A stretch of 64,000 bases of DNA from Candidatus Omnitrophota bacterium (GTDB lineage Bacteria; Omnitrophota; Omnitrophia; Omnitrophales; JACROU01): NCBI GenBank assembly GCA_029261035.1, contig JAJDCD010000012.1:62001-126000 (forward strand), written 5' to 3'. How positions within the stretch are numbered: position 1 is the stretch's first letter; each line of letters begins with the position of its first letter. This document shows, in pieces, positions 1 through 64,000 of the stretch. The notes under the pieces are model-generated. The model was given only the letters and a program-made list of their open reading frames with translations, was not told the DNA's origin and did not search any database. The position numbers were made by a program, and so were the translations under genes.

Positions 1-802
1 CAGCCTCATTATTTAAACCTAAAACCTTAATCAGCTTTTTAATCATAGGTTGAAATAAATCTATTTCAAAATTTGTTTTCTTACCTTGAAGAACACACAC
101 CAAGCGTTCCAGACCCATACCTGTATCAATATTCTTATTTGATAATGGCTCAAGAACTCCTCCGTCTTTCCGATCAAATTGAGTGAATACTAAATTCCAG
201 ATTTCAGCAAAGCGCCCACACTCACAATCAATATTACACGCCTCATTACATTTAGGATTTTTCCCTTGATCGTAATAAATCTCTGAACAAGGTCCACAGG
301 GTCCGTTAGGACCATCCTTAGGGGCATTAGAAGGCCAGTAATTAGACTTATCTCCCAGCTTCGTGATGTGAGATTCTTCTATTTTTATTTCATCTTTCCA
401 AATTTTGTAAGCCTCATCATCACTTTCATGCACACTGATCTGAAGTTTTTCAGCTGGGATTGAAAGTTCCTTTGTTAAAAACTCCCAAGCCCATTCAATA
501 GCTTCACGCTTAAAGTAATCTCCAAAAGAAAAGTTTCCTAGCATTTCAAAGAAAGAATGATGATAAGGAGTTTTCCCTACATTCTCCAAATCTCCTGTTC
601 GTATACATTTTTGAGAACTTGTTGCACGGGTCATATCTTTCTTTATACCTAAAAAATATTCTTTAAATTGATTCATTCCAGCACCCGTAAAAAGGAGGGT
701 CGGATCATTTTGAGGAATCAATGAATCAGAAGAGACAATACGATGGCCTTTTGACTCGAAATATTTTAAATATTTATCTCTAACTTCATTAGTTGTAATC
801 AT
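1..802 (-). CDS. alaS: Alanyl-tRNA synthetase, N-terminal part (cut by window edge)
   Basis: The enzyme charges tRNA-Ala with alanine in the cytoplasm. About 267 codons are visible, reading from an ATG at 802 and running off the window at position 1, so the editing and C-Ala domains are not seen. The visible part is the class II catalytic core: an N-terminus beginning MITTNEVRDKYLKYF, then TLLFTGAGMNQFK, a motif-2-like stretch YHHSFFEMLGNFSFGDY, the NGPCSEIYYD segment and FAEIWNLVFTQFDR, all typical of AlaRS. The start lies 3 bases after the recX stop, giving the common bacterial order recA-recX-alaS and suggesting co-transcription with recX. Identification is very secure; only completeness is unknown. 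Confidence 0.96.
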   Translation of the reverse strand, partial: MITTNEVRDKYLKYFESKGHRIVSSDSLIPQNDPTLLFTGAGMNQFKEYFLGIKKDMTRATSSQKCIRTGDLENVGKTPYHHSFFEMLGNFSFGDYFKREAIEWAWEFLTKELSIPAEKLQISVHESDDEAYKIWKDEIKIEESHITKLGDKSNYWPSNAPKDGPNGPCGPCSEIYYDQGKNPKCNEACNIDCECGRFAEIWNLVFTQFDRKDGGVLEPLSNKNIDTGMGLERLVCVLQGKKTNFEIDLFQPMIKKLIKVLGLNNEA

Positions 803-805
803 GAC

Positions 806-1321
806 CTACCAATCTATGCTACTATTTGAATCCATTTTTTCAACAATCGTTCTACATATTTCAAAATCAAAGCCTTTTCGTGCAAGAAAATTATAAATTC
901 TGTTTTTTACCTTATTATCAAATTCTCCGTTTGATGGCATTCGAGATTGAGCTAACTCCATAGCTCTTTCCATTTGAGATGTGCTATTTTCAGGTTCAAA
1001 ATTTTCTTCAATTTGCGTTGTTGTAATTCCTCTTTGTTTTAGCTTATTTACAATCTGAAGATTCCCAACACCTTTGTCTCTTAGCTCTTCAACATAAACC
1101 TCTATAAAACGAACGTCATTAATCAACCGGTTCTTTTTTAATACGTCTAATGTTTCTTTTATATCAGCAGAAGTGTGTTTCTTTAATACCATTTTCTTAG
1201 TTAGCTCTGCTTCCGAATGCATCCGAATGCCTATCACTCTCAAAGCATAAAGAAGCGCTTTATTCTTTACTGGCTCTTTATTCTCTTTAGATTTATTCTC
1301 TTTTAATTGCCTCATAATCAT
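806..1321 (-). CDS. recX: Regulatory protein RecX
   Basis: RecX binds RecA filaments and limits recombinase activity. The 171-aa product has the family's three-helix repeat pattern, with RIGIRMHSEAELTKKM near residue 30 and the repeat KNRLINDVRFIEVYVEELRD around 63-82. The C-terminal repeat RIYNFLARKGFDFEICRTIV is also typical. It follows recA, which is the classical position. No strong Shine-Dalgarno sequence precedes the ATG at 1321. The start lies only about 10 bases after the T-run of the recA terminator hairpin, so expression probably depends on readthrough of that hairpin. A lysine-rich N-terminal 20 residues precedes the conserved part. Confidence 0.9.
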   Translation of the reverse strand: MIMRQLKENKSKENKEPVKNKALLYALRVIGIRMHSEAELTKKMVLKKHTSADIKETLDVLKKNRLINDVRFIEVYVEELRDKGVGNLQIVNKLKQRGITTTQIEENFEPENSTSQMERAMELAQSRMPSNGEFDNKVKNRIYNFLARKGFDFEICRTIVEKMDSNSSIDW

Positions 1322-1330
1322 GCTTTTCCA

Positions 1331-1375
1331 TAAAAACAGAAACGGCTCCCTGGAATTCGTAAAGAAGGAGCCGTT
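1331..1375 (-). terminator. Intrinsic terminator between recA and recX
   Basis: A perfect 9-bp stem, AACGGCTCC (1341-1349) with GGAGCCGTT (1367-1375), encloses a 17-nt loop and is followed on the minus strand by TCTGTTTTTA. It lies just after the recA stop and just before recX. In Escherichia coli a comparable recA-recX hairpin allows only partial readthrough, and the same arrangement is inferred here. Confidence 0.8.
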
Positions 1376-1394
1376 CTAAGAATAAAGTTATTAA

Positions 1395-2462
1395 TTAAAC
1401 AGTTACTGGTTGAGCAAATATTTTATCTTTTACTTTTGTTTCGATCTCATCTAAAACCTTAGGGTTCTCTTTTAAGAAGGCTCGAACATTCTCTCTTCCT
1501 TGACCAATTTTTTCATTCTTATAAGAAAGCCAAGATCCTGATTTTTCAAGAATATCATTTTCCACAGCCAGATCAATAATCGTTGCAGAGCGAGAGATTC
1601 CTTCATCAAACATAATGTCGAATTCAGCTGTTTTAAATGGAGGAGCCACTTTATTCTTTACAACCTTAACACGCACTCGGTTTCCAATAATCGAATCACC
1701 TTTCTTGATTGACCCAATTCTTCGAATATCCATTCTCAACGATGAAAAGAATTTCAAAGCCTTTCCACCAGGAGTTGTCTCAGGGTTACCAAACATAACA
1801 CCAATTTTATCTCGAATTTGGTTAATAAATATAACGCTGGTTTTAGATCGACTAATAACAGAGGTTAGTTTTCTTAATGCTTGAGACATCAAACGTGCTT
1901 GAGAGCCCATTTGATGATCCCCTATATTGCCTTCAATTTCCGACTTAGGAACCAAAGCAGCTACCGAGTCTACAACAATCAAATCAACAGACTCTGATTT
2001 CACTAACATTTCCACAATCTGAAAAGCCTGTTCTCCATGATCCGGTTGAGAAATTATCAAGTCCTCCACTTTTACACCTAGTTTTTCAGCGTAGATAGGA
2101 TCCAAAGCATATTCCACGTCAATAAAAGCGGCAACGCCACCTTGTTTCTGTAATTGAGCTATTACTGAAAGAGTTAAAGTTGTTTTTCCACTCGATTCAG
2201 GTCCAAAGATTTCCATAACGCGACCTCTTGGAACGCCGCCAATTCCAATAGCCATATCTAACGTCATTGCGCCTGTAGGAATGGATTCAATTTGTTCAAG
2301 ATTGTTTTGGTCTCCACCCATTTTCATGATGGAACCTTTTCCAAACTGTTTTTCAATACTTTGCAATGTTTGCTGGAGCATTTTTTGTTTTTGGTTTTCG
2401 CCCCCAGCTGTTCCTGCTTTTTCTTTTGTTTTTGCTGTCTTTTTTTCTGTTTTATCTGACAT
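1395..2462 (-). CDS. recA: Recombinase RecA
   Basis: RecA is the ATP-dependent strand-exchange protein of homologous recombination and the SOS co-protease. The 355-aa product has Walker [10 protein letters not shown], a Walker B-type [18 protein letters not shown], loop L1 region [19 protein letters not shown] and loop L2 region [22 protein letters not shown]. The first 40 residues are a lysine- and glutamine-rich extension ([20 protein letters not shown]) before the conserved core, which is a little longer than the E. coli N-terminus. It is transcribed alone from a good promoter at 2508-2536 and ended by the hairpin at 1331-1375. I see no standard LexA box of either the E. coli or the Bacillus type. 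Confidence 0.99.
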
Positions 2463-2507
2463 TTTTAAGCTCCTATTTACAGTTAAATCGAGTTTTCCCA
2501 GTTAAAT

Positions 2508-2536
2508 ATTATAATCCCGAAGCCTCTCAAAGTAAA
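2508..2536 (-). promoter_or_regulatory. recA promoter with flanking direct repeats
   Basis: On the minus strand, -35 TTTACT (2531-2536) and -10 TATAAT (2508-2513) are separated by exactly 17 bases, a near-consensus sigma-70 promoter 46 bases before the recA ATG. Two direct copies of AGAGGCTT (minus strand; 2520-2527 and 2535-2542), 15 bases apart, overlap the spacer and the -35 box. They may be an operator, but their role is inferred only from position. Confidence 0.7.
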
Positions 2537-2577
2537 GCCTCTGTAAAGGTTCCGGATAGAAAGTTACAAAATTGTGG

Positions 2578-3231
2578 TTAAGACCTATTTCTCTTAAAGA
2601 CCGGGCTTTCAGTCCCCTTAAAAAGCCTTGAAATATTCGTCCGATGCATAACGATAATAAGCCCACAAAGCAGCGAAGATAAAGCTATTAAAAATCCAAA
2701 CTCAGGAATAGCACTATAATACAGGAAAATAAAGCCCACAAAGGCAATACTGGCTACTATTGAACCTAAAGCTATGTAGTTAAAGACGAAAACACAAAAC
2801 ACAAATACAACAAATGCACTAAGAGCCGCTAAAGGCAATATAGCCAAAAAGACCCCCAAAGAGGTGGCTACACCCTTTCCACCCTTGAACCTAAGCCATA
2901 CTGGCCAATTATGTCCAAAAATAGCTGCAATTCCAAAAACCAAAGATAATGTGATTGAAGAAAAGGTAAATGGAAATACAGAATTAAGCTTCTCAATAGA
3001 AATCAAATGCCAAAACAACAATGCAGGAATAAAACCTTTTAACAAATCTACAAATAAAACAACCGCCCCCCACTGCTTGCCAATAACACGAAAAACATTG
3101 CTCGCACCAACATTACCACTCCCATGCTCTCGAATATCAATTTGCTTTACCCACTTACCAATCAAAAATGCTGTTGGGATGGATCCGACCAAATAACTAA
3201 AAAATAGCAGCAGAATAAAAAGTATCATCAC
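2578..3231 (-). CDS. plsY: Glycerol-3-phosphate acyltransferase PlsY
   Basis: PlsY is the membrane enzyme that transfers the acyl group of acyl-phosphate (made by PlsX) to glycerol-3-phosphate, the first step of phospholipid synthesis. The 217-aa product has the three family motifs: VGSIPTAFLIGK near the N-terminus, HGSGNVGASNVFR around residues 36-48, and GHNWPVWLRFKGGKGVATS around 105-123. Several hydrophobic segments consistent with five membrane helices surround them. It begins 7 bases after the der stop, so the two are probably co-transcribed. Its substrate supplier plsX lies in the fab operon at 13.1-14.2 kb. Confidence 0.96.
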   Translation of the reverse strand: MMILFILLLFFSYLVGSIPTAFLIGKWVKQIDIREHGSGNVGASNVFRVIGKQWGAVVLFVDLLKGFIPALLFWHLISIEKLNSVFPFTFSSITLSLVFGIAAIFGHNWPVWLRFKGGKGVATSLGVFLAILPLAALSAFVVFVFCVFVFNYIALGSIVASIAFVGFIFLYYSAIPEFGFLIALSSLLCGLIIVMHRTNISRLFKGTESPVFKRNRS

Positions 3232-3238
3232 AGACCCT

Positions 3239-4564
3239 TTATTTTTCCTTTGTTTTTTCTTCTACCAAATTCATTTTTAAGCCAACTCCACGAACTTTAA
3301 AATGGCTCATAAATTGATTTTCTAGAAACCCCCAATAATCTCTAGGGACTCTCTGCTTTCCTTTAACAAATAAATTAAACCGCAAGGGACGTCGATGTGT
3401 TTGAACTAAATACTTTAGCTTCCCACCTTGTGGAGGTTTTTTCTTCTTAAGCATTTCTAAAAAGTCATTCAATTCTTTAGTACTAAATAACTGATTGTAG
3501 TACTCAAAAATTTTAAAAGATTCTTCAATAGGCTGTAAAATATTCTTAGCTTTTAATCCTGAAGTAAAAAAAATAGGGAAATGTTTCAAAAAACCATTTG
3601 CCTCAACAAGGTCATTTTTATAACGAGCCATTTCTCTCTGACTCGATAGATCCCATTTATTACCAACCAAAATCAAAGCTTTTCGTTCCTCTAATATTTT
3701 TTTTAATATATTTTTAGAATCTCTTTTCAATCCTAAAGTAGCATCAAACAGCAAAACAATGACATCCGCTTTTTTAAGAGCCTCTTTAGTTCTAGTAAAA
3801 CTAAAAAACTCTGTTGCAGACTTCATTTTTTTCTCAGATCTCAACCCAGCAGTGTCTACAAGTCGGATTTTTTTACCTTCATATTCAAAAGATTCTTCTA
3901 CTAGATCTCGAGTTGTCCCAGGAATCTCAGAAACAATAACCCTATCTTTTTCCAACAAAGCATTTAGATAGGTGGATTTTCCAACATTAGGCTCTCCAAT
4001 AATAGAGAGATTAAAAAGATAAGGATCTTCTTCAATCAACTCATGCTGTTCTGGGAGACTTTTACACATATCAGTTAACAATTCATCAATCCCATGCCCG
4101 TGTGCCGCAGAAATTCCTAATACCGTATCAAACCCCAAATGATAAAACTCCCCCAGCTGTAAAGGCCCACGCTTATCATCCAGCTTATTTACCACAACTC
4201 GGACAGGTCTATTAATTTTTCTTAAAATATCGGCAAATCGTTCATCTGTATGCGTAATCCCACTTGCTCCATCTACAACAAATAAAATCTCATCTGCTTC
4301 TGCAATTGCTTTCTCAACTTCCTGATCAACCATAAATTCCATTGTATTTGATTTTGCAAACTGAAATCCTCCAGTATCGACAATACGAATAGACTGATTG
4401 TCCACTTGAATGGTTTCATAGTTCCGATCTCTCGTAGTGCCGCTTTCTCTTTGAACAATAGCCTTTCTTCTTCGGATTAATCGATTAAACAGAGTAGACT
4501 TTCCTACATTAGGTCGCCCCACAATAGCAACGAGAGGCAAAGCACTCATTAATGAATTTGTCAC
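3239..4564 (-). CDS. der: GTPase Der (EngA), ribosome assembly
   Basis: Der is an essential tandem-GTPase that assists 50S subunit maturation. Both GTPase domains are plain: P-loops GRPNVGKSTLFN and GEPNVGKSTYLN, with base-recognition motifs NKLD and NKWD. A C-terminal KH-like domain follows, ending LVEEKTKEK. The start needs a choice. A TTG at 4582 opens the frame, but the Shine-Dalgarno GGAAGG (4575-4580) lies 10 bases before a GTG at 4564, which I prefer. An ATG at 4549 begins immediately before SALPLVAIVGRPNVGKS and is also possible. The gene sits between the lipoprotein's terminator and plsY. Confidence 0.96.
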   Translation of the reverse strand: MTNSLMSALPLVAIVGRPNVGKSTLFNRLIRRRKAIVQRESGTTRDRNYETIQVDNQSIRIVDTGGFQFAKSNTMEFMVDQEVEKAIAEADEILFVVDGASGITHTDERFADILRKINRPVRVVVNKLDDKRGPLQLGEFYHLGFDTVLGISAAHGHGIDELLTDMCKSLPEQHELIEEDPYLFNLSIIGEPNVGKSTYLNALLEKDRVIVSEIPGTTRDLVEESFEYEGKKIRLVDTAGLRSEKKMKSATEFFSFTRTKEALKKADVIVLLFDATLGLKRDSKNILKKILEERKALILVGNKWDLSSQREMARYKNDLVEANGFLKHFPIFFTSGLKAKNILQPIEESFKIFEYYNQLFSTKELNDFLEMLKKKKPPQGGKLKYLVQTHRRPLRFNLFVKGKQRVPRDYWGFLENQFMSHFKVRGVGLKMNLVEEKTKEK

Positions 4565-4600
4565 TGTTAAATTTCCTTCCAAATCAAACTAAAAAAGCTC

Positions 4601-4659
4601 TTAAAAAACAAAAAACCACAGCCATAGAAAATTAAAAAACTCTTCTATAGCTGTGGTTT
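4601..4659 (-). terminator. Intrinsic terminator after the glycine-zipper lipoprotein gene
   Basis: A 17-bp inverted repeat (4613-4629 with 4643-4659) has a single mismatch that can pair as G-U. On the minus strand it is followed by TTTTTGTTTTTTAA. It lies immediately after the lipoprotein stop and closes the smc-lipoprotein unit before der. Confidence 0.82.
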
Positions 4660-4664
4660 GGAAA

Positions 4665-5105
4665 TTACTGTAAAAATTTTAATTCGTCGCCAGATGCAGG
4701 GTCGAATTTAAATCGCTCAGGAAATGTTTGACCTGTTTTAGGATTATATTTCGTGTGAACTTCTTGCACTTGAGACTGAGGCGTAAACGCTTGCTGCTGA
4801 GGAGCTGCATACCCCTGTGATGCCAATTGCTCTCTTCTCAACTCTTCCTTAATTTCTCGTTTAGCTGATTCTTTAGACCTTCTCATCCCTTCTCCAACTA
4901 AAGCTCCGAGTAAGGCTCCAGAACCTGCTCCGATAGCAGTACCCGCTCCCGTATGACCCGTAGTACTTCCAATAATTGCTCCCAAACCAGCACCCGCAGC
5001 AGCACCACCTAAAGCACCTGCAGCTGGTTCATTAAGCGTAGTTTCACAACCTGTCAGTGAAACCATAATTAATAACAATAAAGCTAAACCTTTGTTAATA
5101 GACAT
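4665..5105 (-). CDS. Glycine-zipper lipoprotein (OmpA/SlyB-like)
   Basis: This is a predicted lipoprotein of unknown precise role. The 146-aa product starts with a lipoprotein signal sequence whose lipobox SLTGC places the lipidated cysteine at residue 20. A run of small residues follows at about 27-75 (AAGALGGAAAGAGLGAIIG and a second copy GAGTAIGAGSGALLGALVGE), the pattern of glycine-zipper membrane-associated proteins. The rest is charged (KESAKREIKEELRRE) and then Gln/Pro-rich, ending in a small domain KYNPKTGQTFPERFKFDPAS. The ATG lies 5 bases after the smc stop, so it is probably co-transcribed with smc; a functional link to SMC is not implied. Confidence 0.8.
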   Translation of the reverse strand: MSINKGLALLLLIMVSLTGCETTLNEPAAGALGGAAAGAGLGAIIGSTTGHTGAGTAIGAGSGALLGALVGEGMRRSKESAKREIKEELRREQLASQGYAAPQQQAFTPQSQVQEVHTKYNPKTGQTFPERFKFDPASGDELKFLQ

Positions 5106-5110
5106 ATTCT

Positions 5111-8100
5111 TTATTCCTCCTTATTATCTAACATTCCAACTAATTGAGACGACTTTTCATTGTCTTTATTCACCTTAACAGACACAACCTTAGAAACCCC
5201 TGTATCTTCCATTGTTACTCCATACAATGCATCCCCCATAGCAATGGTTTTACGACTATGAGTAATGATAATAAATTGAGACTGATCCAAAAAGGTCTGC
5301 ACTACCTTCAAAAAGCGTTCAATATTAGCCTCATCCAATGGAGCGTCAATTTCGTCCAAAACACAGAAAGGCGAAGGTTTAATTTTAAATAATGCAAACA
5401 ACAAAGCTATAGCAGTCATCGCTTTTTCTCCCCCCGAAAGGAGCGTTATATGTTGCAACTTTTTCCCAGGAGGTCTCACCATAATTTCTATTCCTGACTC
5501 CAAAGGATTAACCTCATCCACCATAGTCAACATAGCTTCACCCCCATTAAATAGGGTGGAAAAAAATCCTTGAAACTCTCTTTGAACAGCATCAAAAGTA
5601 TCTTGAAACAACTTCTTAGTTGTTTTATTTATCTTACGAATTGCACTTAACAGAGACTCTCTCGCTTCTGTCAAATCATTCTGTTGGCCTGTTAAAAAAT
5701 CAAACCTCTCTTTAAGTTCGTTGAATTCATCTACCGCCAGCAAATTAACAGCTCCATATTTATCTAATTTTTCTTTTAAATGATCAATTTGAAGAGACAA
5801 CTCTTCTGTAGACATATCCGTATTTTCTAATGCATCAGAGGTCGCTTCTAATAAATCAATTTTGTAAGTTTCTTTAATTCTTTCTAGAATAGCTTGCTGA
5901 GAATAATTCGCTTCAACTTTTTTCATTTCCAGATGATGTAACTCTTCTTTGAACTGTTCTAATTCTTTTCTTATATCTTCTACGTCAAGAGCCAATTGTT
6001 TGGTTTCCGTTCTTTTCATTTCCAAATCAGCAAGAATACCTCTTAATCGGTGCTCAATCTCAGAGTGATTTACTGCCAAGCCTTGGATTTCCGTTTGATG
6101 CTGTTCATTCTCAGAAGACAACTGTAGAATCTGCTCTTCTCCGTCAACAATTCCTTTTTGTTTTACTTGGATTCTCTGACTCTCTTCATGAATTGATTTA
6201 TTATTTCTTTCCAAATTACTTTTTAGAAAAGTTAACCTTTCATTTAAATTCTTAAATTCTGTTTCCAATTCCACCTTTTTAAATCTCTCTGACTCTAAAA
6301 CTTTAGATTGCTCAGATTCTTTATTTCTAAGTAATAAGATTTTTTGTTTAACATTATTTTCTTCATGATTCAAATTTTGTTCTTTTTCTGTATGCTCCAA
6401 TATCTGAGCTTCCGTTTCTTTCAAGCCTATTTCGGCAGCAGCAATACTTTGCTCTATCTGTTCTATCTTTTGATGGAATTGCTTTAAATCTTCGTTAAGA
6501 CGCTCAAGAAATTGATTTTCCGTTTCTGATTTAATTTGCAATTTAGAATATTGATCTTTTCTTATCTCAAATTTATTGTCAAAATCAGATTTTTCTTGAA
6601 TGAATCGCTTCTCCTTTTCTCTGTTTTCAGATAAACGAATCTCTAAGCTCGCTTTTTCATCCCGTAAACTTTTTAATTTATCCTCAAATTCAACAACTTC
6701 AGATTGAGCAGATTGCGGTAATGTAAGTTGGTTACCCGGTCCCAAAAGAATGCCATCCTGTGTCAAAACTTGATTTTGAAATAAAAAAGAACGCAAATCT
6801 TTTTTCAAGAACTCCGAGGCCTTCAAATCAGTCAAGTAGATATGATTTAAAACACTCATCAGCTCATGAGGAAACTCACCCTTCAGGTCAAGCATAAAAC
6901 GCACCGGCTTCAACTCGACGCCATTTAAATTTACAATCTCTGGATTATTTGACTCGTTGCTTTCTTGAACAAATGTGGTCAAAGACTTATTTCGAGATCT
7001 ATCTGTAAGCTCAGATAAATCATCAATTAACTCCGATTTACACAACACCAAAACTTCTTCAGAAAACAAGTGAGCAAGCTTTTCAAAAATCAATTCACAA
7101 CCTTCTTTAGGAGCTAGAATATCTCTCAAAAAATAAGCTTGATTAAACAAACTTGAGCTCTCATCGGTCTGCTTTTCTTTTATTGTAGAGAGTAACTTTT
7201 GTGTAAACTTCTCAGAACTCTTTTCTAGAATAATCTCAATTTGAGCATCAATTTCGTTTGATCTAGATTCAGACTTAATCAACCAAGCTCGTAACTCCGA
7301 AAGCTCCAATTCCTTTCTCTGTAAAGCCTCTCTGGTTGCTTCTAATTCATTTGAAAGCGCTCCTCGCTCTTCATTAAGATTTTTCTCCGATTCTCTTCTT
7401 TTGCTAGATTCCTCTATGTTTCGATTTAATTCATTTTTAAGCACAACCAAAGATTCTTCTTGGTGGTTGAATTGTGCTTTAAAAGAAGCTAAGTTACTTT
7501 CCAATTGTATCTTTTCATGATGACATTTTGTCTTCTCTTCATGAATTAAGTTTTGTTGATTAAATAGATTTTGAATATTTGTTTGTACCGAAGAGAACTT
7601 AGAAGTTTCTTCAGCAATTTTAGCTTCTAATTGAGCGAATTGTTCATTAAATTGATTAAAGGTCGTTTCTTTTTCAAGGGTTTCAGTATTATTTTTTTCA
7701 TTTTCCTGATTGAAGTTACTAATTCGATTCTTACACAGCTGAATTTCGTTCTCAGCTTCATCCTTTTGATTTTTTAAAGATCCGACTCTTTCTGTATTAA
7801 AATATGTTTTATCTTTCAGAGAGTTAATCTTTGAAGAAAGCTCCACCTTCTTAACTTCCCCTTCGTTATACTCTGTTTCGAGTTTTCTCACGCCTTCTAG
7901 CTTCTGATTCAAAAATTCTTCTTTTTCATTAAAAAGCTGCTGCGTTTCTTTTACGTTATTATTGGTCTGATTCTTTTTATCTTCAAAGGCCAAAAATTGT
8001 TTTTTTAACTCATCCAACTCAAGGCTAGCTTTAGTTAGTTCTAGTTTTTTAAGGGTTTCAAATTGTTCTTTGTATTTTTCAGCTTTTTTTGCTTGTCTCT

Positions 8101-8716
8101 CTGCATATTTAATATTCTTTTCAACTTCAGCAACGATATCCCCAAGTCTTAAAAGGTTACCTTCCGTTCTCTCTAATTTTCTTATAGCTTCTTCTTTTTT
8201 AGATTTAAACTTAGAGATTCCAGCAGCTTCCTCAATGAGATACCTTCTTTTTTCTGGGTCCGCAGTTAAAATGTAATCAATACGACCTTGCTCAATCATG
8301 GAATAAGAACTTGATCCGATTCCCGTATCCATAAGCAAATCTTGAATATCTTTATAACGACACTGCGTTTTGTTTATAAAATATTCACTTTCCCCAGAAC
8401 GATAAAGCTTTCTAGAGATAACAACTTCATCATATTCAATAGGCATGATTTTGTTTTGATTATCAATGGTGAGGTGAACTTCAGCAAATCCTAGAGGCTT
8501 CCTAAAATCAGTTCCATTAAAAATAACATCTTCCATTTTGGAACCACGAAGCATTTTCGCACTGCGTTCTCCGAGAACCCAGCGAATAGAGTCAGACACA
8601 TTGCTCTTTCCGCAACCATTAGGACCTACAATACAAGTCACTCCTGGCTCAAAGAACACTTCCGTCTTATCTGCAAATGATTTAAATCCAAAAACTTCAA
8701 TTTTTTTAAGGCTCAT
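5111..8716 (-). CDS. smc: Chromosome segregation protein SMC
   Basis: SMC is the ATPase that compacts and helps segregate the chromosome. The 1,201-aa product has an N-terminal Walker A GPNGCGKSN (about residues 32-40), two long coiled-coil arms rich in Glu, Lys, Gln and Leu, and a hinge between about 510 and 660 that includes a GILLGPGNQ segment. The C-terminal head has the ABC signature LSGGEKAM (from residue 1093) and Walker B CVLDEIDAPLDEAN. Length and order match bacterial SMC. The terminal 15 residues (DNEKSSQLVGMLDNKEE) are charged. It has its own promoter at 8771-8799 and is followed closely by the lipoprotein gene. No scpA or scpB is seen in the window. Confidence 0.97.
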   Translation of the reverse strand: MSLKKIEVFGFKSFADKTEVFFEPGVTCIVGPNGCGKSNVSDSIRWVLGERSAKMLRGSKMEDVIFNGTDFRKPLGFAEVHLTIDNQNKIMPIEYDEVVISRKLYRSGESEYFINKTQCRYKDIQDLLMDTGIGSSSYSMIEQGRIDYILTADPEKRRYLIEEAAGISKFKSKKEEAIRKLERTEGNLLRLGDIVAEVEKNIKYAERQAKKAEKYKEQFETLKKLELTKASLELDELKKQFLAFEDKKNQTNNNVKETQQLFNEKEEFLNQKLEGVRKLETEYNEGEVKKVELSSKINSLKDKTYFNTERVGSLKNQKDEAENEIQLCKNRISNFNQENEKNNTETLEKETTFNQFNEQFAQLEAKIAEETSKFSSVQTNIQNLFNQQNLIHEEKTKCHHEKIQLESNLASFKAQFNHQEESLVVLKNELNRNIEESSKRRESEKNLNEERGALSNELEATREALQRKELELSELRAWLIKSESRSNEIDAQIEIILEKSSEKFTQKLLSTIKEKQTDESSSLFNQAYFLRDILAPKEGCELIFEKLAHLFSEEVLVLCKSELIDDLSELTDRSRNKSLTTFVQESNESNNPEIVNLNGVELKPVRFMLDLKGEFPHELMSVLNHIYLTDLKASEFLKKDLRSFLFQNQVLTQDGILLGPGNQLTLPQSAQSEVVEFEDKLKSLRDEKASLEIRLSENREKEKRFIQEKSDFDNKFEIRKDQYSKLQIKSETENQFLERLNEDLKQFHQKIEQIEQSIAAAEIGLKETEAQILEHTEKEQNLNHEENNVKQKILLLRNKESEQSKVLESERFKKVELETEFKNLNERLTFLKSNLERNNKSIHEESQRIQVKQKGIVDGEEQILQLSSENEQHQTEIQGLAVNHSEIEHRLRGILADLEMKRTETKQLALDVEDIRKELEQFKEELHHLEMKKVEANYSQQAILERIKETYKIDLLEATSDALENTDMSTEELSLQIDHLKEKLDKYGAVNLLAVDEFNELKERFDFLTGQQNDLTEARESLLSAIRKINKTTKKLFQDTFDAVQREFQGFFSTLFNGGEAMLTMVDEVNPLESGIEIMVRPPGKKLQHITLLSGGEKAMTAIALLFALFKIKPSPFCVLDEIDAPLDEANIERFLKVVQTFLDQSQFIIITHSRKTIAMGDALYGVTMEDTGVSKVVSVKVNKDNEKSSQLVGMLDNKEE

Positions 8717-8770
8717 GAATAGTCTCTATTATCTATAAGAATGTTGAGTGGTGTATCTAAAAACAGAGCG

Positions 8771-8799
8771 ATTCTAACATTCTACAGAGCGAATCTCAA
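8771..8799 (-). promoter_or_regulatory. smc promoter
   Basis: On the minus strand, -35 TTGAGA (8794-8799) and -10 TAGAAT (8771-8776) are separated by 17 bases, with a TG two bases before the -10 box. It lies in the 122-bp gap between fabF and smc, about 55 bases before the smc ATG. Confidence 0.65.
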
Positions 8800-8838
8800 G
8801 ATATGTCTTAAATTAGAGGAAAACTTCTAAGTATTGTG

Positions 8839-10083
8839 CTACCCATCAAATCGACCAAAACACAACGTGGCGTTATGCCCCCCAAATCCTAAAGAGTTAG
8901 AAAGGGCAAAATCAACCTTTCTTTCCTTAGCTACGTTTGGAGTATAGTCTAAATCACAGTCTGGATCAGGATTATGAAGGTTTATCGTAGGAGCAATAAT
9001 ACCCTCTTGAATGGTCTTACATAAAACAATTGCCTCAACACCTCCAGCAGCACCTAAAAGATGGCCTGTCATGGACTTTGTTGAGCTGATACTTACTTTA
9101 CGTATATGAGGCTCTCCTATTGCCTTTTTCATCGCAATAGTCTCAATTTTATCGTTTAAAGGCGTTCCTGTTCCATGGGCATTGATATAGTCAATTTTAT
9201 CAGGAGAAACTCCAGCATCTTTCATGGAACGCAACATACAATTAGCCGCGCCTGTGCCTTCAGGGTCAGGTGCGGTTATATGATTTGCATCAGAAGTCAT
9301 ACCATAACCCAAAATTTCTGCGTATATTCTAGCTCCACGTTTTTTTGCATGTTCAAGCTCTTCGCACACTAAAATTCCGCAACCCTCACCCATTACAAAT
9401 CCATCTCTTGTTGCATCAAAAGGTCTACTCGAGCTTTCAGGTGTATCATTCTTGGTAGACAAAGCTTTCATAGCCGCAAATCCACCAAAACCCAAAGAAG
9501 TAATACAAGCTTCAGAACCACCGGCAACCATAACATCCGCTTCGCCTCTTTGAATAATTTTAAAGGCATCCCCAGTTGCATGAGTCCCAGTCGCACAAGC
9601 TGTAGCCACACAGCTATTTGGACCTTTTAAATTGTGTTGTATAGAAACTTTTCCGGATGCCATATTCACAATAAGCATTGGAATAAGAAAAGGAGATAAT
9701 CTTTCTGGACCTTTTTCCATTAGAACTTTGTGCTGCTCTTCAATTGTATGAAGACCACCAATCCCCGACCCAATAAATACCCCGCATTGAGTTGGATCTT
9801 CTTTTGAGAAATCAATACCAGAATCTTTTACTGCTTGATCGCTTGCAGCAATTGCAAACTGAACAAAACGATCATTTTTTCTTCTTTCTTTAGGCGAAAG
9901 CCAATCAGCAGGGTCGAAATCCGAAACTTCTGCTGCTACTTTAGAAGGAAAGTTATCTGGATTCACTTGAGTCAGTGGACAAGTTCCACTCCTACCCGCT
10001 TTCAGTGAGCTCCAAAAACTTTCTATAGAATTACCAATAGGACTGATGACGCCTACGCCTGTTACGACTACCCTACGATTCAT
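8839..10083 (-). CDS. fabF: 3-oxoacyl-[ACP] synthase II (KAS II)
   Basis: FabF condenses malonyl-ACP with growing acyl-ACP in type II fatty-acid elongation. The 414-aa product has the full catalytic triad by position: Cys163 in TACATGTHATG, His303 in NAHGTGTPLND and His341 in SMTGHLLGAAGG. The C-terminal SNSLGFGGHNATL is also characteristic. It is the last gene of the fab operon, starting 26 bases after acpP, the usual bacterial order acpP-fabF. A 122-bp gap with the smc promoter follows. Confidence 0.98.
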   Translation of the reverse strand: MNRRVVVTGVGVISPIGNSIESFWSSLKAGRSGTCPLTQVNPDNFPSKVAAEVSDFDPADWLSPKERRKNDRFVQFAIAASDQAVKDSGIDFSKEDPTQCGVFIGSGIGGLHTIEEQHKVLMEKGPERLSPFLIPMLIVNMASGKVSIQHNLKGPNSCVATACATGTHATGDAFKIIQRGEADVMVAGGSEACITSLGFGGFAAMKALSTKNDTPESSSRPFDATRDGFVMGEGCGILVCEELEHAKKRGARIYAEILGYGMTSDANHITAPDPEGTGAANCMLRSMKDAGVSPDKIDYINAHGTGTPLNDKIETIAMKKAIGEPHIRKVSISSTKSMTGHLLGAAGGVEAIVLCKTIQEGIIAPTINLHNPDPDCDLDYTPNVAKERKVDFALSNSLGFGGHNATLCFGRFDG

Positions 10084-10109
10084 GACCCTTTACCTATTAT
10101 CTTTATTTA

Positions 10110-10352
10110 TTATTTCTTTTTTTCTTCAACATATTTAATTGCATCACCAACGGTGCCAATTTTTTCTGCATCTTCATCTGGAATTTCAACGCCAAACTCT
10201 TCTTCTAATGCCATAACCAATTCTACGGTATCAAGAGAGTCAGCACCAAGATCATCGACAAATGAAGCATCTGCGTTTACTTCTTCAGGTTTTACACCCA
10301 ATTGTTCTACTATAATTTCAGTGATTTTATCTTGTACTGCTGCCATTGACAT
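10110..10352 (-). CDS. acpP: Acyl carrier protein
   Basis: AcpP carries acyl intermediates on a 4'-phosphopantetheine arm. The 80-aa acidic product has the attachment motif GADSLDTVE with Ser39 as the modified residue, and the typical third helix [20 protein letters not shown] strong ribosome-binding site AGGAGG precedes two in-frame ATG codons (MSM); the first is only about 4 bases away and the second about 10, so translation may begin at either. It sits between fabG and fabF, as in most bacteria. Confidence 0.98.
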
Positions 10353-10383
10353 GTTCCTCCTTGTTTAGGTTTTAAAAAAGATA

Positions 10384-11124
10384 CTACATTAACATTCCGC
10401 CATCAATCTGAACAACCTGTCCAGTGATGTAACTAGAATACTTTGAAGCTAAAAACAAAACTGTATTAGCAACATCTTCCGGCTGACCAAATCGATCTGC
10501 TGGAATCAACTTTAACATTTCATTTCGAACTAATTCCGGCAGTTTATCTGTCATTGCAGTCTTAATAAACCCTGGTGCAACCGCATTAACATTAATGCCT
10601 CTACTTGCTAATTCTTTTGCTGCAGATTTCGTCAAACCAATCACACCTGCTTTTGAAGCTGCGTAATTTGCTTGTCCTGCATTTCCCATAACACCAATGA
10701 TCGAAGCAATGTTAACAATTCGACCAGAACGTTGCTTCATCATAACCTTAGCCGCTGCTTTGGTAAACAGAAAAGTTCCTTTAAGGTTAATATTTAAAAC
10801 TGCATCCCAATCTTCTTCTTTCATTCGTATCATCAAAGTATCACGTGTGATACCTGCATTGTTGACGAGTATATCTATCCGCCCCATAGTGTCAACACAT
10901 TTTTTAATCGCCTCATCAACCTGAGTAGAGTCTGTAACGTTCGCCATCAAATCTAAACACTTAACACCCTTACCCTCAATTTCGGCTTTTGTTTTACTCA
11001 AACTCTCTTGATTTAAATCAAGAATAACAACATGAGCACCTTCACTAGCAAATAATAGAGCAATTTCACGCCCAATACCTTGAGCTCCGCCAGTAATCAA
11101 AGCGACTTGATCTTTTAATAACAT
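10384..11124 (-). CDS. fabG: 3-oxoacyl-[ACP] reductase
   Basis: FabG is the NADPH-dependent reductase of fatty-acid elongation. It is a short-chain dehydrogenase with the nucleotide-binding TGGAQGIGRE, the NNAG motif and the catalytic Ser141, Tyr154 and Lys158 (in NIAS and NYAASK; numbered from the chosen start), giving 246 aa. The start at 11124 is preceded by the near-perfect Shine-Dalgarno AGGAGG (11133-11138), 8 bases upstream, and begins MLLKDQVALITGG, the normal FabG start. An in-frame ATG at 11163 with its own AGGAG would add 13 residues (MTDTLQETKEESK), so a longer form may also be made. Confidence 0.97.
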   Translation of the reverse strand: MLLKDQVALITGGAQGIGREIALLFASEGAHVVILDLNQESLSKTKAEIEGKGVKCLDLMANVTDSTQVDEAIKKCVDTMGRIDILVNNAGITRDTLMIRMKEEDWDAVLNINLKGTFLFTKAAAKVMMKQRSGRIVNIASIIGVMGNAGQANYAASKAGVIGLTKSAAKELASRGINVNAVAPGFIKTAMTDKLPELVRNEMLKLIPADRFGQPEDVANTVLFLASKYSSYITGQVVQIDGGMLM

Positions 11125-11223
11125 TTTACTCTCCTCCTTAGTTTCTTGTAATGTGTCTGTCATCTTTTTCTCCTATTTCAAAGTTAAATATCAAACAAAT
11201 TTATAGCAACCCATTTTTACCTA

Positions 11224-12147
11224 CTAAGATTTAGCGGTAAACATTTCTACATCTGTGACTGAACCTAAATTTTCAACAACAAGCTCTGGATCTATCTTTC
11301 TTGCCAATCCCTTTAAAACGGTACCAGGACCTATCTCAATTGCCTGAGAAACACCCTCATTCTGCAATGCTTCAATTGTCTCAAACCATCTAACTGGCTG
11401 GGACACTTGTTGTCCAAGCAACTCCTTTATCACTAAAGGATCTGTTTCCTTTTCAGCAGTTACATTTGCGTAAAAATCAATCTCTGGAGCACTTAGCGTG
11501 AATGACTCTAAAGTTTCTGAAAGACCCTCCCCAGCCTCTTTCATAAGCCTAGAATGAAAAGCCCCACTCACCTTGAGAGGAATAGCCCTTTTAGCCCCTT
11601 TTTCTTTTGCTAATTCACAAGCTTTTTCAACCGATTCTGCAGTCCCAGAAATAACTGTTTGCTCTCTAGAGTTTAAATTTGCTATTTCACACCCAGCTTC
11701 TTCTACAACACATTTTAATACTTCTAGATCTAATCTAATAATAGAGGCCATTGCTCCTGAGTGTTTACTTGCCGCCTCATCCATCAAAGCACCTCTTTTT
11801 TGAACCAATCTTAAACCATCTTCAAAGCTCAGTACATTAGCAGCAACAAGAGCGTTGTACTCTCCCAAACTTAGACCACAAACATACGAAGGTTTTAAAT
11901 CTGGGAACTCACTCTTAATCAGCGCCATAATTGCTGCACTCATTGTAAAAATAGCAGGCTGAGAAATTTTAGTCTTGGTCAGTTCATCTTCCGGCCCTTC
12001 AAAAGAAAGCTTAGAAATAGAAAACCCTAAAATCTCATCCGCCTTATCATAAACTTCCTTACAAACTGGAAACTTTTCGTAAAGGTCTTTTCCCATTCCT
12101 ACAAACTGCGCCCCTTGCCCCGCAAACAAAAAAGCTTGTTTTACCAT
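11224..12147 (-). CDS. fabD: Malonyl CoA-ACP transacylase
   Basis: FabD moves the malonyl group from CoA to ACP. It has the N-terminal FAGQGAQFVGMGKDLYE, the nucleophile elbow CGLSLGEYNAL (Ser93 from the chosen start) and the catalytic-histidine segment SGAFHSRLM. The start MVKQAFLFAGQGAQ at 12147 gives 307 aa and overlaps the end of fabH by 7 bases, indicating translational coupling. An in-frame start 21 bases further upstream would add MGCYGDE, which is not family-like. It lies between fabH and fabG, with a gap of about 60-100 bases to fabG. Confidence 0.97.
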   Translation of the reverse strand: MVKQAFLFAGQGAQFVGMGKDLYEKFPVCKEVYDKADEILGFSISKLSFEGPEDELTKTKISQPAIFTMSAAIMALIKSEFPDLKPSYVCGLSLGEYNALVAANVLSFEDGLRLVQKRGALMDEAASKHSGAMASIIRLDLEVLKCVVEEAGCEIANLNSREQTVISGTAESVEKACELAKEKGAKRAIPLKVSGAFHSRLMKEAGEGLSETLESFTLSAPEIDFYANVTAEKETDPLVIKELLGQQVSQPVRWFETIEALQNEGVSQAIEIGPGTVLKGLARKIDPELVVENLGSVTDVEMFTAKS

Positions 12148-13127
12148 TTCATCACCGTAGCAGCCCATGTAAGACCTGCTCCAAAAGCAACCATAACAAC
12201 ATTTGACCCTTCTTTTATCTTCCCTTCTTTAACAGCTTCGTGAAGAGCTACAACTGTAGAAGCGCTAGACATATTGCCATACTTATATAAATTGATAAAT
12301 ACTTTTTCTCTTGGCAATTTAACTCTATCCATAACAGCATCAATAATTCTCAAATTTGCTTGGTGCGGAATCAGCATATCAATATCTTCAAGGCTTAGCC
12401 CCGCATTATCTAAAACTTTTGCTACAGAATCGCTCATTTGTCTTACCGCTAATTTAAATATCTCTTTACCTTCCATTTTTAAGGTATGCAACTTCTTATC
12501 AATAACGTCATGACTTGGCGGTACAGCAGATCCTCCACCTGGGATTTTTAACAAATCAGCATATTTACCATTAGAACCAATATAAGAACTCAAAATTCCT
12601 GATTCCGAATTTCCATCAACTGCAGTTACCACAGCAGCACCAGCACCATCCCCAAAAAGAACGCAAGTAGAACGATCGTCCCAATCAATAAAACTAGATA
12701 ATTTCTCTGCTCCTACAACTAAGATATTTCTATACATTCCTGACTTTATAAAAGATTCAGCAGTAGTCAATGCATACGGAAAACCTGAACACGCCGCAGA
12801 AATATCAAAAGCAGGGCAATCAGCCCCAATCTTTTCTTGAACCAAACAAGCCGTGGCCGGAAAAAACATATCTGGAGTAATTGTTGCAACGAGAATCAAA
12901 TCGATATCCGAAGTCTCAAGCCCCGAGTCTTTAATCGCATTCTTTGATGCTTCAACAGCAAGATCACTACAAGCTTGATTATCTGCAGCAATATGCCGCG
13001 ACTTAATACCTGTTCGAGTCTGGATCCATTCGTCTGTTGTATCGACCATCGTTTCTAAGTCAGCATTCGTCAAAGCCTTTTCTGGAATGTATATTCCAGT
13101 ACCAATAATTTTAGCTTTAGTCCCCAT
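12141..13127 (-). CDS. fabH: 3-oxoacyl-[ACP] synthase III (KAS III)
   Basis: FabH starts fatty-acid synthesis by condensing an acyl-CoA primer, usually acetyl-CoA, with malonyl-ACP. The 328-aa product shows the catalytic triad Cys113 (ISAACSGFPYAL), His255 (LIPHQANLRI) and Asn285 (YKYGNMSSAS). The N-terminal TRTGIKSRH is typical. The Asn motif reads GNMSSAS rather than the usual GNTSAAS, a mild variation. It starts 10 bases after plsX ends and overlaps fabD, consistent with one transcript. Confidence 0.98.
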   Translation of the reverse strand: MGTKAKIIGTGIYIPEKALTNADLETMVDTTDEWIQTRTGIKSRHIAADNQACSDLAVEASKNAIKDSGLETSDIDLILVATITPDMFFPATACLVQEKIGADCPAFDISAACSGFPYALTTAESFIKSGMYRNILVVGAEKLSSFIDWDDRSTCVLFGDGAGAAVVTAVDGNSESGILSSYIGSNGKYADLLKIPGGGSAVPPSHDVIDKKLHTLKMEGKEIFKLAVRQMSDSVAKVLDNAGLSLEDIDMLIPHQANLRIIDAVMDRVKLPREKVFINLYKYGNMSSASTVVALHEAVKEGKIKEGSNVVMVAFGAGLTWAATVMKW

Positions 13128-13137
13128 TACTTATCCC

Positions 13138-14157
13138 TTAACTATTATCTAATTTCAACTCTTTTTCGTTCTGAGAAATCTCAGTAACGATCTGGTGATT
13201 AATTTTTTGCTGAACGGATTGCGCTGCAACACGAACTGCATTTTTAATTGCAGTCCCGGAAGATCCCCCATGACTAATAATTACAACTCCATCAACACCA
13301 AACAGAGGAGCTCCTCCACATTCTTCATAATTTGTATCTCTTCTAATGGCTTGAATAACAGGCTTACATAAAAAAGCTCCTAGCTTAGCAATAGGGTTTT
13401 TTCTTATTTCTTTTTTAAACAATTTGGCAACAACATCCGTAATACCTTCGGCTATTTTCAAAACAACATTACCAACAAAACCATCACAAACAACACAATC
13501 GCATTTACCAGAAAAGAAGTCTCTTCCTTCCACATTACCCACAAAATTCAACCCAGAATCTCTTAACAAACGGTAAGCCTCTTTTGTCCTTTCGGTCCCC
13601 TTACTCTCTTCTTCTCCCACATTCAAAAGTCCAATGGACGGACTTCTCTTCTTGAGAACACATCGAGAATAAATTTCTGCCATAATTGCATACTGGAGTA
13701 AGTGATCAGGTTGAGGATCTACATTAGCACCCACGTCGATAGCTAATGAAATCCCATGTTCTGAGGGGAAGGTGATTGCAATACCAGGACGTTTAATTCC
13801 TTTAAGCAGTCCTAAATTCAAAGTAGCACAAGCAACAGCAGCACCTGTATTACCCGCTGTTACAACGGCATCTACTTCTTTCTTTTTCAACAGGTCAATA
13901 GCTACATTTAAAGAAGAATCTTTTTTTCGCTTAATTGCTTTAACGGGTTGCTCGCCCATAGAAATAATTTCAGAGGCATGATGAACAAATAGTCTTCCTG
14001 CACAAACTTGATATTTTTTCAATTCTTGCTTTAGACTTGATTCATCCCCTACAAGAACAATTTCATACTCAAATTCGTTAGCTGCCAGAACAGCCCCTTC
14101 AACAATAGCTTGAGGAGCATAATCTCCTCCCATCCCATCAATTGCGATGCGGATCAT
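13138..14157 (-). CDS. plsX: Phosphate acyltransferase PlsX
   Basis: PlsX makes acyl-phosphate from acyl-ACP, which PlsY (2578-3231) uses to acylate glycerol-3-phosphate. The 339-aa product starts MIRIAIDGMGGDYAPQAIVEG, the family signature. It also has VVTAGNTGAAVACATLNLG and, toward the C-terminus, GVDGVVIISHGGSSGTAIKNA. It lies 3 bases after rpmF, in the widely conserved order yceD-rpmF-plsX-fabH. The last 20 residues (QIVTEISQNEKELKLDNS) extend slightly beyond the conserved core. Confidence 0.98.
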   Translation of the reverse strand: MIRIAIDGMGGDYAPQAIVEGAVLAANEFEYEIVLVGDESSLKQELKKYQVCAGRLFVHHASEIISMGEQPVKAIKRKKDSSLNVAIDLLKKKEVDAVVTAGNTGAAVACATLNLGLLKGIKRPGIAITFPSEHGISLAIDVGANVDPQPDHLLQYAIMAEIYSRCVLKKRSPSIGLLNVGEEESKGTERTKEAYRLLRDSGLNFVGNVEGRDFFSGKCDCVVCDGFVGNVVLKIAEGITDVVAKLFKKEIRKNPIAKLGAFLCKPVIQAIRRDTNYEECGGAPLFGVDGVVIISHGGSSGTAIKNAVRVAAQSVQQKINHQIVTEISQNEKELKLDNS

Positions 14158-14160
14158 ACT

Positions 14161-14355
14161 TTATTTCTCCTCTTTTTTAGCTGAAAGAGTAATAACTTGT
14201 CTTCCTTTGTAGAAACCACAAGATGGGCAAATGCGATGAGGGATAATTCGAGCATCACAATTGGTACATATAGACAAAGACTTTAATGTTAAAAAGTCAT
14301 GAGAACGCCTTTTGTTTGATCTTGCATTTGAATGTTTTCTTTTTTGCTGTGCCAT
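14161..14355 (-). CDS. rpmF: 50S ribosomal protein L32
   Basis: L32 is a small zinc-ribbon protein of the large ribosomal subunit. The 64-aa product is basic, starts MAQQKRKHSNARSNKRRSH and has the two zinc-binding pairs C30-x2-C33 (CTNC) and C43-x2-C46 (CPSC), so it is the zinc-containing (C+) form. It sits between yceD and plsX, its standard position. Confidence 0.97.
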   Translation of the reverse strand: MAQQKRKHSNARSNKRRSHDFLTLKSLSICTNCDARIIPHRICPSCGFYKGRQVITLSAKKEEK

Positions 14356-14407
14356 AACTATATTCCTACCTTCCTTATCATCTTAGAACTCAAAACCATT
14401 TTGAATT

Positions 14408-14830
14408 CTAGTTATTTTGATTCCAAAGCTTTGAAGTATCGCAATCATCTGAACATAAACACTTTTGCTCACGCAACAATAATAGCGACTCCCTCAAATG
14501 ATCTGTAATATCAACTTCCATTCGCTGACCAATTTCTTCACGAAACTTAAAAGAATGATCTAGGTCTTCCTGAAATAATTCTAAACATCGAGAACATTTC
14601 TTTTCTAATTTTGCTTTTACGGCAACCTTAACAGTAATAACATCCCTCGACTTAGCAGCTTCACCTTCAATATTTAAAGAAGATAAATAAATTAAATCAT
14701 CAAATTCTAAGTCTAATTGTTTGGCATCCAACTCACTTGAAACTCTCAAAACATCCGAGTCTTGAAATTGCCCCATGTGGATACATACTTTATTTTCATT
14801 CATATTTGCTAGATTATCTGTTTTTTGCAT
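14408..14830 (-). CDS. yceD: YceD/DUF177 family protein (23S rRNA accumulation factor-like)
   Basis: Members of this family are found immediately upstream of rpmF and are linked to 23S rRNA accumulation; in chloroplasts a homologue processes rRNA. The 140-aa product has the family's CSRCLELFQEDLDHSF segment near residue 80 and an acidic middle. The C-terminus carries three clustered cysteines (CLCSDDC) that could bind metal. Its ATG overlaps the coaD stop by one base (TAATG), giving coupled translation. An internal ATG ten codons on (MNENKVCIHMG) is a second possible start. Position and motif agree, so I am fairly sure of family but not of exact function. Confidence 0.85.
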   Translation of the reverse strand: MQKTDNLANMNENKVCIHMGQFQDSDVLRVSSELDAKQLDLEFDDLIYLSSLNIEGEAAKSRDVITVKVAVKAKLEKKCSRCLELFQEDLDHSFKFREEIGQRMEVDITDHLRESLLLLREQKCLCSDDCDTSKLWNQNN

Positions 14831-15327
14831 TATTTTTTTGATAACTTCTTTATTAAAGCTTCCCCAACATACTCTGGAACCAAACTCTTCAAATCCCCAC
14901 CAAATGTTGCAATTTCTTTAATCAGTCTAGAAGATATATAGAAATAATCTTCTGAAGGCATAATAAAAACGGTATTTATTTCCGACTCTAGTTTATGATT
15001 CGCAATAGCCATTTGGAATTCATAATCAAAATCTGAGACGGCCCTAATCCCTCTAATAATAATTGAGGAACTCTTTTGTTTAGCATAATCGACAACTAAT
15101 CCATCGAAAATTTCAACTTTAACATTAGAAACCCCTTCAAAAGCCTGCTCAATAAAAGAAAGCCGTTCTTTCTCAGTAAAAAAAGGGCTTTTCGAAGTAT
15201 TTCGTGCTACAGCCACATAAACTTCATCAAACATAGTTGCGGCTTTTTTAATAATATCAATATGCGCTAAGGTTGCCGGATCAAAGGTCCCTGGATATAT
15301 TGCTATTTTACTTTTAGAGTCCTTCAT
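14830..15327 (-). CDS. coaD: Pantetheine-phosphate adenylyltransferase
   Basis: CoaD makes dephospho-CoA from 4'-phosphopantetheine and ATP, the penultimate step of CoA synthesis. The 165-aa product starts with the nucleotidyltransferase motif AIYPGTFDPATLAHIDII. It also has IIRGIRAVSDFDYEFQMA and the C-terminal YISSRLIKEIATFGGDLKSL, all of which are diagnostic. The T/HxGH motif reads T19-L-A-H22: the usually invariant glycine is alanine while the catalytic histidine is kept. It overlaps rsmD by 14 bases and yceD by one, so it is translated from the same messenger. Confidence 0.96.
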   Translation of the reverse strand: MKDSKSKIAIYPGTFDPATLAHIDIIKKAATMFDEVYVAVARNTSKSPFFTEKERLSFIEQAFEGVSNVKVEIFDGLVVDYAKQKSSSIIIRGIRAVSDFDYEFQMAIANHKLESEINTVFIMPSEDYFYISSRLIKEIATFGGDLKSLVPEYVGEALIKKLSKK

Positions 15328-15886
15328 TTTCTCGCTCTTTTCTGTAGATAAAAGACAAATAAGTGCCCCCGAATTTTTTTGTCTTCTCCACCCTATACTC
15401 TGGACTTAATTCCCCAGGAGTTTCCTCCTTAGAATGCTCTAATACTATGCAACCAAAAGTGCGCAGTATATCAAATTCGCATACTTGTCTCAAGGTCTTT
15501 CTAATAAAGTCTTTATTGTACGGTGGGTCCAGGAAAATAAGGTCAAATTGGGCCTTATTTCGCTTAATCTGCCTAAGAGCCATCTGGATGTCCATTGCAT
15601 ACAAAGTTACCTGATTTTCCACCTTCAATAAATCTATATTCTTATTGATTGAAGAAATGGCCAATCGATGCCTATCCACCAAAGAAACGCTATGAGCACC
15701 CCGACTTAAAGCCTCAAAAGAAAGGCTCCCGCAACCGGCAAATAAATCTAATACCTTAGAACCCTCAACCGAAGCCCCCAAAACATTAAAAATACACTGC
15801 CGCACCTTATCCATCGCCGGCCGAATATCCTTATCCTTAGGAAAGAAAAGCCGTCTATTCTTATACAAACCCGTAGTTATCCTCAT
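15314..15886 (-). CDS. rsmD: 16S rRNA (guanine(966)-N2)-methyltransferase RsmD
   Basis: RsmD methylates G966 of 16S rRNA using S-adenosylmethionine. The 190-aa product starts MRITTGLYKNRRLFFP and carries the SAM-binding VLDLFAGCGSLSFEALSRGA. The catalytic DPPY motif is at residues 120-123 (LIFLDPPYNKD). A moderate ribosome-binding site (AGAGGAT) precedes the ATG. It is the first gene of the fab-containing operon, and rsmD followed by coaD is a common bacterial pairing. The gene-free palindromic interval 15887-16268 lies upstream. Confidence 0.95.
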   Translation of the reverse strand: MRITTGLYKNRRLFFPKDKDIRPAMDKVRQCIFNVLGASVEGSKVLDLFAGCGSLSFEALSRGAHSVSLVDRHRLAISSINKNIDLLKVENQVTLYAMDIQMALRQIKRNKAQFDLIFLDPPYNKDFIRKTLRQVCEFDILRTFGCIVLEHSKEETPGELSPEYRVEKTKKFGGTYLSFIYRKERENEGL

Positions 15887-16039
15887 CTACATCCTCTACC
15901 TATAGCTTTTGGCTTTAACTTCGACGCCAGATGCGAATCCGACATAATTTGTGGAGGATAATAAATCCTACACTTTCTCTCATTTCGCACACAACGCTTT
16001 TATCCAATTTTAAATTTACACGGTAACAACCAACAACAG

Positions 16040-16110
16040 TTTCGTTATGAATAGCATAACGAAACACATTAAACCCCAGAAACAAGATGGGCTCGATGCC
16101 CATTTTGTTT
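16040..16110. repeat. Two hairpin-forming inverted repeats between recG and rsmD
   Basis: The first is a perfect 10-bp stem, TTTCGTTATG (16040-16049) with CATAACGAAA (16055-16064), with a 5-nt loop. The second pairs AAACAAGATGGGC (16080-16092) with GCCCATTTTGTTT (16098-16110), 13 bp with one G-U-type mismatch. Neither is followed by a T-run, so neither looks like an ordinary terminator. They share the 382-bp intergenic interval 15887-16268 with the palindrome at 16148-16247. The rest of that interval shows no convincing gene. Confidence 0.7.
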
Positions 16111-16147
16111 CAACCTCTCAACACCCCAAAAGCGTCCATAACTTAAA

Positions 16148-16247
16148 GGAAAATGGGAAACCCTCGCCGCGAGTTCACAAAAGTGACAGTCACCGCAGGT
16201 GACAGTCACTTTTGTGCTGTCTGAGCGCCGAGGGTTTCCCATTTTCC
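16148..16247. repeat. 100-bp nested palindrome with two GTGACAGTCAC cores
   Basis: The outer arms GGAAAATGGGAAACCCTCG (16148-16166) and its exact inverse (16229-16247) enclose inner arms CACAAAAGTGACAGTCACC (16176-16194) and GGTGACAGTCACTTTTGTG (16198-16216). The inner arms pair except at the central base and leave a 3-nt loop. Each inner arm holds the 11-bp palindrome GTGACAGTCAC. The form is that of a REP/MITE-like non-coding element. The same core recurs at 34064-34129 and 61830-61957. Confidence 0.85.
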
Positions 16248-16268
16248 GCCAACCCAATAAATCTCCCT

Positions 16269-18371
16269 CTAAACCTTTCTCTCTTCATAATACTTCAAAT
16301 ACTCATCCACCTTCAATTTCAACCCAGCATTATCCTCCCTTTCAAGACCAGGATCCAAACGCTCAACTTCCTGAGCATCTTTCCTCGCCTCAACCAACGT
16401 AGAATAATCTTGAATCAAATTAGCCAAAACAAACTGAGGAACCCCTGACTGACGTGTCCCCAGAAAATCTCCTGGCCCTCGAATCAACAAATCTTCTTCA
16501 GCAATTTTAAAACCATCATTGCTTTTCGTCAAAACCCGCAAACGACGCTTCCCTTCATCCGTTTTTGGATTGCCAAACAAAAAACAATAAGAAGCTTGAG
16601 ACCCTCTCCCAACACGTCCTCTTAACTGATGTAATGCAGACAATCCAAAACGTTCTGCATGTTGAATCAACATAAGAGTTGCATTTGGATTATCAATTCC
16701 AACCTCAATAACAGAAGTTGCAACTAACACATGGATCTTACCTTGATAAAATTCTTTCATCACTTTATCTTTTTCAGACGAGTCAAGCTTTCCATGAACA
16801 AGCCCAACTTTAAAATCCTTAAAAACTCCTTTGCTTAAACTCTCAAAAGCTTTCTTAGCTGCCTGCAAATCTTGTTTTTCACTTTCTTCAATTAAAGGAA
16901 AAACAATGTATGCCTGCTGATTTTTTTCTAACCCTTTAACTATAAAAGAAAAAACATCCTGTTCTTTAGTTTTAGTAATCCAATAGGTCTTTACAGGCTG
17001 CCTTCCTTTTGGCAGTTCATCGATAGTCGATATTTCCAAATCGCCATATAAGGTTAATCCTAAAGTTCTAGGAATAGGCGTTGCAGTCATAATTAATAAA
17101 TGAGGGGACTTAAGATTTTTTTCAGATTCCTTAATCAAATGAGCCCGCTGCCTCACCCCAAACTTATGCTGTTCATCAATAACAACAAGGCCTAACTTAG
17201 AAAATTTAACCCCTTCCTGTAGCAAAGCATGGGTTCCTATCACAATATCCACATTATGTGTTTTCATTTCGTAACGTGTATTTGTTTTTACTGCTTTATC
17301 ATGGCTTCCTGTTAACAAACGCGTACGAACTCCCCAATCAGAAAGCAAAGAAGAAATATTTTTATAATGCTGTTCCGCCAGTATCTCCGTCGGAACTAGT
17401 AAAGCAGCTTGAAAACCTGCCTTAACCACAGCCAATAAACCCAATGCGGCTACTACGGTTTTTCCAGAACCAACATCTCCTTGCAACAAACGCCTCATTG
17501 GAATTTCTTTCGACAAGTCATCAAAGATTTCATTAATTACTTTTTTTTGAGATTGAGTAAACTCAAAGGGGAGCTTTTCTTCAAATGAATGAATTAATTT
17601 TGGATTGGGCTTAAACTGAAAAGCCTGCTTACTTAACTTATCTTCTTTCTTTCTTTTAAATAAAGCAAATTGGAATAGAAATAATTCGTTATATATAATC
17701 CTCTGCCTTGCTTTGCTTAACAACTCCTCAGACTCTGGGAAATGGATATTTTTAATAGCATCCTTCAAATCCATAAATTCATACTTTTTCATAATAGAAT
17801 ACGGCAAAAACTCTTCTATCAATTCATCCGCATGGGTTTCTACCATGACATTCATAGCAGATCGCAAAGTGCGTTGCCACAAACCTTCACTTAATGGATA
17901 GATCGGTACAATGCGTCCTGTATGAATCTTTTCATTATCTTCTGAACTTAAAATCTCATATTCTGGAGAACTGAGCTGCAAACGTTTATAAAACTCTACT
18001 TTTCCACTTAAAACAACCTTATCTCCTTCTCTAAAAATCTTCTTTAAATAAACTTGATTAAACCAGGTCGCATAGACAACACCCGTGTTATCTCGGATTA
18101 CAAGTTCAAATATTTGTAAACGCTTTATTCTTCTTATATGAATTCTCGCAATTTCTCCTAATAAAGTTACATGTTCATTCACTTTAATTTTATCAATAGG
18201 AAGAAAACGACTTCTATCTTGATATTTGCGTGGAAAAAGATAAAAAAGATCTCCGACAGTCTCATACCCTAATCGACTTAAGGCTTGAGCTCTTTTAGGG
18301 CCTATCCCTTTAATAAATTGGATGGAAGTATCTTGATGTAGGGCTTTATAATTATGTGTCGTAGTGGTCAT
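16269..18371 (-). CDS. recG: ATP-dependent DNA helicase RecG
   Basis: RecG remodels stalled replication forks and branch-migrates Holliday junctions. The 700-aa product has an N-terminal wedge/OB-fold region up to about residue 250 (GPKRAQALSRLGYETVGDL near the start; LLGEIARIHIRRI in the OB strand). The superfamily 2 helicase follows, with Walker A GDVGSGKTVVA, DEQH box VVIDEQHKFGVRQ, motif III MTATPIPRTL, motif V ATSVIEVGIDNPNA and motif VI HQLRGRVGRG. The C-terminal DFLGTRQSG is characteristic. It begins 3 bases after galT ends. The palindromic interval follows its stop codon. Confidence 0.98.
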   Translation of the reverse strand: MTTTTHNYKALHQDTSIQFIKGIGPKRAQALSRLGYETVGDLFYLFPRKYQDRSRFLPIDKIKVNEHVTLLGEIARIHIRRIKRLQIFELVIRDNTGVVYATWFNQVYLKKIFREGDKVVLSGKVEFYKRLQLSSPEYEILSSEDNEKIHTGRIVPIYPLSEGLWQRTLRSAMNVMVETHADELIEEFLPYSIMKKYEFMDLKDAIKNIHFPESEELLSKARQRIIYNELFLFQFALFKRKKEDKLSKQAFQFKPNPKLIHSFEEKLPFEFTQSQKKVINEIFDDLSKEIPMRRLLQGDVGSGKTVVAALGLLAVVKAGFQAALLVPTEILAEQHYKNISSLLSDWGVRTRLLTGSHDKAVKTNTRYEMKTHNVDIVIGTHALLQEGVKFSKLGLVVIDEQHKFGVRQRAHLIKESEKNLKSPHLLIMTATPIPRTLGLTLYGDLEISTIDELPKGRQPVKTYWITKTKEQDVFSFIVKGLEKNQQAYIVFPLIEESEKQDLQAAKKAFESLSKGVFKDFKVGLVHGKLDSSEKDKVMKEFYQGKIHVLVATSVIEVGIDNPNATLMLIQHAERFGLSALHQLRGRVGRGSQASYCFLFGNPKTDEGKRRLRVLTKSNDGFKIAEEDLLIRGPGDFLGTRQSGVPQFVLANLIQDYSTLVEARKDAQEVERLDPGLEREDNAGLKLKVDEYLKYYEERKV

Positions 18372-18374
18372 AAA

Positions 18375-19415
18375 TTAACTCGTTTGAAGCTTTTGCTTAG
18401 CCTCTCGCATATACTCAGCAGCTTCCTCAGGAGGCGTTGGATTTATATAAAAACCCGAGCCCCATTCAAAACCTGCAACTTTTGTTAGTCTAGGCATAAT
18501 TTCAAAATGCCAATGATAATCCTTAACATCCCTATCTTTAGATCCGTCTGGATTATTAGAATTTGGAGATGTGTGAATAATAAAATTATACTGAGGTCTT
18601 TTTAAAGCAGAAGATAGTTTACTTAATGTAATTCTTAAAGCTTCTGTCATTTCTTCTAAATGTTCACTGCTTTCATAAAAATCTTTTTGATGATACTTAG
18701 GCAGAAAACATATTTCAAATGGAAATCTAGAAGCATAGGGACAAAAAGAAATATAATATTCATTCTCATAAATAATTCTCTTGGCAACTTTCTTTTCCTC
18801 TTCAATCATATCGCAAAATAAGCACCCCTGCTTATTCTTACGGTATACTTCAACCCCATCCAACTCTTCTAAAACTCTTTTTGGAATAATTGGCGTAGCA
18901 ATAATTTGGGAGTGTGTATGACTTAACGATGCCCCTGCTTGAGGGCCTTCATTTTTAAAGATCAGAACATACTGATTCCTTTCATCTTCATACAAAGACT
19001 TAATCCTCGCCTGAAAGACTTTCAAAACATCTTGGATCTCTTCATTGGAAAGATCTTGAAACTTCTTAAAATGATCCGGGCTCTCAACGACAACCTCATG
19101 AATCCCAAATCCCGTCATTTGAGAATAAAAGCCATTGTCACCCTGAGTCAAAGGCTCTTTTTTATTAAGCGCCGGGTATTTATTAGGAATATCTCGAACA
19201 GTCCAACCCGTAGAATTTGGAGAGGTTCCCTTAGGTCTTATTGCTAAAATTTCAGAAGGAGTTTTATTTTCATTCCCATAACAAAAAGGACAATTACTAG
19301 CGTCTCCCTCATTAAAATCTTCAGAGACAAAATCAAAAGGCCTTTTCCCTCTTTCGGTAGCAATAATCACCCAACGTTCAGTAACTGGATCTTTTCTTAG
19401 CTCTGCCACAACCAC
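18375..19415 (-). CDS. galT: Galactose-1-phosphate uridylyltransferase
   Basis: GalT exchanges UMP between UDP-glucose and galactose-1-phosphate in the Leloir pathway. The 346-aa product shows the zinc-site cysteines C42 and C45 (NCPFCYGNE). The active-site motif SHTHSQ has the nucleophilic histidine at 168, and the C-terminal KDYHWHFEIMPRLT is a second metal or structural motif. A CLFCDMIEEE stretch in the second HIT-like half is also typical. It sits between the BT1-type transporter and recG with short gaps. No galK or galE is seen here. Related ADP-sulfurylase-type enzymes are possible but less likely given the full GalT length. Confidence 0.93.
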   Translation of the reverse strand: MVVAELRKDPVTERWVIIATERGKRPFDFVSEDFNEGDASNCPFCYGNENKTPSEILAIRPKGTSPNSTGWTVRDIPNKYPALNKKEPLTQGDNGFYSQMTGFGIHEVVVESPDHFKKFQDLSNEEIQDVLKVFQARIKSLYEDERNQYVLIFKNEGPQAGASLSHTHSQIIATPIIPKRVLEELDGVEVYRKNKQGCLFCDMIEEEKKVAKRIIYENEYYISFCPYASRFPFEICFLPKYHQKDFYESSEHLEEMTEALRITLSKLSSALKRPQYNFIIHTSPNSNNPDGSKDRDVKDYHWHFEIMPRLTKVAGFEWGSGFYINPTPPEEAAEYMREAKQKLQTS

Positions 19416-19439
19416 TCCTATTCAATAGAATTCAACCTT

Positions 19440-20630
19440 CTACCCTTTTTCCATTACTCCAAATTGAATTGATTTATTTAACAACATTAATACTGGAATT
19501 GCAATAATTCCGAGTAATGCGGATAGAAGAATTAAATTATTTAATCCCGTCCATTGAAAAAGATAGCCCCCCAACATACTCGAAAACAATGTTCCAAAAT
19601 TATGTACACTCATTAAAACAGCAAACAAACAACCTTCAACAGTGGTAGCATGAGACAATTTGGCCGCAAAAGATAATAGAGGTAGTAATATTAAGTATCC
19701 CAAAACACCATTAATTGAAAAAATAACCATCGCTGAGACGAAGTCTTTCACTAAAAAACAAGATAAAATTCCTATTAAGTTCAATATAATTCCCGCAAAA
19801 ATCACTCGCCCTAAATTAATAACAGATAAGAACTTTCCAAAAATAAAAGCTCCTAAAATCGCACCAACCCAAGTTACGCTCGACAAAAGACCCAACTGCT
19901 GCTCTGTAAGCTGAACAGTCTCCTTTAGGTAAAAAAAGTAAGGAGTGCTAAAACAAGCTGTACAGGCAAGTATAATAAGTAATAAGGAAAAAAGAAGAAA
20001 AGGTTTTGTCTTAAAGAATAAGAGGCTTCTCCAAATAGGCTCCCAAATAATCCCTTCTCTCACTGTGACTTTTTCTTCGTGCACAAAAAAAGAATAAATC
20101 AGAGTAACTAAAGGCAATATAGAAGCAAAAAGAAAAACATAACGATAAGAAAATTGGTAAGCTAAATACCCTCCAACAACACCACTAAGAACCGCCCCTA
20201 AGCTTCTAAAACCCCAAGAGAGACTTTGATATTTGCTAACTGTATTTTTATCTGATTTCTCCACAATAAGACCATCTGTAATTACATCTGTTGCGGCAAA
20301 ACCAATGTTGACTATTAACAACGCTCCAAGAATAAGCATATAACTCTGAGGACCTAAAGACAAAAAGACCCAGCCAATCAGAGAAAACAAAGAACTAATA
20401 AAAATATAGGTTTTTCTTCGATAACCCAAAAAGGGCACACTATCTGATAGAGCACCATAGATAATTTTAAAGAACCAGGGGAAAGAACCTACGGAGGTTA
20501 TGTAGGCAATCTCAGAAATAGAAAATCCAACTTGCTTTAAATAAAGCGGCAACGCTATAGCCACAATACCTAAAGCCCCTTGGATAAAATAAACAATAGA
20601 AGCAAGTTGAGCTACAGATCGATCTAGCAT
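19440..20630 (-). CDS. MFS transporter, BT1 (folate-biopterin transporter)-like family
   Basis: This is an inner-membrane major facilitator of unknown substrate. The 396-aa product is hydrophobic throughout, with about 12 predicted helices. The features that suggest the BT1 branch are SFPWFFKIIYGALSDSVPFL after the second helix, YRRKTYIFISSL, and ATDVITDGLIVEKSDKN around residue 115, close to the BT1 motif DVxxDGLVVE. BT1 proteins in protists move folate or biopterin; many bacterial members are uncharacterised. It lies between secG and galT in a sugar-metabolism neighbourhood, so a sugar or sugar phosphate is conceivable, but this is only context. Confidence 0.8.
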   Translation of the reverse strand: MLDRSVAQLASIVYFIQGALGIVAIALPLYLKQVGFSISEIAYITSVGSFPWFFKIIYGALSDSVPFLGYRRKTYIFISSLFSLIGWVFLSLGPQSYMLILGALLIVNIGFAATDVITDGLIVEKSDKNTVSKYQSLSWGFRSLGAVLSGVVGGYLAYQFSYRYVFLFASILPLVTLIYSFFVHEEKVTVREGIIWEPIWRSLLFFKTKPFLLFSLLLIILACTACFSTPYFFYLKETVQLTEQQLGLLSSVTWVGAILGAFIFGKFLSVINLGRVIFAGIILNLIGILSCFLVKDFVSAMVIFSINGVLGYLILLPLLSFAAKLSHATTVEGCLFAVLMSVHNFGTLFSSMLGGYLFQWTGLNNLILLSALLGIIAIPVLMLLNKSIQFGVMEKG

Positions 20631-20721
20631 AAAGGAGGCTCGTATTAGATGTGACGATTTTCTTTTTTGCCACAGAGGTTTTACTAAAGGCTAACAGCCA
20701 AAAGCTCAGACAAAATGGAAA

Positions 20722-21180
20722 CTATTTTTTCACTTCTTCAGAAAGAGCTGTAAGGTTCTCTTCTAATTTTTTTAACGCAGCATCAGCATCTTCTTTTGCT
20801 TCCACTCCAACTTCTTCAGCAACACCTGTTTCTTTTGCCAAATCAGCTTCTTGCTTCAACTTTTCAAGAGCTTCTTTAATTTTCGCTATATCTGCTTCAG
20901 AAACATTTTGTCCAGATGGGTTTACTATCGATCTAGATCTTCTTGCTTCAACAATGTCCAAAGAGATACAAGTAATTAAAAAAAGAATAGCGCATACTGC
21001 TGTTGCCTTAGTAAAGAAATCACCTGTTTTAGTTCCAAACAATGTGTTCACTCCACCATCACCGCCACCGCCACCAAAAGACGAGCCCGTTAACCCCTGC
21101 CCTTTACCAGCCTGAAACAAAATAACGGCTACCAATACGAAACAAACAAAAACATGTAAAACTGTCAGAAAAATGCTCAT
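20722..21180 (-). CDS. secG: Preprotein translocase subunit SecG with long charged tail
   Basis: SecG is the small auxiliary subunit of the SecYEG export channel. The first 75 residues fit the family: helix 1 FLTVLHVFVCFVLVAVILFQ, then the conserved GKGQGLTGSSFGGG, the loop NTLFGTKTGDFFTKATA and helix 2 VCAILFLITCISLDIV. The protein is 152 aa, roughly twice the shorter family members. The extra C-terminal 75 residues are rich in Glu, Ala and Lys (KIKEALEKLKQEADLAKE; EVGVEAKEDADAALKKLEE) and probably form a cytoplasmic coiled coil. It begins one base after the tpiA stop; tpiA-secG is a common pairing. Confidence 0.94.
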   Translation of the reverse strand: MSIFLTVLHVFVCFVLVAVILFQAGKGQGLTGSSFGGGGGDGGVNTLFGTKTGDFFTKATAVCAILFLITCISLDIVEARRSRSIVNPSGQNVSEADIAKIKEALEKLKQEADLAKETGVAEEVGVEAKEDADAALKKLEENLTALSEEVKK

Positions 21181-21181
21181 T

Positions 21182-21955
21182 TTAAACCTTTGCGTTATCT
21201 TCTACTGTTCCTTGAATAATTTGAATAAATGATTGTGCTTTCAAACAAGCTCCTCCAACGAGCCCTCCGTCCACATCCTCTTTAGAAATCAACTCCCCTA
21301 TATTTTCAGGCTTCACACTACCGCCATATAAGATTCGGATTTTAGAAGCGATTTCTTGATTTGTTTTTTGCTCTACTAAAGATCGTATAAAATGGTGCAT
21401 CTCTTGAGCTTGCTCAGGAGTTGCTGTCTTCCCAGTACCAATAGCCCAAACGGGTTCATATGCAATAACAATTTTTTCAAACTGCTTCACATCTATTCCT
21501 TGGAAAGTTCCTTCAAACTGCTGCCTCACTGTATCTTGAGCTCGACCTGATTCTCTTTCTTCCAAAGTTTCCCCTACACACACAATAGGAACTAAACTAT
21601 AAGACAACGCAGATTGAACCTTTTTATTTATAATAGAATCTGTTTCTTTAAAGTGAGCTCTTCTTTCAGAATGCCCCAAAATTACATATCGACATCCTAA
21701 ATCTTTCAACATCACAGGAGAAACTTCTCCTGTAAAAGCACCTTCTTTTTCAAAATGCATATTTTGGCCACCTAATCCAATTGGAGTCCCATCCAACAAA
21801 GAAATAACACTCGACAATTGAGTAAACGGAGGACAAATAACAATATCACAGTAATCAATACTATGAACTCCAGCTTTAATCGTATTCACTAAGTTATTAG
21901 CTTCTTGAGACGTTTTAAACATCTTCCAGTTTCCAGCAATCATTGGTTTTCTCAT
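21182..21955 (-). CDS. tpiA: Triose-phosphate isomerase
   Basis: TpiA interconverts dihydroxyacetone phosphate and glyceraldehyde-3-phosphate. The 257-aa TIM-barrel product has the catalytic Lys11 (AGNWKMFK), His95 (VILGHSERR) and Glu167 (IAYEPVWAIGTG). The phosphate-binding YGGSV and GLVGGACL are near the C-terminus. It lies 11 bases after pgk and directly before secG, as in many bacterial glycolytic operons. Confidence 0.99.
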   Translation of the reverse strand: MRKPMIAGNWKMFKTSQEANNLVNTIKAGVHSIDYCDIVICPPFTQLSSVISLLDGTPIGLGGQNMHFEKEGAFTGEVSPVMLKDLGCRYVILGHSERRAHFKETDSIINKKVQSALSYSLVPIVCVGETLEERESGRAQDTVRQQFEGTFQGIDVKQFEKIVIAYEPVWAIGTGKTATPEQAQEMHHFIRSLVEQKTNQEIASKIRILYGGSVKPENIGELISKEDVDGGLVGGACLKAQSFIQIIQGTVEDNAKV

Positions 21956-21966
21956 TAATTTTCCCT

Positions 21967-23151
21967 CTATACTATAACTTCGTTTAATATTGACTGAACT
22001 CCAGGCAACTCTTTACCTTCTAAAAATTCCAAACTTGCCCCACCACCTGTGGAAATATGAGACATCTTTTCTTCCAGGTTAAACTTTTTAATTGCACTGG
22101 CAGTATCACCCCCACCAATAATTGAAACAGCCTCTAAACCAGCTATGAATTCAGCTATTTTCTGTGAACCGATTTTGTATTTTTCCATTTCGAATACACC
22201 GACCGGCCCATTCCAAATAATTGTTTTAGCATTTTTTAACGCGTTTTGAAAATTCACTATCGTTTTAGGACCAATATCCATGCCCATCCAACCATCTTCA
22301 ATATTTTGATTCTCGGTAACTTTAGATTCTGAGGTTTCGTTAAACTCAGTAGAAACCTGATAGTCAACAGGCAACAATAACTGAACGTTTTTTTCTTTAG
22401 CCTTTTCCACTGCTTGTTTGGCAATCTCAATACCATCTTCATCTAACAGAGATTCCCCAATCGTAAAGCCTAAAGCTTTTTGAAATGTATAAGACATTCC
22501 TCCTCCAATAATCATAATATTAACCTTGTCCATCAAGTTATCAATAAGCTTTATCTTATCTGACACTTTTGCTCCACCTAAAATTGTCGCAAAAGGTCTA
22601 TCAGGACTCGATAACGCTTTTCCAAAAAACTCCACTTCTTTGGTAATTAAAAATCCAGCAGCTGAAGGAAGAAAATGAGTTACACCTTCTACAGAAGCAT
22701 GCGCTCGATGACAAGCCCCAAAAGCATCATCAATAAAAACATCCCCTAACTTAGATAGACTTTCAGAAAACTGAGCATCATTCTCTGTTTCCTCTTTATG
22801 AAAACGAAGATTTTCTAGCAGAATAACATCTCCAGACTGAGCTTGATTCACTTGGTTTTCCACATCCGAACCAATACAATCATCTAAAAATTTCACTTCT
22901 TTACCTAATAACTTTGATAAATGTTGAGCAACCGGCTTCAATGTAAACTCTAGATTTCTCTGCCCTTTAGGTCTACCCAAATGAGACATCAAAATCACTT
23001 TAGACCCTTGTTCTATAGCGTATTTAATAGTAGGAAGTGCTTTCACAATACGAGCATCATCCTGAATAACAGATTCCTTCAAAGGAGCGTTGAAATCAAC
23101 CCGTATAAGTACTTTTTTGTCTTTAATATCTATATCTTTTATTGTTTTCAT
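21967..23151 (-). CDS. pgk: Phosphoglycerate kinase
   Basis: Pgk transfers phosphate from 1,3-bisphosphoglycerate to ADP in glycolysis. The 394-aa product has the substrate-binding RVDFNAPL and LMSHLGRPKG, the hinge TILGGAKVSDKI, the nucleotide site NGPVGVFEMEKY, and IIGGGDTASAIKK near the end. It is the first gene after the promoter at 23217-23244 and is followed by tpiA and secG. Length and motifs are normal. Confidence 0.99.
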   Translation of the reverse strand: MKTIKDIDIKDKKVLIRVDFNAPLKESVIQDDARIVKALPTIKYAIEQGSKVILMSHLGRPKGQRNLEFTLKPVAQHLSKLLGKEVKFLDDCIGSDVENQVNQAQSGDVILLENLRFHKEETENDAQFSESLSKLGDVFIDDAFGACHRAHASVEGVTHFLPSAAGFLITKEVEFFGKALSSPDRPFATILGGAKVSDKIKLIDNLMDKVNIMIIGGGMSYTFQKALGFTIGESLLDEDGIEIAKQAVEKAKEKNVQLLLPVDYQVSTEFNETSESKVTENQNIEDGWMGMDIGPKTIVNFQNALKNAKTIIWNGPVGVFEMEKYKIGSQKIAEFIAGLEAVSIIGGGDTASAIKKFNLEEKMSHISTGGGASLEFLEGKELPGVQSILNEVIV

Positions 23152-23216
23152 GAAACCCCTTTATTCTTTTATCTAAATTCTCTGTCTAAAGAGATAAACC
23201 ACTAGCTGAGCCCGCT

Positions 23217-23244
23217 ATTTTAAAGGATTCCTAAGGTTTGTCAA
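23217..23244 (-). promoter_or_regulatory. Promoter for the pgk-tpiA-secG transcript, overlapping the malQ end
   Basis: On the minus strand, a perfect -35 TTGACA (23239-23244) and a -10 TAAAAT (23217-23222) are separated by 16 bases. The -35 box lies inside the last codons of malQ (Ile-Asp-Lys-Pro-stop). The 16-base spacing and TAAAAT box match the gap promoter at 26216-26243, so the glycolytic genes may share promoter architecture. Confidence 0.7.
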
Positions 23245-25075
23245 TCACTGAAGATGGAGCCACTCTATCTGCTGATATTACAACATCTTCGATTATAGAG
23301 TTTAAAGATAGCTTCAACAACTGCTCCAAGGATATGGGGAGTTTTAGGGACCAATTATCAGGACGGATAGTTCCAGGTATATTAATTCGATAATCCCAAT
23401 AATCCCCTTCAAAATACTTCAAATCCAGCAAAAGCCAATCCAACATAGAAAGAACACAAAATACAGAGTCGGCTCGATGAATTTCTTTAATCGCTTTTTT
23501 AACTAAATCAGAGTAATCCTTCTTAGTTATAATTTCTTTCAAGTCCAATAATTTTAGAAACTTTTGTTTTTCTTGGTAACTCGACAAGTAAACCTCTTCC
23601 AGCTCTTTTGATTCTAAACTGGAAACACCGAGTTCAACAGCAATTTTTTCAGAAGAAATAATTCGTTCATTCCAACTCAATTTTTCATGCCCTCCTGATT
23701 CACGCTGAAACAATTTGAAAACAACCTCTTCAAAATCAAATTTACGTTTTTTACATATATTTTGAATCAGAGTCTCATCCAGACATCCCGCCTCATATTC
23801 CCACCAAGCTAAAAGATTCGATAAATCATGATTAGAGAGTGTCGCAATAGAATTTTTTCGATACCCCTCAGACTGAGAGAAATCATAACTCCCTCCCCAA
23901 TCTTTCTTCCATCTTTGTATATCCATTCCAGGAATTCCAAACTCCTCCAAAACCTCAAAAGAACATTGAGGAACCAACCCCAAATCTTCCGCACATGGTA
24001 GCATTTCTGTACTATCTACTATAAGGGATAACAATTCCCTTCCTTGCGCTTCCCAATCCATCTCATGAATCGGGTCAAATTTTCCGTTCACCCCTTCAGT
24101 CTCTACAGGTTCGGAGATCGGAATAGACCATATACGGAACAATCCAATGGCATGATCTATACGAAAGAGATGATAAAATTTCTCAGCATATTTAAGCTTC
24201 TCTTTTACATAATCAAATTCATGTTCTCGAATAGCATCCCAGTTATAAGGAGGCATACCCCAACGCTGGCCATTCGAAAAATGCATATCCGGAGGGGCCC
24301 CTCCAGCATAATTTAGCTTAAAATACGATTGATAAGACCAAACATCGGCACTATCTCTAGAAACCAATAAAGGGAGATCTCCCATAATCAACACATCTTT
24401 TTCTTGGGCGTAAGATTTCACTTTCTCTAACTGTAACGAAGCTTGCCATTGTAACCATTGATGAAAAACAATACTAAGCCTGTACTTCGTCTTAACTTGA
24501 TTCAATATATCTTTTCCACGATTTCTTTGCTCAGGCTCCCAATCTTCCCAACAGGATTCTTGATTAACTTCTTTCAACACTTTAAACATCGCATAGTCTT
24601 CTACCCAAAATTTGTTCTCTTTTAAAAAAACATCAAACTCTAAAGGTAATTTACGTTCTGCAGATTCAAACATCTTCCAAAGAATATTTAGTTTATCAGA
24701 CTTAATTTCGTAATTAACCTTAGGAGTATTTAATGGATATTTTTTAATGAGAGCCTCTAGCTCATTAGAAAAAGATTTAACATCAACACCTTCTATATTC
24801 TTTAAGCTCAAATACATTGAATCTAATGCAAAAGTACTTTGGGCATCATAAGGAAAGAAATTAAAACCTGTATCATTCAGGGGCAACAATTGAATAATGC
24901 TTAATTTGGTTTTCTGACACCAATCGATCAATAATTTCAAATCAGAAAATTCACCACAACCGATACTGTTTTGAGAATAGAGAGAAAATAAAGGAACAAG
25001 AACGCCAGAGCGACGACTTGGCTGAAACTTTTGCCATTTGGATTTAGAAATACTTTCTAAAAAGGCTTCATACAT
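23231..25075 (-). CDS. malQ: 4-alpha-glucanotransferase (amylomaltase, GH77)
   Basis: MalQ transfers alpha-1,4-glucan segments in maltodextrin and glycogen metabolism. The 614-aa product is a GH77 barrel. It opens with RSGVLVPLFSLYS and SIGCGEFSDLKLLIDW, then IIQLLPLNDTG. It also has GDLPLLVSRDSADVWSYQSY, the nucleophile region LFRIDHAIGLFRIW, the acid/base region PCAEDLGLVPQ and SNHDLSNLLAWWE. The last differs from the more usual THDNDT form. It lies between the terminator after gap and the pgk promoter, and its own promoter was not clear. The C-terminal GDYWDYRINIPGTI is a conserved ending. Confidence 0.95.
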   Translation of the reverse strand: MYEAFLESISKSKWQKFQPSRRSGVLVPLFSLYSQNSIGCGEFSDLKLLIDWCQKTKLSIIQLLPLNDTGFNFFPYDAQSTFALDSMYLSLKNIEGVDVKSFSNELEALIKKYPLNTPKVNYEIKSDKLNILWKMFESAERKLPLEFDVFLKENKFWVEDYAMFKVLKEVNQESCWEDWEPEQRNRGKDILNQVKTKYRLSIVFHQWLQWQASLQLEKVKSYAQEKDVLIMGDLPLLVSRDSADVWSYQSYFKLNYAGGAPPDMHFSNGQRWGMPPYNWDAIREHEFDYVKEKLKYAEKFYHLFRIDHAIGLFRIWSIPISEPVETEGVNGKFDPIHEMDWEAQGRELLSLIVDSTEMLPCAEDLGLVPQCSFEVLEEFGIPGMDIQRWKKDWGGSYDFSQSEGYRKNSIATLSNHDLSNLLAWWEYEAGCLDETLIQNICKKRKFDFEEVVFKLFQRESGGHEKLSWNERIISSEKIAVELGVSSLESKELEEVYLSSYQEKQKFLKLLDLKEIITKKDYSDLVKKAIKEIHRADSVFCVLSMLDWLLLDLKYFEGDYWDYRINIPGTIRPDNWSLKLPISLEQLLKLSLNSIIEDVVISADRVAPSSVIDKP

Positions 25076-25082
25076 AAGATAC

Positions 25083-25131
25083 AGAAAAGATCACAGTCAA
25101 AGCAAGTCAATTCAAAGCTTCAACTGTGATC
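25083..25131 (-). terminator. Intrinsic terminator after gap
   Basis: A perfect 9-bp stem, GATCACAGT (25089-25097) with ACTGTGATC (25123-25131), is followed on the minus strand by CTTTTCTG. It begins 10 bases after the gap stop and reaches to the malQ start. The loop is long (25 nt), so it is moderate rather than strong. Confidence 0.6.
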
Positions 25132-25141
25132 CTATCCTGAA

Positions 25142-26158
25142 TTAAGCGGTAACCGCTAATTTTTTACCAATTAAGATAGCTAAATCAACACAACGATTAG
25201 AATAACCCCACTCGTTGTCATACCAGCTGATAATTTTAATCATTCTCTTATTTAGAACTTGTGTCAAAGAAGCATCGACAATAGAAGAAGCTGGATGTTG
25301 ATTAAAGTCTCTAGAAACTAGAGGCTCGTCACAAACTTCTAAAACGCCCTTCATATCACCTTCAGCTGCTTTTCTCAATTCAGATAAAATTTCTTCAATA
25401 GTTACATCTTTTTCAACTTCAGCAACAAAGTCAACAACAGAAACATTAGGAGTTGGAACTCTCATTGCCATACCATCCAACTTACCATTCAATTCTGGAA
25501 TTACGCGACCAATCACCTTTGCAGCACCTGTTGACGTTGGAATAATAGAAAGAGCAGCGGAACGAGCTCTTCTAGGATCACTATGAGGTAAATCCAAAAT
25601 TCTTTGGTCATTGGTATAAGAATGCACTGTAGTCATCAAACCACGAAGAATACCAAAATTATCATGAAGCACTTTAGCTACTGGCGCTAAACAGTTTGTT
25701 GTACAACTTGCATTAGAAACAATGGTATGTTTCTCGGCATCAAACTGATCATCATTAACACCCATAACTATGGTTAAATCTTCATTTTTAGCTGGAGCAG
25801 AAATAATTACTTTTTTAGCTCCACCTTCAATATGCTTTTTTGCTTTTTCAGCATCTGTAAAGATACCCGTTGATTCAATAACAACATCAACACCTAAACT
25901 TCCCCACTTAATATCCGCAGGATCTCTTTCGCTGAATACCTTAACTTCTTTTCCATCAACCTTAAGAAAACCATCTCCAGCTTCAATATCCGCATCCAGA
26001 GTACCCATGGTTGAGTCATATTTAAGCAAATGAGCTAAAGCATCTGTTGGGAACAAATCATTTACAGCAACAATTTCAATTTCACTATTTTTGAAACCTG
26101 CTCTAAAAATGTTTCTTCCAATTCTTCCAAAACCGTTAATACCTACTTTTAAAGACAT
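25142..26158 (-). CDS. gap: Glyceraldehyde-3-phosphate dehydrogenase
   Basis: This NAD-linked enzyme oxidises and phosphorylates glyceraldehyde-3-phosphate. The 338-aa product has the nucleotide-binding [10 protein letters not shown], the catalytic Cys152 ([11 protein letters not shown]), His179 ([10 protein letters not shown]) and the C-terminal [11 protein letters not shown]. The ATG is preceded by the strong ribosome-binding site TTTAGGAGG and by a promoter at 26216-26243. A terminator follows, so gap is probably its own transcript, separate from pgk-tpiA although nearby. Confidence 0.99.
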
Positions 26159-26215
26159 TAGTTTTTCCTCCTAAAGACTAGCTATATTGTTCTTTTTTAC
26201 TGTAAGAAGCTGATC

Positions 26216-26243
26216 ATTTTAGCGATAAATAAGATAAAGTCAA
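26216..26243 (-). promoter_or_regulatory. gap promoter
   Basis: On the minus strand, -35 TTGACT (26238-26243) and -10 TAAAAT (26216-26221) are separated by 16 bases, about 60 bases before the gap ATG. The 200-bp fmt-gap interval has no other evident feature. Confidence 0.65.
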
Positions 26244-26358
26244 GTTTGAGCTTTTGAGGGGAATTTAGGTGGATTCCATACAGTTGTCACACAGAGTTCA
26301 AGAATTCTCTTTAGAAATAGCGCTTCTTCACCTCAAACCCAACGGTTCAAAGCAGCAA

Positions 26359-27288
26359 TTAAAGGCTATCCCCAACCTTCAACCGTCTTCCATTTAGGAA
26401 AGCGTCTCCGCTGATAGCACTTTTACCCGATAATTGAACGCTTTTAACCCATAATCGGTCTCGACCGGTTTGGATTAAAAACCCCTCATTTTTTTTCACT
26501 TCTATAAGGGTTCCAGGAGTTTCAGAACCCTCTCCTAACTGTAGCGAAGTATCCAACAATCTTAAACGATCATTTTGATACAAAGTGTATGCTACTGGCC
26601 ACTGAATATAAGCTCTCACTTTATTATGTATTTCTAAAGCATCCATACTCCAATTAAATTCAGCATCTTTCTTTTCTATTTTAGATGTATATGTAGCCAA
26701 AGCTTCATCTTGAGTCTTAAACTCTACTTTTCCTTGTTTCGACAACGCATCTATAGCTACCTGTGTTAGCTCTGCCCCAATTTCAGCCAAGCTTTCCGAT
26801 AACTCTTCTGCATTTACATCTAAGGTTACAGGGGTGGACTTCTGCATAAGAACATCTCCTGCATCCATCTTTAAAACAGGACGCATGAGACTTACTCCCG
26901 TTACCTCATCCTTATTTAATAGACTGCTCTGAATAGGTGACGCTCCTCTATACTTCGGCAAAAGTGAGGGATGAACATTTAAATTTTCAATTTGAGGTAA
27001 ATCCAAAATACATTGAGGAACCAGCTTACCGTAAGACGCAATTACAGAAAAATCAATTTCCAGTGCCTTAAGTTGTTGTGTCAAACTTTCTTCTTTAAGA
27101 TTTTCAGGAGTTAAAACTTTAAGACCTTTTTCCTCGGCCCACTGTTTCACGACTGAAGGTTGAACCTTCTGACCTCTACCTTGTTTTTCATCTGGGGTCG
27201 ATATAACAGAAACTACTTGATGATTTTTATAAAGAGCTTCAAGAATGGGAATGGAAAAGAAACTAGATCCGAAGAATAAAACTTTCAT
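26359..27288 (-). CDS. fmt: Methionyl-tRNA formyltransferase
   Basis: Fmt formylates initiator Met-tRNA using 10-formyl-tetrahydrofolate. The 309-aa product starts MKVLFFGSSFFSIPILEAL and has the folate and catalytic segment NVHPSLLPKYRGASPIQ, followed by LMRPVLKMDAGDVL. The C-terminal domain ends with RLWVKSVQLSGKSAISGDAF. It starts 13 bases after def, and the order priA-def-fmt is widespread. Everything looks normal. Confidence 0.98.
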   Translation of the reverse strand: MKVLFFGSSFFSIPILEALYKNHQVVSVISTPDEKQGRGQKVQPSVVKQWAEEKGLKVLTPENLKEESLTQQLKALEIDFSVIASYGKLVPQCILDLPQIENLNVHPSLLPKYRGASPIQSSLLNKDEVTGVSLMRPVLKMDAGDVLMQKSTPVTLDVNAEELSESLAEIGAELTQVAIDALSKQGKVEFKTQDEALATYTSKIEKKDAEFNWSMDALEIHNKVRAYIQWPVAYTLYQNDRLRLLDTSLQLGEGSETPGTLIEVKKNEGFLIQTGRDRLWVKSVQLSGKSAISGDAFLNGRRLKVGDSL

Positions 27289-27301
27289 ATGGAAAAGATA
27301 A

Positions 27302-27802
27302 CTAACCTATCATTATTTGTTTGTTCAACTGCTTGATTATATCGGTTCTTTCAGTAAAAGAAACCCTATCGATTAATAACTTACCTTCCAAATGATCTGC
27401 TTCGTGCTGAACCACACGAGCAAAGAAGTCTTCGGCTTCAACTTGAATTTCGTTTCCAGAAATATCCAAAGCCTTAAATATGATTTTTTGGGCCCGTTTC
27501 ACCTCAGCAGCAACTCCCGGCAAACTTAAACAACCTTCGTAACCCAACTCTGCCCCTTCATGATGAATAATTTCGAGATTAATATAGACCTGTTCCGTAC
27601 CCGGCTCCGCTTCAGGAGAAACCACCATAATACGTTTAGAAACACCTACTTGCGGCGCCGCTAAACCCACGCCATCATCATGATACATGGTTTCAATCAT
27701 ATCTTGAACCAAGCGCCGAATGTCATCATCAATCTCTTTGACAGGTTCTGCCACTTTTCTCAAAACGTCACTTGGATAGGATTCGATTTTTAGTACGCTC
27801 AT
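27302..27802 (-). CDS. def: Peptide deformylase
   Basis: Def removes the formyl group from nascent proteins. The 166-aa metalloenzyme has its three conserved motifs: GVGLAAPQVGV (motif 1), EGCLSLPG with a metal-ligand cysteine (motif 2), and QHEADHLEGKL with the HExxH metal ligands and catalytic Glu (motif 3). It lies between priA and fmt in an operon whose products act at the start of translation. Confidence 0.98.
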   Translation of the reverse strand: MSVLKIESYPSDVLRKVAEPVKEIDDDIRRLVQDMIETMYHDDGVGLAAPQVGVSKRIMVVSPEAEPGTEQVYINLEIIHHEGAELGYEGCLSLPGVAAEVKRAQKIIFKALDISGNEIQVEAEDFFARVVQHEADHLEGKLLIDRVSFTERTDIIKQLNKQIMIG

Positions 27803-27869
27803 AACCTTAACCTCTTATTTAAACTATATCATATCAGAATCTTCAAGGACTGTCACCACACACAACTCA

Positions 27870-29918
27870 TCAAAGAACACTTACAGGATCTACATCCACT
27901 AGAAGCTGTATAGCTGAAGGCTTCTTTATTTCAGCAAGAGTTTCCCTGATATGCTGCAAGATTTTAGCTTTATCCGTTCCCTTAATCATTAAATGCCAAC
28001 GGTAATAATCTCTCAGTTTATGTATAGGCAAAGGTGCCGGCCCTAACACAACAGATTCTTTATCTTTATTATGTTGATCAAAATGAAACCTTAACTCATT
28101 AGCAAAATCCAAAAGCCGTTTCTCCACTTTGCCCTTTAAAATAATATTAACCAAATTAGAAAAGGGTGGATAACTCAGTTCCTTTCTTCTTTCCACTTCT
28201 TCAGAATAAAAATGTTCATAATCTTGTCGTGATGCATTTTGAATCACGTGATGATCATGTTGGTAAGTTTGAATAATAACTCTTCCTGGCACATCTCCAC
28301 GCCCCGCTCTACCAGCCACCTGCGTCAATAGTTGAAATGTTTTTTCATTCGCTCTAAAATCAGGTAAACTCAGACCTACATCCGCCAACACAACCCCAAC
28401 TAATGTAACCTGAGGAAAGTCAAATCCCTTAGCAATCATTTGAGTACCTATTAAAATATCAATCTTACCTTCTTTAAAATCATTCAGAACCTGAGTTACT
28501 TTTCCTTTTTTTCGGGCTATGTCCGAATCCGCTCTTCCAATTTTCGCTCTAGGAAAAACTTTCGCAATCTCACTCTCAAGCTTCTCTGTACCCATCCCAC
28601 CATATTTCAAAGTTGGCTGCCCACAATCAGGGCAATTCAGTAAAACTTTGCATTTAAACTCACAGTAATGACACAAAAGCTTTCCGTCCCCCATATGAAA
28701 TGTTAAAGGCACTTCACAACTTCCACAACTTAAGATGGTTCCACAGGATAAACAGTGAATAAAGGTAGAGAATCCTCGGCGATTTAAAAAAATCAGAGTC
28801 CCTTGTTTTTCTTGTAAATTTTTGTCTATCTCCTCTTTCAAGCGATCTGAAAACAAAACAGGTCTTTTCTTTCTTTGAAACTCTTCACTCATATCTACAA
28901 TTTCAACTTGAGGTAATGTGCGATCCGTGACTCTTTTAGTTAGTACAGCACGTGCAACAGCCCCAGAATCGCAAGCATAACGAGTTTCTAAGGAAGGCGT
29001 AGCTGTCCCCATAACTAACTGAGCCCCTGTTAGCTCTGCCAATTTTTTAGCCGCCTCTCTCGTATGATAACGAGGAACTTGATCCTGTTTATAGGTAAAC
29101 TCTTGCTCCTCATCAATAATAATAAGTCCTAAATTAGAAAAGGGTGCAAACAAAGCAGACCGTGGGCCCAATACAATTTGAACTTTTCCTGATTTAATTT
29201 TAAGCCAAGCCTTGAATTTTTCTAAGGGGGTAAGACGACTATGTAAGATTTCTAATCTAGAAGAAAATCGCTCTATAAAGGTATGTTTAATTTGCTCACT
29301 CAAAGCAATTTCGGGAAACAAACAAATGCTAGACTTGCCCCGGTCTAAATATTTCTCAATCAGCCGCAAGTAAACTTCTGTCTTACCGCTCCCCGTCACT
29401 CCTTGAATTAAGGCGGGCTTACCTTCTTCTCTCTGCACCAAATCCAACACTTGACTCTGTTCTTCCGTCAACTCATGAGGACTAGGCGCTACTGAAACCG
29501 AAACAGAATCTTCTAATATTTTATATTTCTCATTAAAGAAATCAACAGAGCTTGTTTTTGATAAGAGATAGTTTGGGATCAGTTGATTTAAAGCTTCCCC
29601 CCAAGAACAGTAGTATTCTTCAGACATCCACTGACTTAACATCAAATCACATTCTCTTAAAATCGGCTCTTCATCCAATACAGCAATGATGTCACGAAGC
29701 CCCTTAAAACTCTGCCCTTTATCATGAGAGACAACAACTCCAATAATTTTTTTGTTTCTAAATGGAATTTGAACCCGAACACCTGGTTTTATTTTAGAGG
29801 AGAACTCTTGAGGGATTTTGTAATCATAGGCTGGTGAATTAGGAATAGGTAAAGCAATCTGAGCTTTTAATACTTCTTCCGTAGATTGAGTTTCTTCTCC
29901 TGCTGCTTCTAACTTCAT
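27870..29918 (-). CDS. priA: Primosomal protein N' (replication restart helicase PriA)
   Basis: PriA recognises stalled forks and reloads the replisome. The 682-aa product has an N-terminal DNA-binding domain (YDYKIPQEFSSKIKPGVRV), then a helicase core with Walker A GVTGSGKTEVYL. Its Walker B reads IIDEEQEFTYKQ where the more usual form is DEEH. A cysteine-rich zinc module around residues 390-440 includes CLSCGTILSCGSCEV, CHYCEF and CPDCGQ. VAGRAGRGDVPG is helicase motif VI. Its gene is first in priA-def-fmt. Confidence 0.97.
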   Translation of the reverse strand: MKLEAAGEETQSTEEVLKAQIALPIPNSPAYDYKIPQEFSSKIKPGVRVQIPFRNKKIIGVVVSHDKGQSFKGLRDIIAVLDEEPILRECDLMLSQWMSEEYYCSWGEALNQLIPNYLLSKTSSVDFFNEKYKILEDSVSVSVAPSPHELTEEQSQVLDLVQREEGKPALIQGVTGSGKTEVYLRLIEKYLDRGKSSICLFPEIALSEQIKHTFIERFSSRLEILHSRLTPLEKFKAWLKIKSGKVQIVLGPRSALFAPFSNLGLIIIDEEQEFTYKQDQVPRYHTREAAKKLAELTGAQLVMGTATPSLETRYACDSGAVARAVLTKRVTDRTLPQVEIVDMSEEFQRKKRPVLFSDRLKEEIDKNLQEKQGTLIFLNRRGFSTFIHCLSCGTILSCGSCEVPLTFHMGDGKLLCHYCEFKCKVLLNCPDCGQPTLKYGGMGTEKLESEIAKVFPRAKIGRADSDIARKKGKVTQVLNDFKEGKIDILIGTQMIAKGFDFPQVTLVGVVLADVGLSLPDFRANEKTFQLLTQVAGRAGRGDVPGRVIIQTYQHDHHVIQNASRQDYEHFYSEEVERRKELSYPPFSNLVNIILKGKVEKRLLDFANELRFHFDQHNKDKESVVLGPAPLPIHKLRDYYRWHLMIKGTDKAKILQHIRETLAEIKKPSAIQLLVDVDPVSVL

Positions 29919-29970
29919 TGATATAGTAACACCTCGTTGAGTGAAAATTCTAATCTATACTGAAATTCCA

Positions 29971-30675
29971 TTAATGATTTAATTCGTCCCGAATTTGTTT
30001 CATATCTTCCCACACCTTCTTCTTCTCAGCTGGATTTCTAAGTAAATAGGCAGGATGAAAGGTCGGCATCAACTTAACACCTTCGTAAACGGCCCACTTA
30101 CCCCTAAGACGACTAATAGGTTCTGGCGAATTTAATAATGTCTGACAAGCAAATTTCCCCAAACAGCAAATAACATCTGGGTTTATAATTTTCAACTGCC
30201 TTTTCAAATATGGCTGACAATTAAGAATTTCATCTGGGTTTGGATTTCTATTTTCAGGAGGTCTACATTTTAATACATTACAAATAAATACATCTTCACG
30301 CTTAAAACCAATAGATTCTATGATCTTAGTTAGTAACTGCCCAGACTTTCCCACAAAAGGAAGTCCTTGTTGATCCTCATCATAACCTGGAGCTTCACCA
30401 ACAATTACCAGTTTAGCATTCACATTTCCTTTACCAAAAACAATCGAATTACGAGACGCAACCAAATCAGTGCATTTCGTGCATTTCATTACTTCCTTAT
30501 AGAGGCTCATCATATCTTCTCTTTTATTTACAGGAGATACTATTTCTTCAGCAACTTGATCTGAAGCAACCTTCTCAGGAGCGGGTGCAGAGGTTTTTCC
30601 CATCAAAAAACTCTTAACCCCTCTTTTCTCTAGAGATTCAAAATACTGCTCTACTTTCTTAAGACTTTGATTCAT
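29971..30675 (-). CDS. Uracil-DNA glycosylase, family 4 (iron-sulfur type)
   Basis: This enzyme removes uracil from DNA. The core has motif A VGEAPGYDEDQQGLPFVGKS and motif B PTFHPAYLLRN. Four cysteines suit the 4Fe-4S cluster: the pair in KCTKC, then NVLKCRPPENRNP and NCQPYLKRQ. The start is chosen at 30675 (MNQSLKKVEQYF), preceded by AAAGGA about 6 bases upstream, giving 234 aa. The frame stays open to 30777, but those extra residues are encoded by the TGTCATCCC palindromic element and are unlikely to be translated. About 60 linker residues precede the first cysteine pair. Confidence 0.92.
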   Translation of the reverse strand: MNQSLKKVEQYFESLEKRGVKSFLMGKTSAPAPEKVASDQVAEEIVSPVNKREDMMSLYKEVMKCTKCTDLVASRNSIVFGKGNVNAKLVIVGEAPGYDEDQQGLPFVGKSGQLLTKIIESIGFKREDVFICNVLKCRPPENRNPNPDEILNCQPYLKRQLKIINPDVICCLGKFACQTLLNSPEPISRLRGKWAVYEGVKLMPTFHPAYLLRNPAEKKKVWEDMKQIRDELNH

Positions 30676-30713
30676 TTCTATCCTTTTGGTGATCAGACTA
30701 AAAAACCAACTAC

Positions 30714-30790
30714 TGTCATCCCCGAATGTTTGTGTCGGGGATCTAAATGTTTTAAAAGACACTGGATCCCGCATCAAGTACGGGATGACA
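30714..30790. repeat. TGTCATCCC...GGGATGACA palindromic element, copy 1
   Basis: This 77-bp element begins TGTCATCCCCGA and ends ACGGGATGACA, so its ends are inverted. Inside are two imperfect hairpins: CCCCGAATGTTTGTGTCGGGG and one around ATCCCGCATCAAGTACGGGAT, each cut here at a base-paired boundary. A related copy lies at 37999-38099. It sits in the 125-bp gap between the GT28 gene and the uracil-DNA glycosylase. Confidence 0.8.
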
Positions 30791-30800
30791 ATACTTTCCG

Positions 30801-31940
30801 CTATCCGCTATCCGCTGCACGCTCTACGCTATTCAATATATGATCCACAATATCTGAACTTGAATTTGGCTTAGCTAAAGCCTTTATTATTTTACGTTTC
30901 TCCGCCAAAACATGAGGATTGGCTTCAATCTCTTTAATCACACCAACAACATCAGAGGGTTTGTTCAACTTCCAACAAATATCATATTCCTGCAATAACT
31001 TTAAATTACCCTCTTCTTGTCCAGGAATATAAGAAGAAATCACCATCGGAATCTCCTTAGACAAAGCTTCACTTGTAGTAATTCCCCCTGGCTTTGCTAC
31101 TAAAACATCAGACACTTCCATTAGTTCATCCATATTATTGACAAACCCTAAAACTTTGACTGGATATGAGTAGGATAAAGTAGACAATTGCATAAAAGCA
31201 CTTTTATTATTTCCACAAACTACAATCGCTTGGATATGCTCACTGCAATTATTCAAAGAGTCTAACAATTCTTTTATAGGCCCATAACCAAAGGAGCCGC
31301 TCGAAAACAAAAGCGTTAACTTTTCTTTTGAAAAACCATATTCTTGAATCAACTTATCTTTTTCATCCTCTTTACGCTCAGCAAACAAAGTGCGAATAGG
31401 AATCCCAAAAGAGTGTATCTGATTCGAGTTAATCTTCCACTTATCACCCATTGCTTGTTTAGATCTTTTATCCATTACAAAGTAGCTATCCACAGCATAA
31501 TCAATCCAAAAAGAATGCGCATAAAAATCAGTCACCGAAACCATAATTGAGCTGGAAATTTTCCCTTTGCTTCTCAGATCGCAAGTCGTATGAATACCAA
31601 TGAAGTGAGTAAATACCAGACACTCGGGTTGAACGTCTTCCAAATAACGAACGTATCGACCTAACACACTTCGATTCCCCCATTTTCTAAACAAAAATAA
31701 AAAAGGGAATAAAATTTTTTGATCATATAAATGGAAACAAGCTCCCCAAAACCAAGGAAGATATGTGGCCAAAAACCGGTAGGTCCCCGTGTACAGGACA
31801 GAAAAAAACTTAGGGGTAAAATCCAAGATATCAATTGCTTTACAATCTTTATCTGGGTTTCTGTGTTTTATTTCCTCTAGCAAAGCTTCTGCTGCTTTTT
31901 TATGTCCGTATCCCGCGTTTGCATATACAAGTAATATCAT
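30801..31940 (-). CDS. GT28 glycosyltransferase, MGDG synthase / UgtP-like
   Basis: This enzyme probably adds a sugar to diacylglycerol or another lipid at the inner membrane. The 379-aa product starts MILLVYANAGYGHKKAAEAL, the GxGHxxAA motif of the monogalactosyldiacylglycerol synthase N-terminal domain. The GT-B C-terminal half has LLFSSGSFGYGPIKELL and the donor-binding VLVAKPGGITTSEALSKEIP. MurG shares the C-terminal fold, but the N-terminus fits glycolipid synthases better. It is the last gene of the surface-glycan cluster and overlaps none of its neighbours. Substrates are unknown. Confidence 0.82.
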   Translation of the reverse strand: MILLVYANAGYGHKKAAEALLEEIKHRNPDKDCKAIDILDFTPKFFSVLYTGTYRFLATYLPWFWGACFHLYDQKILFPFLFLFRKWGNRSVLGRYVRYLEDVQPECLVFTHFIGIHTTCDLRSKGKISSSIMVSVTDFYAHSFWIDYAVDSYFVMDKRSKQAMGDKWKINSNQIHSFGIPIRTLFAERKEDEKDKLIQEYGFSKEKLTLLFSSGSFGYGPIKELLDSLNNCSEHIQAIVVCGNNKSAFMQLSTLSYSYPVKVLGFVNNMDELMEVSDVLVAKPGGITTSEALSKEIPMVISSYIPGQEEGNLKLLQEYDICWKLNKPSDVVGVIKEIEANPHVLAEKRKIIKALAKPNSSSDIVDHILNSVERAADSG

Positions 31941-31984
31941 GATTAATTTTCATAAAGACAGATTTCAGAAGTTAGACAACTGAA

Positions 31985-32782
31985 TTAATTTTTATCTATC
32001 TTCTGACCTCCCGCATCCAATTTCTGTTTTTTTTCCCAATATCGAGCATAACTCATTAATTGGTATAAGGAATGGAAATAAGACATTAAAAACCCTTGAA
32101 ATCCAAATTTATACCCTTTTTTCATAATATAATTTTTAAGAAACCGATCAATGGTCTTTCTAAAAATTTTTGAAAAAGAAACTTTACGTCCATCTTGAAT
32201 CCATTTATCTGCTTCCAAATCAGTCTCACGATTCATTTTTCCTAAAAACACACCAAAATCAGGGCAAGAAAAATGAAGAATATCTCCTTTTAAAGCCCCG
32301 CATTCACCGTCAAGATAAACACAGGGATGAACCCCTTGCTCTTCATCATATTTAAATTTATCTTTAAGAAACAGCCTCAACTTAGGCGCAGGATAATAAC
32401 CAGCTCCTTGCACCCAACGATCTCCAATATATGTTTTAATAGGCATAGAAAATGCCGCACAACCATTCGCTCCACCCGATACAACTTTCGAAATTTCTTG
32501 AGCTAATTCAGGAGTCACTCGCTCATCCGCATCAATACTCAAAACCCAATCATTTTTAGCCTGAGCATAGGCGAAGTTACGATGCTTCCCTTCAAGATCC
32601 ATCTTGCGACTAATAACTTTAGCACCTGAATCCTGAGCTAACTTAATTGTCCCATCCGTACTCTCATCATCGACAACAACAATCTCATCGGCCCATTCCA
32701 AACTTTTAAGACAATCCGGTAATCTTTTTTCCTCATTTTTAGCAATAACACATACAGAAACTAGCGCTTTCTTCTCGCTCAT
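31985..32782 (-). CDS. Glycosyltransferase family 2, WaaE/KdtX-like
   Basis: This is a GT-A glycosyltransferase. The 265-aa product starts VSVCVIAKNEEKRLPDCL and has SLEWADEIVVVDDESTDGT. The nucleotide- and metal-binding LSIDADERVTPEL follows. The closest family resemblance is to the WaaE/KdtX group that decorates the lipopolysaccharide inner core with glucose or heptose. It has no clear membrane helices but a basic, aromatic C-terminus suited to membrane contact. Its ATG overlaps the O-antigen ligase stop by 4 bases (ATGA), so the two are coupled. Confidence 0.85.
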   Translation of the reverse strand: MSEKKALVSVCVIAKNEEKRLPDCLKSLEWADEIVVVDDESTDGTIKLAQDSGAKVISRKMDLEGKHRNFAYAQAKNDWVLSIDADERVTPELAQEISKVVSGGANGCAAFSMPIKTYIGDRWVQGAGYYPAPKLRLFLKDKFKYDEEQGVHPCVYLDGECGALKGDILHFSCPDFGVFLGKMNRETDLEADKWIQDGRKVSFSKIFRKTIDRFLKNYIMKKGYKFGFQGFLMSYFHSLYQLMSYARYWEKKQKLDAGGQKIDKN

Positions 32783-34038
32783 GTGACAATTCCCTCTGTT
32801 TTACTTTTGGATTGAACACCTACTTTATAACAAGCCATGCTTATTCCCATAAAAATCCAAAATATAAGTCCACTTTGAAAACTATGCAACACTGTATCTA
32901 TTGTTACTAAACACAAAAAACCAAAACACCCTGAAATAAGTCCTAGAGAAGCGTCTTTATATAAAGGGTCCGGGATACCTCGAGCACCTCTAATTACTTT
33001 AAAGAAAAAGAAAAGTAAAAATAAAACAAAGAAACTTAATCCGATAATTCCAATTTCTGCCGCCAACTGCAGATACCCATTATGAGCATAGTACCCTTTT
33101 ACTCTAGAATCTTTCACCGTATCATATTTATGGTGTACCAAATTATAATTATTAATCCCCACACCTAGAACTGGTTTAGCCTTAATAACATCCGCAGCTC
33201 TTTGCCACAACATAAAACGTTCACTAACAGATTGTTCCTTTCGATCTGCATCAAAGTGAATCAACATGTAATCCGGTAGTACAAAAAAAGCTAAAACCCC
33301 CGCAACAATAAGTCCACCAAGAATCAATTTGCTTTTCTTTAATATTCCTAAAAAGAAAATACTCGCTCCCATAGCGAGCCAAGACCCTCTCGACCCCGTA
33401 TGAAATAGACATACAAAACCAGCAAAGCTCATAAGAAGTAACAGAAATCTTTCCCTCTTTTTTCTTAACGCAGACCCCAAAGCTAAACCTAAGAAAAGAG
33501 AAACACTCAAAATAAGATAAGAACCAAATTGACTATAATAACTAAAAGCTGCCGTAATTCGGCGCCTAAAGTCCTCATTAAAAAACCCTGTCCCTTTACC
33601 TCGAATAAAATCTTTTCCTGTCCAGTATTGCCACATCCCATTCAAGCAAACAACTAAGAACAAGATAAACAGAACTTTAAAATAACGCATCATTTGTTTT
33701 TCAGTCTTAAAGGTATCAATCACCATCAAAAAAGCCAGAATGGGTTTTACTGCTTTAATAACACCCCTAAAACTAACATAAAAATATTCTGCATTTGCTA
33801 TAGATAAACCAATAAAGGCAACAAAAAGAGCCAAGAATAAGTAAATAGGTTCTTTAACAAAATTCAAATCCTTATCTATGAATTTTTTAATTATCCAAAG
33901 AACCAGTCCTGTAGCAAAAAATATTTCGGATAATGCTATAGAAAATGTCAACGATACCGTCAACCCTAATAAACAAAATTCAACTGCAGAAGAAAGTCTC
34001 TGAAAGTACTTTTTTTCTGTAAGTGCATTCTCAGTCAT
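32779..34038 (-). CDS. O-antigen ligase / polymerase family membrane protein
   Basis: Proteins of this family (Wzy_C, WaaL-like) join or polymerise lipid-linked glycans at the periplasmic face. The 419-aa product has 10-12 hydrophobic segments and a large loop. The conserved loop segment is VLGVGINNYNLVHHKYD followed by YYAHNGYLQLAAEIGIIGL, the ligase-family signature with its NxH near the start of the next helix. It overlaps the downstream GT2 gene by 4 bases. Whether it acts as WaaL (ligase) or Wzy (polymerase) cannot be told from sequence alone. Confidence 0.86.
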   Translation of the reverse strand: MTENALTEKKYFQRLSSAVEFCLLGLTVSLTFSIALSEIFFATGLVLWIIKKFIDKDLNFVKEPIYLFLALFVAFIGLSIANAEYFYVSFRGVIKAVKPILAFLMVIDTFKTEKQMMRYFKVLFILFLVVCLNGMWQYWTGKDFIRGKGTGFFNEDFRRRITAAFSYYSQFGSYLILSVSLFLGLALGSALRKKRERFLLLLMSFAGFVCLFHTGSRGSWLAMGASIFFLGILKKSKLILGGLIVAGVLAFFVLPDYMLIHFDADRKEQSVSERFMLWQRAADVIKAKPVLGVGINNYNLVHHKYDTVKDSRVKGYYAHNGYLQLAAEIGIIGLSFFVLFLLFFFFKVIRGARGIPDPLYKDASLGLISGCFGFLCLVTIDTVLHSFQSGLIFWIFMGISMACYKVGVQSKSKTEGIVT

Positions 34039-34063
34039 AAAACCTCAATCATAGGTTGTAGAG

Positions 34064-34129
34064 GTGACTGTCACTTTATGTGACTGTCATCTCATCACTA
34101 AAAGTGACACTCACCAAAGTGACAGTCAC
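34064..34129. repeat. Cluster of GTGACWGTCAC palindromes
   Basis: Two exact 11-bp palindromic cores lie at 34064-34074 (GTGACTGTCAC) and 34119-34129 (GTGACAGTCAC). Two one-base variants lie at 34080-34090 and 34104-34114. The cluster fills the 99-bp gap between the sugar-phosphate transferase and the O-antigen ligase. The spacing is irregular, unlike a CRISPR array. Confidence 0.85.
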
Positions 34130-34137
34130 TTTTATCA

Positions 34138-35538
34138 TCATTTAGCTCCTTTAAAAGAAAAAGGAGTCATTAATATAATTTTGATATCCATCCATATCGA
34201 CCAATTCTCAATATAGTAAAGATCGTATTTTATCCGTTCTTCGCTTGGAGGGCCACCTCTTAATCCATTAACTTGAGCCCACCCTGTAATTCCAGTTAAA
34301 ACTTTATGGCGCGCCATATAACGCGGTATATCCGTCTTTAGCTGATCCACAAATACAGGCCTTTCAGGTCTAGGCCCCACAACACTCATATTCCCTATAA
34401 TAACATTCAGTATCTGAGGAAGCTCATCCAGATTACTCTTCCTCAGAAAAGAACCTAGGCGTGTTTTCCGTGGGTCCTCATCAGTAGCAAACTGCGGCCC
34501 AGATTCTTCTTCGGCATTCACTTTCATGGACCTAAATTTATAAATATTAAAGAGTTTGCCACCTTCTCCTACTCGTTCTTGTTTAAAAAAAATAGGGCCT
34601 CCATCAGACAGCTTAACAAGCAAAGCGATAAGGACTAAAACAGGAAGGAAGAAAATAAGCGCCGAAATAGATACCGTTAAATCTAAAAGTCTTTTTAAAG
34701 CTCGGTTCAGAGGCCTATTCAAAGGAGTTTCTTTAACTCCTAGCAAAGATACTCCATTCACACTCTCAATGTCTAACTTATTTGTCATCAAACCCAACAA
34801 ATCCGATATCATTTTGAATTCAACAAGGTTTTCTTCTGCTTTAAGTACAAGCTGTAAAATTTCTTTTCTAGTAAAACTATTCTCCCCTAAAATAACCTCG
34901 TCTATATCTTCTATTTTTAATATAGTTTCAAAATCCTCAATCGTTCCCGTTATTTTCACATCATTAATATGGGTACCCACATTCTCCTTATCTTCAGTCA
35001 ACAACCCAGCAATAGCATAATAACTTTTTCGATTTTTAATCAGACCATCAATCAAATTACGAATAGCTGTCCCTCTTCCAATCAAAAGTATCTTCCTCTG
35101 CATCCCAATAATTTTAGCCGCTTTAGAAACCAACCAGTAAAAGAAAACCCTATTTACAAATAGCATTACAATCAACATCACTGCCGCTAAAATAAGCATA
35201 GTTCTGGAATACGTAAAATCTCTATAAACAAAAGAGCCTGCCATCAAAAATAATGACCCCATAAATACAGACTTCACAATCATAAAAAATTGAGAAAGCA
35301 ATGAAATATGCTTCCCAAAGCGATACAACCCATAAAAACGAAGCACAAAAAAGTATACTGCCACACAAAAAGGAATTGTATTTAAGTAGTACTTAAACGC
35401 AGGAATACCTAGAGGAGTTGGAAACCAATCAGAAAATCGAATGGCGTAAGCTAAGAAAAATGCCGTAGCCATCAAAGCGATATCCGACCCCCACAGCCAC
35501 AACATGGCAATCGTATATTTTTTCTTTTTCTTCATCAT
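34138..35538 (-). CDS. Polyprenyl glycosylphosphotransferase (initiating sugar transferase, WcaJ/WbaP-like)
   Basis: This enzyme starts polysaccharide assembly by moving a sugar-1-phosphate onto undecaprenyl phosphate in the inner membrane. The 466-aa product has four N-terminal membrane segments up to about residue 135, a nucleotide-binding-like domain (KILLIGRGTAIRNLIDG) and then a further membrane helix around 280-300. The catalytic C-terminal domain follows: GPIFFKQERVGEGGKLFNIY, KFRSMKVNAEEE, SNLDELPQILNVIIGNMSVVGPRPE split over two motifs, and GITGWAQVNGLRG. It sits at the centre of the glycan cluster. Confidence 0.93.
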   Translation of the reverse strand: MMKKKKKYTIAMLWLWGSDIALMATAFFLAYAIRFSDWFPTPLGIPAFKYYLNTIPFCVAVYFFVLRFYGLYRFGKHISLLSQFFMIVKSVFMGSLFLMAGSFVYRDFTYSRTMLILAAVMLIVMLFVNRVFFYWLVSKAAKIIGMQRKILLIGRGTAIRNLIDGLIKNRKSYYAIAGLLTEDKENVGTHINDVKITGTIEDFETILKIEDIDEVILGENSFTRKEILQLVLKAEENLVEFKMISDLLGLMTNKLDIESVNGVSLLGVKETPLNRPLNRALKRLLDLTVSISALIFFLPVLVLIALLVKLSDGGPIFFKQERVGEGGKLFNIYKFRSMKVNAEEESGPQFATDEDPRKTRLGSFLRKSNLDELPQILNVIIGNMSVVGPRPERPVFVDQLKTDIPRYMARHKVLTGITGWAQVNGLRGGPPSEERIKYDLYYIENWSIWMDIKIILMTPFSFKGAK

Positions 35539-35614
35539 AACTTATGCTCTTTTGTTAAAAATTAAGTGCTACAAAATACGTATTATCAAATTTCAAAACT
35601 CAAAGTTTGTTCGT

Positions 35615-35640
35615 TGTCATCCTGAAGGTAGAGAAAGATC
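35615..35640. repeat. Half-copy of an intergenic repeat at the 3' end of a glycosyltransferase gene
   Basis: TGTCATCCTGA at 35615-35625 followed by an AGAAAGATCTC stretch resembles the left half of the element at 37900-37957. The TCA within it supplies the TGA stop of the adjacent glycosyltransferase, so the last few residues of that protein are repeat-encoded. Confidence 0.5.
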
Positions 35641-36738
35641 TCTTTTCTGACTCATCTTATCATTAATCCAGTTTTTTAGCTTAAGATCAAAAACTTCCCC
35701 TCTAAAGCTAAGCGCATGTTCTTTAATTTTCTTTCGATCAAAGGTCAAGGATTCGAATTGACGCACTGCATGTAAAATGGACTCCTTATCCTGACTTTCA
35801 AAGAAAACCCCAGAATAAAAGACTCCATCTTCTTTATAAGGTACAACTGTTTCAGTAACGCCCCCTTCCCCAAAAGCAATTACAGGCGTTCCCATAATTT
35901 GCGCCTCTAAAGGAGTAATTCCAAAATCCTCGAGGCCAGGAAAGATGAAAGCCTTTGCGTTGGCATAATAAGACTTCAATACAGAGTCCTCTACCCAACC
36001 CAAAAACTCAATATTTGTTTTTGAGCTCTGTTTAAGTTCATTCAAACAAGGTCCCGTCCCAATAACCTTTAACTCATACCCTAAATCATTAAATGCTTCC
36101 ACAGCCAAATCAATTCTCTTATACGGAACAAGTGCTGATAAAACTAAATAAAAAGGCCTATCTTCCAAAATAGAATCTTCGGAATTCAAATCTACAGGGG
36201 GATGAATTACCTCAGCATCCCTTTGATAATAATTTTCTATTCTCTTTTTAACTTCAAAAGAATTCGCACAATAATAATCCACTTCCTGCGCTGTGGCATA
36301 ATCCCATCGCTTCAACCAACTCAAAATCCATATAGCTAAAAACCCATAAATTTTACCTTTAAAATATTCCTTCTGAAATTTCCAAGCATAACGAATAGGG
36401 GTATGACAATAACAAAGATGCAGCGCCTCTTTAGGTTTCACTATCCCCTTTGCCACACAATGACTGCTCGAAATAATTAAATCATATTTCTTCAAATTAA
36501 AAAGTCGGATAGTCCAAGGGAAAAAAGGAAGTAAGAAAGGATACACTTTTCCAATTCCCGGAACATACTGCAGCCATGAAGTCTTAATATTTCTAGAAGC
36601 TAAATATGGCGATATTTTTTTTCGATCACAAAATAGAGTGTAAATATCACTCTCAGGATACAGTCGGGCTATATGTTCTAAAACCTTTTCTCCACCCCTT
36701 TGCCTAATAAGCCAATCATGAATTAATGCAACTTTCAT
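35617..36738 (-). CDS. GT4 glycosyltransferase (mannosyltransferase WbaZ-like)
   Basis: A GT-B glycosyltransferase of the surface-glycan cluster. It starts MKVALIHDWLIRQRGGEKVLE, a typical opening of the GT4 group that includes WbaZ, and has CYCHTPIRYAWKFQKEY. The C-terminal donor-binding region is LVLSALVPYKRIDLAVEAF with FPGLEDFGITPLEAQIMGTP. The start at 36738 lies one base past the stop of the preceding GT4, overlapping its GGAATGG end; a start 15 bases further upstream would add MGMDK. The C-terminal residues (LSLPSG) come from the repeat at 35615-35640, so the natural end may have been altered. About 373 aa. Confidence 0.86.
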   Translation of the reverse strand: MKVALIHDWLIRQRGGEKVLEHIARLYPESDIYTLFCDRKKISPYLASRNIKTSWLQYVPGIGKVYPFLLPFFPWTIRLFNLKKYDLIISSSHCVAKGIVKPKEALHLCYCHTPIRYAWKFQKEYFKGKIYGFLAIWILSWLKRWDYATAQEVDYYCANSFEVKKRIENYYQRDAEVIHPPVDLNSEDSILEDRPFYLVLSALVPYKRIDLAVEAFNDLGYELKVIGTGPCLNELKQSSKTNIEFLGWVEDSVLKSYYANAKAFIFPGLEDFGITPLEAQIMGTPVIAFGEGGVTETVVPYKEDGVFYSGVFFESQDKESILHAVRQFESLTFDRKKIKEHALSFRGEVFDLKLKNWINDKMSQKRDLSLPSG

Positions 36739-36739
36739 C

Positions 36740-37852
36740 TTATCCATTCCCAACTGCTTTTTTATATACTTCTAAGGTCTGTTTAGCTGTTTTATCCCAA
36801 GAAAAACGTTTTAACTCTTTCTTTCCTCTTTTAACCAACTCTTTTCTCAAACCCTCATCATTATAAAGATCTAATAACTTCCTCTTAATATCCCCTTCGT
36901 TTTCAGGATCTACAAACAAGGCCCCACTCCCTGCAATTTCAGGCAAAGATGAGACATTAGATGCTATCACTGCTGTATCCGTAGCAAAAGCCTCTAATAA
37001 AGGAAGTCCAAAACCTTCTTGGAGAGAAAGAAATAAAAAACATTCTGCCAACTCATAAATCGCTTTCAAATCTTCATGAGGCACATTATCTAAATGAAGA
37101 ATCCAACCTTCAGCAACTGCTTCCTGTATTTTTTGATTAATTTCAGGATGGTTTGAAAAAGTTTTACCTACCAAAACCAATTTCATACTCCTTCCGGTCT
37201 TACTCCTCACTTGAGAAAAACAATTGATCATTCTTAATATATTTTTATTTGGCTTCATCGTTCCTACAAACAAAGCAAATCGCTCCGGAAGAGAGTATTT
37301 AGACTTTGCATAATCTTGAGATGCCATCCCTCCATTTAAATTAAAGTCTCCGCGCAAAGCCTCATGTATCACATTTCCTTTTACAACATCCACATTCAAG
37401 ATACTTTTTACATCATCCAAAGTCGATTGAGAAACACTAATCCATTGTTTTGATTTTTGACATGCTTTTTTAATTAAGTATTTCGCGTAATGATAAGCCA
37501 ATTGATTTGGCAAAAACTCTGGATGTTTTAAATGATTCACGTCATGAATAGTGGTTACCATATCCCCTCTAAAAAAAATAGGTACGTTATAATGTGGAAT
37601 ATGAAGCAAATTAACACGATACTGAAAAACGGGGTGTACCACCTGCTCCTTCAAAGAGTAAATGGGATGATCACAATCCACAATCAACGTCTTAGCATGA
37701 ATCCCTTTAATTTTTTGCTTCAACATATTTTTTGGGCCAAATAAAACATACTGGTTTCCTCGGTCCATGGGAAGCATATGGTTTAATAAATTTTCTATAT
37801 AAATTCCAATACCCGAATGGTTTATCATTCGGGCATCAAACCCAATTCGCAT
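36740..37852 (-). CDS. GT4 glycosyltransferase
   Basis: A second GT-B glycosyltransferase. It begins MRIGFDARMINHSGIGIYIE, the usual GT4 opening, and has LFVGTMKPNKNILRMINCF and the signature LSLQEGFGLPLLEAF followed by SNVSSLPEIAGSGALFVDPE. The start at 37852 is preceded by AAAGGA about 6 bases upstream. The frame stays open to 37996, but those 48 residues (NPERSEGSEILRRCTPQND and flanks) are encoded by the repeats at 37900-37957, so they are excluded. The protein is 370 aa. It ends one base before the next glycosyltransferase starts, consistent with an operon. Confidence 0.9.
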   Translation of the reverse strand: MRIGFDARMINHSGIGIYIENLLNHMLPMDRGNQYVLFGPKNMLKQKIKGIHAKTLIVDCDHPIYSLKEQVVHPVFQYRVNLLHIPHYNVPIFFRGDMVTTIHDVNHLKHPEFLPNQLAYHYAKYLIKKACQKSKQWISVSQSTLDDVKSILNVDVVKGNVIHEALRGDFNLNGGMASQDYAKSKYSLPERFALFVGTMKPNKNILRMINCFSQVRSKTGRSMKLVLVGKTFSNHPEINQKIQEAVAEGWILHLDNVPHEDLKAIYELAECFLFLSLQEGFGLPLLEAFATDTAVIASNVSSLPEIAGSGALFVDPENEGDIKRKLLDLYNDEGLRKELVKRGKKELKRFSWDKTAKQTLEVYKKAVGNG

Positions 37853-37899
37853 AATATTCCTTTGTTTCTCAATATGATTTATTATATATTTCAACATTC

Positions 37900-37957
37900 T
37901 GTCATTCTGAGGAGTACAACGACGAAGAATCTCAGACCCTTCGCTTCGCTCAGGATT
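37900..37957. repeat. GACGAAGAATCT-type intergenic repeat, copy 1
   Basis: The element begins TGTCATTCTGAGGAGTACAA, contains GACGAAGAATCTCAGA and ends with CGCTTCGCTCAGGAT, so its ends are imperfectly inverted. A related copy is at 57034-57106. It lies upstream of the GT4 gene and next to the TGTCATTCC element at 37999. Confidence 0.75.
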
Positions 37958-37998
37958 GTATGTGTTTAGTAATTCGATGACAAAACAATGAGACAAAG

Positions 37999-38099
37999 TG
38001 TCATTCCCGAAATCTTTTGTCGGGAATCCATAATACTTACGTATTACTGCTCATTTTGCCAAAAACCTGGATCCCCGATACAAACATTCGGGGATGACA
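37999..38099. repeat. TGTCATTCCC...GGGGATGACA palindromic element, copy 2
   Basis: This 101-bp element begins TGTCATTCCCGA and ends CATTCGGGGATGACA, with inverted ends. It contains the hairpin TTCCCGAAATCTTTTGTCGG with GAA after it. It ends 4 bases before the heptosyltransferase stop codon. It is related to the element at 30714-30790. Confidence 0.8.
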
Positions 38100-38103
38100 A
38101 ACT

Positions 38104-39261
38104 TTACAACTTCTCGTTTAACACTTCTTTTTGTTTTACCAAACTTTCAAAAGCTTGTAACACATCCTCAACTTCAATCCATTCCATACATTGATGATGA
38201 ATAAGAGGACATACTTTCTCCTCACATGGAGAACACTCAATATCTTTATAAACAACCTCGGACAGAGTTGCTTTGGGCTCCCATTCATCATGACGATTCG
38301 TTCCGCTAAAAATTGTCAAACAAGCCGCTCCGCAAGCACCAGCGACATGAGCTGGGCCAGAATCATTGCCTATAAAATAATCTGTAATACTCAACAAATC
38401 TGAAAGTTGCTTTAAATCTGTCCTGCCAATCAAATTAAATAAATGTTTCTCTTTCAAAAAATCTAAGGAAAGCGTCGCTTCATTTTCTTTACCAATCAAA
38501 ACAATTTGATATTTATCTTGCTGCAATATAGAGTTTAATACCGTTGTGAATTTTTTAACATCCCACTGTTTCGATGGATAGCCAGCACCTAAATGAGCAG
38601 CTACCAGAGGCCTACTGGTATCCCGCCCTAATTCTTTCATCTTTTCCAACATCTGCTCTTGTCGTTCGGCTTTAATTTCTAAAACAGGCTGTGTCACCGA
38701 AGTATTTCTATGGGTTAACGTTGACAGCAAAGCATTACACTTATCCACCTCATGAACTCGCAATGGATGAATGGGGGCCGAATTCAACATAAAACCCCCT
38801 CCGCGAACACCGTAAGAGACTCTAAATTTAACTCCTGAAAGAAATAAGAGATAAAAAATGGAGCGAATATCCCCTCTAAGATCAAACCCCAAATCGTACC
38901 CTTCTTTTCTGAGGTTGAGTATCAGAGAAAAAAGCTTTCTAACACTTAAGCGTTTCTTTTTTGACAACCAATGATTTTCAAGCCCAATAACCTGGTCAAT
39001 TCTTGAGTCTTTCTCAAACAAAGGTGCAAATGCTTTATCGCACAGTAAATGAATTTCTGCTCCAGGGAATACATTCCTAATATTCGAATAAAAAGGAGCA
39101 CTCAGAATAATGTCCCCCAGATGATCTAATCGGACAATCAATACTTTCCTAACTTCTTTTGGACATTTCTTTGATTTAAACAAGAAAAATAGACTGCCAA
39201 TTAAATCAAGAAAAAAAACACTAACCCAGGTTTTCTTCTTCTTAAAAACATAATCAAACAT
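38104..39261 (-). CDS. ADP-heptose:LPS heptosyltransferase family protein (GT9)
   Basis: GT9 enzymes add heptose to the lipopolysaccharide core at the inner membrane. The 385-aa product has VRKVLIVRLDHLGDIILSAP around residues 35-55 and FIGNDSGPAHVAGACGAACL around 295-315, the two diagnostic motifs. A PCEEKVCPLIHHQCM cysteine cluster lies near the end, as is common in GT9. About 30 residues including a hydrophobic segment precede the usual start. The 3' end of its reading frame overlaps nothing; the 5' end overlaps the CDP-alcohol transferase stop by 8 bases. Confidence 0.9.
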   Translation of the reverse strand: MFDYVFKKKKTWVSVFFLDLIGSLFFLFKSKKCPKEVRKVLIVRLDHLGDIILSAPFYSNIRNVFPGAEIHLLCDKAFAPLFEKDSRIDQVIGLENHWLSKKKRLSVRKLFSLILNLRKEGYDLGFDLRGDIRSIFYLLFLSGVKFRVSYGVRGGGFMLNSAPIHPLRVHEVDKCNALLSTLTHRNTSVTQPVLEIKAERQEQMLEKMKELGRDTSRPLVAAHLGAGYPSKQWDVKKFTTVLNSILQQDKYQIVLIGKENEATLSLDFLKEKHLFNLIGRTDLKQLSDLLSITDYFIGNDSGPAHVAGACGAACLTIFSGTNRHDEWEPKATLSEVVYKDIECSPCEEKVCPLIHHQCMEWIEVEDVLQAFESLVKQKEVLNEKL

Positions 39262-40084
39262 GAGGTTTCACTTTGTCTTTAAATTCTTGATCTAATGTTT
39301 TGTTTTTAATTAAATTAAAGCAACGAGCAGAAAATACAGTAGGAAGAACAATCGCATAGAACAAAACAAACCATTCTTGAATTGCTAAAGATAGAAATTT
39401 CAATTCAACAAATAGACCTATCAAACTCGCAAAGGTCAAAACATTCATTAAGACATGGATGTCTGTCAATTTACACAAGAAGATAAAACAAATTTTAAAT
39501 ATATTTTTAGATTTTTCATTTGATTGAGAAGAACTCTCATCTTTAGTGTTAACAATATCAATCGACCGCCACTGATTAAAATCGATCCAGTGAAAAAATG
39601 CTTTCCACTTCGCATCAAAAAACATAGAAACAAAAGCCATAAATAAGGCGCTAATAGCACCCAGAACCAACATGAACACATGTCCCTGACTGAAATAAGC
39701 TCCCACACCCAACCCGATAAAGATAACTGAATGCACCGTATAATGCGTTATATAATCAAAAAATACCCCCGTAACACCTGCTGTTTTTCTATATCGAGCA
39801 ACCTGACCATCCACATGGTCTAATAAGTACCAAAATTGAAGTAGAAGAGCCCCAAGAAAAAGCCCCCAAGCAGTAGGGCAAGCAAAAGCGACTGCTGAGG
39901 CAATCCCTATTAATATAGAAAAAAACGTGACTTGATTCGCTGTCACCGAGGTATAAAGCAAGGGACGAGTTACATACAAAGCTAAATCTCGAATAATATG
40001 GCGGACATACCAGTTACCATACCCCTTTTCCTTATAATGAGGTTTCTGGCAAATAGCTCTCAATTCTTTAATCGACTCAACCAT
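39254..40084 (-). CDS. CDP-alcohol phosphatidyltransferase family membrane protein
   Basis: Enzymes of this family join an alcohol to a CDP-activated lipid or headgroup in the membrane. The motif appears as DHVDGQVARYRKTAGVTGVF followed by FDYITHY. The standard form DxxDGxxAR...GxxxDxxxD is present except that the final Asp is His. About six hydrophobic segments surround it. The start is placed at 40084 (MVESIKELRAICQ) because AAGGAGA lies 7 bases upstream; in-frame ATGs at 40120 and 40135 lack such a site. The 276-aa product begins the glycan cluster, so it may make a phosphodiester-linked surface component. The substrate is unknown. Confidence 0.84.
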   Translation of the reverse strand: MVESIKELRAICQKPHYKEKGYGNWYVRHIIRDLALYVTRPLLYTSVTANQVTFFSILIGIASAVAFACPTAWGLFLGALLLQFWYLLDHVDGQVARYRKTAGVTGVFFDYITHYTVHSVIFIGLGVGAYFSQGHVFMLVLGAISALFMAFVSMFFDAKWKAFFHWIDFNQWRSIDIVNTKDESSSQSNEKSKNIFKICFIFLCKLTDIHVLMNVLTFASLIGLFVELKFLSLAIQEWFVLFYAIVLPTVFSARCFNLIKNKTLDQEFKDKVKPHV

Positions 40085-40207
40085 GGCTATCTCCTTAAAT
40101 TCATTCTTCTGTATAGACATTCTCTTGGTCTGCAAACAAACATGTATTGTACCAATCTTTAGAGAATTAAGGAAGGAGATCTCTGTAAAGGGTTTATTTA
40201 TAAGTAA

Positions 40208-43200
40208 TTAGGCAGCAATCTGGATTAAATACTGTGCCATTGCATTCTTGAAGAGGTGTTTTGTAAACTCTTCTAATCGCACTCTATATCGGCCAGATTC
40301 TTTGGAGAAATAACCTTCTCGGTTTTTTCCCTGATCTAAAAGAAGGGATAAAGATGCCATCAAAGCAAAAGGAGATCGCTCAAGAACAATGTGATTATCT
40401 GATCGATCTGCACTGCCTGAGTTCGAATAGTTAATGATTGGATAAAACGTTCTATTCTTCCCGAGACTATTTTTAAGTTGCTTCAACAGGGATTCAAGGT
40501 CTCTATCAACAAATTTAAATTGCTGATTATTTACATAATCCGCTTGAAGCACAACTTTCTCATCTTTAATAATTATAATTTGGCTATTAGCTAAACTTAA
40601 GAACTGTTGAACACCCACCACTTCTTCGACTTCAGAATTCCGAAGCAAATCATTCCAAACAGAAGCTTTTATAATAAGATATTTTTCTTCTTCTAACCTT
40701 AAAGCATCAAAAAATAAATTCTCTACCCTCGAACCTTTCTCTCCCAAACTGGATGCACTTAAAGCCTCTTCAGAAAATACTGCTGTTAAGCCAGCGCCTA
40801 ACAGTTGAAACACATCTTTAAGAGGGTCTTCATCACCAACGTTCTCTAATTTCCCCTTGATACTTTCTACATCAATCCCTTTAATCACTTCCTGAACTCG
40901 TTTAAGCACTTTTGATATTGAGAATTCCTCTTCTAAATCCATGTTTAAAATAGTATTTTCCAGAATTTTCAATTCGATCTTTTGTTTTAAACTCTCACCT
41001 TCATCTAACTGTTCTGATAACATTCTAATCTCATCTATAAATTGCTCTAATCCTTTCACCTGTATTCTTTGATTGAGATAATCGTACAAATCTTCCATCG
41101 AAGAAGCCACTGTCGGAATACCTCCAAGTAAAATCGAAATTAAGTTGGTTTTCTGATCCAAATCACTGATGACTACATTTTTAGGTTCTCTTTCATATAG
41201 GTTAGGGTTACCAAGAAAAGTTGCTATTTTTTCAAATATCTCAGCTAATTCATGGGAAGATTTAATGTTCTTAATGGAAATATCATAATAAGAAAGGATA
41301 CGTTCACTGTGCAGATTACCTGTAAGAACTTCTTCTAATTTAACTCTAATATATTTACTTACCCTATCGGATTCCTCTACTTCCACATATTCTTCTACAG
41401 CCTCATGCAATAACAGCTGTTCTTTTTCTTCTGCCGTTAAAAGCTCAAACTGAGTTTTTGTAATTAAGAGAGATCGGTATAAAGGATTGAAGGAAGTTCT
41501 GAGGGCAAGGATAGGGATTTGTTTTACAGGAGTTTGAGCTTCTTCGGAGTCGTAAATATCTAAAACAAAATAATTCTTCTCTCCATCATAATGCACCACT
41601 CTCTTCTTTCCATCATTCAAGTATATTCTTTCCTCAAAAGCTTCTTCAATCACATGCCAATGAGTCTTCTTTCCAATTGAAAATATTTGAGCTAATGGAC
41701 TCATTGATAAAACAGTTTTTTCAATACGCCTACTCACTTTTGGCAGAACAACTGAAACTATCGCATCTTTAATATCTTCACGAATAACTTCGGGTGCTTT
41801 TGCATACACAGAAACATTTAGGTTTCCAAAGATAGCAAACACAAAATACTCTAAAATATATTCTAACTTTTCACGCTCTAAATCGCTCAATTTTAACTTA
41901 GTTGTTTTTAACAGCTCCACAATATCCTCTGTTGAACGCAATCCTTTATTAGGATCTACAAGCATTTTTTCGTCAGCAATTATTTTTAATGCCCTGTAAA
42001 CCAAAGAAGTACGTTCTAGATAATTTAAAACAAAACGAATTTTATCTTCCGGTCGAACAAAGTAAGTACCTCTAATCTCGGACTGATGTTTATCCAATGA
42101 TTGCTTAAAATCCTCAAAAGTAATTTGATCTGGAACTAGCTCCGCTCTTTCTCTAATTATAGGAAGGGCTCTGTATTTAGCCTTAACCATAATCTCCATG
42201 GTAGCTTTTTCACCCATAACTCTTTTACCTTTATCATTGATATAAGCTAGCGGATAAACATGTTCTCGGTTTTTCTTTCCTACTGAAATCCCATTAAACT
42301 GAAGGTAACTATAATCATTACCATAAAACTCGCCCTGATCCCCAATCTTTAAAATCTCATTTACATGAACCGAAACTCCCGTTTCTCTTTCTATGTGTTC
42401 AACAAAATCTTCCAGAGAAGAAGCTTTGTCTGTTCCCAGAGGCATAAAATCAATAGACCTTCTCCCACTAATCATAGCTGTAAAGGGAATTCCGTCCGTT
42501 ACCAATGCAGCCTGTAATCGGGTTACATAAGGTAGCGCATTCCTTATATCCCGGAAATGTAATCGAAAGTAATTCTTCCTTTTTTGTAAAAATGCATGGT
42601 TTTTTTCTGTCAGTTCTTTTTCTGATTTTGCTTGTTTAAGAACAATTCCCATTGTCTTCAAAACCCCTTTAACGTCCTGTTCGCCTCTTCTAAAACTATA
42701 ATTCCCAGGCCACAATCTTTTTGGCTGACGAACTAAATTTCCGAAGCCATCCAATATTTCTGCTCCATTATCTGCATAAACAATCAGATACCTAGCATCC
42801 TCATCATCCATCCCAGAAGTTCTCAATGCCTCGTACACCTTTTTCATTTCGGGCTTACTCGCCAATCGAGCCGTTGCGAAAGAAACAAAAACCTTACCCT
42901 TTAGCAATTTAACTAAAAGTTCTATCGCTTTTTTTGACAATTTGCCATGCTCAAGCGTTAAAGTACCGTCAATATCCAGCATCGTTGCAACAAACTGGGT
43001 TTTTATTAATTCCTCAAATTCTTTTTTTTCTAACAGCTCAACCAAATCATAAATCACTTTAGCTTTAGGGTATACTTTTCTCTCTTTATACAACCCTTTA
43101 AAATGAGGTTTTCCATCGAGAGATTTCCTTGCCGGTTCTATATGCATACGATAGAGACTCCCTGCTCCATCATTGATAATATCCGCCTTATACAAAGCAA

Positions 43201-46200
43201 AAGCCATTCTAAAAAGGTCTCTTCGATTCAACTTGTCTTTCAATTCCTCCGAAGGCGTAAAAGCGTTATCTACTAAATCTTGAGGGGTTCTAGGTTTTGG
43301 GTTAGCGTGATGCTTAAACATGTCTCCAAATTGATCTGCAATTAAAATAGCCTCAACAATTTTAATTTCATCGTTTGAAAACCCTAAGGAAGGTAGAAAC
43401 TGATAAGCAAACTCAATTGATTTTTCTTCGTGAAGTAAATGTTGTTCATCATAAAGAGCTCTCTCAGTCTTTTTATCTGCTGTTATCGTGGCTTTCCCAA
43501 CATCATGCATCAAAGCTGCCGCTCGAATTAAAGCTCTTGGATTCATACCTGGTATATTAATGCTATTAAAACCATCTGTATCCACACCCTTAAGTACATT
43601 TTGAGTGTGTTGCTGAATATCAAGAGCCAATGGACGACCCCGACCATCCTTACCTCTTCTTCCCGCGGGTCTTTCCATCAAAGATAATAAAGGGGGTGGT
43701 AAATATTTAAAAATCTTTTTAATATTCAATCTAAAAGTAACATCATCGGTCTCTAACATTTTCTTTACTTGACGACTGCCTTCAACATCCGATAACTGGT
43801 AGATTTCTTTCACATAAGCTCGTGCTTCTTTCAGAGTTGTAATAATATTATTTGCTACAGTTTCATCGCTTTTACTTTCAAAACCTGCAGAATAAACAAT
43901 TTGCTTAATTTGCCTATCTGTTAATTTAGCTATTTTTTTCGCCATTCTTTTTTGAGCGGCTCTACCTAACTCCGTTTGAATAAATCCAAAAAACTCTCTC
44001 TCATAATCGGTAATTGCTACAGAGGCATAGGTCCCCGGCTTTGTTATATCGGTAGGGTCACCCATAAAATCTTTGATGGCTTGAATATTAAAACCCTCAT
44101 TCTTTAAAGTCCCACGAGCCCGATAGTGAAAACTGCCTCCAAAGTCCCAAACGACAGGATTTCCATTAAGTCTTACAGAATTATCTATTCCGTTATTTTG
44201 TTTTGCTCTACCATCATAGTTCAGAGTAATCATATCAAACAAAAAACGTTCTAACACTTCATTGCTTTTTCTCAGTTGCTCATCTGAACCTTCTGGAAAC
44301 TTTTCTATAAGTCCCGGAATTCTTTTACTAGCAATGGCATATTCCGTACTCCCCGTTCCTGGGTGTGTCATTTTAATAATACGCACATCTGTGGGCACAT
44401 TTACCCCTAACTCTTTTGCCATTCTCCAAGCAACATACTCTGTTCTTAATTGGTTAATTTCAGGGTAAAATTTAACGTAGTACTCATCTCCATTCGATTT
44501 TCTTTTCATAAATCGAGCTTTGTTAGACCCAAAAGGTCCCCAAGGAGTAGTCCCCGTTAAATCCTCACTCAGCTCATGCCCCTGAATCAACATGTACATC
44601 CATGAAGTTATTTTAATTTTTCCGTCTTCATTGAAATAATCTGCCAATTTAGAAAGGAAGGTTGTTTCAGCTATATCCGAATTAGGAGTTTCTCTAAAAA
44701 AATGGCTTATTTCATCTTTTTTCGCTTGATCTAAAGCCACGCCATTCAATTCACCACGACGAATAATTCGATTAAGAGCATCAACAAAAGAGTGATTATC
44801 TTCATTGCTATGCACACCTACCAGAATACCCATTCCATTTTCAAATGGATTTTGATTTCTGATTACCTCCTCATAAATCTCACTTTCATCAATTAATCGA
44901 AAATGATCCAGCTCAGCAGGAGACATTTTTCTTTCTCCCACCCCAAACCTACCACTGGATTTATCAAAAAAATCACTCGCTCTCAGAGATGTAATCACCT
45001 CTCCTCTATCATCCATTAACTGTTCTTTAATTGCTTTGAGTTGTTGAAAATGTTCTTGTTTTATAAATACAACCCCTAATTGACTTACAGGAATAAGTCC
45101 TTTAAAAGGGATGACAGGTAGCTTTCTATGCCCAAAATCAATACCTCTTGTAATTTTGGCTTCATTGTAATATTCGCTTGGAATCAAAAATAGAGCTCCG
45201 TTATAATCAATAAATTGCTGACTACCCGCCCCATAACCACCGCCACCTTCTCGGATCACATAATCATATTCATTTGCTATATAACGGACATCTGATTTCC
45301 CCTGATTTCTTGCTTTACGATCCGTAATAGGAGGCTGTAAACCTCGAGTAATTCCATCTAAAAAAGCTTCTGTTCCTGTAACAGAACGAATAAGCCATTG
45401 CCCTTTAGGAAAAACATCTTCTTCGTTCAACGTTCCTTCAGGGGCAGCTCCATGATAAAGCCTTCCTGTATTCAAACGTCTATAGATAGCCCTGTATTTT
45501 GTTTTTGGGTAGGAAAACAAGAGCTCTAAAATATTATTTCGATACTGTTTCCCAAAAACAACTTCGATTAAAGATCTTTTGATTCTTCTCTTAGCTTTAC
45601 TTCTATCATCTTCAATAACAGCTTCCAAAACTTTTTCTTTTTTTAATTGTTTCATAATCCATTCAGCAACTTCAAATGCTTTTTCACTATCGGATATATT
45701 CTGAGAAGCTCTATAGCGAATTCCATCTATAGCACTTAATTTGATTTGCTCAGCAACGTAACGATACAAGCTTTTATCAAAAACGTCATTAATCACTTTC
45801 ATTACTTCGACCGTTGAAGAAATTTTTCCTAGTGCCTCTAAAGCTTTTTGACGCAAATTCGCAGATATTTTTTCATCCTTAAAGATCTCAATAATAAACT
45901 TTTCTGAGCTTTCATTCGCCAAACGGCCATTCACTTCAATAAGAACACTCAACAGTTCCTCATTAATCGAAGACTCTATAAGAGCTTTACGCAATAAATT
46001 CCTCAAAGTTCTATCAGCCCCTGAAGGCCTTGCATTCGCTACTAAATTCAATATTTCTTTCTTTAGATCTACATTTGTTAATTGCTCATACATGTTAAGC
46101 AAAGTCAGCGCCCAATCGGGATGATTAACATGAACAATCCCTTGGACTAATTCAAAGAGATAAACCTCTCCTTTTTCCGTTAATTTTTCCGAGCCAAATC

Positions 46201-49200
46201 GCTCTAAAACATCTTTATAGGAACGTCGAATATTAGGTTCATGTAAATTGTCTCCAAAAACAATAGCACGTATCTCTGCCATAATAATTGGAGATGTTTT
46301 CGGGTTGTTATAAATTCTAAGCAAATCCACAGGCTTATACTTTGACCGTTCTTTTGCTATCGATCTTTTAACTTTGTTTCTCTCTCTAGAACGAAGTACT
46401 TTCAAAGTAGCTCCATTTAAATCCACATTATTGTCTCTCAATTCAATATAAGCCCCTAATCTCACTTTCCACTTTTCAGATTTTTCAACAATTTCTTCTA
46501 GGATAATGAAAGCATCCTTTGTTCCTATCTCCCCCAAAGCCTTTATGAATCGATGAGGAGAGAATTTACGAACACTTAATTTCCCTTTATCATCCCCAAA
46601 ATACAGAATATTCTTTTCTACCATCTCCACTATCAGAGAAACAATCATAGATTGATTTTTATCTGTCCTTATATATTCAAATGCATCTAAAAATTGTGCT
46701 AATTCATTTTCTTGAAGTTTCTCAGGGCCTAAAACTGCCACCATTAAATTTAGCCTATCACCTTCATTTGAAGCAAATCTTTCAACTTTCCTTTTTAAAG
46801 ATCTTGAAGTCAAATATCTCCTTTCATAAACTTTGACAATTTTTTCTTGGTACGGTTTTAATACAGAAGATAAATGTTGCTGCTGGCCAAACTCAACTAA
46901 CGTATTTAGAATCGCTGCTCCCAATTCATTATTCTTGTTTTGATCTAATTTAGACAATAACCAATCAATGCTTGGCCCAATCTCATTTGCCCATTTTGGC
47001 TCTTTTAAAATATGAGACAACAACCTAACTGCCATAAGTTTGTCATCAACAAAACTTTCCTCCTGCGATAAATACTTATACAGAAAATTGATGTCTGATT
47101 TGTCTAATGTATATTGATTTGATCGAGGATTTTTGTATTCTGCCCATAGCGCATCAATAAATTTCAAAGGGTCATACCCTGACTCTTCAATGAGGTAGGT
47201 AACATCCGAATCAATCATAAATAAACGTGTGTTATTTATTTCTTCTTCTACAGTAAATTCGTACTCATCCCCTTCCTCATCTTCGCCAATCCACTCATAA
47301 TCTCTTAAAGTAGGAACTGCTATCAAACGGACAAGAGTTGCAAAAGATTTATGTTTATAGGGTATCTTTTTCAAAATTTCAACAGACTTTTCGGAACCTG
47401 AAAGCGCTAGACGAATTAACTCCATTTGAGCAAAAGAATACTTCCCCGAATTCACTTTTCCAATTCGAGTCAATTGAGCTTCAAGAACAGCAACAATCTC
47501 AGCCTTAAATACATCTCTTATTTCTTTAGGTAATACCTTATCCACATCTTCACCACTTAAAACGCGAGTTGAAGGTTCTCGCATTATTTTCTTCTTTAAG
47601 GAGGTAACAACAAAAGGAATACGACCCGAAGAGGCTTCAAAGTATTTAATAACATCACTGTACGCATCATACGAGACATCAATAGAAGTAATTGACTCTA
47701 ATGCTTTAAGTACAAAAGCATCTTTTTTGAGGATTTTAGCCGTAAGATAAGCAACAGCCGCAAGGTCTCCAGTCTTAGCTAAAGTTATAATGCGTTCTAA
47801 TACGATACCTTTATACCGTTCTTGATCCTCTGGAGAAATTCTTATAATTTCTTGAAGACTCATAACTCTGATTTCAGCTACAATCAAATCATGAAAATCT
47901 CTTTTCATTCCTGGAGTCATCCTAAGTAACATATCATGGTTCATACGACTCTGAAGTAATTTTTCAACTTCATTAATTATATATTCTGTTGGCTGAGAGT
48001 AACTTTTATACAATTCAATCAGTTGATCATAGGTGTAATATCCAACATCAAAAGTCTTATCCTTGAATAAATCTTCAACACGTATATCTCCATGCAACCA
48101 CATCTGAAGCAAACTCTGATAAACAAAATTTTTCACAGCAACATCATTTGGAGATTCGTTAATAACCTCTAAATATTTTTCTATAATTTCATCAAAATAC
48201 CGAGTTAATATTCCAATAGGAAGCTTTTGTATTTGCTCCAGACTCCATTCATTTTTAAGGCGGTACTTAAAGGAAGGCTCAACCACTTTCAATTCACTCG
48301 GGTCTAATATGCCAAATTCGTTCAATTCTGCTGTTGTTGACTTATCCTTAATCAACCCACGTATATATGCATCTGGCGACTTAGTAGAGTAAATAAAACG
48401 AGCTGAATTTTTGACATTTTCTTCTCTGAATAAAATTTCCTTTAAAGAGTATCGTTTCCTGTAGTTTTGAGCAGAAAGATATTTATAAACAATTTCCCTT
48501 TGAAAAAGCAGGTCATAGAATACCAACTTAGAATTAAAGCGAAAACCAGTCAATATATTCACAACGATCAATCCAAGCCTCTGAAAAGGTAATAATGCCA
48601 AGCTGTAAATAAAAGCAATAACCCCAACACTTATATTAATAATAGGTGTTGTCCATGGAACAGAAACACGATTAACTGTTATTATCTCAAAAAATACCCT
48701 TATAAACTCTAATGGAAATGCAATTAATACATACAGCAATGCAATAGGCGCCATAAATACAACTCTGAAAAAATCAGAAATTGAGAAAATAACATCTAAC
48801 CCGGCAGGAACCTCTTGATTCTCTTTTAATATTTCAAAATAATCTTTAAGTGGCGTTAAACGATGTGCCGTCTTCCATAAATTCCTAGCTTCTTCAGAAC
48901 CAATCAAAAAGGCCCTACTTTCTTCTAATTTATTAATCAAAACAGAAGGTTCATCCAACACCTTCAGTAAATCAGAATAAACTTTAATCAACGTATCTGA
49001 ATAGCTTTCTTCTGTCTGCAAACGTTCAATTAATAGTGCAAATAAAAAATTCAAGAATTTTTCTTTCTTTTCTTTTGTCAGTTCTATTAATGTGTAGTAA
49101 TTCCAATCTTTTAAATGATCTTTTAATTCATAATAGAAAACTTCCACCACCTCCATAGGAAGGTCATTCACTTCACTTAGACTCAAATTCCCAACTCTTT

Positions 49201-52200
49201 TTTTAACCATATTGCTTAAATGCCCATGACTACGTCTATTCCAATACTCAAAACTCTCTTCTGCAGGCAAAAACTTAAGATTATAAGGAAGTCCTATTTT
49301 TTTAGCTGCATTTCCAAAAACAAAAAAACTAGGTCGTGTTGGGTAATTAAGAATAAACACATCCACATTCCACTCTTTCATTTTCTTAAAGACATGTCCT
49401 TTAAATAACAATCTATCAACCCCATACAAAGCAGAAAGAATAAATGTGATTCCTCCAAAAACAATAAATGCATCTGCAACAGCTAAACTCATCAGATTCC
49501 ATGAAGCCCCAGCCATAAGAAGGTAGCTTTTAACCAGACCCAATCCAAAATAAAACATTGCTCCATAACTAAGGATTGACAAAGAGGTAAGAAAACCTGC
49601 CATTTTAATGACTCCCCAAACCCGGACATCCCACCCTTCTCCACCACTGTCTTTTCCAAAAAACAATTGAGTGATTGCTAAGGCAGTTACAGAATACGGA
49701 ACTCTAAACACACTAATAAGCATAAGTTTTGCAAGACTAAAAGCACTCCAAATTAAATTGAATATACTCCCTAATAAAATCTCAAAAAAACCTGCTATCA
49801 GAGGAAGTAGAATAATGAGAACCTTCAATCCCCCCAACATAAAAGTAAAAGGATATAACATAAACTTCATACTATTTGTCCATACAGATTCAAAAAAAGA
49901 GGTTTTTTGTTTTTGAAATATGATTTTTAGATCTTCTAGACTTATCTCGTCACTGAAATTCCACTGAACTAAATCCATCAATTCAGTTATTCCGCGTCCA
50001 TCCTCTGCTTCTGCCCAAATCCTCAACAAAGTCCTCTGGGTGTCTATATCCATAAAATTAATAAGGTCACTCAACCCTATATTATTATGTTCAGATATTA
50101 AAATAGATGGGATCTTAGACTCAACGCCCTGTTTCTCCCAAAAATTTATTAATTGAGTGATTTTCCGGTGATATAAATACCCACGAACCAAAGCTTCTTC
50201 ATGTTCTTTCTTTAATTCAGGGGACAATTTGTCTGATTCTCTAACTTCAATAGTCTTATATACAGCTTCAGCTACAGCTGATTTAAATACCTTTCTTGAT
50301 TTCTTATTAAGACCATTTAGATTCACTGCTAAATTTGTTTCAGAAATACGTTTAATTAAAGCCTTTTGAATTTGCTTACTTTGATATGGTGACAATACGT
50401 CTCTCCACCCTTTAAACCAAGAAAAATTCTTATTAAATAGACGTTCGACAAAGAAATATTTCAGAATATTTCCAGGAACTTCAGAAGAAAATATCAAATC
50501 CTCAACAACATCATTCCTATAATTATGATCAGAGAAAACTTTCTCTAAAACAGCCGTCACAACCAAAATAACCGCTATCAAAGCAATAAAGCCAATTGGA
50601 TTCGCTGTCAAAAGGGCTATATTAATTTTTCCATTTAATAGACTGGCAAGCAAAAGCCACTCTGATACAAAGACAATCAAAGAAAGAAGATCAGAAAAAC
50701 CCAACTCAGGACCTCTATCAATTAATTTATTTACGGTATAACCTGGGCTTAATGCTGCTAAAAAAATGGTATATAATAAAATAAACCCTAAAGATACAAA
50801 GGCAGGGACTAAATCGACAACAAACCCTAAAACACCTCTCACAATACGAATAATTTCTAAAGGTAGTTTCAAAATAAAAAACAGCATTTTCTTAAGAAAT
50901 GAGACCTGTTTAGACAAATAGAGCTTTTCTATTTCCTGCAAACTCAAAATGTTCTCAAAACTCCAACTTTTTTTATCCACCAAACGGGAAATAGGTCTTT
51001 TCAAGCCTTCTTTCTTCATTAATTCATACACAACTCTAAGAGGCTCTACATCGCCTCCATTAACTGCTATTGTAAATTCTGATATTAAGTCACTCGATAC
51101 TCTAAAAGAACCCCATAAACCTATCTTTACATCATTCTCATACGCTATCACTTGGGTTACTTTTGATTCCGCTCCTCTTTCTAACCAAAACCGCAATAAT
51201 TCCACTCTTGAGTCATGAGCTATATGCCCTCCCTGAGTTTCACTAAGTTGAATTAACCTTCTCGTTACCTCTTCTTCAAATTCTCTCTTTACATCTTTAT
51301 TCAAGTTTAGTATTTGCCCTAAAGTGAAGTCCAACCATATTCTGCTAGCTATTTTCGACCTCATATCTTTTCGCACAGCACCAGGTAGGTCATTCATATC
51401 TGAAGCGCTCAACCTAGAATTCTCTATCTTAGAAGAAATGGCATTCCTATATATGTCTGTTTTATAGGGAGAAACAAAATTTAAATACTTCAAAGGAAGA
51501 AATAACGATTTAAATGATGTTGGAACTTTATAGAACCCTTCGTAAAAAAATGGCTTTTCAATGAGTTTGCTCAAATTGTTAGATATACCACTTTGAAAAT
51601 AAGGTTCATCTAGAAATTTTAAAAATAAATACATACCGAACATTACGAATAAAACTAGCAAAGAACTGCCAACAAGAAAAGACAATGACCCTAAAGCAAT
51701 TTTTGCCCAGAAAGCCAATTGAACCCCAAACAGTGTTCCTAATGTAATTTTTGCTCCAACCACCCCCCCAACAATCATTTGAATCACCCCGATAATAAAA
51801 GCGGGTGCTTTAAGATCTTCATAGCTCGTTCTGTCGTCATTAAAATAGAATCTTACAAATGCAGGAACTGCACTCATAAAAACAAAAATACCTACAATTA
51901 AGGCTGGTATTAATTTAAGAATTAAAATAGGAATTAGAATACTGTGATACAAAAAAGAGGAAAATAAATAAAACAAACTCGTAGAAACCAGAAAGACGGA
52001 CTGTATAATTTTTCTAGGTAACCCTGCTCGATACTTCCCATAGATAATTGCCAAATCTTTAAGAGAAAAAAGATCCAACGAATATCCATTGCTCGAGATT
52101 AGCTTAGTAATTCTCTGAAAACGCCCTTCTAATTTAATCACTTCTAAAAAGGCTTTTTGAGGATAGAACGTCATAAGACTATTTACATTAGGGAGTTTAA

Positions 52201-55200
52201 TCTGAGAACTCCCCCATGTCGTGGGTCTTAACTTAGAATCCCCCATCAAATCCGTAACTCGATCAAAATACTTTTTATTTTTCCATAATTCAAAAATAAA
52301 GTATTCCGCATAATTTTTCTCATCAGTTCTTGAATTATTCATATGGGCTCTAGAAATTAAAGTGGCCATAATTGCTTCGAGATATAAATCAATAACATGC
52401 TCTTTTAATAGAAGAAATTCACTAACAGAGATCTGCTTAAGAGATTCTTCGACATCATCCTTATATTTTCTCAACACCTCTGGGCTTAGATCATTAAATT
52501 GAGATGCGTAGTTAAACCCACGAATATGACTCCCTAGCATGGTATCAATATATGTTGAACGATAAAAACCAACAGCATAGACCAAACCTGGCAAAGGAAG
52601 AAATCGATCTTTCCATGAGTCTTTTACTTTAGGAAAAGTATTCAACATAAATTCTTCTGAAGAAATATATTTAATAAATTTAAAGAACTTCCCTGAGAAT
52701 TGTTTCTCATCAAGACTCATCAAGAGCTCAGAGATGATCAATTGACTCAAGAAAAACACGATAAAACTTAGTGTGATAGCTCCAATAATCCCAAATAAAA
52801 TTGAAAGCCCCCAAGTAGCTAAAGAAGTCAAATTGAGTAAAGCAAAATACGGGTGGGCCAAAATAACGCTTCCTCCTAAGCTTAGAAGGGCTGGCAAACC
52901 ATAGAAAGGTCCGTAATCCTTATTGGAAGTTAAATGCTTTGGAGTATTCTCAAAAAAGAATCCTCTAAATGCAATTGATGGCGAAAAAACAAATGCGACA
53001 AATAGATGTTGTACAATAAGAGGTATCATTTTCACTAAAACAAAAAATGTTGTAATAAGAAAAGAACTAATTCCCCAAATTAAAAAGGATGCATTCGTTA
53101 ATAGTGATAAAGGTAAAGTCAGAATATATTTCCACCAAGGATTTTTGTTTTTCTCAGCAAGAGACTCCCATTCTTTTAAAGATATTTTGTCTAATCTCCA
53201 AGGCGAACTTCTATTCATAGTTTTTATATCAATCAATCGACTCATTCTTTTCTGCGAACCTTCTCTCATCCACAATTCTAGTAAAAATTTTTGAGCATAC
53301 TCTCTAGGCTTATTTCTAATACTCCAAGTTGGAATATTATTACTTGAATGATCTGCAATGATATCCGTAGTAACAGAATCAGGCCCCCTTCCTTTCCATA
53401 GGGTAAACAACTCATCTCGAGCAACATCTCTTGGGTTTGGATGAGTTGTGCGATGATCGTCATGTGTTGCTATATGAATCAAACGTAGAGTAATTTCTTT
53501 CTCAAACTTTATTTTAAATTGCTCTGGCAAAATATTGACGTGAACAGCAGGTATTTTCTCTATCGCCTTAAGTACTTCTCGTCGCTGAACCCTATCGCCT
53601 TTTAAATAATTTTGAAGAGCCGGTACTAATAGACGGTATCGATCATTAAACTGATAAGCCACTTCTTTATTGCTCAGCACTATTTCTCTTAGCTCTAATT
53701 CCTGCTTAACATCATAGACATACTCTTCCGCTTCTGCTGTTTCAGTCCAATTTATAACATTTTTCTCAAAAGCTTTAAACGTATCTACTTGAGGGACAAA
53801 CCCTAAATTCTCAAAGAAATTGAACAGCAATTCTTTAAACTCTGCTTCTTCTGAAATATCTTCTATTTTCTCACCTTTTAAATACGCCGTTAAGAATCTT
53901 CCAATTTCATGTGTCAAATCTCGATGTTCAGGATGAAGTTTTAAATAATCTTGAATTTCTTTATCTGAATCAACTTCTTCCAGAAAATGTCCATGCTCTT
54001 CAAATAGTGTCTGGATCCAATCTTCAAAGTTAAGTCCATCTGCAATAACAATAGTTCCATCTTCAACACCTTCTGTTGTCAGGTAAAACCCCTGAACATC
54101 TCCTTCTGGGAATAATTCTGAAAGCAAATCTCGAGATACACCAACTTTGACTTTTTTAATTTTTTTAGAATGTAATACAGCAACTGGAAACATCCCATAA
54201 AATTGTTGAAAAACAGATGTGAGTAATGCCTCATTCCTTGCAGTTCTTACGGAACTAACTTCCATCGAATAGTTACTTCTTAACACCTTATTCAATTCTT
54301 CAAGATCTTCCGCGCCTGTATCCAATACCTTACTTGGAAGTTGAAGGACTTTGTTAATCAAACGATTCACCCAACGCGAATCAACTTTATCTAACCACGT
54401 GCCAGTTTCGCTCAACTCTTCAGTCGGAATTTCTAAAAGTGCTAATTTAGACAAAGCCCAATAAAACTCTTCCTGAAAATCTGGCCTTGCCAATTTTAAG
54501 CGAGGAACAACGGTTGAACTAGAATAAGCCCCATTCAGCCAAACCTTTAACATTCCATCGACATTGAATTCATTCATATCTTCCAAGTGTGCTAGTATCG
54601 ATTTTCGATGTTTTTTTCCTTTTAAAAGCTTTCTTAATTGATATCCTTCAACTTCTTTCTTAATAGAACTCCATTGATATATAGCTGTGCTTTCCTTTTC
54701 ATATTCTGTTAAATTTTGGAGGATTTGAAAACCTCTTTCATTTATTATTTTGAGAACATTTTTATCAAGCAACCTTCCCACAAGGTCTTCTTCATCACGC
54801 CTCTGTTTTTTGAGCAAAGTTCTTAAGAGCTCCAGCTCTTCTTGCTCGCCAGAGCTATTCTGATATGCAGCCAAAAACAAAGTGAAAATTTTAAACTCTG
54901 GAGATTCTTGTGTAAGATAAAAGTTCAATTCTCTTGAATGCAAAAAGAAACTTCTGTGTTTTTTCCATAATTCATTAAATTGACTCCTATCTGCCTTACG
55001 ACAAATAGTTATTAACTTCTTTAAGCGTTCATATTTTTCAGACTCAATCCCTGCAGCCAATCTATTAACATCCTTGATGAGATGTGCAGAAACAAGCTTA
55101 TCTTTGGAATTAAAATTAAGTTTACTCTCTAAATATTCTCCTGATTTTAAAGGTGTGTGAGACTGTTCTTTCTGAAGTAATTTTTCTGTGTTTTTTTGAA

Positions 55201-56758
55201 GATTTTTTGATTCAGAAAGTGAATCTTTTGTTATTGAAGTAAGATCAGAGTGAAACTCATTTTCAATTCTTTTATGGTACAACTGATAGTTGTGTTGAGA
55301 TTTAAACTTAGGACTAATTGCTACATAATTCATATCCTTTAGCCCTGCTTGCTTTTGGATGCCTGGTTGATGAAAACCACCTGTAATCAAAATAGCTTCT
55401 TTTATCCCTTGGTCTTTTAATTGCTTTTCTAAGTTAATAACTATAGATTCGTCTCTCTGCATAGCAATTAAATAAAACTGATCTAACAAGTCCCAATCGA
55501 TCCAACTCTGAGCCTCTTTTAAGAACTCCAAGCTATTGAATTGCAATTGAATAAAAGTGTTTTTAAACTGAAAGTATTCCTCTGAACTAAGCTTAAGATG
55601 AGTGCTTTTTTCAAGAAGTTGAATCCATTGATGCCTTTGATGCCAATCTTTATCCTTATTTGAAGAACTTAATTGAAACCAAATCATTTGATATATTTTC
55701 TTTAAATCAGAATCAAACGAAACAAATTGTTGAGTTTGAGTTAAATTAAGAAACTCAGAATAAAGCTGCCACTGAACATATTTTTCTTTTTTAAGACCCA
55801 CGAAAACTGCCCATAATTGTAACCACTCAAAAAACGAGCTTTTTGAATCTTGTTTTTTAAGCCGTATTTGAACTAATTCCTTTTCGTATCGACTTAATAC
55901 TTCGGGCTGATCTTCCAATTCAATCTCAATTGCATTCAAGATTTCATTCAATTCCTCTTCTAAACGATTAAAATCCAGGGCTTCTACATAAGGAATAATT
56001 TTTTCTAAAGAATCCATTCCCCCTTCTTTTAATTTAGATTTTAATTGATCAGGACGAAGCTTAAATACATCTTTAAAAGAATTGGCTAAATTTTGAACTA
56101 TTTCAAAATCAGCAACCGTCAATTCTTTCCCTTGATACTCTTTCCAAAAATTCCATAACTTTGAATTTGATTCCCGCCTAAAAAGAGCTTTAACATTTTT
56201 CTTAAGGACCTTCATCCGTTCAGAGTAATGCTGATTCTTCTCTAATATTTCTTTTAAAAGGGATAAGTTTTTTTCGTATAACTGAGAAGACTCAATACCA
56301 TGAAGTTTTAAGCTAGGATTTGATAGATAAGCAGCTTCACCACCCGTAAGATATCCATTTTCAATATACCATTCGATTACAGGAGATTCTTTTTGCTCTG
56401 TTTGTTGAATTGCTTTCTGGAGCCAAGGAGTTTTAATTTCTCCTTCATAACCCTCAACAAAAATATGTTTTATTTTACGCTGTTGAGCTACATCCAACAC
56501 AAGCTCTTTAATGCTACGCTGAGCCCCAGGCTCAGAATGAGCATCTAAAATGTGTATGATTTTAGGACTATTTGAAGATTGAGAGGTTGAAGTAACAATT
56601 TTCCCTATACTCGGACGCACCCACAATGGTTGGGCCTGCGGATTTACTTTTAACGCCACCTCATAGGCATAAACTGCATTCTGAGACAAATCAGTCAAAA
56701 GAAAGAAGATGAGCGTTATAAAAGCAATAATTTTAAGGAAATTACGACATTTCACCAT
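40208..56758 (-). CDS. Giant 1: 5,516-residue exported multidomain membrane protein
   Basis: Function unknown. A signal peptide (about 1-31, IIAFITLIFFLLTDL) precedes a ChaN/TraB/Tiki-like domain at about 60-490 (IHILDAHSE, FVEGYEGE, ILITGGFHQPGI). A mostly helical part follows, with EEHGH at about 920-924. Five tandem units of about 340-375 residues lie at roughly 1208-2740, each with a hydrophobic membrane block beginning near 1208, 1579, 1953, 2288 and 2653. HEAT-like helices occupy about 3150-3720. Then come an ADP-ribosyltransferase-like segment (RLYHGA, His3769), a kinase-like segment (NYDGRAKQNN with Asp4182; DFGGSF with Asp4205), an HD domain (MHDVGKA, His4418-Asp4419) and a HAD hydrolase (MLDIDGTLT, Asp4595; GDQGEFYGND). 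HEAVEE at 5118 and a C-terminal module shared with the next two giants end it. The reading frame is uninterrupted. Confidence 0.9.
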   Translation of the reverse strand: MVKCRNFLKIIAFITLIFFLLTDLSQNAVYAYEVALKVNPQAQPLWVRPSIGKIVTSTSQSSNSPKIIHILDAHSEPGAQRSIKELVLDVAQQRKIKHIFVEGYEGEIKTPWLQKAIQQTEQKESPVIEWYIENGYLTGGEAAYLSNPSLKLHGIESSQLYEKNLSLLKEILEKNQHYSERMKVLKKNVKALFRRESNSKLWNFWKEYQGKELTVADFEIVQNLANSFKDVFKLRPDQLKSKLKEGGMDSLEKIIPYVEALDFNRLEEELNEILNAIEIELEDQPEVLSRYEKELVQIRLKKQDSKSSFFEWLQLWAVFVGLKKEKYVQWQLYSEFLNLTQTQQFVSFDSDLKKIYQMIWFQLSSSNKDKDWHQRHQWIQLLEKSTHLKLSSEEYFQFKNTFIQLQFNSLEFLKEAQSWIDWDLLDQFYLIAMQRDESIVINLEKQLKDQGIKEAILITGGFHQPGIQKQAGLKDMNYVAISPKFKSQHNYQLYHKRIENEFHSDLTSITKDSLSESKNLQKNTEKLLQKEQSHTPLKSGEYLESKLNFNSKDKLVSAHLIKDVNRLAAGIESEKYERLKKLITICRKADRSQFNELWKKHRSFFLHSRELNFYLTQESPEFKIFTLFLAAYQNSSGEQEELELLRTLLKKQRRDEEDLVGRLLDKNVLKIINERGFQILQNLTEYEKESTAIYQWSSIKKEVEGYQLRKLLKGKKHRKSILAHLEDMNEFNVDGMLKVWLNGAYSSSTVVPRLKLARPDFQEEFYWALSKLALLEIPTEELSETGTWLDKVDSRWVNRLINKVLQLPSKVLDTGAEDLEELNKVLRSNYSMEVSSVRTARNEALLTSVFQQFYGMFPVAVLHSKKIKKVKVGVSRDLLSELFPEGDVQGFYLTTEGVEDGTIVIADGLNFEDWIQTLFEEHGHFLEEVDSDKEIQDYLKLHPEHRDLTHEIGRFLTAYLKGEKIEDISEEAEFKELLFNFFENLGFVPQVDTFKAFEKNVINWTETAEAEEYVYDVKQELELREIVLSNKEVAYQFNDRYRLLVPALQNYLKGDRVQRREVLKAIEKIPAVHVNILPEQFKIKFEKEITLRLIHIATHDDHRTTHPNPRDVARDELFTLWKGRGPDSVTTDIIADHSSNNIPTWSIRNKPREYAQKFLLELWMREGSQKRMSRLIDIKTMNRSSPWRLDKISLKEWESLAEKNKNPWWKYILTLPLSLLTNASFLIWGISSFLITTFFVLVKMIPLIVQHLFVAFVFSPSIAFRGFFFENTPKHLTSNKDYGPFYGLPALLSLGGSVILAHPYFALLNLTSLATWGLSILFGIIGAITLSFIVFFLSQLIISELLMSLDEKQFSGKFFKFIKYISSEEFMLNTFPKVKDSWKDRFLPLPGLVYAVGFYRSTYIDTMLGSHIRGFNYASQFNDLSPEVLRKYKDDVEESLKQISVSEFLLLKEHVIDLYLEAIMATLISRAHMNNSRTDEKNYAEYFIFELWKNKKYFDRVTDLMGDSKLRPTTWGSSQIKLPNVNSLMTFYPQKAFLEVIKLEGRFQRITKLISSNGYSLDLFSLKDLAIIYGKYRAGLPRKIIQSVFLVSTSLFYLFSSFLYHSILIPILILKLIPALIVGIFVFMSAVPAFVRFYFNDDRTSYEDLKAPAFIIGVIQMIVGGVVGAKITLGTLFGVQLAFWAKIALGSLSFLVGSSLLVLFVMFGMYLFLKFLDEPYFQSGISNNLSKLIEKPFFYEGFYKVPTSFKSLFLPLKYLNFVSPYKTDIYRNAISSKIENSRLSASDMNDLPGAVRKDMRSKIASRIWLDFTLGQILNLNKDVKREFEEEVTRRLIQLSETQGGHIAHDSRVELLRFWLERGAESKVTQVIAYENDVKIGLWGSFRVSSDLISEFTIAVNGGDVEPLRVVYELMKKEGLKRPISRLVDKKSWSFENILSLQEIEKLYLSKQVSFLKKMLFFILKLPLEIIRIVRGVLGFVVDLVPAFVSLGFILLYTIFLAALSPGYTVNKLIDRGPELGFSDLLSLIVFVSEWLLLASLLNGKINIALLTANPIGFIALIAVILVVTAVLEKVFSDHNYRNDVVEDLIFSSEVPGNILKYFFVERLFNKNFSWFKGWRDVLSPYQSKQIQKALIKRISETNLAVNLNGLNKKSRKVFKSAVAEAVYKTIEVRESDKLSPELKKEHEEALVRGYLYHRKITQLINFWEKQGVESKIPSILISEHNNIGLSDLINFMDIDTQRTLLRIWAEAEDGRGITELMDLVQWNFSDEISLEDLKIIFQKQKTSFFESVWTNSMKFMLYPFTFMLGGLKVLIILLPLIAGFFEILLGSIFNLIWSAFSLAKLMLISVFRVPYSVTALAITQLFFGKDSGGEGWDVRVWGVIKMAGFLTSLSILSYGAMFYFGLGLVKSYLLMAGASWNLMSLAVADAFIVFGGITFILSALYGVDRLLFKGHVFKKMKEWNVDVFILNYPTRPSFFVFGNAAKKIGLPYNLKFLPAEESFEYWNRRSHGHLSNMVKKRVGNLSLSEVNDLPMEVVEVFYYELKDHLKDWNYYTLIELTKEKKEKFLNFLFALLIERLQTEESYSDTLIKVYSDLLKVLDEPSVLINKLEESRAFLIGSEEARNLWKTAHRLTPLKDYFEILKENQEVPAGLDVIFSISDFFRVVFMAPIALLYVLIAFPLEFIRVFFEIITVNRVSVPWTTPIINISVGVIAFIYSLALLPFQRLGLIVVNILTGFRFNSKLVFYDLLFQREIVYKYLSAQNYRKRYSLKEILFREENVKNSARFIYSTKSPDAYIRGLIKDKSTTAELNEFGILDPSELKVVEPSFKYRLKNEWSLEQIQKLPIGILTRYFDEIIEKYLEVINESPNDVAVKNFVYQSLLQMWLHGDIRVEDLFKDKTFDVGYYTYDQLIELYKSYSQPTEYIINEVEKLLQSRMNHDMLLRMTPGMKRDFHDLIVAEIRVMSLQEIIRISPEDQERYKGIVLERIITLAKTGDLAAVAYLTAKILKKDAFVLKALESITSIDVSYDAYSDVIKYFEASSGRIPFVVTSLKKKIMREPSTRVLSGEDVDKVLPKEIRDVFKAEIVAVLEAQLTRIGKVNSGKYSFAQMELIRLALSGSEKSVEILKKIPYKHKSFATLVRLIAVPTLRDYEWIGEDEEGDEYEFTVEEEINNTRLFMIDSDVTYLIEESGYDPLKFIDALWAEYKNPRSNQYTLDKSDINFLYKYLSQEESFVDDKLMAVRLLSHILKEPKWANEIGPSIDWLLSKLDQNKNNELGAAILNTLVEFGQQQHLSSVLKPYQEKIVKVYERRYLTSRSLKRKVERFASNEGDRLNLMVAVLGPEKLQENELAQFLDAFEYIRTDKNQSMIVSLIVEMVEKNILYFGDDKGKLSVRKFSPHRFIKALGEIGTKDAFIILEEIVEKSEKWKVRLGAYIELRDNNVDLNGATLKVLRSRERNKVKRSIAKERSKYKPVDLLRIYNNPKTSPIIMAEIRAIVFGDNLHEPNIRRSYKDVLERFGSEKLTEKGEVYLFELVQGIVHVNHPDWALTLLNMYEQLTNVDLKKEILNLVANARPSGADRTLRNLLRKALIESSINEELLSVLIEVNGRLANESSEKFIIEIFKDEKISANLRQKALEALGKISSTVEVMKVINDVFDKSLYRYVAEQIKLSAIDGIRYRASQNISDSEKAFEVAEWIMKQLKKEKVLEAVIEDDRSKAKRRIKRSLIEVVFGKQYRNNILELLFSYPKTKYRAIYRRLNTGRLYHGAAPEGTLNEEDVFPKGQWLIRSVTGTEAFLDGITRGLQPPITDRKARNQGKSDVRYIANEYDYVIREGGGGYGAGSQQFIDYNGALFLIPSEYYNEAKITRGIDFGHRKLPVIPFKGLIPVSQLGVVFIKQEHFQQLKAIKEQLMDDRGEVITSLRASDFFDKSSGRFGVGERKMSPAELDHFRLIDESEIYEEVIRNQNPFENGMGILVGVHSNEDNHSFVDALNRIIRRGELNGVALDQAKKDEISHFFRETPNSDIAETTFLSKLADYFNEDGKIKITSWMYMLIQGHELSEDLTGTTPWGPFGSNKARFMKRKSNGDEYYVKFYPEINQLRTEYVAWRMAKELGVNVPTDVRIIKMTHPGTGSTEYAIASKRIPGLIEKFPEGSDEQLRKSNEVLERFLFDMITLNYDGRAKQNNGIDNSVRLNGNPVVWDFGGSFHYRARGTLKNEGFNIQAIKDFMGDPTDITKPGTYASVAITDYEREFFGFIQTELGRAAQKRMAKKIAKLTDRQIKQIVYSAGFESKSDETVANNIITTLKEARAYVKEIYQLSDVEGSRQVKKMLETDDVTFRLNIKKIFKYLPPPLLSLMERPAGRRGKDGRGRPLALDIQQHTQNVLKGVDTDGFNSINIPGMNPRALIRAAALMHDVGKATITADKKTERALYDEQHLLHEEKSIEFAYQFLPSLGFSNDEIKIVEAILIADQFGDMFKHHANPKPRTPQDLVDNAFTPSEELKDKLNRRDLFRMAFALYKADIINDGAGSLYRMHIEPARKSLDGKPHFKGLYKERKVYPKAKVIYDLVELLEKKEFEELIKTQFVATMLDIDGTLTLEHGKLSKKAIELLVKLLKGKVFVSFATARLASKPEMKKVYEALRTSGMDDEDARYLIVYADNGAEILDGFGNLVRQPKRLWPGNYSFRRGEQDVKGVLKTMGIVLKQAKSEKELTEKNHAFLQKRKNYFRLHFRDIRNALPYVTRLQAALVTDGIPFTAMISGRRSIDFMPLGTDKASSLEDFVEHIERETGVSVHVNEILKIGDQGEFYGNDYSYLQFNGISVGKKNREHVYPLAYINDKGKRVMGEKATMEIMVKAKYRALPIIRERAELVPDQITFEDFKQSLDKHQSEIRGTYFVRPEDKIRFVLNYLERTSLVYRALKIIADEKMLVDPNKGLRSTEDIVELLKTTKLKLSDLEREKLEYILEYFVFAIFGNLNVSVYAKAPEVIREDIKDAIVSVVLPKVSRRIEKTVLSMSPLAQIFSIGKKTHWHVIEEAFEERIYLNDGKKRVVHYDGEKNYFVLDIYDSEEAQTPVKQIPILALRTSFNPLYRSLLITKTQFELLTAEEKEQLLLHEAVEEYVEVEESDRVSKYIRVKLEEVLTGNLHSERILSYYDISIKNIKSSHELAEIFEKIATFLGNPNLYEREPKNVVISDLDQKTNLISILLGGIPTVASSMEDLYDYLNQRIQVKGLEQFIDEIRMLSEQLDEGESLKQKIELKILENTILNMDLEEEFSISKVLKRVQEVIKGIDVESIKGKLENVGDEDPLKDVFQLLGAGLTAVFSEEALSASSLGEKGSRVENLFFDALRLEEEKYLIIKASVWNDLLRNSEVEEVVGVQQFLSLANSQIIIIKDEKVVLQADYVNNQQFKFVDRDLESLLKQLKNSLGKNRTFYPIINYSNSGSADRSDNHIVLERSPFALMASLSLLLDQGKNREGYFSKESGRYRVRLEEFTKHLFKNAMAQYLIQIAA

Positions 56759-56782
56759 GCAATGAAATATCCTTTCTTAGGA

Positions 56783-56810
56783 AATATAATCGTTTAAATT
56801 TACCATGCAA
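56783..56810 (-). promoter_or_regulatory. Possible promoter of giant 1
   Basis: On the minus strand, TTGCAT (56805-56810) and TATATT (56783-56788) are 16 bases apart, about 25 bases before the ATG. A ribosome-binding site AAAGGA lies between. The surrounding 200 bases are very AT-rich, so chance matches are likely and other start sites are possible. The 401-bp interval 56759-57159 otherwise holds the repeats at 56995-57106 and no gene. Confidence 0.35.
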
Positions 56811-56994
56811 ATGATCATAATACAAATAATTATAAAAATATTTAAAAACTAGTTAAACTATTACTATATAATGAGTTAAGTAGTTTTTGGTCATTTTTAT
56901 GGGTTTATTTATATGGAAATAGCAATGCATGAGGCGATATCACTTAAGAATACGCTAAGTGGCACGCTTTAGATTGAACAAAAAACGGAACCCT

Positions 56995-57031
56995 CTAAGG
57001 TGCCAGGCACCTAAAGTGCCTGGCACCTTAG
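56995..57031. repeat. GTGCCWGGCAC palindromic repeat (perfect hairpin)
   Basis: CTAAGGTGCCAGGCAC (56995-57010) and its exact inverse GTGCCTGGCACCTTAG (57016-57031) form a perfect 16-bp stem with a 5-nt loop. Each arm has the 11-bp core GTGCC-W-GGCAC. A worn copy (AAGTGGCACGCTTTAG) lies just before it at about 56957-56972. Confidence 0.85.
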
Positions 57032-57033
57032 AT

Positions 57034-57106
57034 GAGGAGCTAAACGACGAAGAATCTTAGATTAAAGTAAGAGGACCTTAGATCCTTCGTTATACTCAGG
57101 ATGACA
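57034..57106. repeat. GACGAAGAATCT-type intergenic repeat, copy 2
   Basis: GAGGAGCTAAACGACGAAGA with AATCTTAGA matches the element at 37900-37957, and the right end ACTCAGGATGACA has the element's terminal TGACA. The left terminal TGTCATTCT is worn away. It directly follows the GTGCC palindrome in the gap between giants 2 and 1. Confidence 0.7.
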
Positions 57107-57132
57107 CTCTCGCATAAGAATTCCGCTTCACG

Positions 57133-57160
57133 AGAAAAAGAGAGCTTATACTCTTTTTCT
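57133..57160 (-). terminator. Possible terminator of giant 2
   Basis: AGAAAAAGAG and CTCTTTTTCT form a 10-bp stem with an 8-nt loop ending at the giant 2 stop codon. On the minus strand a T-rich stretch forms the second arm itself. The stem is AT-rich and overlaps the stop, so it is a weak candidate. Confidence 0.4.
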
Positions 57161-60100
57161 TATGCAGCAATCATGATACGGCGAGTTGCTTGGATAAGAT
57201 CCATGATTTGGTCTATGAATTGTGAGTTAAACTGGATGAAATACTGATTCCCTCTCATCTCAATTTTTAATTCTTCGGGGATACGATCTTGGAGCAATGA
57301 TGTTCCTTGTGAAGAAAGCAATAATCCGTAAAGTAAATGCGCAGAAAAAAGATCTTTGGATGAAATGCCTGGGTAGTTCTTTTGGTGAAATTGACGTGAA
57401 GTTTGTCCCAACAACATATTGTCTTCAAAGTTTTGTTTTGGAGCAACGACCAAAGATGATTTTGGCAACCACATTGTAGGTAGCTTTCCCAAAACCTTCT
57501 TTGCCAGTTCTCTGCTTTTACTAGAAAACAGTTTTGCTAATTTTGCATTACTCTCTCCTAGATTATTAAACTGCCCCAAATACAAATTAGGCAAAAATCC
57601 AGCAATTCCTTCTGTGCTTTCAAACAAGAATACTCTTTCGTCATAAGTAGAATACAGCATCTCCCGAACATCCCCATACACAGCTTCAGAAGATACAAAT
57701 ACGATTACTTTATTAGGTTGATTTTTCAAAATTAGCTTCAAACTTTCCATCTCTCCAATAAGGTCATCCAAACTAGTTTTGCCAGAAAGTGGAATTGCAA
57801 CAACACCAAAACTTTTATCAACTAAACTCGAAAAAAAACTTTTAAGCTTTACCACATCAAACCCTAAAGATTCTATCCCAGAATCAGTATTTTCTAAAAC
57901 ATTCACTAAATTTTGAGTTACCAGTGCAGGAGATTGGCTTGGAAACAACTCTGCATACAACCTTTCTGCCACTTTCGTATTAGCTCCAAGAACCCCATCC
58001 ATTAAATCAACAGTTACCCTACGAGCAGCTAAAAGGTCCTCATCAGAAATACGAGCACTCAATGGATTAGATTCTAATTCCACCAAAGAAGAACCCAAAG
58101 AAGACCCAGATCCACTTACAAATCGACTAAAAAAGCCCCCTTTCTTAACAACTCTAGGAGGAGCTTCTCTTCTGGCTCTGGATACTCTTGGTTTAGCAGC
58201 GCGTGCATCGGCCGCTGTTTCAAGCTCAAGATCATTTATTCCTACTGCATAATCAACAAAATCTTGAAGCTCATCTCTATTCGTAGGCACAGTCAACCGT
58301 CTCTCAGCAACAGCTTTGAGAATTCGATTAAAGGCTTTCGTTTTGTCCGTATAGTTCAAATTCTTCAAAGAAGGAAATGCGATTAAAAATGCAGATAACT
58401 GATCTCGTGTCTTTATTTTTTCAGAAGCAACTAATTGAATTAATTGATTAAAAGCATCCGAAAAATCATTCCCAAAACTTCTAATCGCTTTTTTGAAGAT
58501 AGGATTCGTTTTGAGAGCTTGTAAATCAAGAATTTTAACATCCACAGCTCCACTGGAACTAGCCACAACAAAACGATTTTGCAATATGGCAAATGAACTC
58601 ATTGCCCCACCAACAATCCCACTTATATTCTGTCCTGTTTTAGTTTCCAGAACACCTACGCGATCTTTTTTAAAATAGAGAAGACTGGAATCTTCAGAAA
58701 ACTCAATCTTGGCAGAGTAACCATCAACACCTTTCAAGGTGGTTATTTTTCCACTTCTCAAATCAATTAGCACTTCGCTTCCATAATTACTATCTGTTGT
58801 TTTAGCATTTCCAGCAGATAAATATTGACCATTAGCTGAAAATACTGGAACTCCTGTTAAGTGGATAGGGAAAGTACGGACCTTAACTTTATCAATCAAA
58901 CGGTAGACTTCAAAGAAATATTGAACTTGCCCACTTGCAAAATCCCTTCTCCCAACAAATAAATACTCTCCTTTTAGAGAAAAAACAGCTCTGTATACCC
59001 CTGAAAAATCAAATCCAAACTGAGATGAGATATCTTCTCCTTTAGAAAAATCATATATTTTCTCATAGTTCTTCGCTTCCCTATTCTCATCAAAATAGGT
59101 GTAATGAACAACAAGATATTTTCCATCTGCAGAAATCATTGCTCTTCTTGCATGAAGGTCAAAAGAGATTTCTCTTTCGAACCCAAAAGTAAGATCCACT
59201 ACCTTACTTTCATTGTTTCTATAGCGCACAAAAGCCATATCCGTATCTCCTAGAAAATTTACGGACAAAACATCACTTCCCAATTCAGAACTCATATTTG
59301 TTGCTATGTCGTTTTCTAATTGATATGCCTGATCTGAAGCTCGATCTTGATAAACAATGAGAAGGTTTCCCGAATCTGAAAACTCAAGTCCTCCAGCTGT
59401 CAAAGAAACTCCTTCTAAAACAACCTTATTTCCAGAATCAACATTATAAAGATCCGCTGACTGCTTACTCGAATCGCCTCCAGTTCTAACATGGGTTGTG
59501 TAAGCAATATACTTTTCATTTGGAGAAAACTTAAATCCAACCGCACTGCTAGACATTCCTCTTACTACCTTAACGCCCGTCTTTACGTGATAAACATCCG
59601 TTGAAGTAAAGGACTTTACAACAATCAAATTACCCGAAGGAGAGACTTCTCCTAATTGCACCTGACTTCCAAAGTTAATGGGTAATTGCTTTCTGCTAAG
59701 GACATCAAAAGCAACCGCTGTATTGTCACGATACGACACAAAAGCAATAGATCCATCTTTAGAAAAAGATACTTTTTCTGTCGGTTTAGAACTTCCCAAC
59801 GAAGATCGTTTCAAAACTTCCAATGCAGCATCTACACTCTGAGAGTCGGTAAATGCATCAAACCAAGACGAACCATTACCATTCGATCCGTTTCCATTTC
59901 CACCCAAGCTAGCTGCAAGACTGACGCCTGAACCCAAACTTTGAGTCAGAGCAGACTCCAACCTACCTCTAAAATAATCTGGAGATTTCCCTTGCAGGAT
60001 TAACGCTCTTTGGGATTGTAATTTCAACACATCCGAAATTTGAGAAACAACAACTGGGCTTTTTCTGGATTCCAACATAGATTCCAAATAACCCTCACTC

Positions 60101-61647
60101 TTCAACTCACCTGAAATCTGAGGGGTCAACCGCACATAAGACATCTTCTTATCCTTAGCAAATTGCTGTACAGCCTCAGCGTGATACCCTCCCGTAACTA
60201 AAATAGCTTGTCGGGCACCTTTATCTTTCATATACCTTTCAGCATGATTCAACATAAACACTTCTCGTTCTTCAGCTCCAAGATAAAAATTCATTGCCGC
60301 GTCAAACACGTTATTAAAGAATGAAATATCTTCAAACACTTGCCTTTTTACTCTTTTTTCACTATTTAGTTTTTCTAATTGATTTACTATTTCAGAAGGT
60401 TTAAATCTCAACAAAGCTCCTGCATCTTCATTTAACCATTGATATTCATCGCGTGTTAATTGAAGGGTAAATATTTTTTCTAATAACCGAACGTTTTCCA
60501 ATAAGATAACTATCTGCTCTTCCATTTCATTCAAAACTAAAGACTCTAAAATGAGTCCTTTTATTTTTTGGATTTCCTGAAAAAATGGAGCTGATTCCAT
60601 CTCCGATTTCAAGATTTCCATTTGAATCAACTTCTTTAATAGAGGAAAAGACTGAAATGAAAAATCCTTAGGCAGCTCTTTGAATAATCGTTCAAAAAAA
60701 GGTCTAAGCACAGCTAACTGACTTTGAGACAATGTGCCCTGAGAAGACGCTTTCAAAGAAAGCAAAGTCGCATTTAACTCATCACCTAAGTTCTTACTTA
60801 ACTTAAACGATGAAGTTTCTTTCAAAAAGCCTTGAATCTCATTATTTAGCTTAGACGCATTCCACTGACTCTCAAGTTGTTTCATGCGAAAAAACCGAAT
60901 AAGCATGGGCCATTCTTTTTGAAATTCCGCTTTTTCTAAATCAATATTTAAACGTTCGAGTGCAACTTCCTTCAAAAGTGAAAGTTTATTGATAGAACTC
61001 AAATCAGCTTCATTTTTAGAGGACATAAGATCTGAAAACTGCTTTAAATCCGTATTAAGATAATGAGGGATAAAAGCTTCTAATTGACGTTCTAATTTTT
61101 TAATGAAAGCACCTGTCGAAACAGACTGTCTCAAGACAAACTGAAAATCTTGGCGGTTTTTCCTGTAGTTCAAAGAATCTTCAATGCCGTAGGCGTTTAA
61201 CTCACCCTTAGAAACTTGATCTAAACGATCTAACAAAAAAAGCTCCGGTCCTGTCAACTCTGCTTCTTTCATTAATTTGTCTGCAAATTTCAAATTCTTT
61301 TTAGGACTTTCAGGAAAGAAGTTCAAGATTTGAGGGTCCAACTTTTCAATCCCCCCCTCTAACAACATTAAATCCACTCCTTTTACATCCGTTAAATACT
61401 CAATCATCGATTGGATATTTTTTTCAGCTTCATAATGTCCATGGGCGCTTTGTATATGATAAAGAGTAGGTGCCTCTGGAATACTAAAAATAGATTCCAC
61501 AATTGCTGTATCTTGAGGTAAGCCTAATAATTGATTTGTAGGTGCGCTCTTCAATTCAGGACGAACAACTTGTGTCCAAGCCAAAGAAGTAGAAATAAAA
61601 TTTAATAGAATGAATATGCTAATAATTTTTAGTGTTAATTTGTACAT
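57160..61647 (-). CDS. Giant 2: exported ChaN/TraB-like and beta-propeller protein
   Basis: Function unknown. The start is set at 61647 (MYKLTLKIISIFILLNF), a signal peptide with AGGAG about 10 bases upstream; the longer frame to 61701 would cover the promoter. About 1,495 residues. A domain at about 55-500 resembles that of giant 1: YHIQSAHGHYEAEKNI, LMLLEGG, YGIEDS and ILVTGGYHAEAV. A Gly/Asn/Ser linker (ASLGGNGNGSNGNGSS, about 575-592) leads to a propeller at about 630-1050. Its repeats follow a WD40/TolB-like pattern such as FKFSPNEKYIAYTTH, MISADGKYLVVHY and FSANGQYLSAG. A basic linker and a Rossmann-like region come next, then the short C-terminal module shared with giants 1 and 3, ending RRIMIAA. 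Confidence 0.88.
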   Translation of the reverse strand: MYKLTLKIISIFILLNFISTSLAWTQVVRPELKSAPTNQLLGLPQDTAIVESIFSIPEAPTLYHIQSAHGHYEAEKNIQSMIEYLTDVKGVDLMLLEGGIEKLDPQILNFFPESPKKNLKFADKLMKEAELTGPELFLLDRLDQVSKGELNAYGIEDSLNYRKNRQDFQFVLRQSVSTGAFIKKLERQLEAFIPHYLNTDLKQFSDLMSSKNEADLSSINKLSLLKEVALERLNIDLEKAEFQKEWPMLIRFFRMKQLESQWNASKLNNEIQGFLKETSSFKLSKNLGDELNATLLSLKASSQGTLSQSQLAVLRPFFERLFKELPKDFSFQSFPLLKKLIQMEILKSEMESAPFFQEIQKIKGLILESLVLNEMEEQIVILLENVRLLEKIFTLQLTRDEYQWLNEDAGALLRFKPSEIVNQLEKLNSEKRVKRQVFEDISFFNNVFDAAMNFYLGAEEREVFMLNHAERYMKDKGARQAILVTGGYHAEAVQQFAKDKKMSYVRLTPQISGELKSEGYLESMLESRKSPVVVSQISDVLKLQSQRALILQGKSPDYFRGRLESALTQSLGSGVSLAASLGGNGNGSNGNGSSWFDAFTDSQSVDAALEVLKRSSLGSSKPTEKVSFSKDGSIAFVSYRDNTAVAFDVLSRKQLPINFGSQVQLGEVSPSGNLIVVKSFTSTDVYHVKTGVKVVRGMSSSAVGFKFSPNEKYIAYTTHVRTGGDSSKQSADLYNVDSGNKVVLEGVSLTAGGLEFSDSGNLLIVYQDRASDQAYQLENDIATNMSSELGSDVLSVNFLGDTDMAFVRYRNNESKVVDLTFGFEREISFDLHARRAMISADGKYLVVHYTYFDENREAKNYEKIYDFSKGEDISSQFGFDFSGVYRAVFSLKGEYLFVGRRDFASGQVQYFFEVYRLIDKVKVRTFPIHLTGVPVFSANGQYLSAGNAKTTDSNYGSEVLIDLRSGKITTLKGVDGYSAKIEFSEDSSLLYFKKDRVGVLETKTGQNISGIVGGAMSSFAILQNRFVVASSSGAVDVKILDLQALKTNPIFKKAIRSFGNDFSDAFNQLIQLVASEKIKTRDQLSAFLIAFPSLKNLNYTDKTKAFNRILKAVAERRLTVPTNRDELQDFVDYAVGINDLELETAADARAAKPRVSRARREAPPRVVKKGGFFSRFVSGSGSSLGSSLVELESNPLSARISDEDLLAARRVTVDLMDGVLGANTKVAERLYAELFPSQSPALVTQNLVNVLENTDSGIESLGFDVVKLKSFFSSLVDKSFGVVAIPLSGKTSLDDLIGEMESLKLILKNQPNKVIVFVSSEAVYGDVREMLYSTYDERVFLFESTEGIAGFLPNLYLGQFNNLGESNAKLAKLFSSKSRELAKKVLGKLPTMWLPKSSLVVAPKQNFEDNMLLGQTSRQFHQKNYPGISSKDLFSAHLLYGLLLSSQGTSLLQDRIPEELKIEMRGNQYFIQFNSQFIDQIMDLIQATRRIMIAA

Positions 61648-61672
61648 ATATATAAGTCTCCTAAACGACACT

Positions 61673-61701
61673 ATTTTCCTTCTAAAGCAAGTATCTGTCA
61701 A
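61673..61701 (-). promoter_or_regulatory. Probable promoter of giant 2
   Basis: On the minus strand, a perfect -35 TTGACA (61696-61701) is followed after 17 bases by GAAAAT (61673-61678), a 4-of-6 match to the -10 consensus. It lies about 26 bases before the chosen ATG and supports that start over the longer frame. Between it and 61830 I see nothing else. Confidence 0.45.
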
Positions 61702-61829
61702 ACCTTAACATCAAATTGTAAAACAACCTTTTATTAAGTCTTAACCCTTTGACATGAGCTTTTAAAGCTACCCTATGGGTGGGGAAAATGCAAATGAGGT
61801 TTTGGGTGAAAGTTACTTGCCTGTACAGA

Positions 61830-61957
61830 GTGACTGTCACTGGCCTGTGCTTGCACAGAGCTCAGTGACTGTCACCCCAACTAGCTTGGTGATAGTTAAC
61901 GCGTTGTGATAGTGACAGTCACCATGCTCTGCGGGGTCGCAGGCTGGTGACAGTCAC
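61830..61957. repeat. Cluster of GTGACWGTCAC palindromes after giant 3
   Basis: Four exact cores lie at 61830-61840, 61865-61875, 61912-61922 and 61947-61957, the first two as GTGACTGTCAC and the last two as GTGACAGTCAC. The last touches the giant 3 stop codon. A worn copy (GTGATAGTTAAC) lies near 61889. The first pair and second pair are in opposite orientation at the centre base. Confidence 0.85.
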
Positions 61958-64000
61958 TATGCGGCTCTTTTAGCTTTTGATTTGGCCTTGAATTCTGCCA
62001 AGAATTGATTGGCCAGTTTAACGACATGACTGAAGTTCATCACGATTTGATTTGTTTCAGAGTTGTAAATGCCTGCTAGCTCCCCAGCTGTCAAAGCACC
62101 CACTCCATTTCTGGATAAGTAACGGCCTGTTTCGAATAAGAATTTGTTAATCAATTGTTTTTGTTCATTACTTAAACGACTATCCACACCTTTTGTTTCT
62201 TGATAGAGAACAGAAATAACTCCTTCTTGACCATCCGCTCTACTTACATGAACTACATTCTCTTCTCTAGCACCTTTCTTTACAAGATTTTTAATGGTAT
62301 CTGAAACAGCCTGACTTGTAATATTAACAACAGCAAATCCGGTACGTCCTACCGCTGTGGTTAATAACGGATGGTTTTTAAAATTCTCTTTTAATTGAGC
62401 TGCTAAAGCAGGATCTTCCACATGAATAAAATGCGCTATTCCCGAATCTACTGTCAATGGATCGATCAAGCGTTTAAAGGATGCTTCACTATCCACCTGC
62501 TGGCTATTCGTCACAAATCCTTGATCTTTAATATTCGGAGCTGGTGAAGAAGCTGCTAACGCACTTACAGCTATTGCATTTTCAACCAATTTCATGGATA
62601 CCCAATCGGTTGCACCACTATAGTGAGTTCTTAGATACTTACTTGCAGCGTTTTGTAATGTTAATGGTAATGTAGAGACAAAAGGAGCTACACCTTCGTT
62701 GAGATAATCTTGTGCGGTGTCATTCATTCCTCGAAGAGCCATACGAATAACTGGATTATCTAAATCTTGATTCTCAATAGCCTGTGCTAAACGTTGATTG
62801 AAAATTTCTAAGAATTGGGCCAGATCGGTATTACCTAATTTTTGAGCTGCCAATTGAGTTCGCTGGTAAGCGATCAACTCATCTGTAGCTGCTCTCAAAA
62901 CTAAGTTATCAATACTGGATAAGGCCTCAATGTTTTCTAAATGAGTTAATTCATGAATTAAATTGATAGCTAATGCATTTAGGGCTTCTTGATCTCCTGT
63001 AGCTGCTCGATCCACAATCAATTGATTCAAGACAATGGTTCTGTTTTCTAAATCAGCATAGGCTGCTACCCCCGTTAGTGCTGCATCAAAGTTTTCAGAA
63101 CGAATACTTCGAACAATGGATGGGTCAATATAAGCTCCAGCATTTATTCTAAGTGCTTGTTCCAAAGCTTTTGCGATAACTCCCTTATATTCTTGCATTT
63201 CAGCCGGCAACACGGAGTCTAGTAGTGATTTCATCTGATTTTCCGTTTGGAAAGCCCCCAAAATGGTTTGCCCTGGAATCGTAGCGGCACCCAAAGATCT
63301 AGCTGACACTTGAGTCATAAAACTCGTTACATCCGTCATTGGAAGCGTAAGAGATTTAACTTGATCATTCACCTCGGTTATGACGGTCAGTTCTTCTGCT
63401 CTTTCTGATTCTTCTTGTCCTTCAAGGGCACTGATAACTTCAGCAAAGGTTTCCCCGATTGCCTCTGGGTGTTCTCGTTTCAGAGCATCAAACTCATCCG
63501 CACTTAAAGTTGGCAATGCTTTATAAGGTGCCGATAGCTCTGTTGAAATAGCCTGTACTTTCTTTCCGCCCAAGACTTCTTTTGCTTGCTCATTAATCTG
63601 AGCTTCTAAAGATGCTATCTGACTCTTAAATCCTTTAAGAACTGGCTCAACCTTCAAAGCTTGAGTTGGATAATCATTAACAAAACCTTGAAGTTCTTCA
63701 ATATAATCTTTGCCTAATTGAATCGCAGTTAAACTATCACTACTTTTCATAGACTCTTTTACTTCTGCACCTTTTTTCAATATATTTCTTGCCGCTATAG
63801 CATCTGTCGAAAATTCCATGCGACGAGGAGCTCCTTTATAATTCACAACAATAGAAACGACAGCTTCGTCTCCCTGGGCTAAAGCTTCCGTTAAAATTGT
63901 GTTTAATTCGGGAATACGTTTAACAGCTTCATCCACACCTAAATCTAATGATGGGATTGCACTTACAGATTCTGAGCTCGTAGACGCAATCACCGACTCC
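61957..64000 (-). CDS. Giant 3: exported-family protein with HExxH metallopeptidase-like domain (5' end outside window)
   Basis: Function unknown. The frame is open to the window edge, so the N-terminus, and any signal peptide, is not seen; a GTG at 63993 is internal. At least 681 codons are visible. A zinc-peptidase-like motif lies in the middle: LAINLIHELTHLENIEALSS, followed about 20 residues later by ATDELIAYQRTQ, a pattern compatible with a gluzincin HExxH plus downstream Glu. Helical segments with coiled-coil character precede it (ELQGFVNDYPTQALKVEPVL). The C-terminal 45 residues match the ends of giants 1 and 2 and finish KAKRAA. Codon and base use are like the neighbours. Confidence 0.85.
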   Translation of the reverse strand, partial: ESVIASTSSESVSAIPSLDLGVDEAVKRIPELNTILTEALAQGDEAVVSIVVNYKGAPRRMEFSTDAIAARNILKKGAEVKESMKSSDSLTAIQLGKDYIEELQGFVNDYPTQALKVEPVLKGFKSQIASLEAQINEQAKEVLGGKKVQAISTELSAPYKALPTLSADEFDALKREHPEAIGETFAEVISALEGQEESERAEELTVITEVNDQVKSLTLPMTDVTSFMTQVSARSLGAATIPGQTILGAFQTENQMKSLLDSVLPAEMQEYKGVIAKALEQALRINAGAYIDPSIVRSIRSENFDAALTGVAAYADLENRTIVLNQLIVDRAATGDQEALNALAINLIHELTHLENIEALSSIDNLVLRAATDELIAYQRTQLAAQKLGNTDLAQFLEIFNQRLAQAIENQDLDNPVIRMALRGMNDTAQDYLNEGVAPFVSTLPLTLQNAASKYLRTHYSGATDWVSMKLVENAIAVSALAASSPAPNIKDQGFVTNSQQVDSEASFKRLIDPLTVDSGIAHFIHVEDPALAAQLKENFKNHPLLTTAVGRTGFAVVNITSQAVSDTIKNLVKKGAREENVVHVSRADGQEGVISVLYQETKGVDSRLSNEQKQLINKFLFETGRYLSRNGVGALTAGELAGIYNSETNQIVMNFSHVVKLANQFLAEFKAKSKAKRAA

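What the first reader, a model, noticed from the sequence alone, without database searches (positions are those of the whole stretch)
40208..64000. Three consecutive giant exported proteins: a modular family with shared ends and different cores
Giants 1 and 2 carry the same signal-peptide plus ChaN/TraB-like N-terminus, and giants 1, 2 and 3 share a C-terminal module, while their middles differ (membrane repeats plus enzymes; propeller; metallopeptidase). Side-by-side order on one strand suggests duplication and core exchange. I infer a dedicated surface or secreted system. Giant open reading frames have been reported from Omnitrophota, but I do not know of a description of this arrangement.
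Basis: partly seen in the sequence, partly recalled or inferred. Interest (0 to 1): 0.85.

Follow-up and report, generated by a model that had tools for sequence, protein, structure and literature searches.

The report
Punctuated giant exported proteins in Omnitrophota
The three giant genes belong to at least 54 giant exported proteins that fill 22% of this uncultured bacterium's genome; they share a common end tag and nearly cysteine-free sequence, most share an enzyme-like head, and a short motif marks their domain boundaries like punctuation, which suggests a secreted polyprotein system not described in the papers I could read.

Summary
Giants 1 and 2 share a signal peptide plus a ~500-aa head related to the ChaN/EreA/TIKI fold. 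Giant 3 lacks that head; its 680 aa in the window are the end of a 23,696-aa protein. All three share a C-terminal tail: a hairpin and an amphipathic helix ending exactly in -AA. Pairwise BLAST misses the tail; profiles find it clearly.

The genome has at least 54 tail-bearing giants (199,456 aa, 22% of the assembly); 41 carry the head. Three further features were not in the finding. (1) Cysteine is purged: 41 Cys in the mature parts against ~1,594 expected. Embedded enzymes keep mainly catalytic Cys (isocitrate lyase, GAPDH, UDP-glucose dehydrogenase), while an embedded PEPCK has none and the cell's ordinary copy has 13. (2) A motif, AxSLG, occurs 258 times, in all 54 giants, between and never inside recognised core domains. 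(3) In other families of the order RSE[LVMA]R replaces it (157 against 2.7 expected).

I read these as exported modular precursors, probably cut at the punctuation motif, whose parts work outside the producing cytoplasm. Export, modularity and both ends are well supported; cleavage and target are inferred.

The parts
40208..56758 (-). Giant 1, 5,516 aa: signal peptide + N-module, multi-pass membrane repeats, HEAT, HD and HAD hydrolase domains, C-module, tail ending QIAA
55199..56758 (-). Giant 1 signal peptide and ChaN/EreA-like N-module
43286..43537 (-). HD domain of giant 1 (aa 4408-4491)
   Evidence: Pfam HD 5e-5
42209..42982 (-). HAD hydrolase-like domain of giant 1 (aa about 4593-4850)
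   Evidence: Pfam Hydrolase_3 1.6e-7 (matched part 4593-4668)
40742..40756 (-). AxSLG punctuation motif (ASSLG, aa 5335) before the C-module of giant 1
40211..40324 (-). C-terminal tail of giant 1 (last 38 aa)
   Evidence: 16.1 bits leave-one-out
57160..61701 (-). Giant 2, 1,513 aa ORF (likely start ATG at 61647): N-module, beta-propeller, C-module, tail ending MIAA
60058..61647 (-). Giant 2 signal peptide and N-module (structure predicted)
59902..59916 (-). AxSLG motif (AASLG, aa 596) just after the N-module of giant 2
58432..59829 (-). beta-propeller-like core of giant 2 (extent approximate)
   Evidence: THOC3-type beta-propeller 1.1e-6, three stretches
58093..58107 (-). AxSLG motif (GSSLG, aa 1199) before the C-module of giant 2
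57163..57276 (-). C-terminal tail of giant 2: predicted hairpin + helix
61957..64000 (-). C-terminal 680 aa of giant 3; the ORF continues outside the window to C4:195047 (23,696 aa)
63289..63303 (-). AxSLG motif (ARSLG, aa 23249) of giant 3
62941..62955 (-). HELTH metallopeptidase-like motif of giant 3 (aa 23365)
   Evidence: direct reading of the sequence. No Pfam peptidase family matched above its cut-off
61960..62073 (-). C-terminal tail of giant 3, ending KRAA
   Evidence: 7.5 bits leave-one-out

Best explanation
These are precursors of an exported, modular polyprotein system. SHOWN by sequence: most giants start with a Sec-type signal peptide and a ~500-aa head of the ChaN/EreA/TIKI-like fold with an invariant His/Glu/Arg/His set. 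Then come exchangeable domains separated by a short motif that is specific to the lineage (AxSLG in this family, RSE[LVMA]R in other families of the order). They end in a C-module and a hairpin-plus-helix tail ending exactly in -AA. The chains are almost free of cysteine. INFERRED: the chain is exported by Sec. The motif is a cleavage or other processing site that releases single domains or enzymes; the head, related to TIKI-type proteases, or a free-standing copy of it, is one candidate protease. The tail marks the full-length chain for sorting or anchoring. The cargo (isocitrate lyase, malate synthase, PEPCK, GAPDH, PPDK, kinases, DNA-binding arrays, propellers, RHS filaments) acts outside the producer's cytoplasm, plausibly in or on a prey or host cell.
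For: Head: 43 copies in the genome, motif residues invariant; AlphaFold pLDDT 85; the top seven VIA-align matches are all in one superfamily (EreA-like, EreC, ChaN, HopBA1; Z 8.1-9.4). Tail; giants of other genera in the order end in -[ASM]A. Export: signal peptides; 41 mature Cys against ~1,594 expected; relatives of the order also Cys-poor, 0.61 per 1000. Enzymes kept functional: the only Cys of the 3,570-aa ICL-MS-PEPCK-dehydrogenase giant is the ICL catalytic KKCGH Cys; GAPDH SCTTN and UDP-glucose dehydrogenase GGSCFPKD Cys are kept; embedded PEPCKs in two genera both changed ACGKTN to ASGKTN while other catalytic residues stay. Punctuation: 258 AxSLG against 12.1 expected, in 54/54 giants, 238 distinct DNA 15-mers, none inside core Pfam domains (7.3 expected), 36/41 giants have one within 150 aa after the head (10.9 at random), 52/54 have one 90-450 aa before the end (29 at random). 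Lineage switch: other families of the order have 157 RSExR (2.7 expected) and 3 AxSLG; same-family relatives have 37 AxSLG (1.4 expected) and no RSExR. Module exchange at motifs.
Against: No cleavage has been observed; no protein data for this organism. No secretion channel, tail receptor or protease was identified. The two largest giants carry only two motifs each, close to chance, so they are probably not cut into many pieces. The motif could be a structural linker, an attachment site or a folding signal. Cofactors such as acetyl-CoA, GTP, ATP and NAD are scarce outside cells, so the proposed site of action is uncertain. The head's activity is inferred from fold and residues only. About 13 of 54 giants lack a detectable ChaN-type head (three are cut at contig ends), so a cis-acting protease cannot explain all. 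The domain-boundary test used a limited set of Pfam domains with approximate extents.
Confidence: 0.5

Rival explanations
1. Unprocessed giant surface or coat proteins: the chains stay whole on the cell surface as adhesins, scaffolds or a coat. AxSLG and RSExR are hinges, attachment or glycosylation sites between folded domains, and the tail anchors the end in the outer membrane.
For: Published proposals for Omnitrophota giants are adhesion or a coat (PMC10066038). RHS repeats and propellers in the cores. The two largest giants have almost no motifs.
Against: Does not explain conserved catalytic residues in embedded soluble enzymes that have lost their other cysteines, nor why the linker sequence is fixed within a lineage and replaced wholesale in another.
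Confidence: 0.25
2. Giants are whole delivered effectors: a head-and-tail delivery chassis carries exchangeable enzymes into prey or host cytoplasm, as MARTX proteins do, where kinases, HTH arrays and metabolic enzymes find ATP, DNA and substrates. It may combine with cleavage at the motifs.
For: Cytosol-type cargo with intact active sites: two HRD/DFG kinases per chain in two giants, AAA array with 7 P-loops, tandem LuxR-like HTH arrays, macro domain, GAPDH, PEPCK. Omnitrophota are predicted predators or parasites (PMC10066038).
Against: No translocation domain or injection apparatus found; chains of 20,000 aa are hard to deliver.
Confidence: 0.2
3. Cytoplasmic fused metabolic megaproteins: signal peptides are not used and low Cys has another cause.
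For: Many cargo domains are of cytoplasmic type.
Against: Ordinary proteins of this genome carry 8.1 Cys per 1000 aa while the giants carry 0.38; the standalone PEPCK has 13 Cys, the embedded copy none; most giants have a clear N-terminal signal-like segment.
Confidence: 0.04
4. The repeated motif is a trace of a mobile DNA element inserted in frame, or a DNA recombination signal.
For: It sits at module boundaries.
Against: 238 distinct 15-mers for 258 motifs, and 106 distinct for 117 RSExR motifs; all six Ser and six Leu codons occur.
Confidence: 0.02

Closest known systems
Giant ORFs of Omnitrophota (Velamenicoccia, Omnitrophia; Seymour et al. 2023, PMC10066038)
   Same: Same phylum, ORFs over 20 kb, transmembrane segments, predicted extracellular parts, few annotated domains.
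   Different: Described there as poorly conserved, with few domains. No common head, common tail, punctuation motif, Cys purge or embedded central-metabolism enzymes are described in the passages read.
ChaN / EreA / TIKI-TraB superfamily
   Same: Fold match (Z 8-9.4 to EreA-like, EreC, ChaN, HopBA1) and invariant His...Glu...Arg...GGxH set.
   Different: Here it is the head of giant chains; Pfam ChaN matches only 3 of 43 copies, and only weakly.
MARTX multifunctional toxins
   Same: Analogy only: conserved ends, exchangeable enzyme cargo in the middle of a giant exported chain.
   Different: Sec signal peptide instead of a type 1 secretion signal; different ends; repeated lineage-specific linker motif.
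RHS / YD-repeat proteins
   Same: Giant 3 includes RHS repeats (Pfam 2e-110 in its first part).
   Different: 23,696 aa with the family tail at the end; typical RHS core and toxin tip not shown.
Polyproteins with repeated recognition sites (viral polyproteins, cyanobactin precursor peptides; from general knowledge)
   Same: Repeated short sites between cargo units that differ between lineages.
   Different: Bacterial, exported, tens of large precursors per genome; cleavage not shown.
C-terminal sorting signals (LPXTG, PEP-CTERM, T9SS CTD; from general knowledge)
   Same: A short signal fixed at the very C-terminus of many unrelated exported proteins.
   Different: Amphipathic helix ending in -AA with no transmembrane segment, no basic tail, no known motif.

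Membership tests
ChaN/EreA/TIKI-like superfamily (N-module) | alpha/beta fold of the superfamily | tested here: met
   pLDDT 85; seven best structural matches all from this superfamily, Z 8.1-9.4, next row 6.9. Foldseek alone gave no significant hit.
ChaN/EreA/TIKI-like superfamily (N-module) | conserved His/Glu/Arg/His active-site set | tested here: met
   H69, E97, R461, H489 invariant in 43/43; H69, E97 and H489 lie at or just after strand ends in the model. Superposition of side chains was not possible.
ChaN (Pfam PF04187) | sequence match above the family cut-off | tested here: not met
   only 3 of 43 match at E up to 0.01, best 0.0061. Filed as superfamily-level only, not as ChaN.
TIKI/TraB/PrgY metalloproteases | proteolytic activity | not testable with these tools
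   No TraB/PrgY Pfam match at E 0.01.
MARTX toxins | RTX repeats, cysteine protease domain, type 1 secretion signal | tested here: inconclusive
   None appears in the Pfam lists shown, but bulk lists were cut at 25 families. N-terminal signal peptide argues against.
RHS proteins (giant 3) | RHS repeats | tested here: met
   PF05593 2.4e-110 in the first 3,015 aa.
Polyprotein | one precursor cut into several mature proteins | not testable with these tools
   Sequence evidence for repeated boundary motifs only.
Known C-terminal sorting signals (LPXTG, PEP-CTERM) | motif plus transmembrane helix plus basic tail | tested here: not met
   amphipathic helix ending -AA, hydrophobic every 3-4 residues, no LPXTG and no basic tail after it in the 43 printed C-termini.

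The most novel reading that the evidence does not exclude
A bacterial order makes tens of exported polyproteins per genome, spelled with a lineage-specific cleavage code: a shared protease-like head, domains separated by AxSLG or RSExR sites, and a -AA tail. It uses them to run cysteine-free versions of central-metabolism enzymes and kinases outside its own cytoplasm, for example in prey.
Probability: 0.3. Interest if true: 0.97.

Novelty: categorically new. Interest (0 to 1): 0.9.

Why it matters
Giant genes of Omnitrophota have been known for years but were called poorly conserved and of unclear function. The shared head, tail and punctuation give a grammar that cuts them into testable modules, found across an order. 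Cysteine-free isocitrate lyase, malate synthase, PEPCK, GAPDH and kinases behind signal peptides would be a first sign of exported central-metabolism enzymes on this scale. The abrupt change of linker motif between families points to an unknown reader, perhaps a protease, which can now be searched for. It also offers a direct way to test how these tiny, possibly predatory bacteria interact with other cells.

Tried and rejected
Idea that giants carry the only copy of housekeeping enzymes: rejected for PEPCK, since a normal copy exists; for isocitrate lyase the only full match in this genome is inside the giant. Idea that the motif is a mobile DNA element: disfavoured by codon diversity. Idea that the tail equals an SsrA degron: the tmRNA tag ends in LPLAA, but no giant has Leu at position -3 (0 of 54). 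Fold of the whole C-module: model weak (pLDDT 65), only the tail confident. Foldseek against PDB gave no hit with E below 0.001 for the head. First tries with wrong frames or over limits were repeated.
Full report
THE OBSERVATION. Three consecutive minus-strand ORFs lie at 40208-56758, 57160-61701 and 61957 onward. The window is C4:62001-126000 of a 2.70-Mb, 26-contig, 95% complete genome. Stitching the 272,718-base contig shows that giant 3 is a single open frame of 23,696 aa starting near C4:195047; the window holds only its last 680 aa. Upstream of it are two RND pump proteins, a HlyD-type and an outer-membrane efflux protein; downstream of giant 1 are surface-polysaccharide genes. A further giant on the same contig (C4:35440-46152, 3,570 aa, called X3570) starts like giants 1 and 2.

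SHARED ENDS. N-termini: G2 vs X3570 30.5% over 599 aa, 1e-77; G1 vs G2 3e-12; G3 not related beyond the signal peptide. A profile of the three finds 43 ORFs with this N-module in the genome. C-termini: BLASTP finds nothing between G1, G2 and G3. But 40 of 42 N-module ORFs end in Ala, 32 in Ala-Ala. A leave-one-out position matrix of the last 35 residues separates 43 tails (mean +18.5 bits) from 40 control ends (maximum -21.4); even without the last two residues G1, G2 and G3 stay at random frequencies of 0.0001, below 0.0001 and 0.0013. The profile then found 11 new giants, all matched exactly at the last codon, including one of 21,275 aa. The tail has hydrophobic residues at -5, -15, -18/-19 and -22 and is predicted as hairpin plus helix (pLDDT about 77-92). 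In all: 54 giants, 199,456 aa, 22.2% of the assembly, 17 adjacent pairs closer than 1.5 kb, all 17 co-directional.

THE HEAD. An alignment of 43 heads has invariant H69, E97, G154, Y455, R461, GG and H489. AlphaFold gives pLDDT 85; the seven best structural matches are all ChaN/EreA superfamily members (2qgm, 2rad, 6xcq, 6xcs, 3b55, 2g5g, 5t09; Z 8.1-9.4; next row 6.9). That these entries form one superfamily is from general knowledge. Pfam ChaN reaches only E 0.006 in 3 of 43. Outside the order, 11 of the 12 genomes checked, chosen among those with one or two matches, carry the head as a free protein of about 500-610 aa (in one of them split between two frames), and this genome has a free copy without the tail, ORF C16_405715, 497 aa. 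I infer that a free exported enzyme was the ancestor.

THE CORES. Pfam shows exchangeable cargo: isocitrate lyase + malate synthase + PEPCK + ELFV dehydrogenase (X3570), PPDK (two giants), ARMT1-like, methyltransferase, NUDIX, DnaJ, metallophosphatase, HATPase, macro domain + histidine phosphatase, LRR, GAPDH, UDP-glucose dehydrogenase, protein kinases, AAA arrays, LuxR/sigma-type HTH, WD40, RHS, glycoamylase, AceK-like kinase. Tandem HTH arrays are visible directly.

CYSTEINE. The giants have 0.38 Cys per 1000 aa against 8.1 in 35 other ORFs of the contig (P 5e-12). Beyond residue 50 there are 41 Cys where about 1,594 would be expected; 28 of 54 giants have none. Several survivors are catalytic: isocitrate lyase KKCGH (the only Cys of X3570), GAPDH SCTTN, UDP-glucose dehydrogenase GGSCFPKD. 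The genome's ordinary PEPCK has 13 Cys; the embedded copy, and one in a 2,063-aa ORF of another genus, have none, both with ASGKTN in place of ACGKTN and the other motif residues kept. Exported isocitrate lyase ORFs in two other genera keep the catalytic Cys. I read this as adaptation to life outside the reducing cytoplasm while catalysis is retained.

PUNCTUATION. Short-word counts showed ASSLG 55 times against 0.47 expected, AASLG 37, AQSLG 33, AKSLG 25. The pattern [AG]xSLG occurs 258 times, in 54 of 54 giants, against 12.1 expected from composition. It never falls inside the recognised core domains (7.3 expected) and once inside domains plus heads (36.6 expected); PEPCK (2185-2839) has motifs at 2163 and 2843. 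The DNA is diverse, 238 different 15-mers. 36 of 41 giants have one within 150 aa after the head (random 10.9 +- 2.8) and 52 of 54 have one 90-450 aa before the end (random 29.2 +- 3.4); median spacing is 396 aa. Homology between different giants begins within 30 aa of a motif in 54% of cases (random 13%), although a shared motif can itself attract an alignment start.

OTHER LINEAGES. The head is in 54 of 58 near relatives and 142 of 285 genomes of the phylum. In other families of the order the giants also end in -[ASM]A (the matrix trained on this genome scores 13 of 14 of them at random frequency under 0.01), but their boundary motif is RSE[LVMAI]R: 157 against 2.7 expected, AxSLG 3. Same-family relatives have AxSLG 37 (1.4 expected) and no RSExR. 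Giants of other classes have neither, and several of them end in -SV, -SL or -AL. The bulk replacement of a linker sequence suggests a partner that reads it.

MECHANISM. Shown: signal peptide, head, boundary motifs, tail, cysteine purge, preserved active sites, order-wide grammar. Inferred: Sec export, cutting at the motif, sorting by the tail, and action outside the cytoplasm. Cleavage is favoured over a passive linker because the motif is sequence-specific, recurs about once per domain and was exchanged as a set between lineages. The cargo needs cytosolic cofactors, which makes prey or host cells a plausible site; nothing here shows delivery.

LITERATURE. Giant ORFs in Omnitrophota are described as poorly conserved with few domains and proposed as coat, adhesin or degrading proteins (PMC10066038; PMC11573180; PMC12057145). 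No text in the held library joins Omnitrophota with glyoxylate and isocitrate lyase, and searches found no description of the shared ends or motifs. Preprints and most subscription papers were not searchable.

LIMITS. One draft assembly; three giants are cut at contig ends; start codons are mechanical; domain extents are approximate; Pfam bulk lists were cut at 25 families; the motif was found on the same giants it is counted in, so the same-family relatives (37 against 1.4) are the held-out test; no protein evidence.

Noticed in passing
G000:C4:35440-46152 (L014:440-11152): A 3,570-aa exported giant fuses isocitrate lyase, malate synthase, PEPCK and an ELFV-type dehydrogenase; its single Cys is the catalytic one of isocitrate lyase.
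   Followed up: yes
G000:C18:285802-310035, aa about 7200-7800: Tandem array of LuxR/sigma-4-like helix-turn-helix units in an exported, nearly Cys-free giant; another giant (C15:57771) has repeated XRE-type HTH units. DNA-binding arrays in exported proteins are unexpected.
   Followed up: partly
G000:C24:62551-81954: 6,467-aa giant with seven P-loops and dynein/midasin-type AAA domains behind a signal peptide.
   Followed up: partly
G000:C26:68177-132004 and C4:123957-195047: Two paralogous giants of 21,275 and 23,696 aa share about 30% identity over long stretches, lack the ChaN-type head but keep the tail; giant 3 has an AceK-like kinase stretch at about aa 19049-19164.
   Followed up: partly
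G000:C16:204493, 213754, 222674; C18:333634; C24:422993, 426894: A second N-terminal type (signal peptide then ARPxSfxExA) combined with the same tail and with C-modules of the ChaN-headed giants.
   Followed up: partly
G000:C24:327859-328266 (L151): tmRNA tag ends in ...VALPLAA, while none of 54 giants has Leu at position -3 although most end in AA; possible avoidance of the degradation tag.
   Followed up: partly
G063, G057, G196, G185, G232, G260 (L172-L183): ChaN-headed giants of other classes end in -SV, -SL or -AL instead of -AA and are less depleted in Cys (4.4 per 1000).
   Followed up: partly
G000:C16:528766 (1,975 aa) and G001:C39: A headed giant without the tail and a relative's isocitrate lyase giant split in two frames; assembly errors or real decay.
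   Followed up: no
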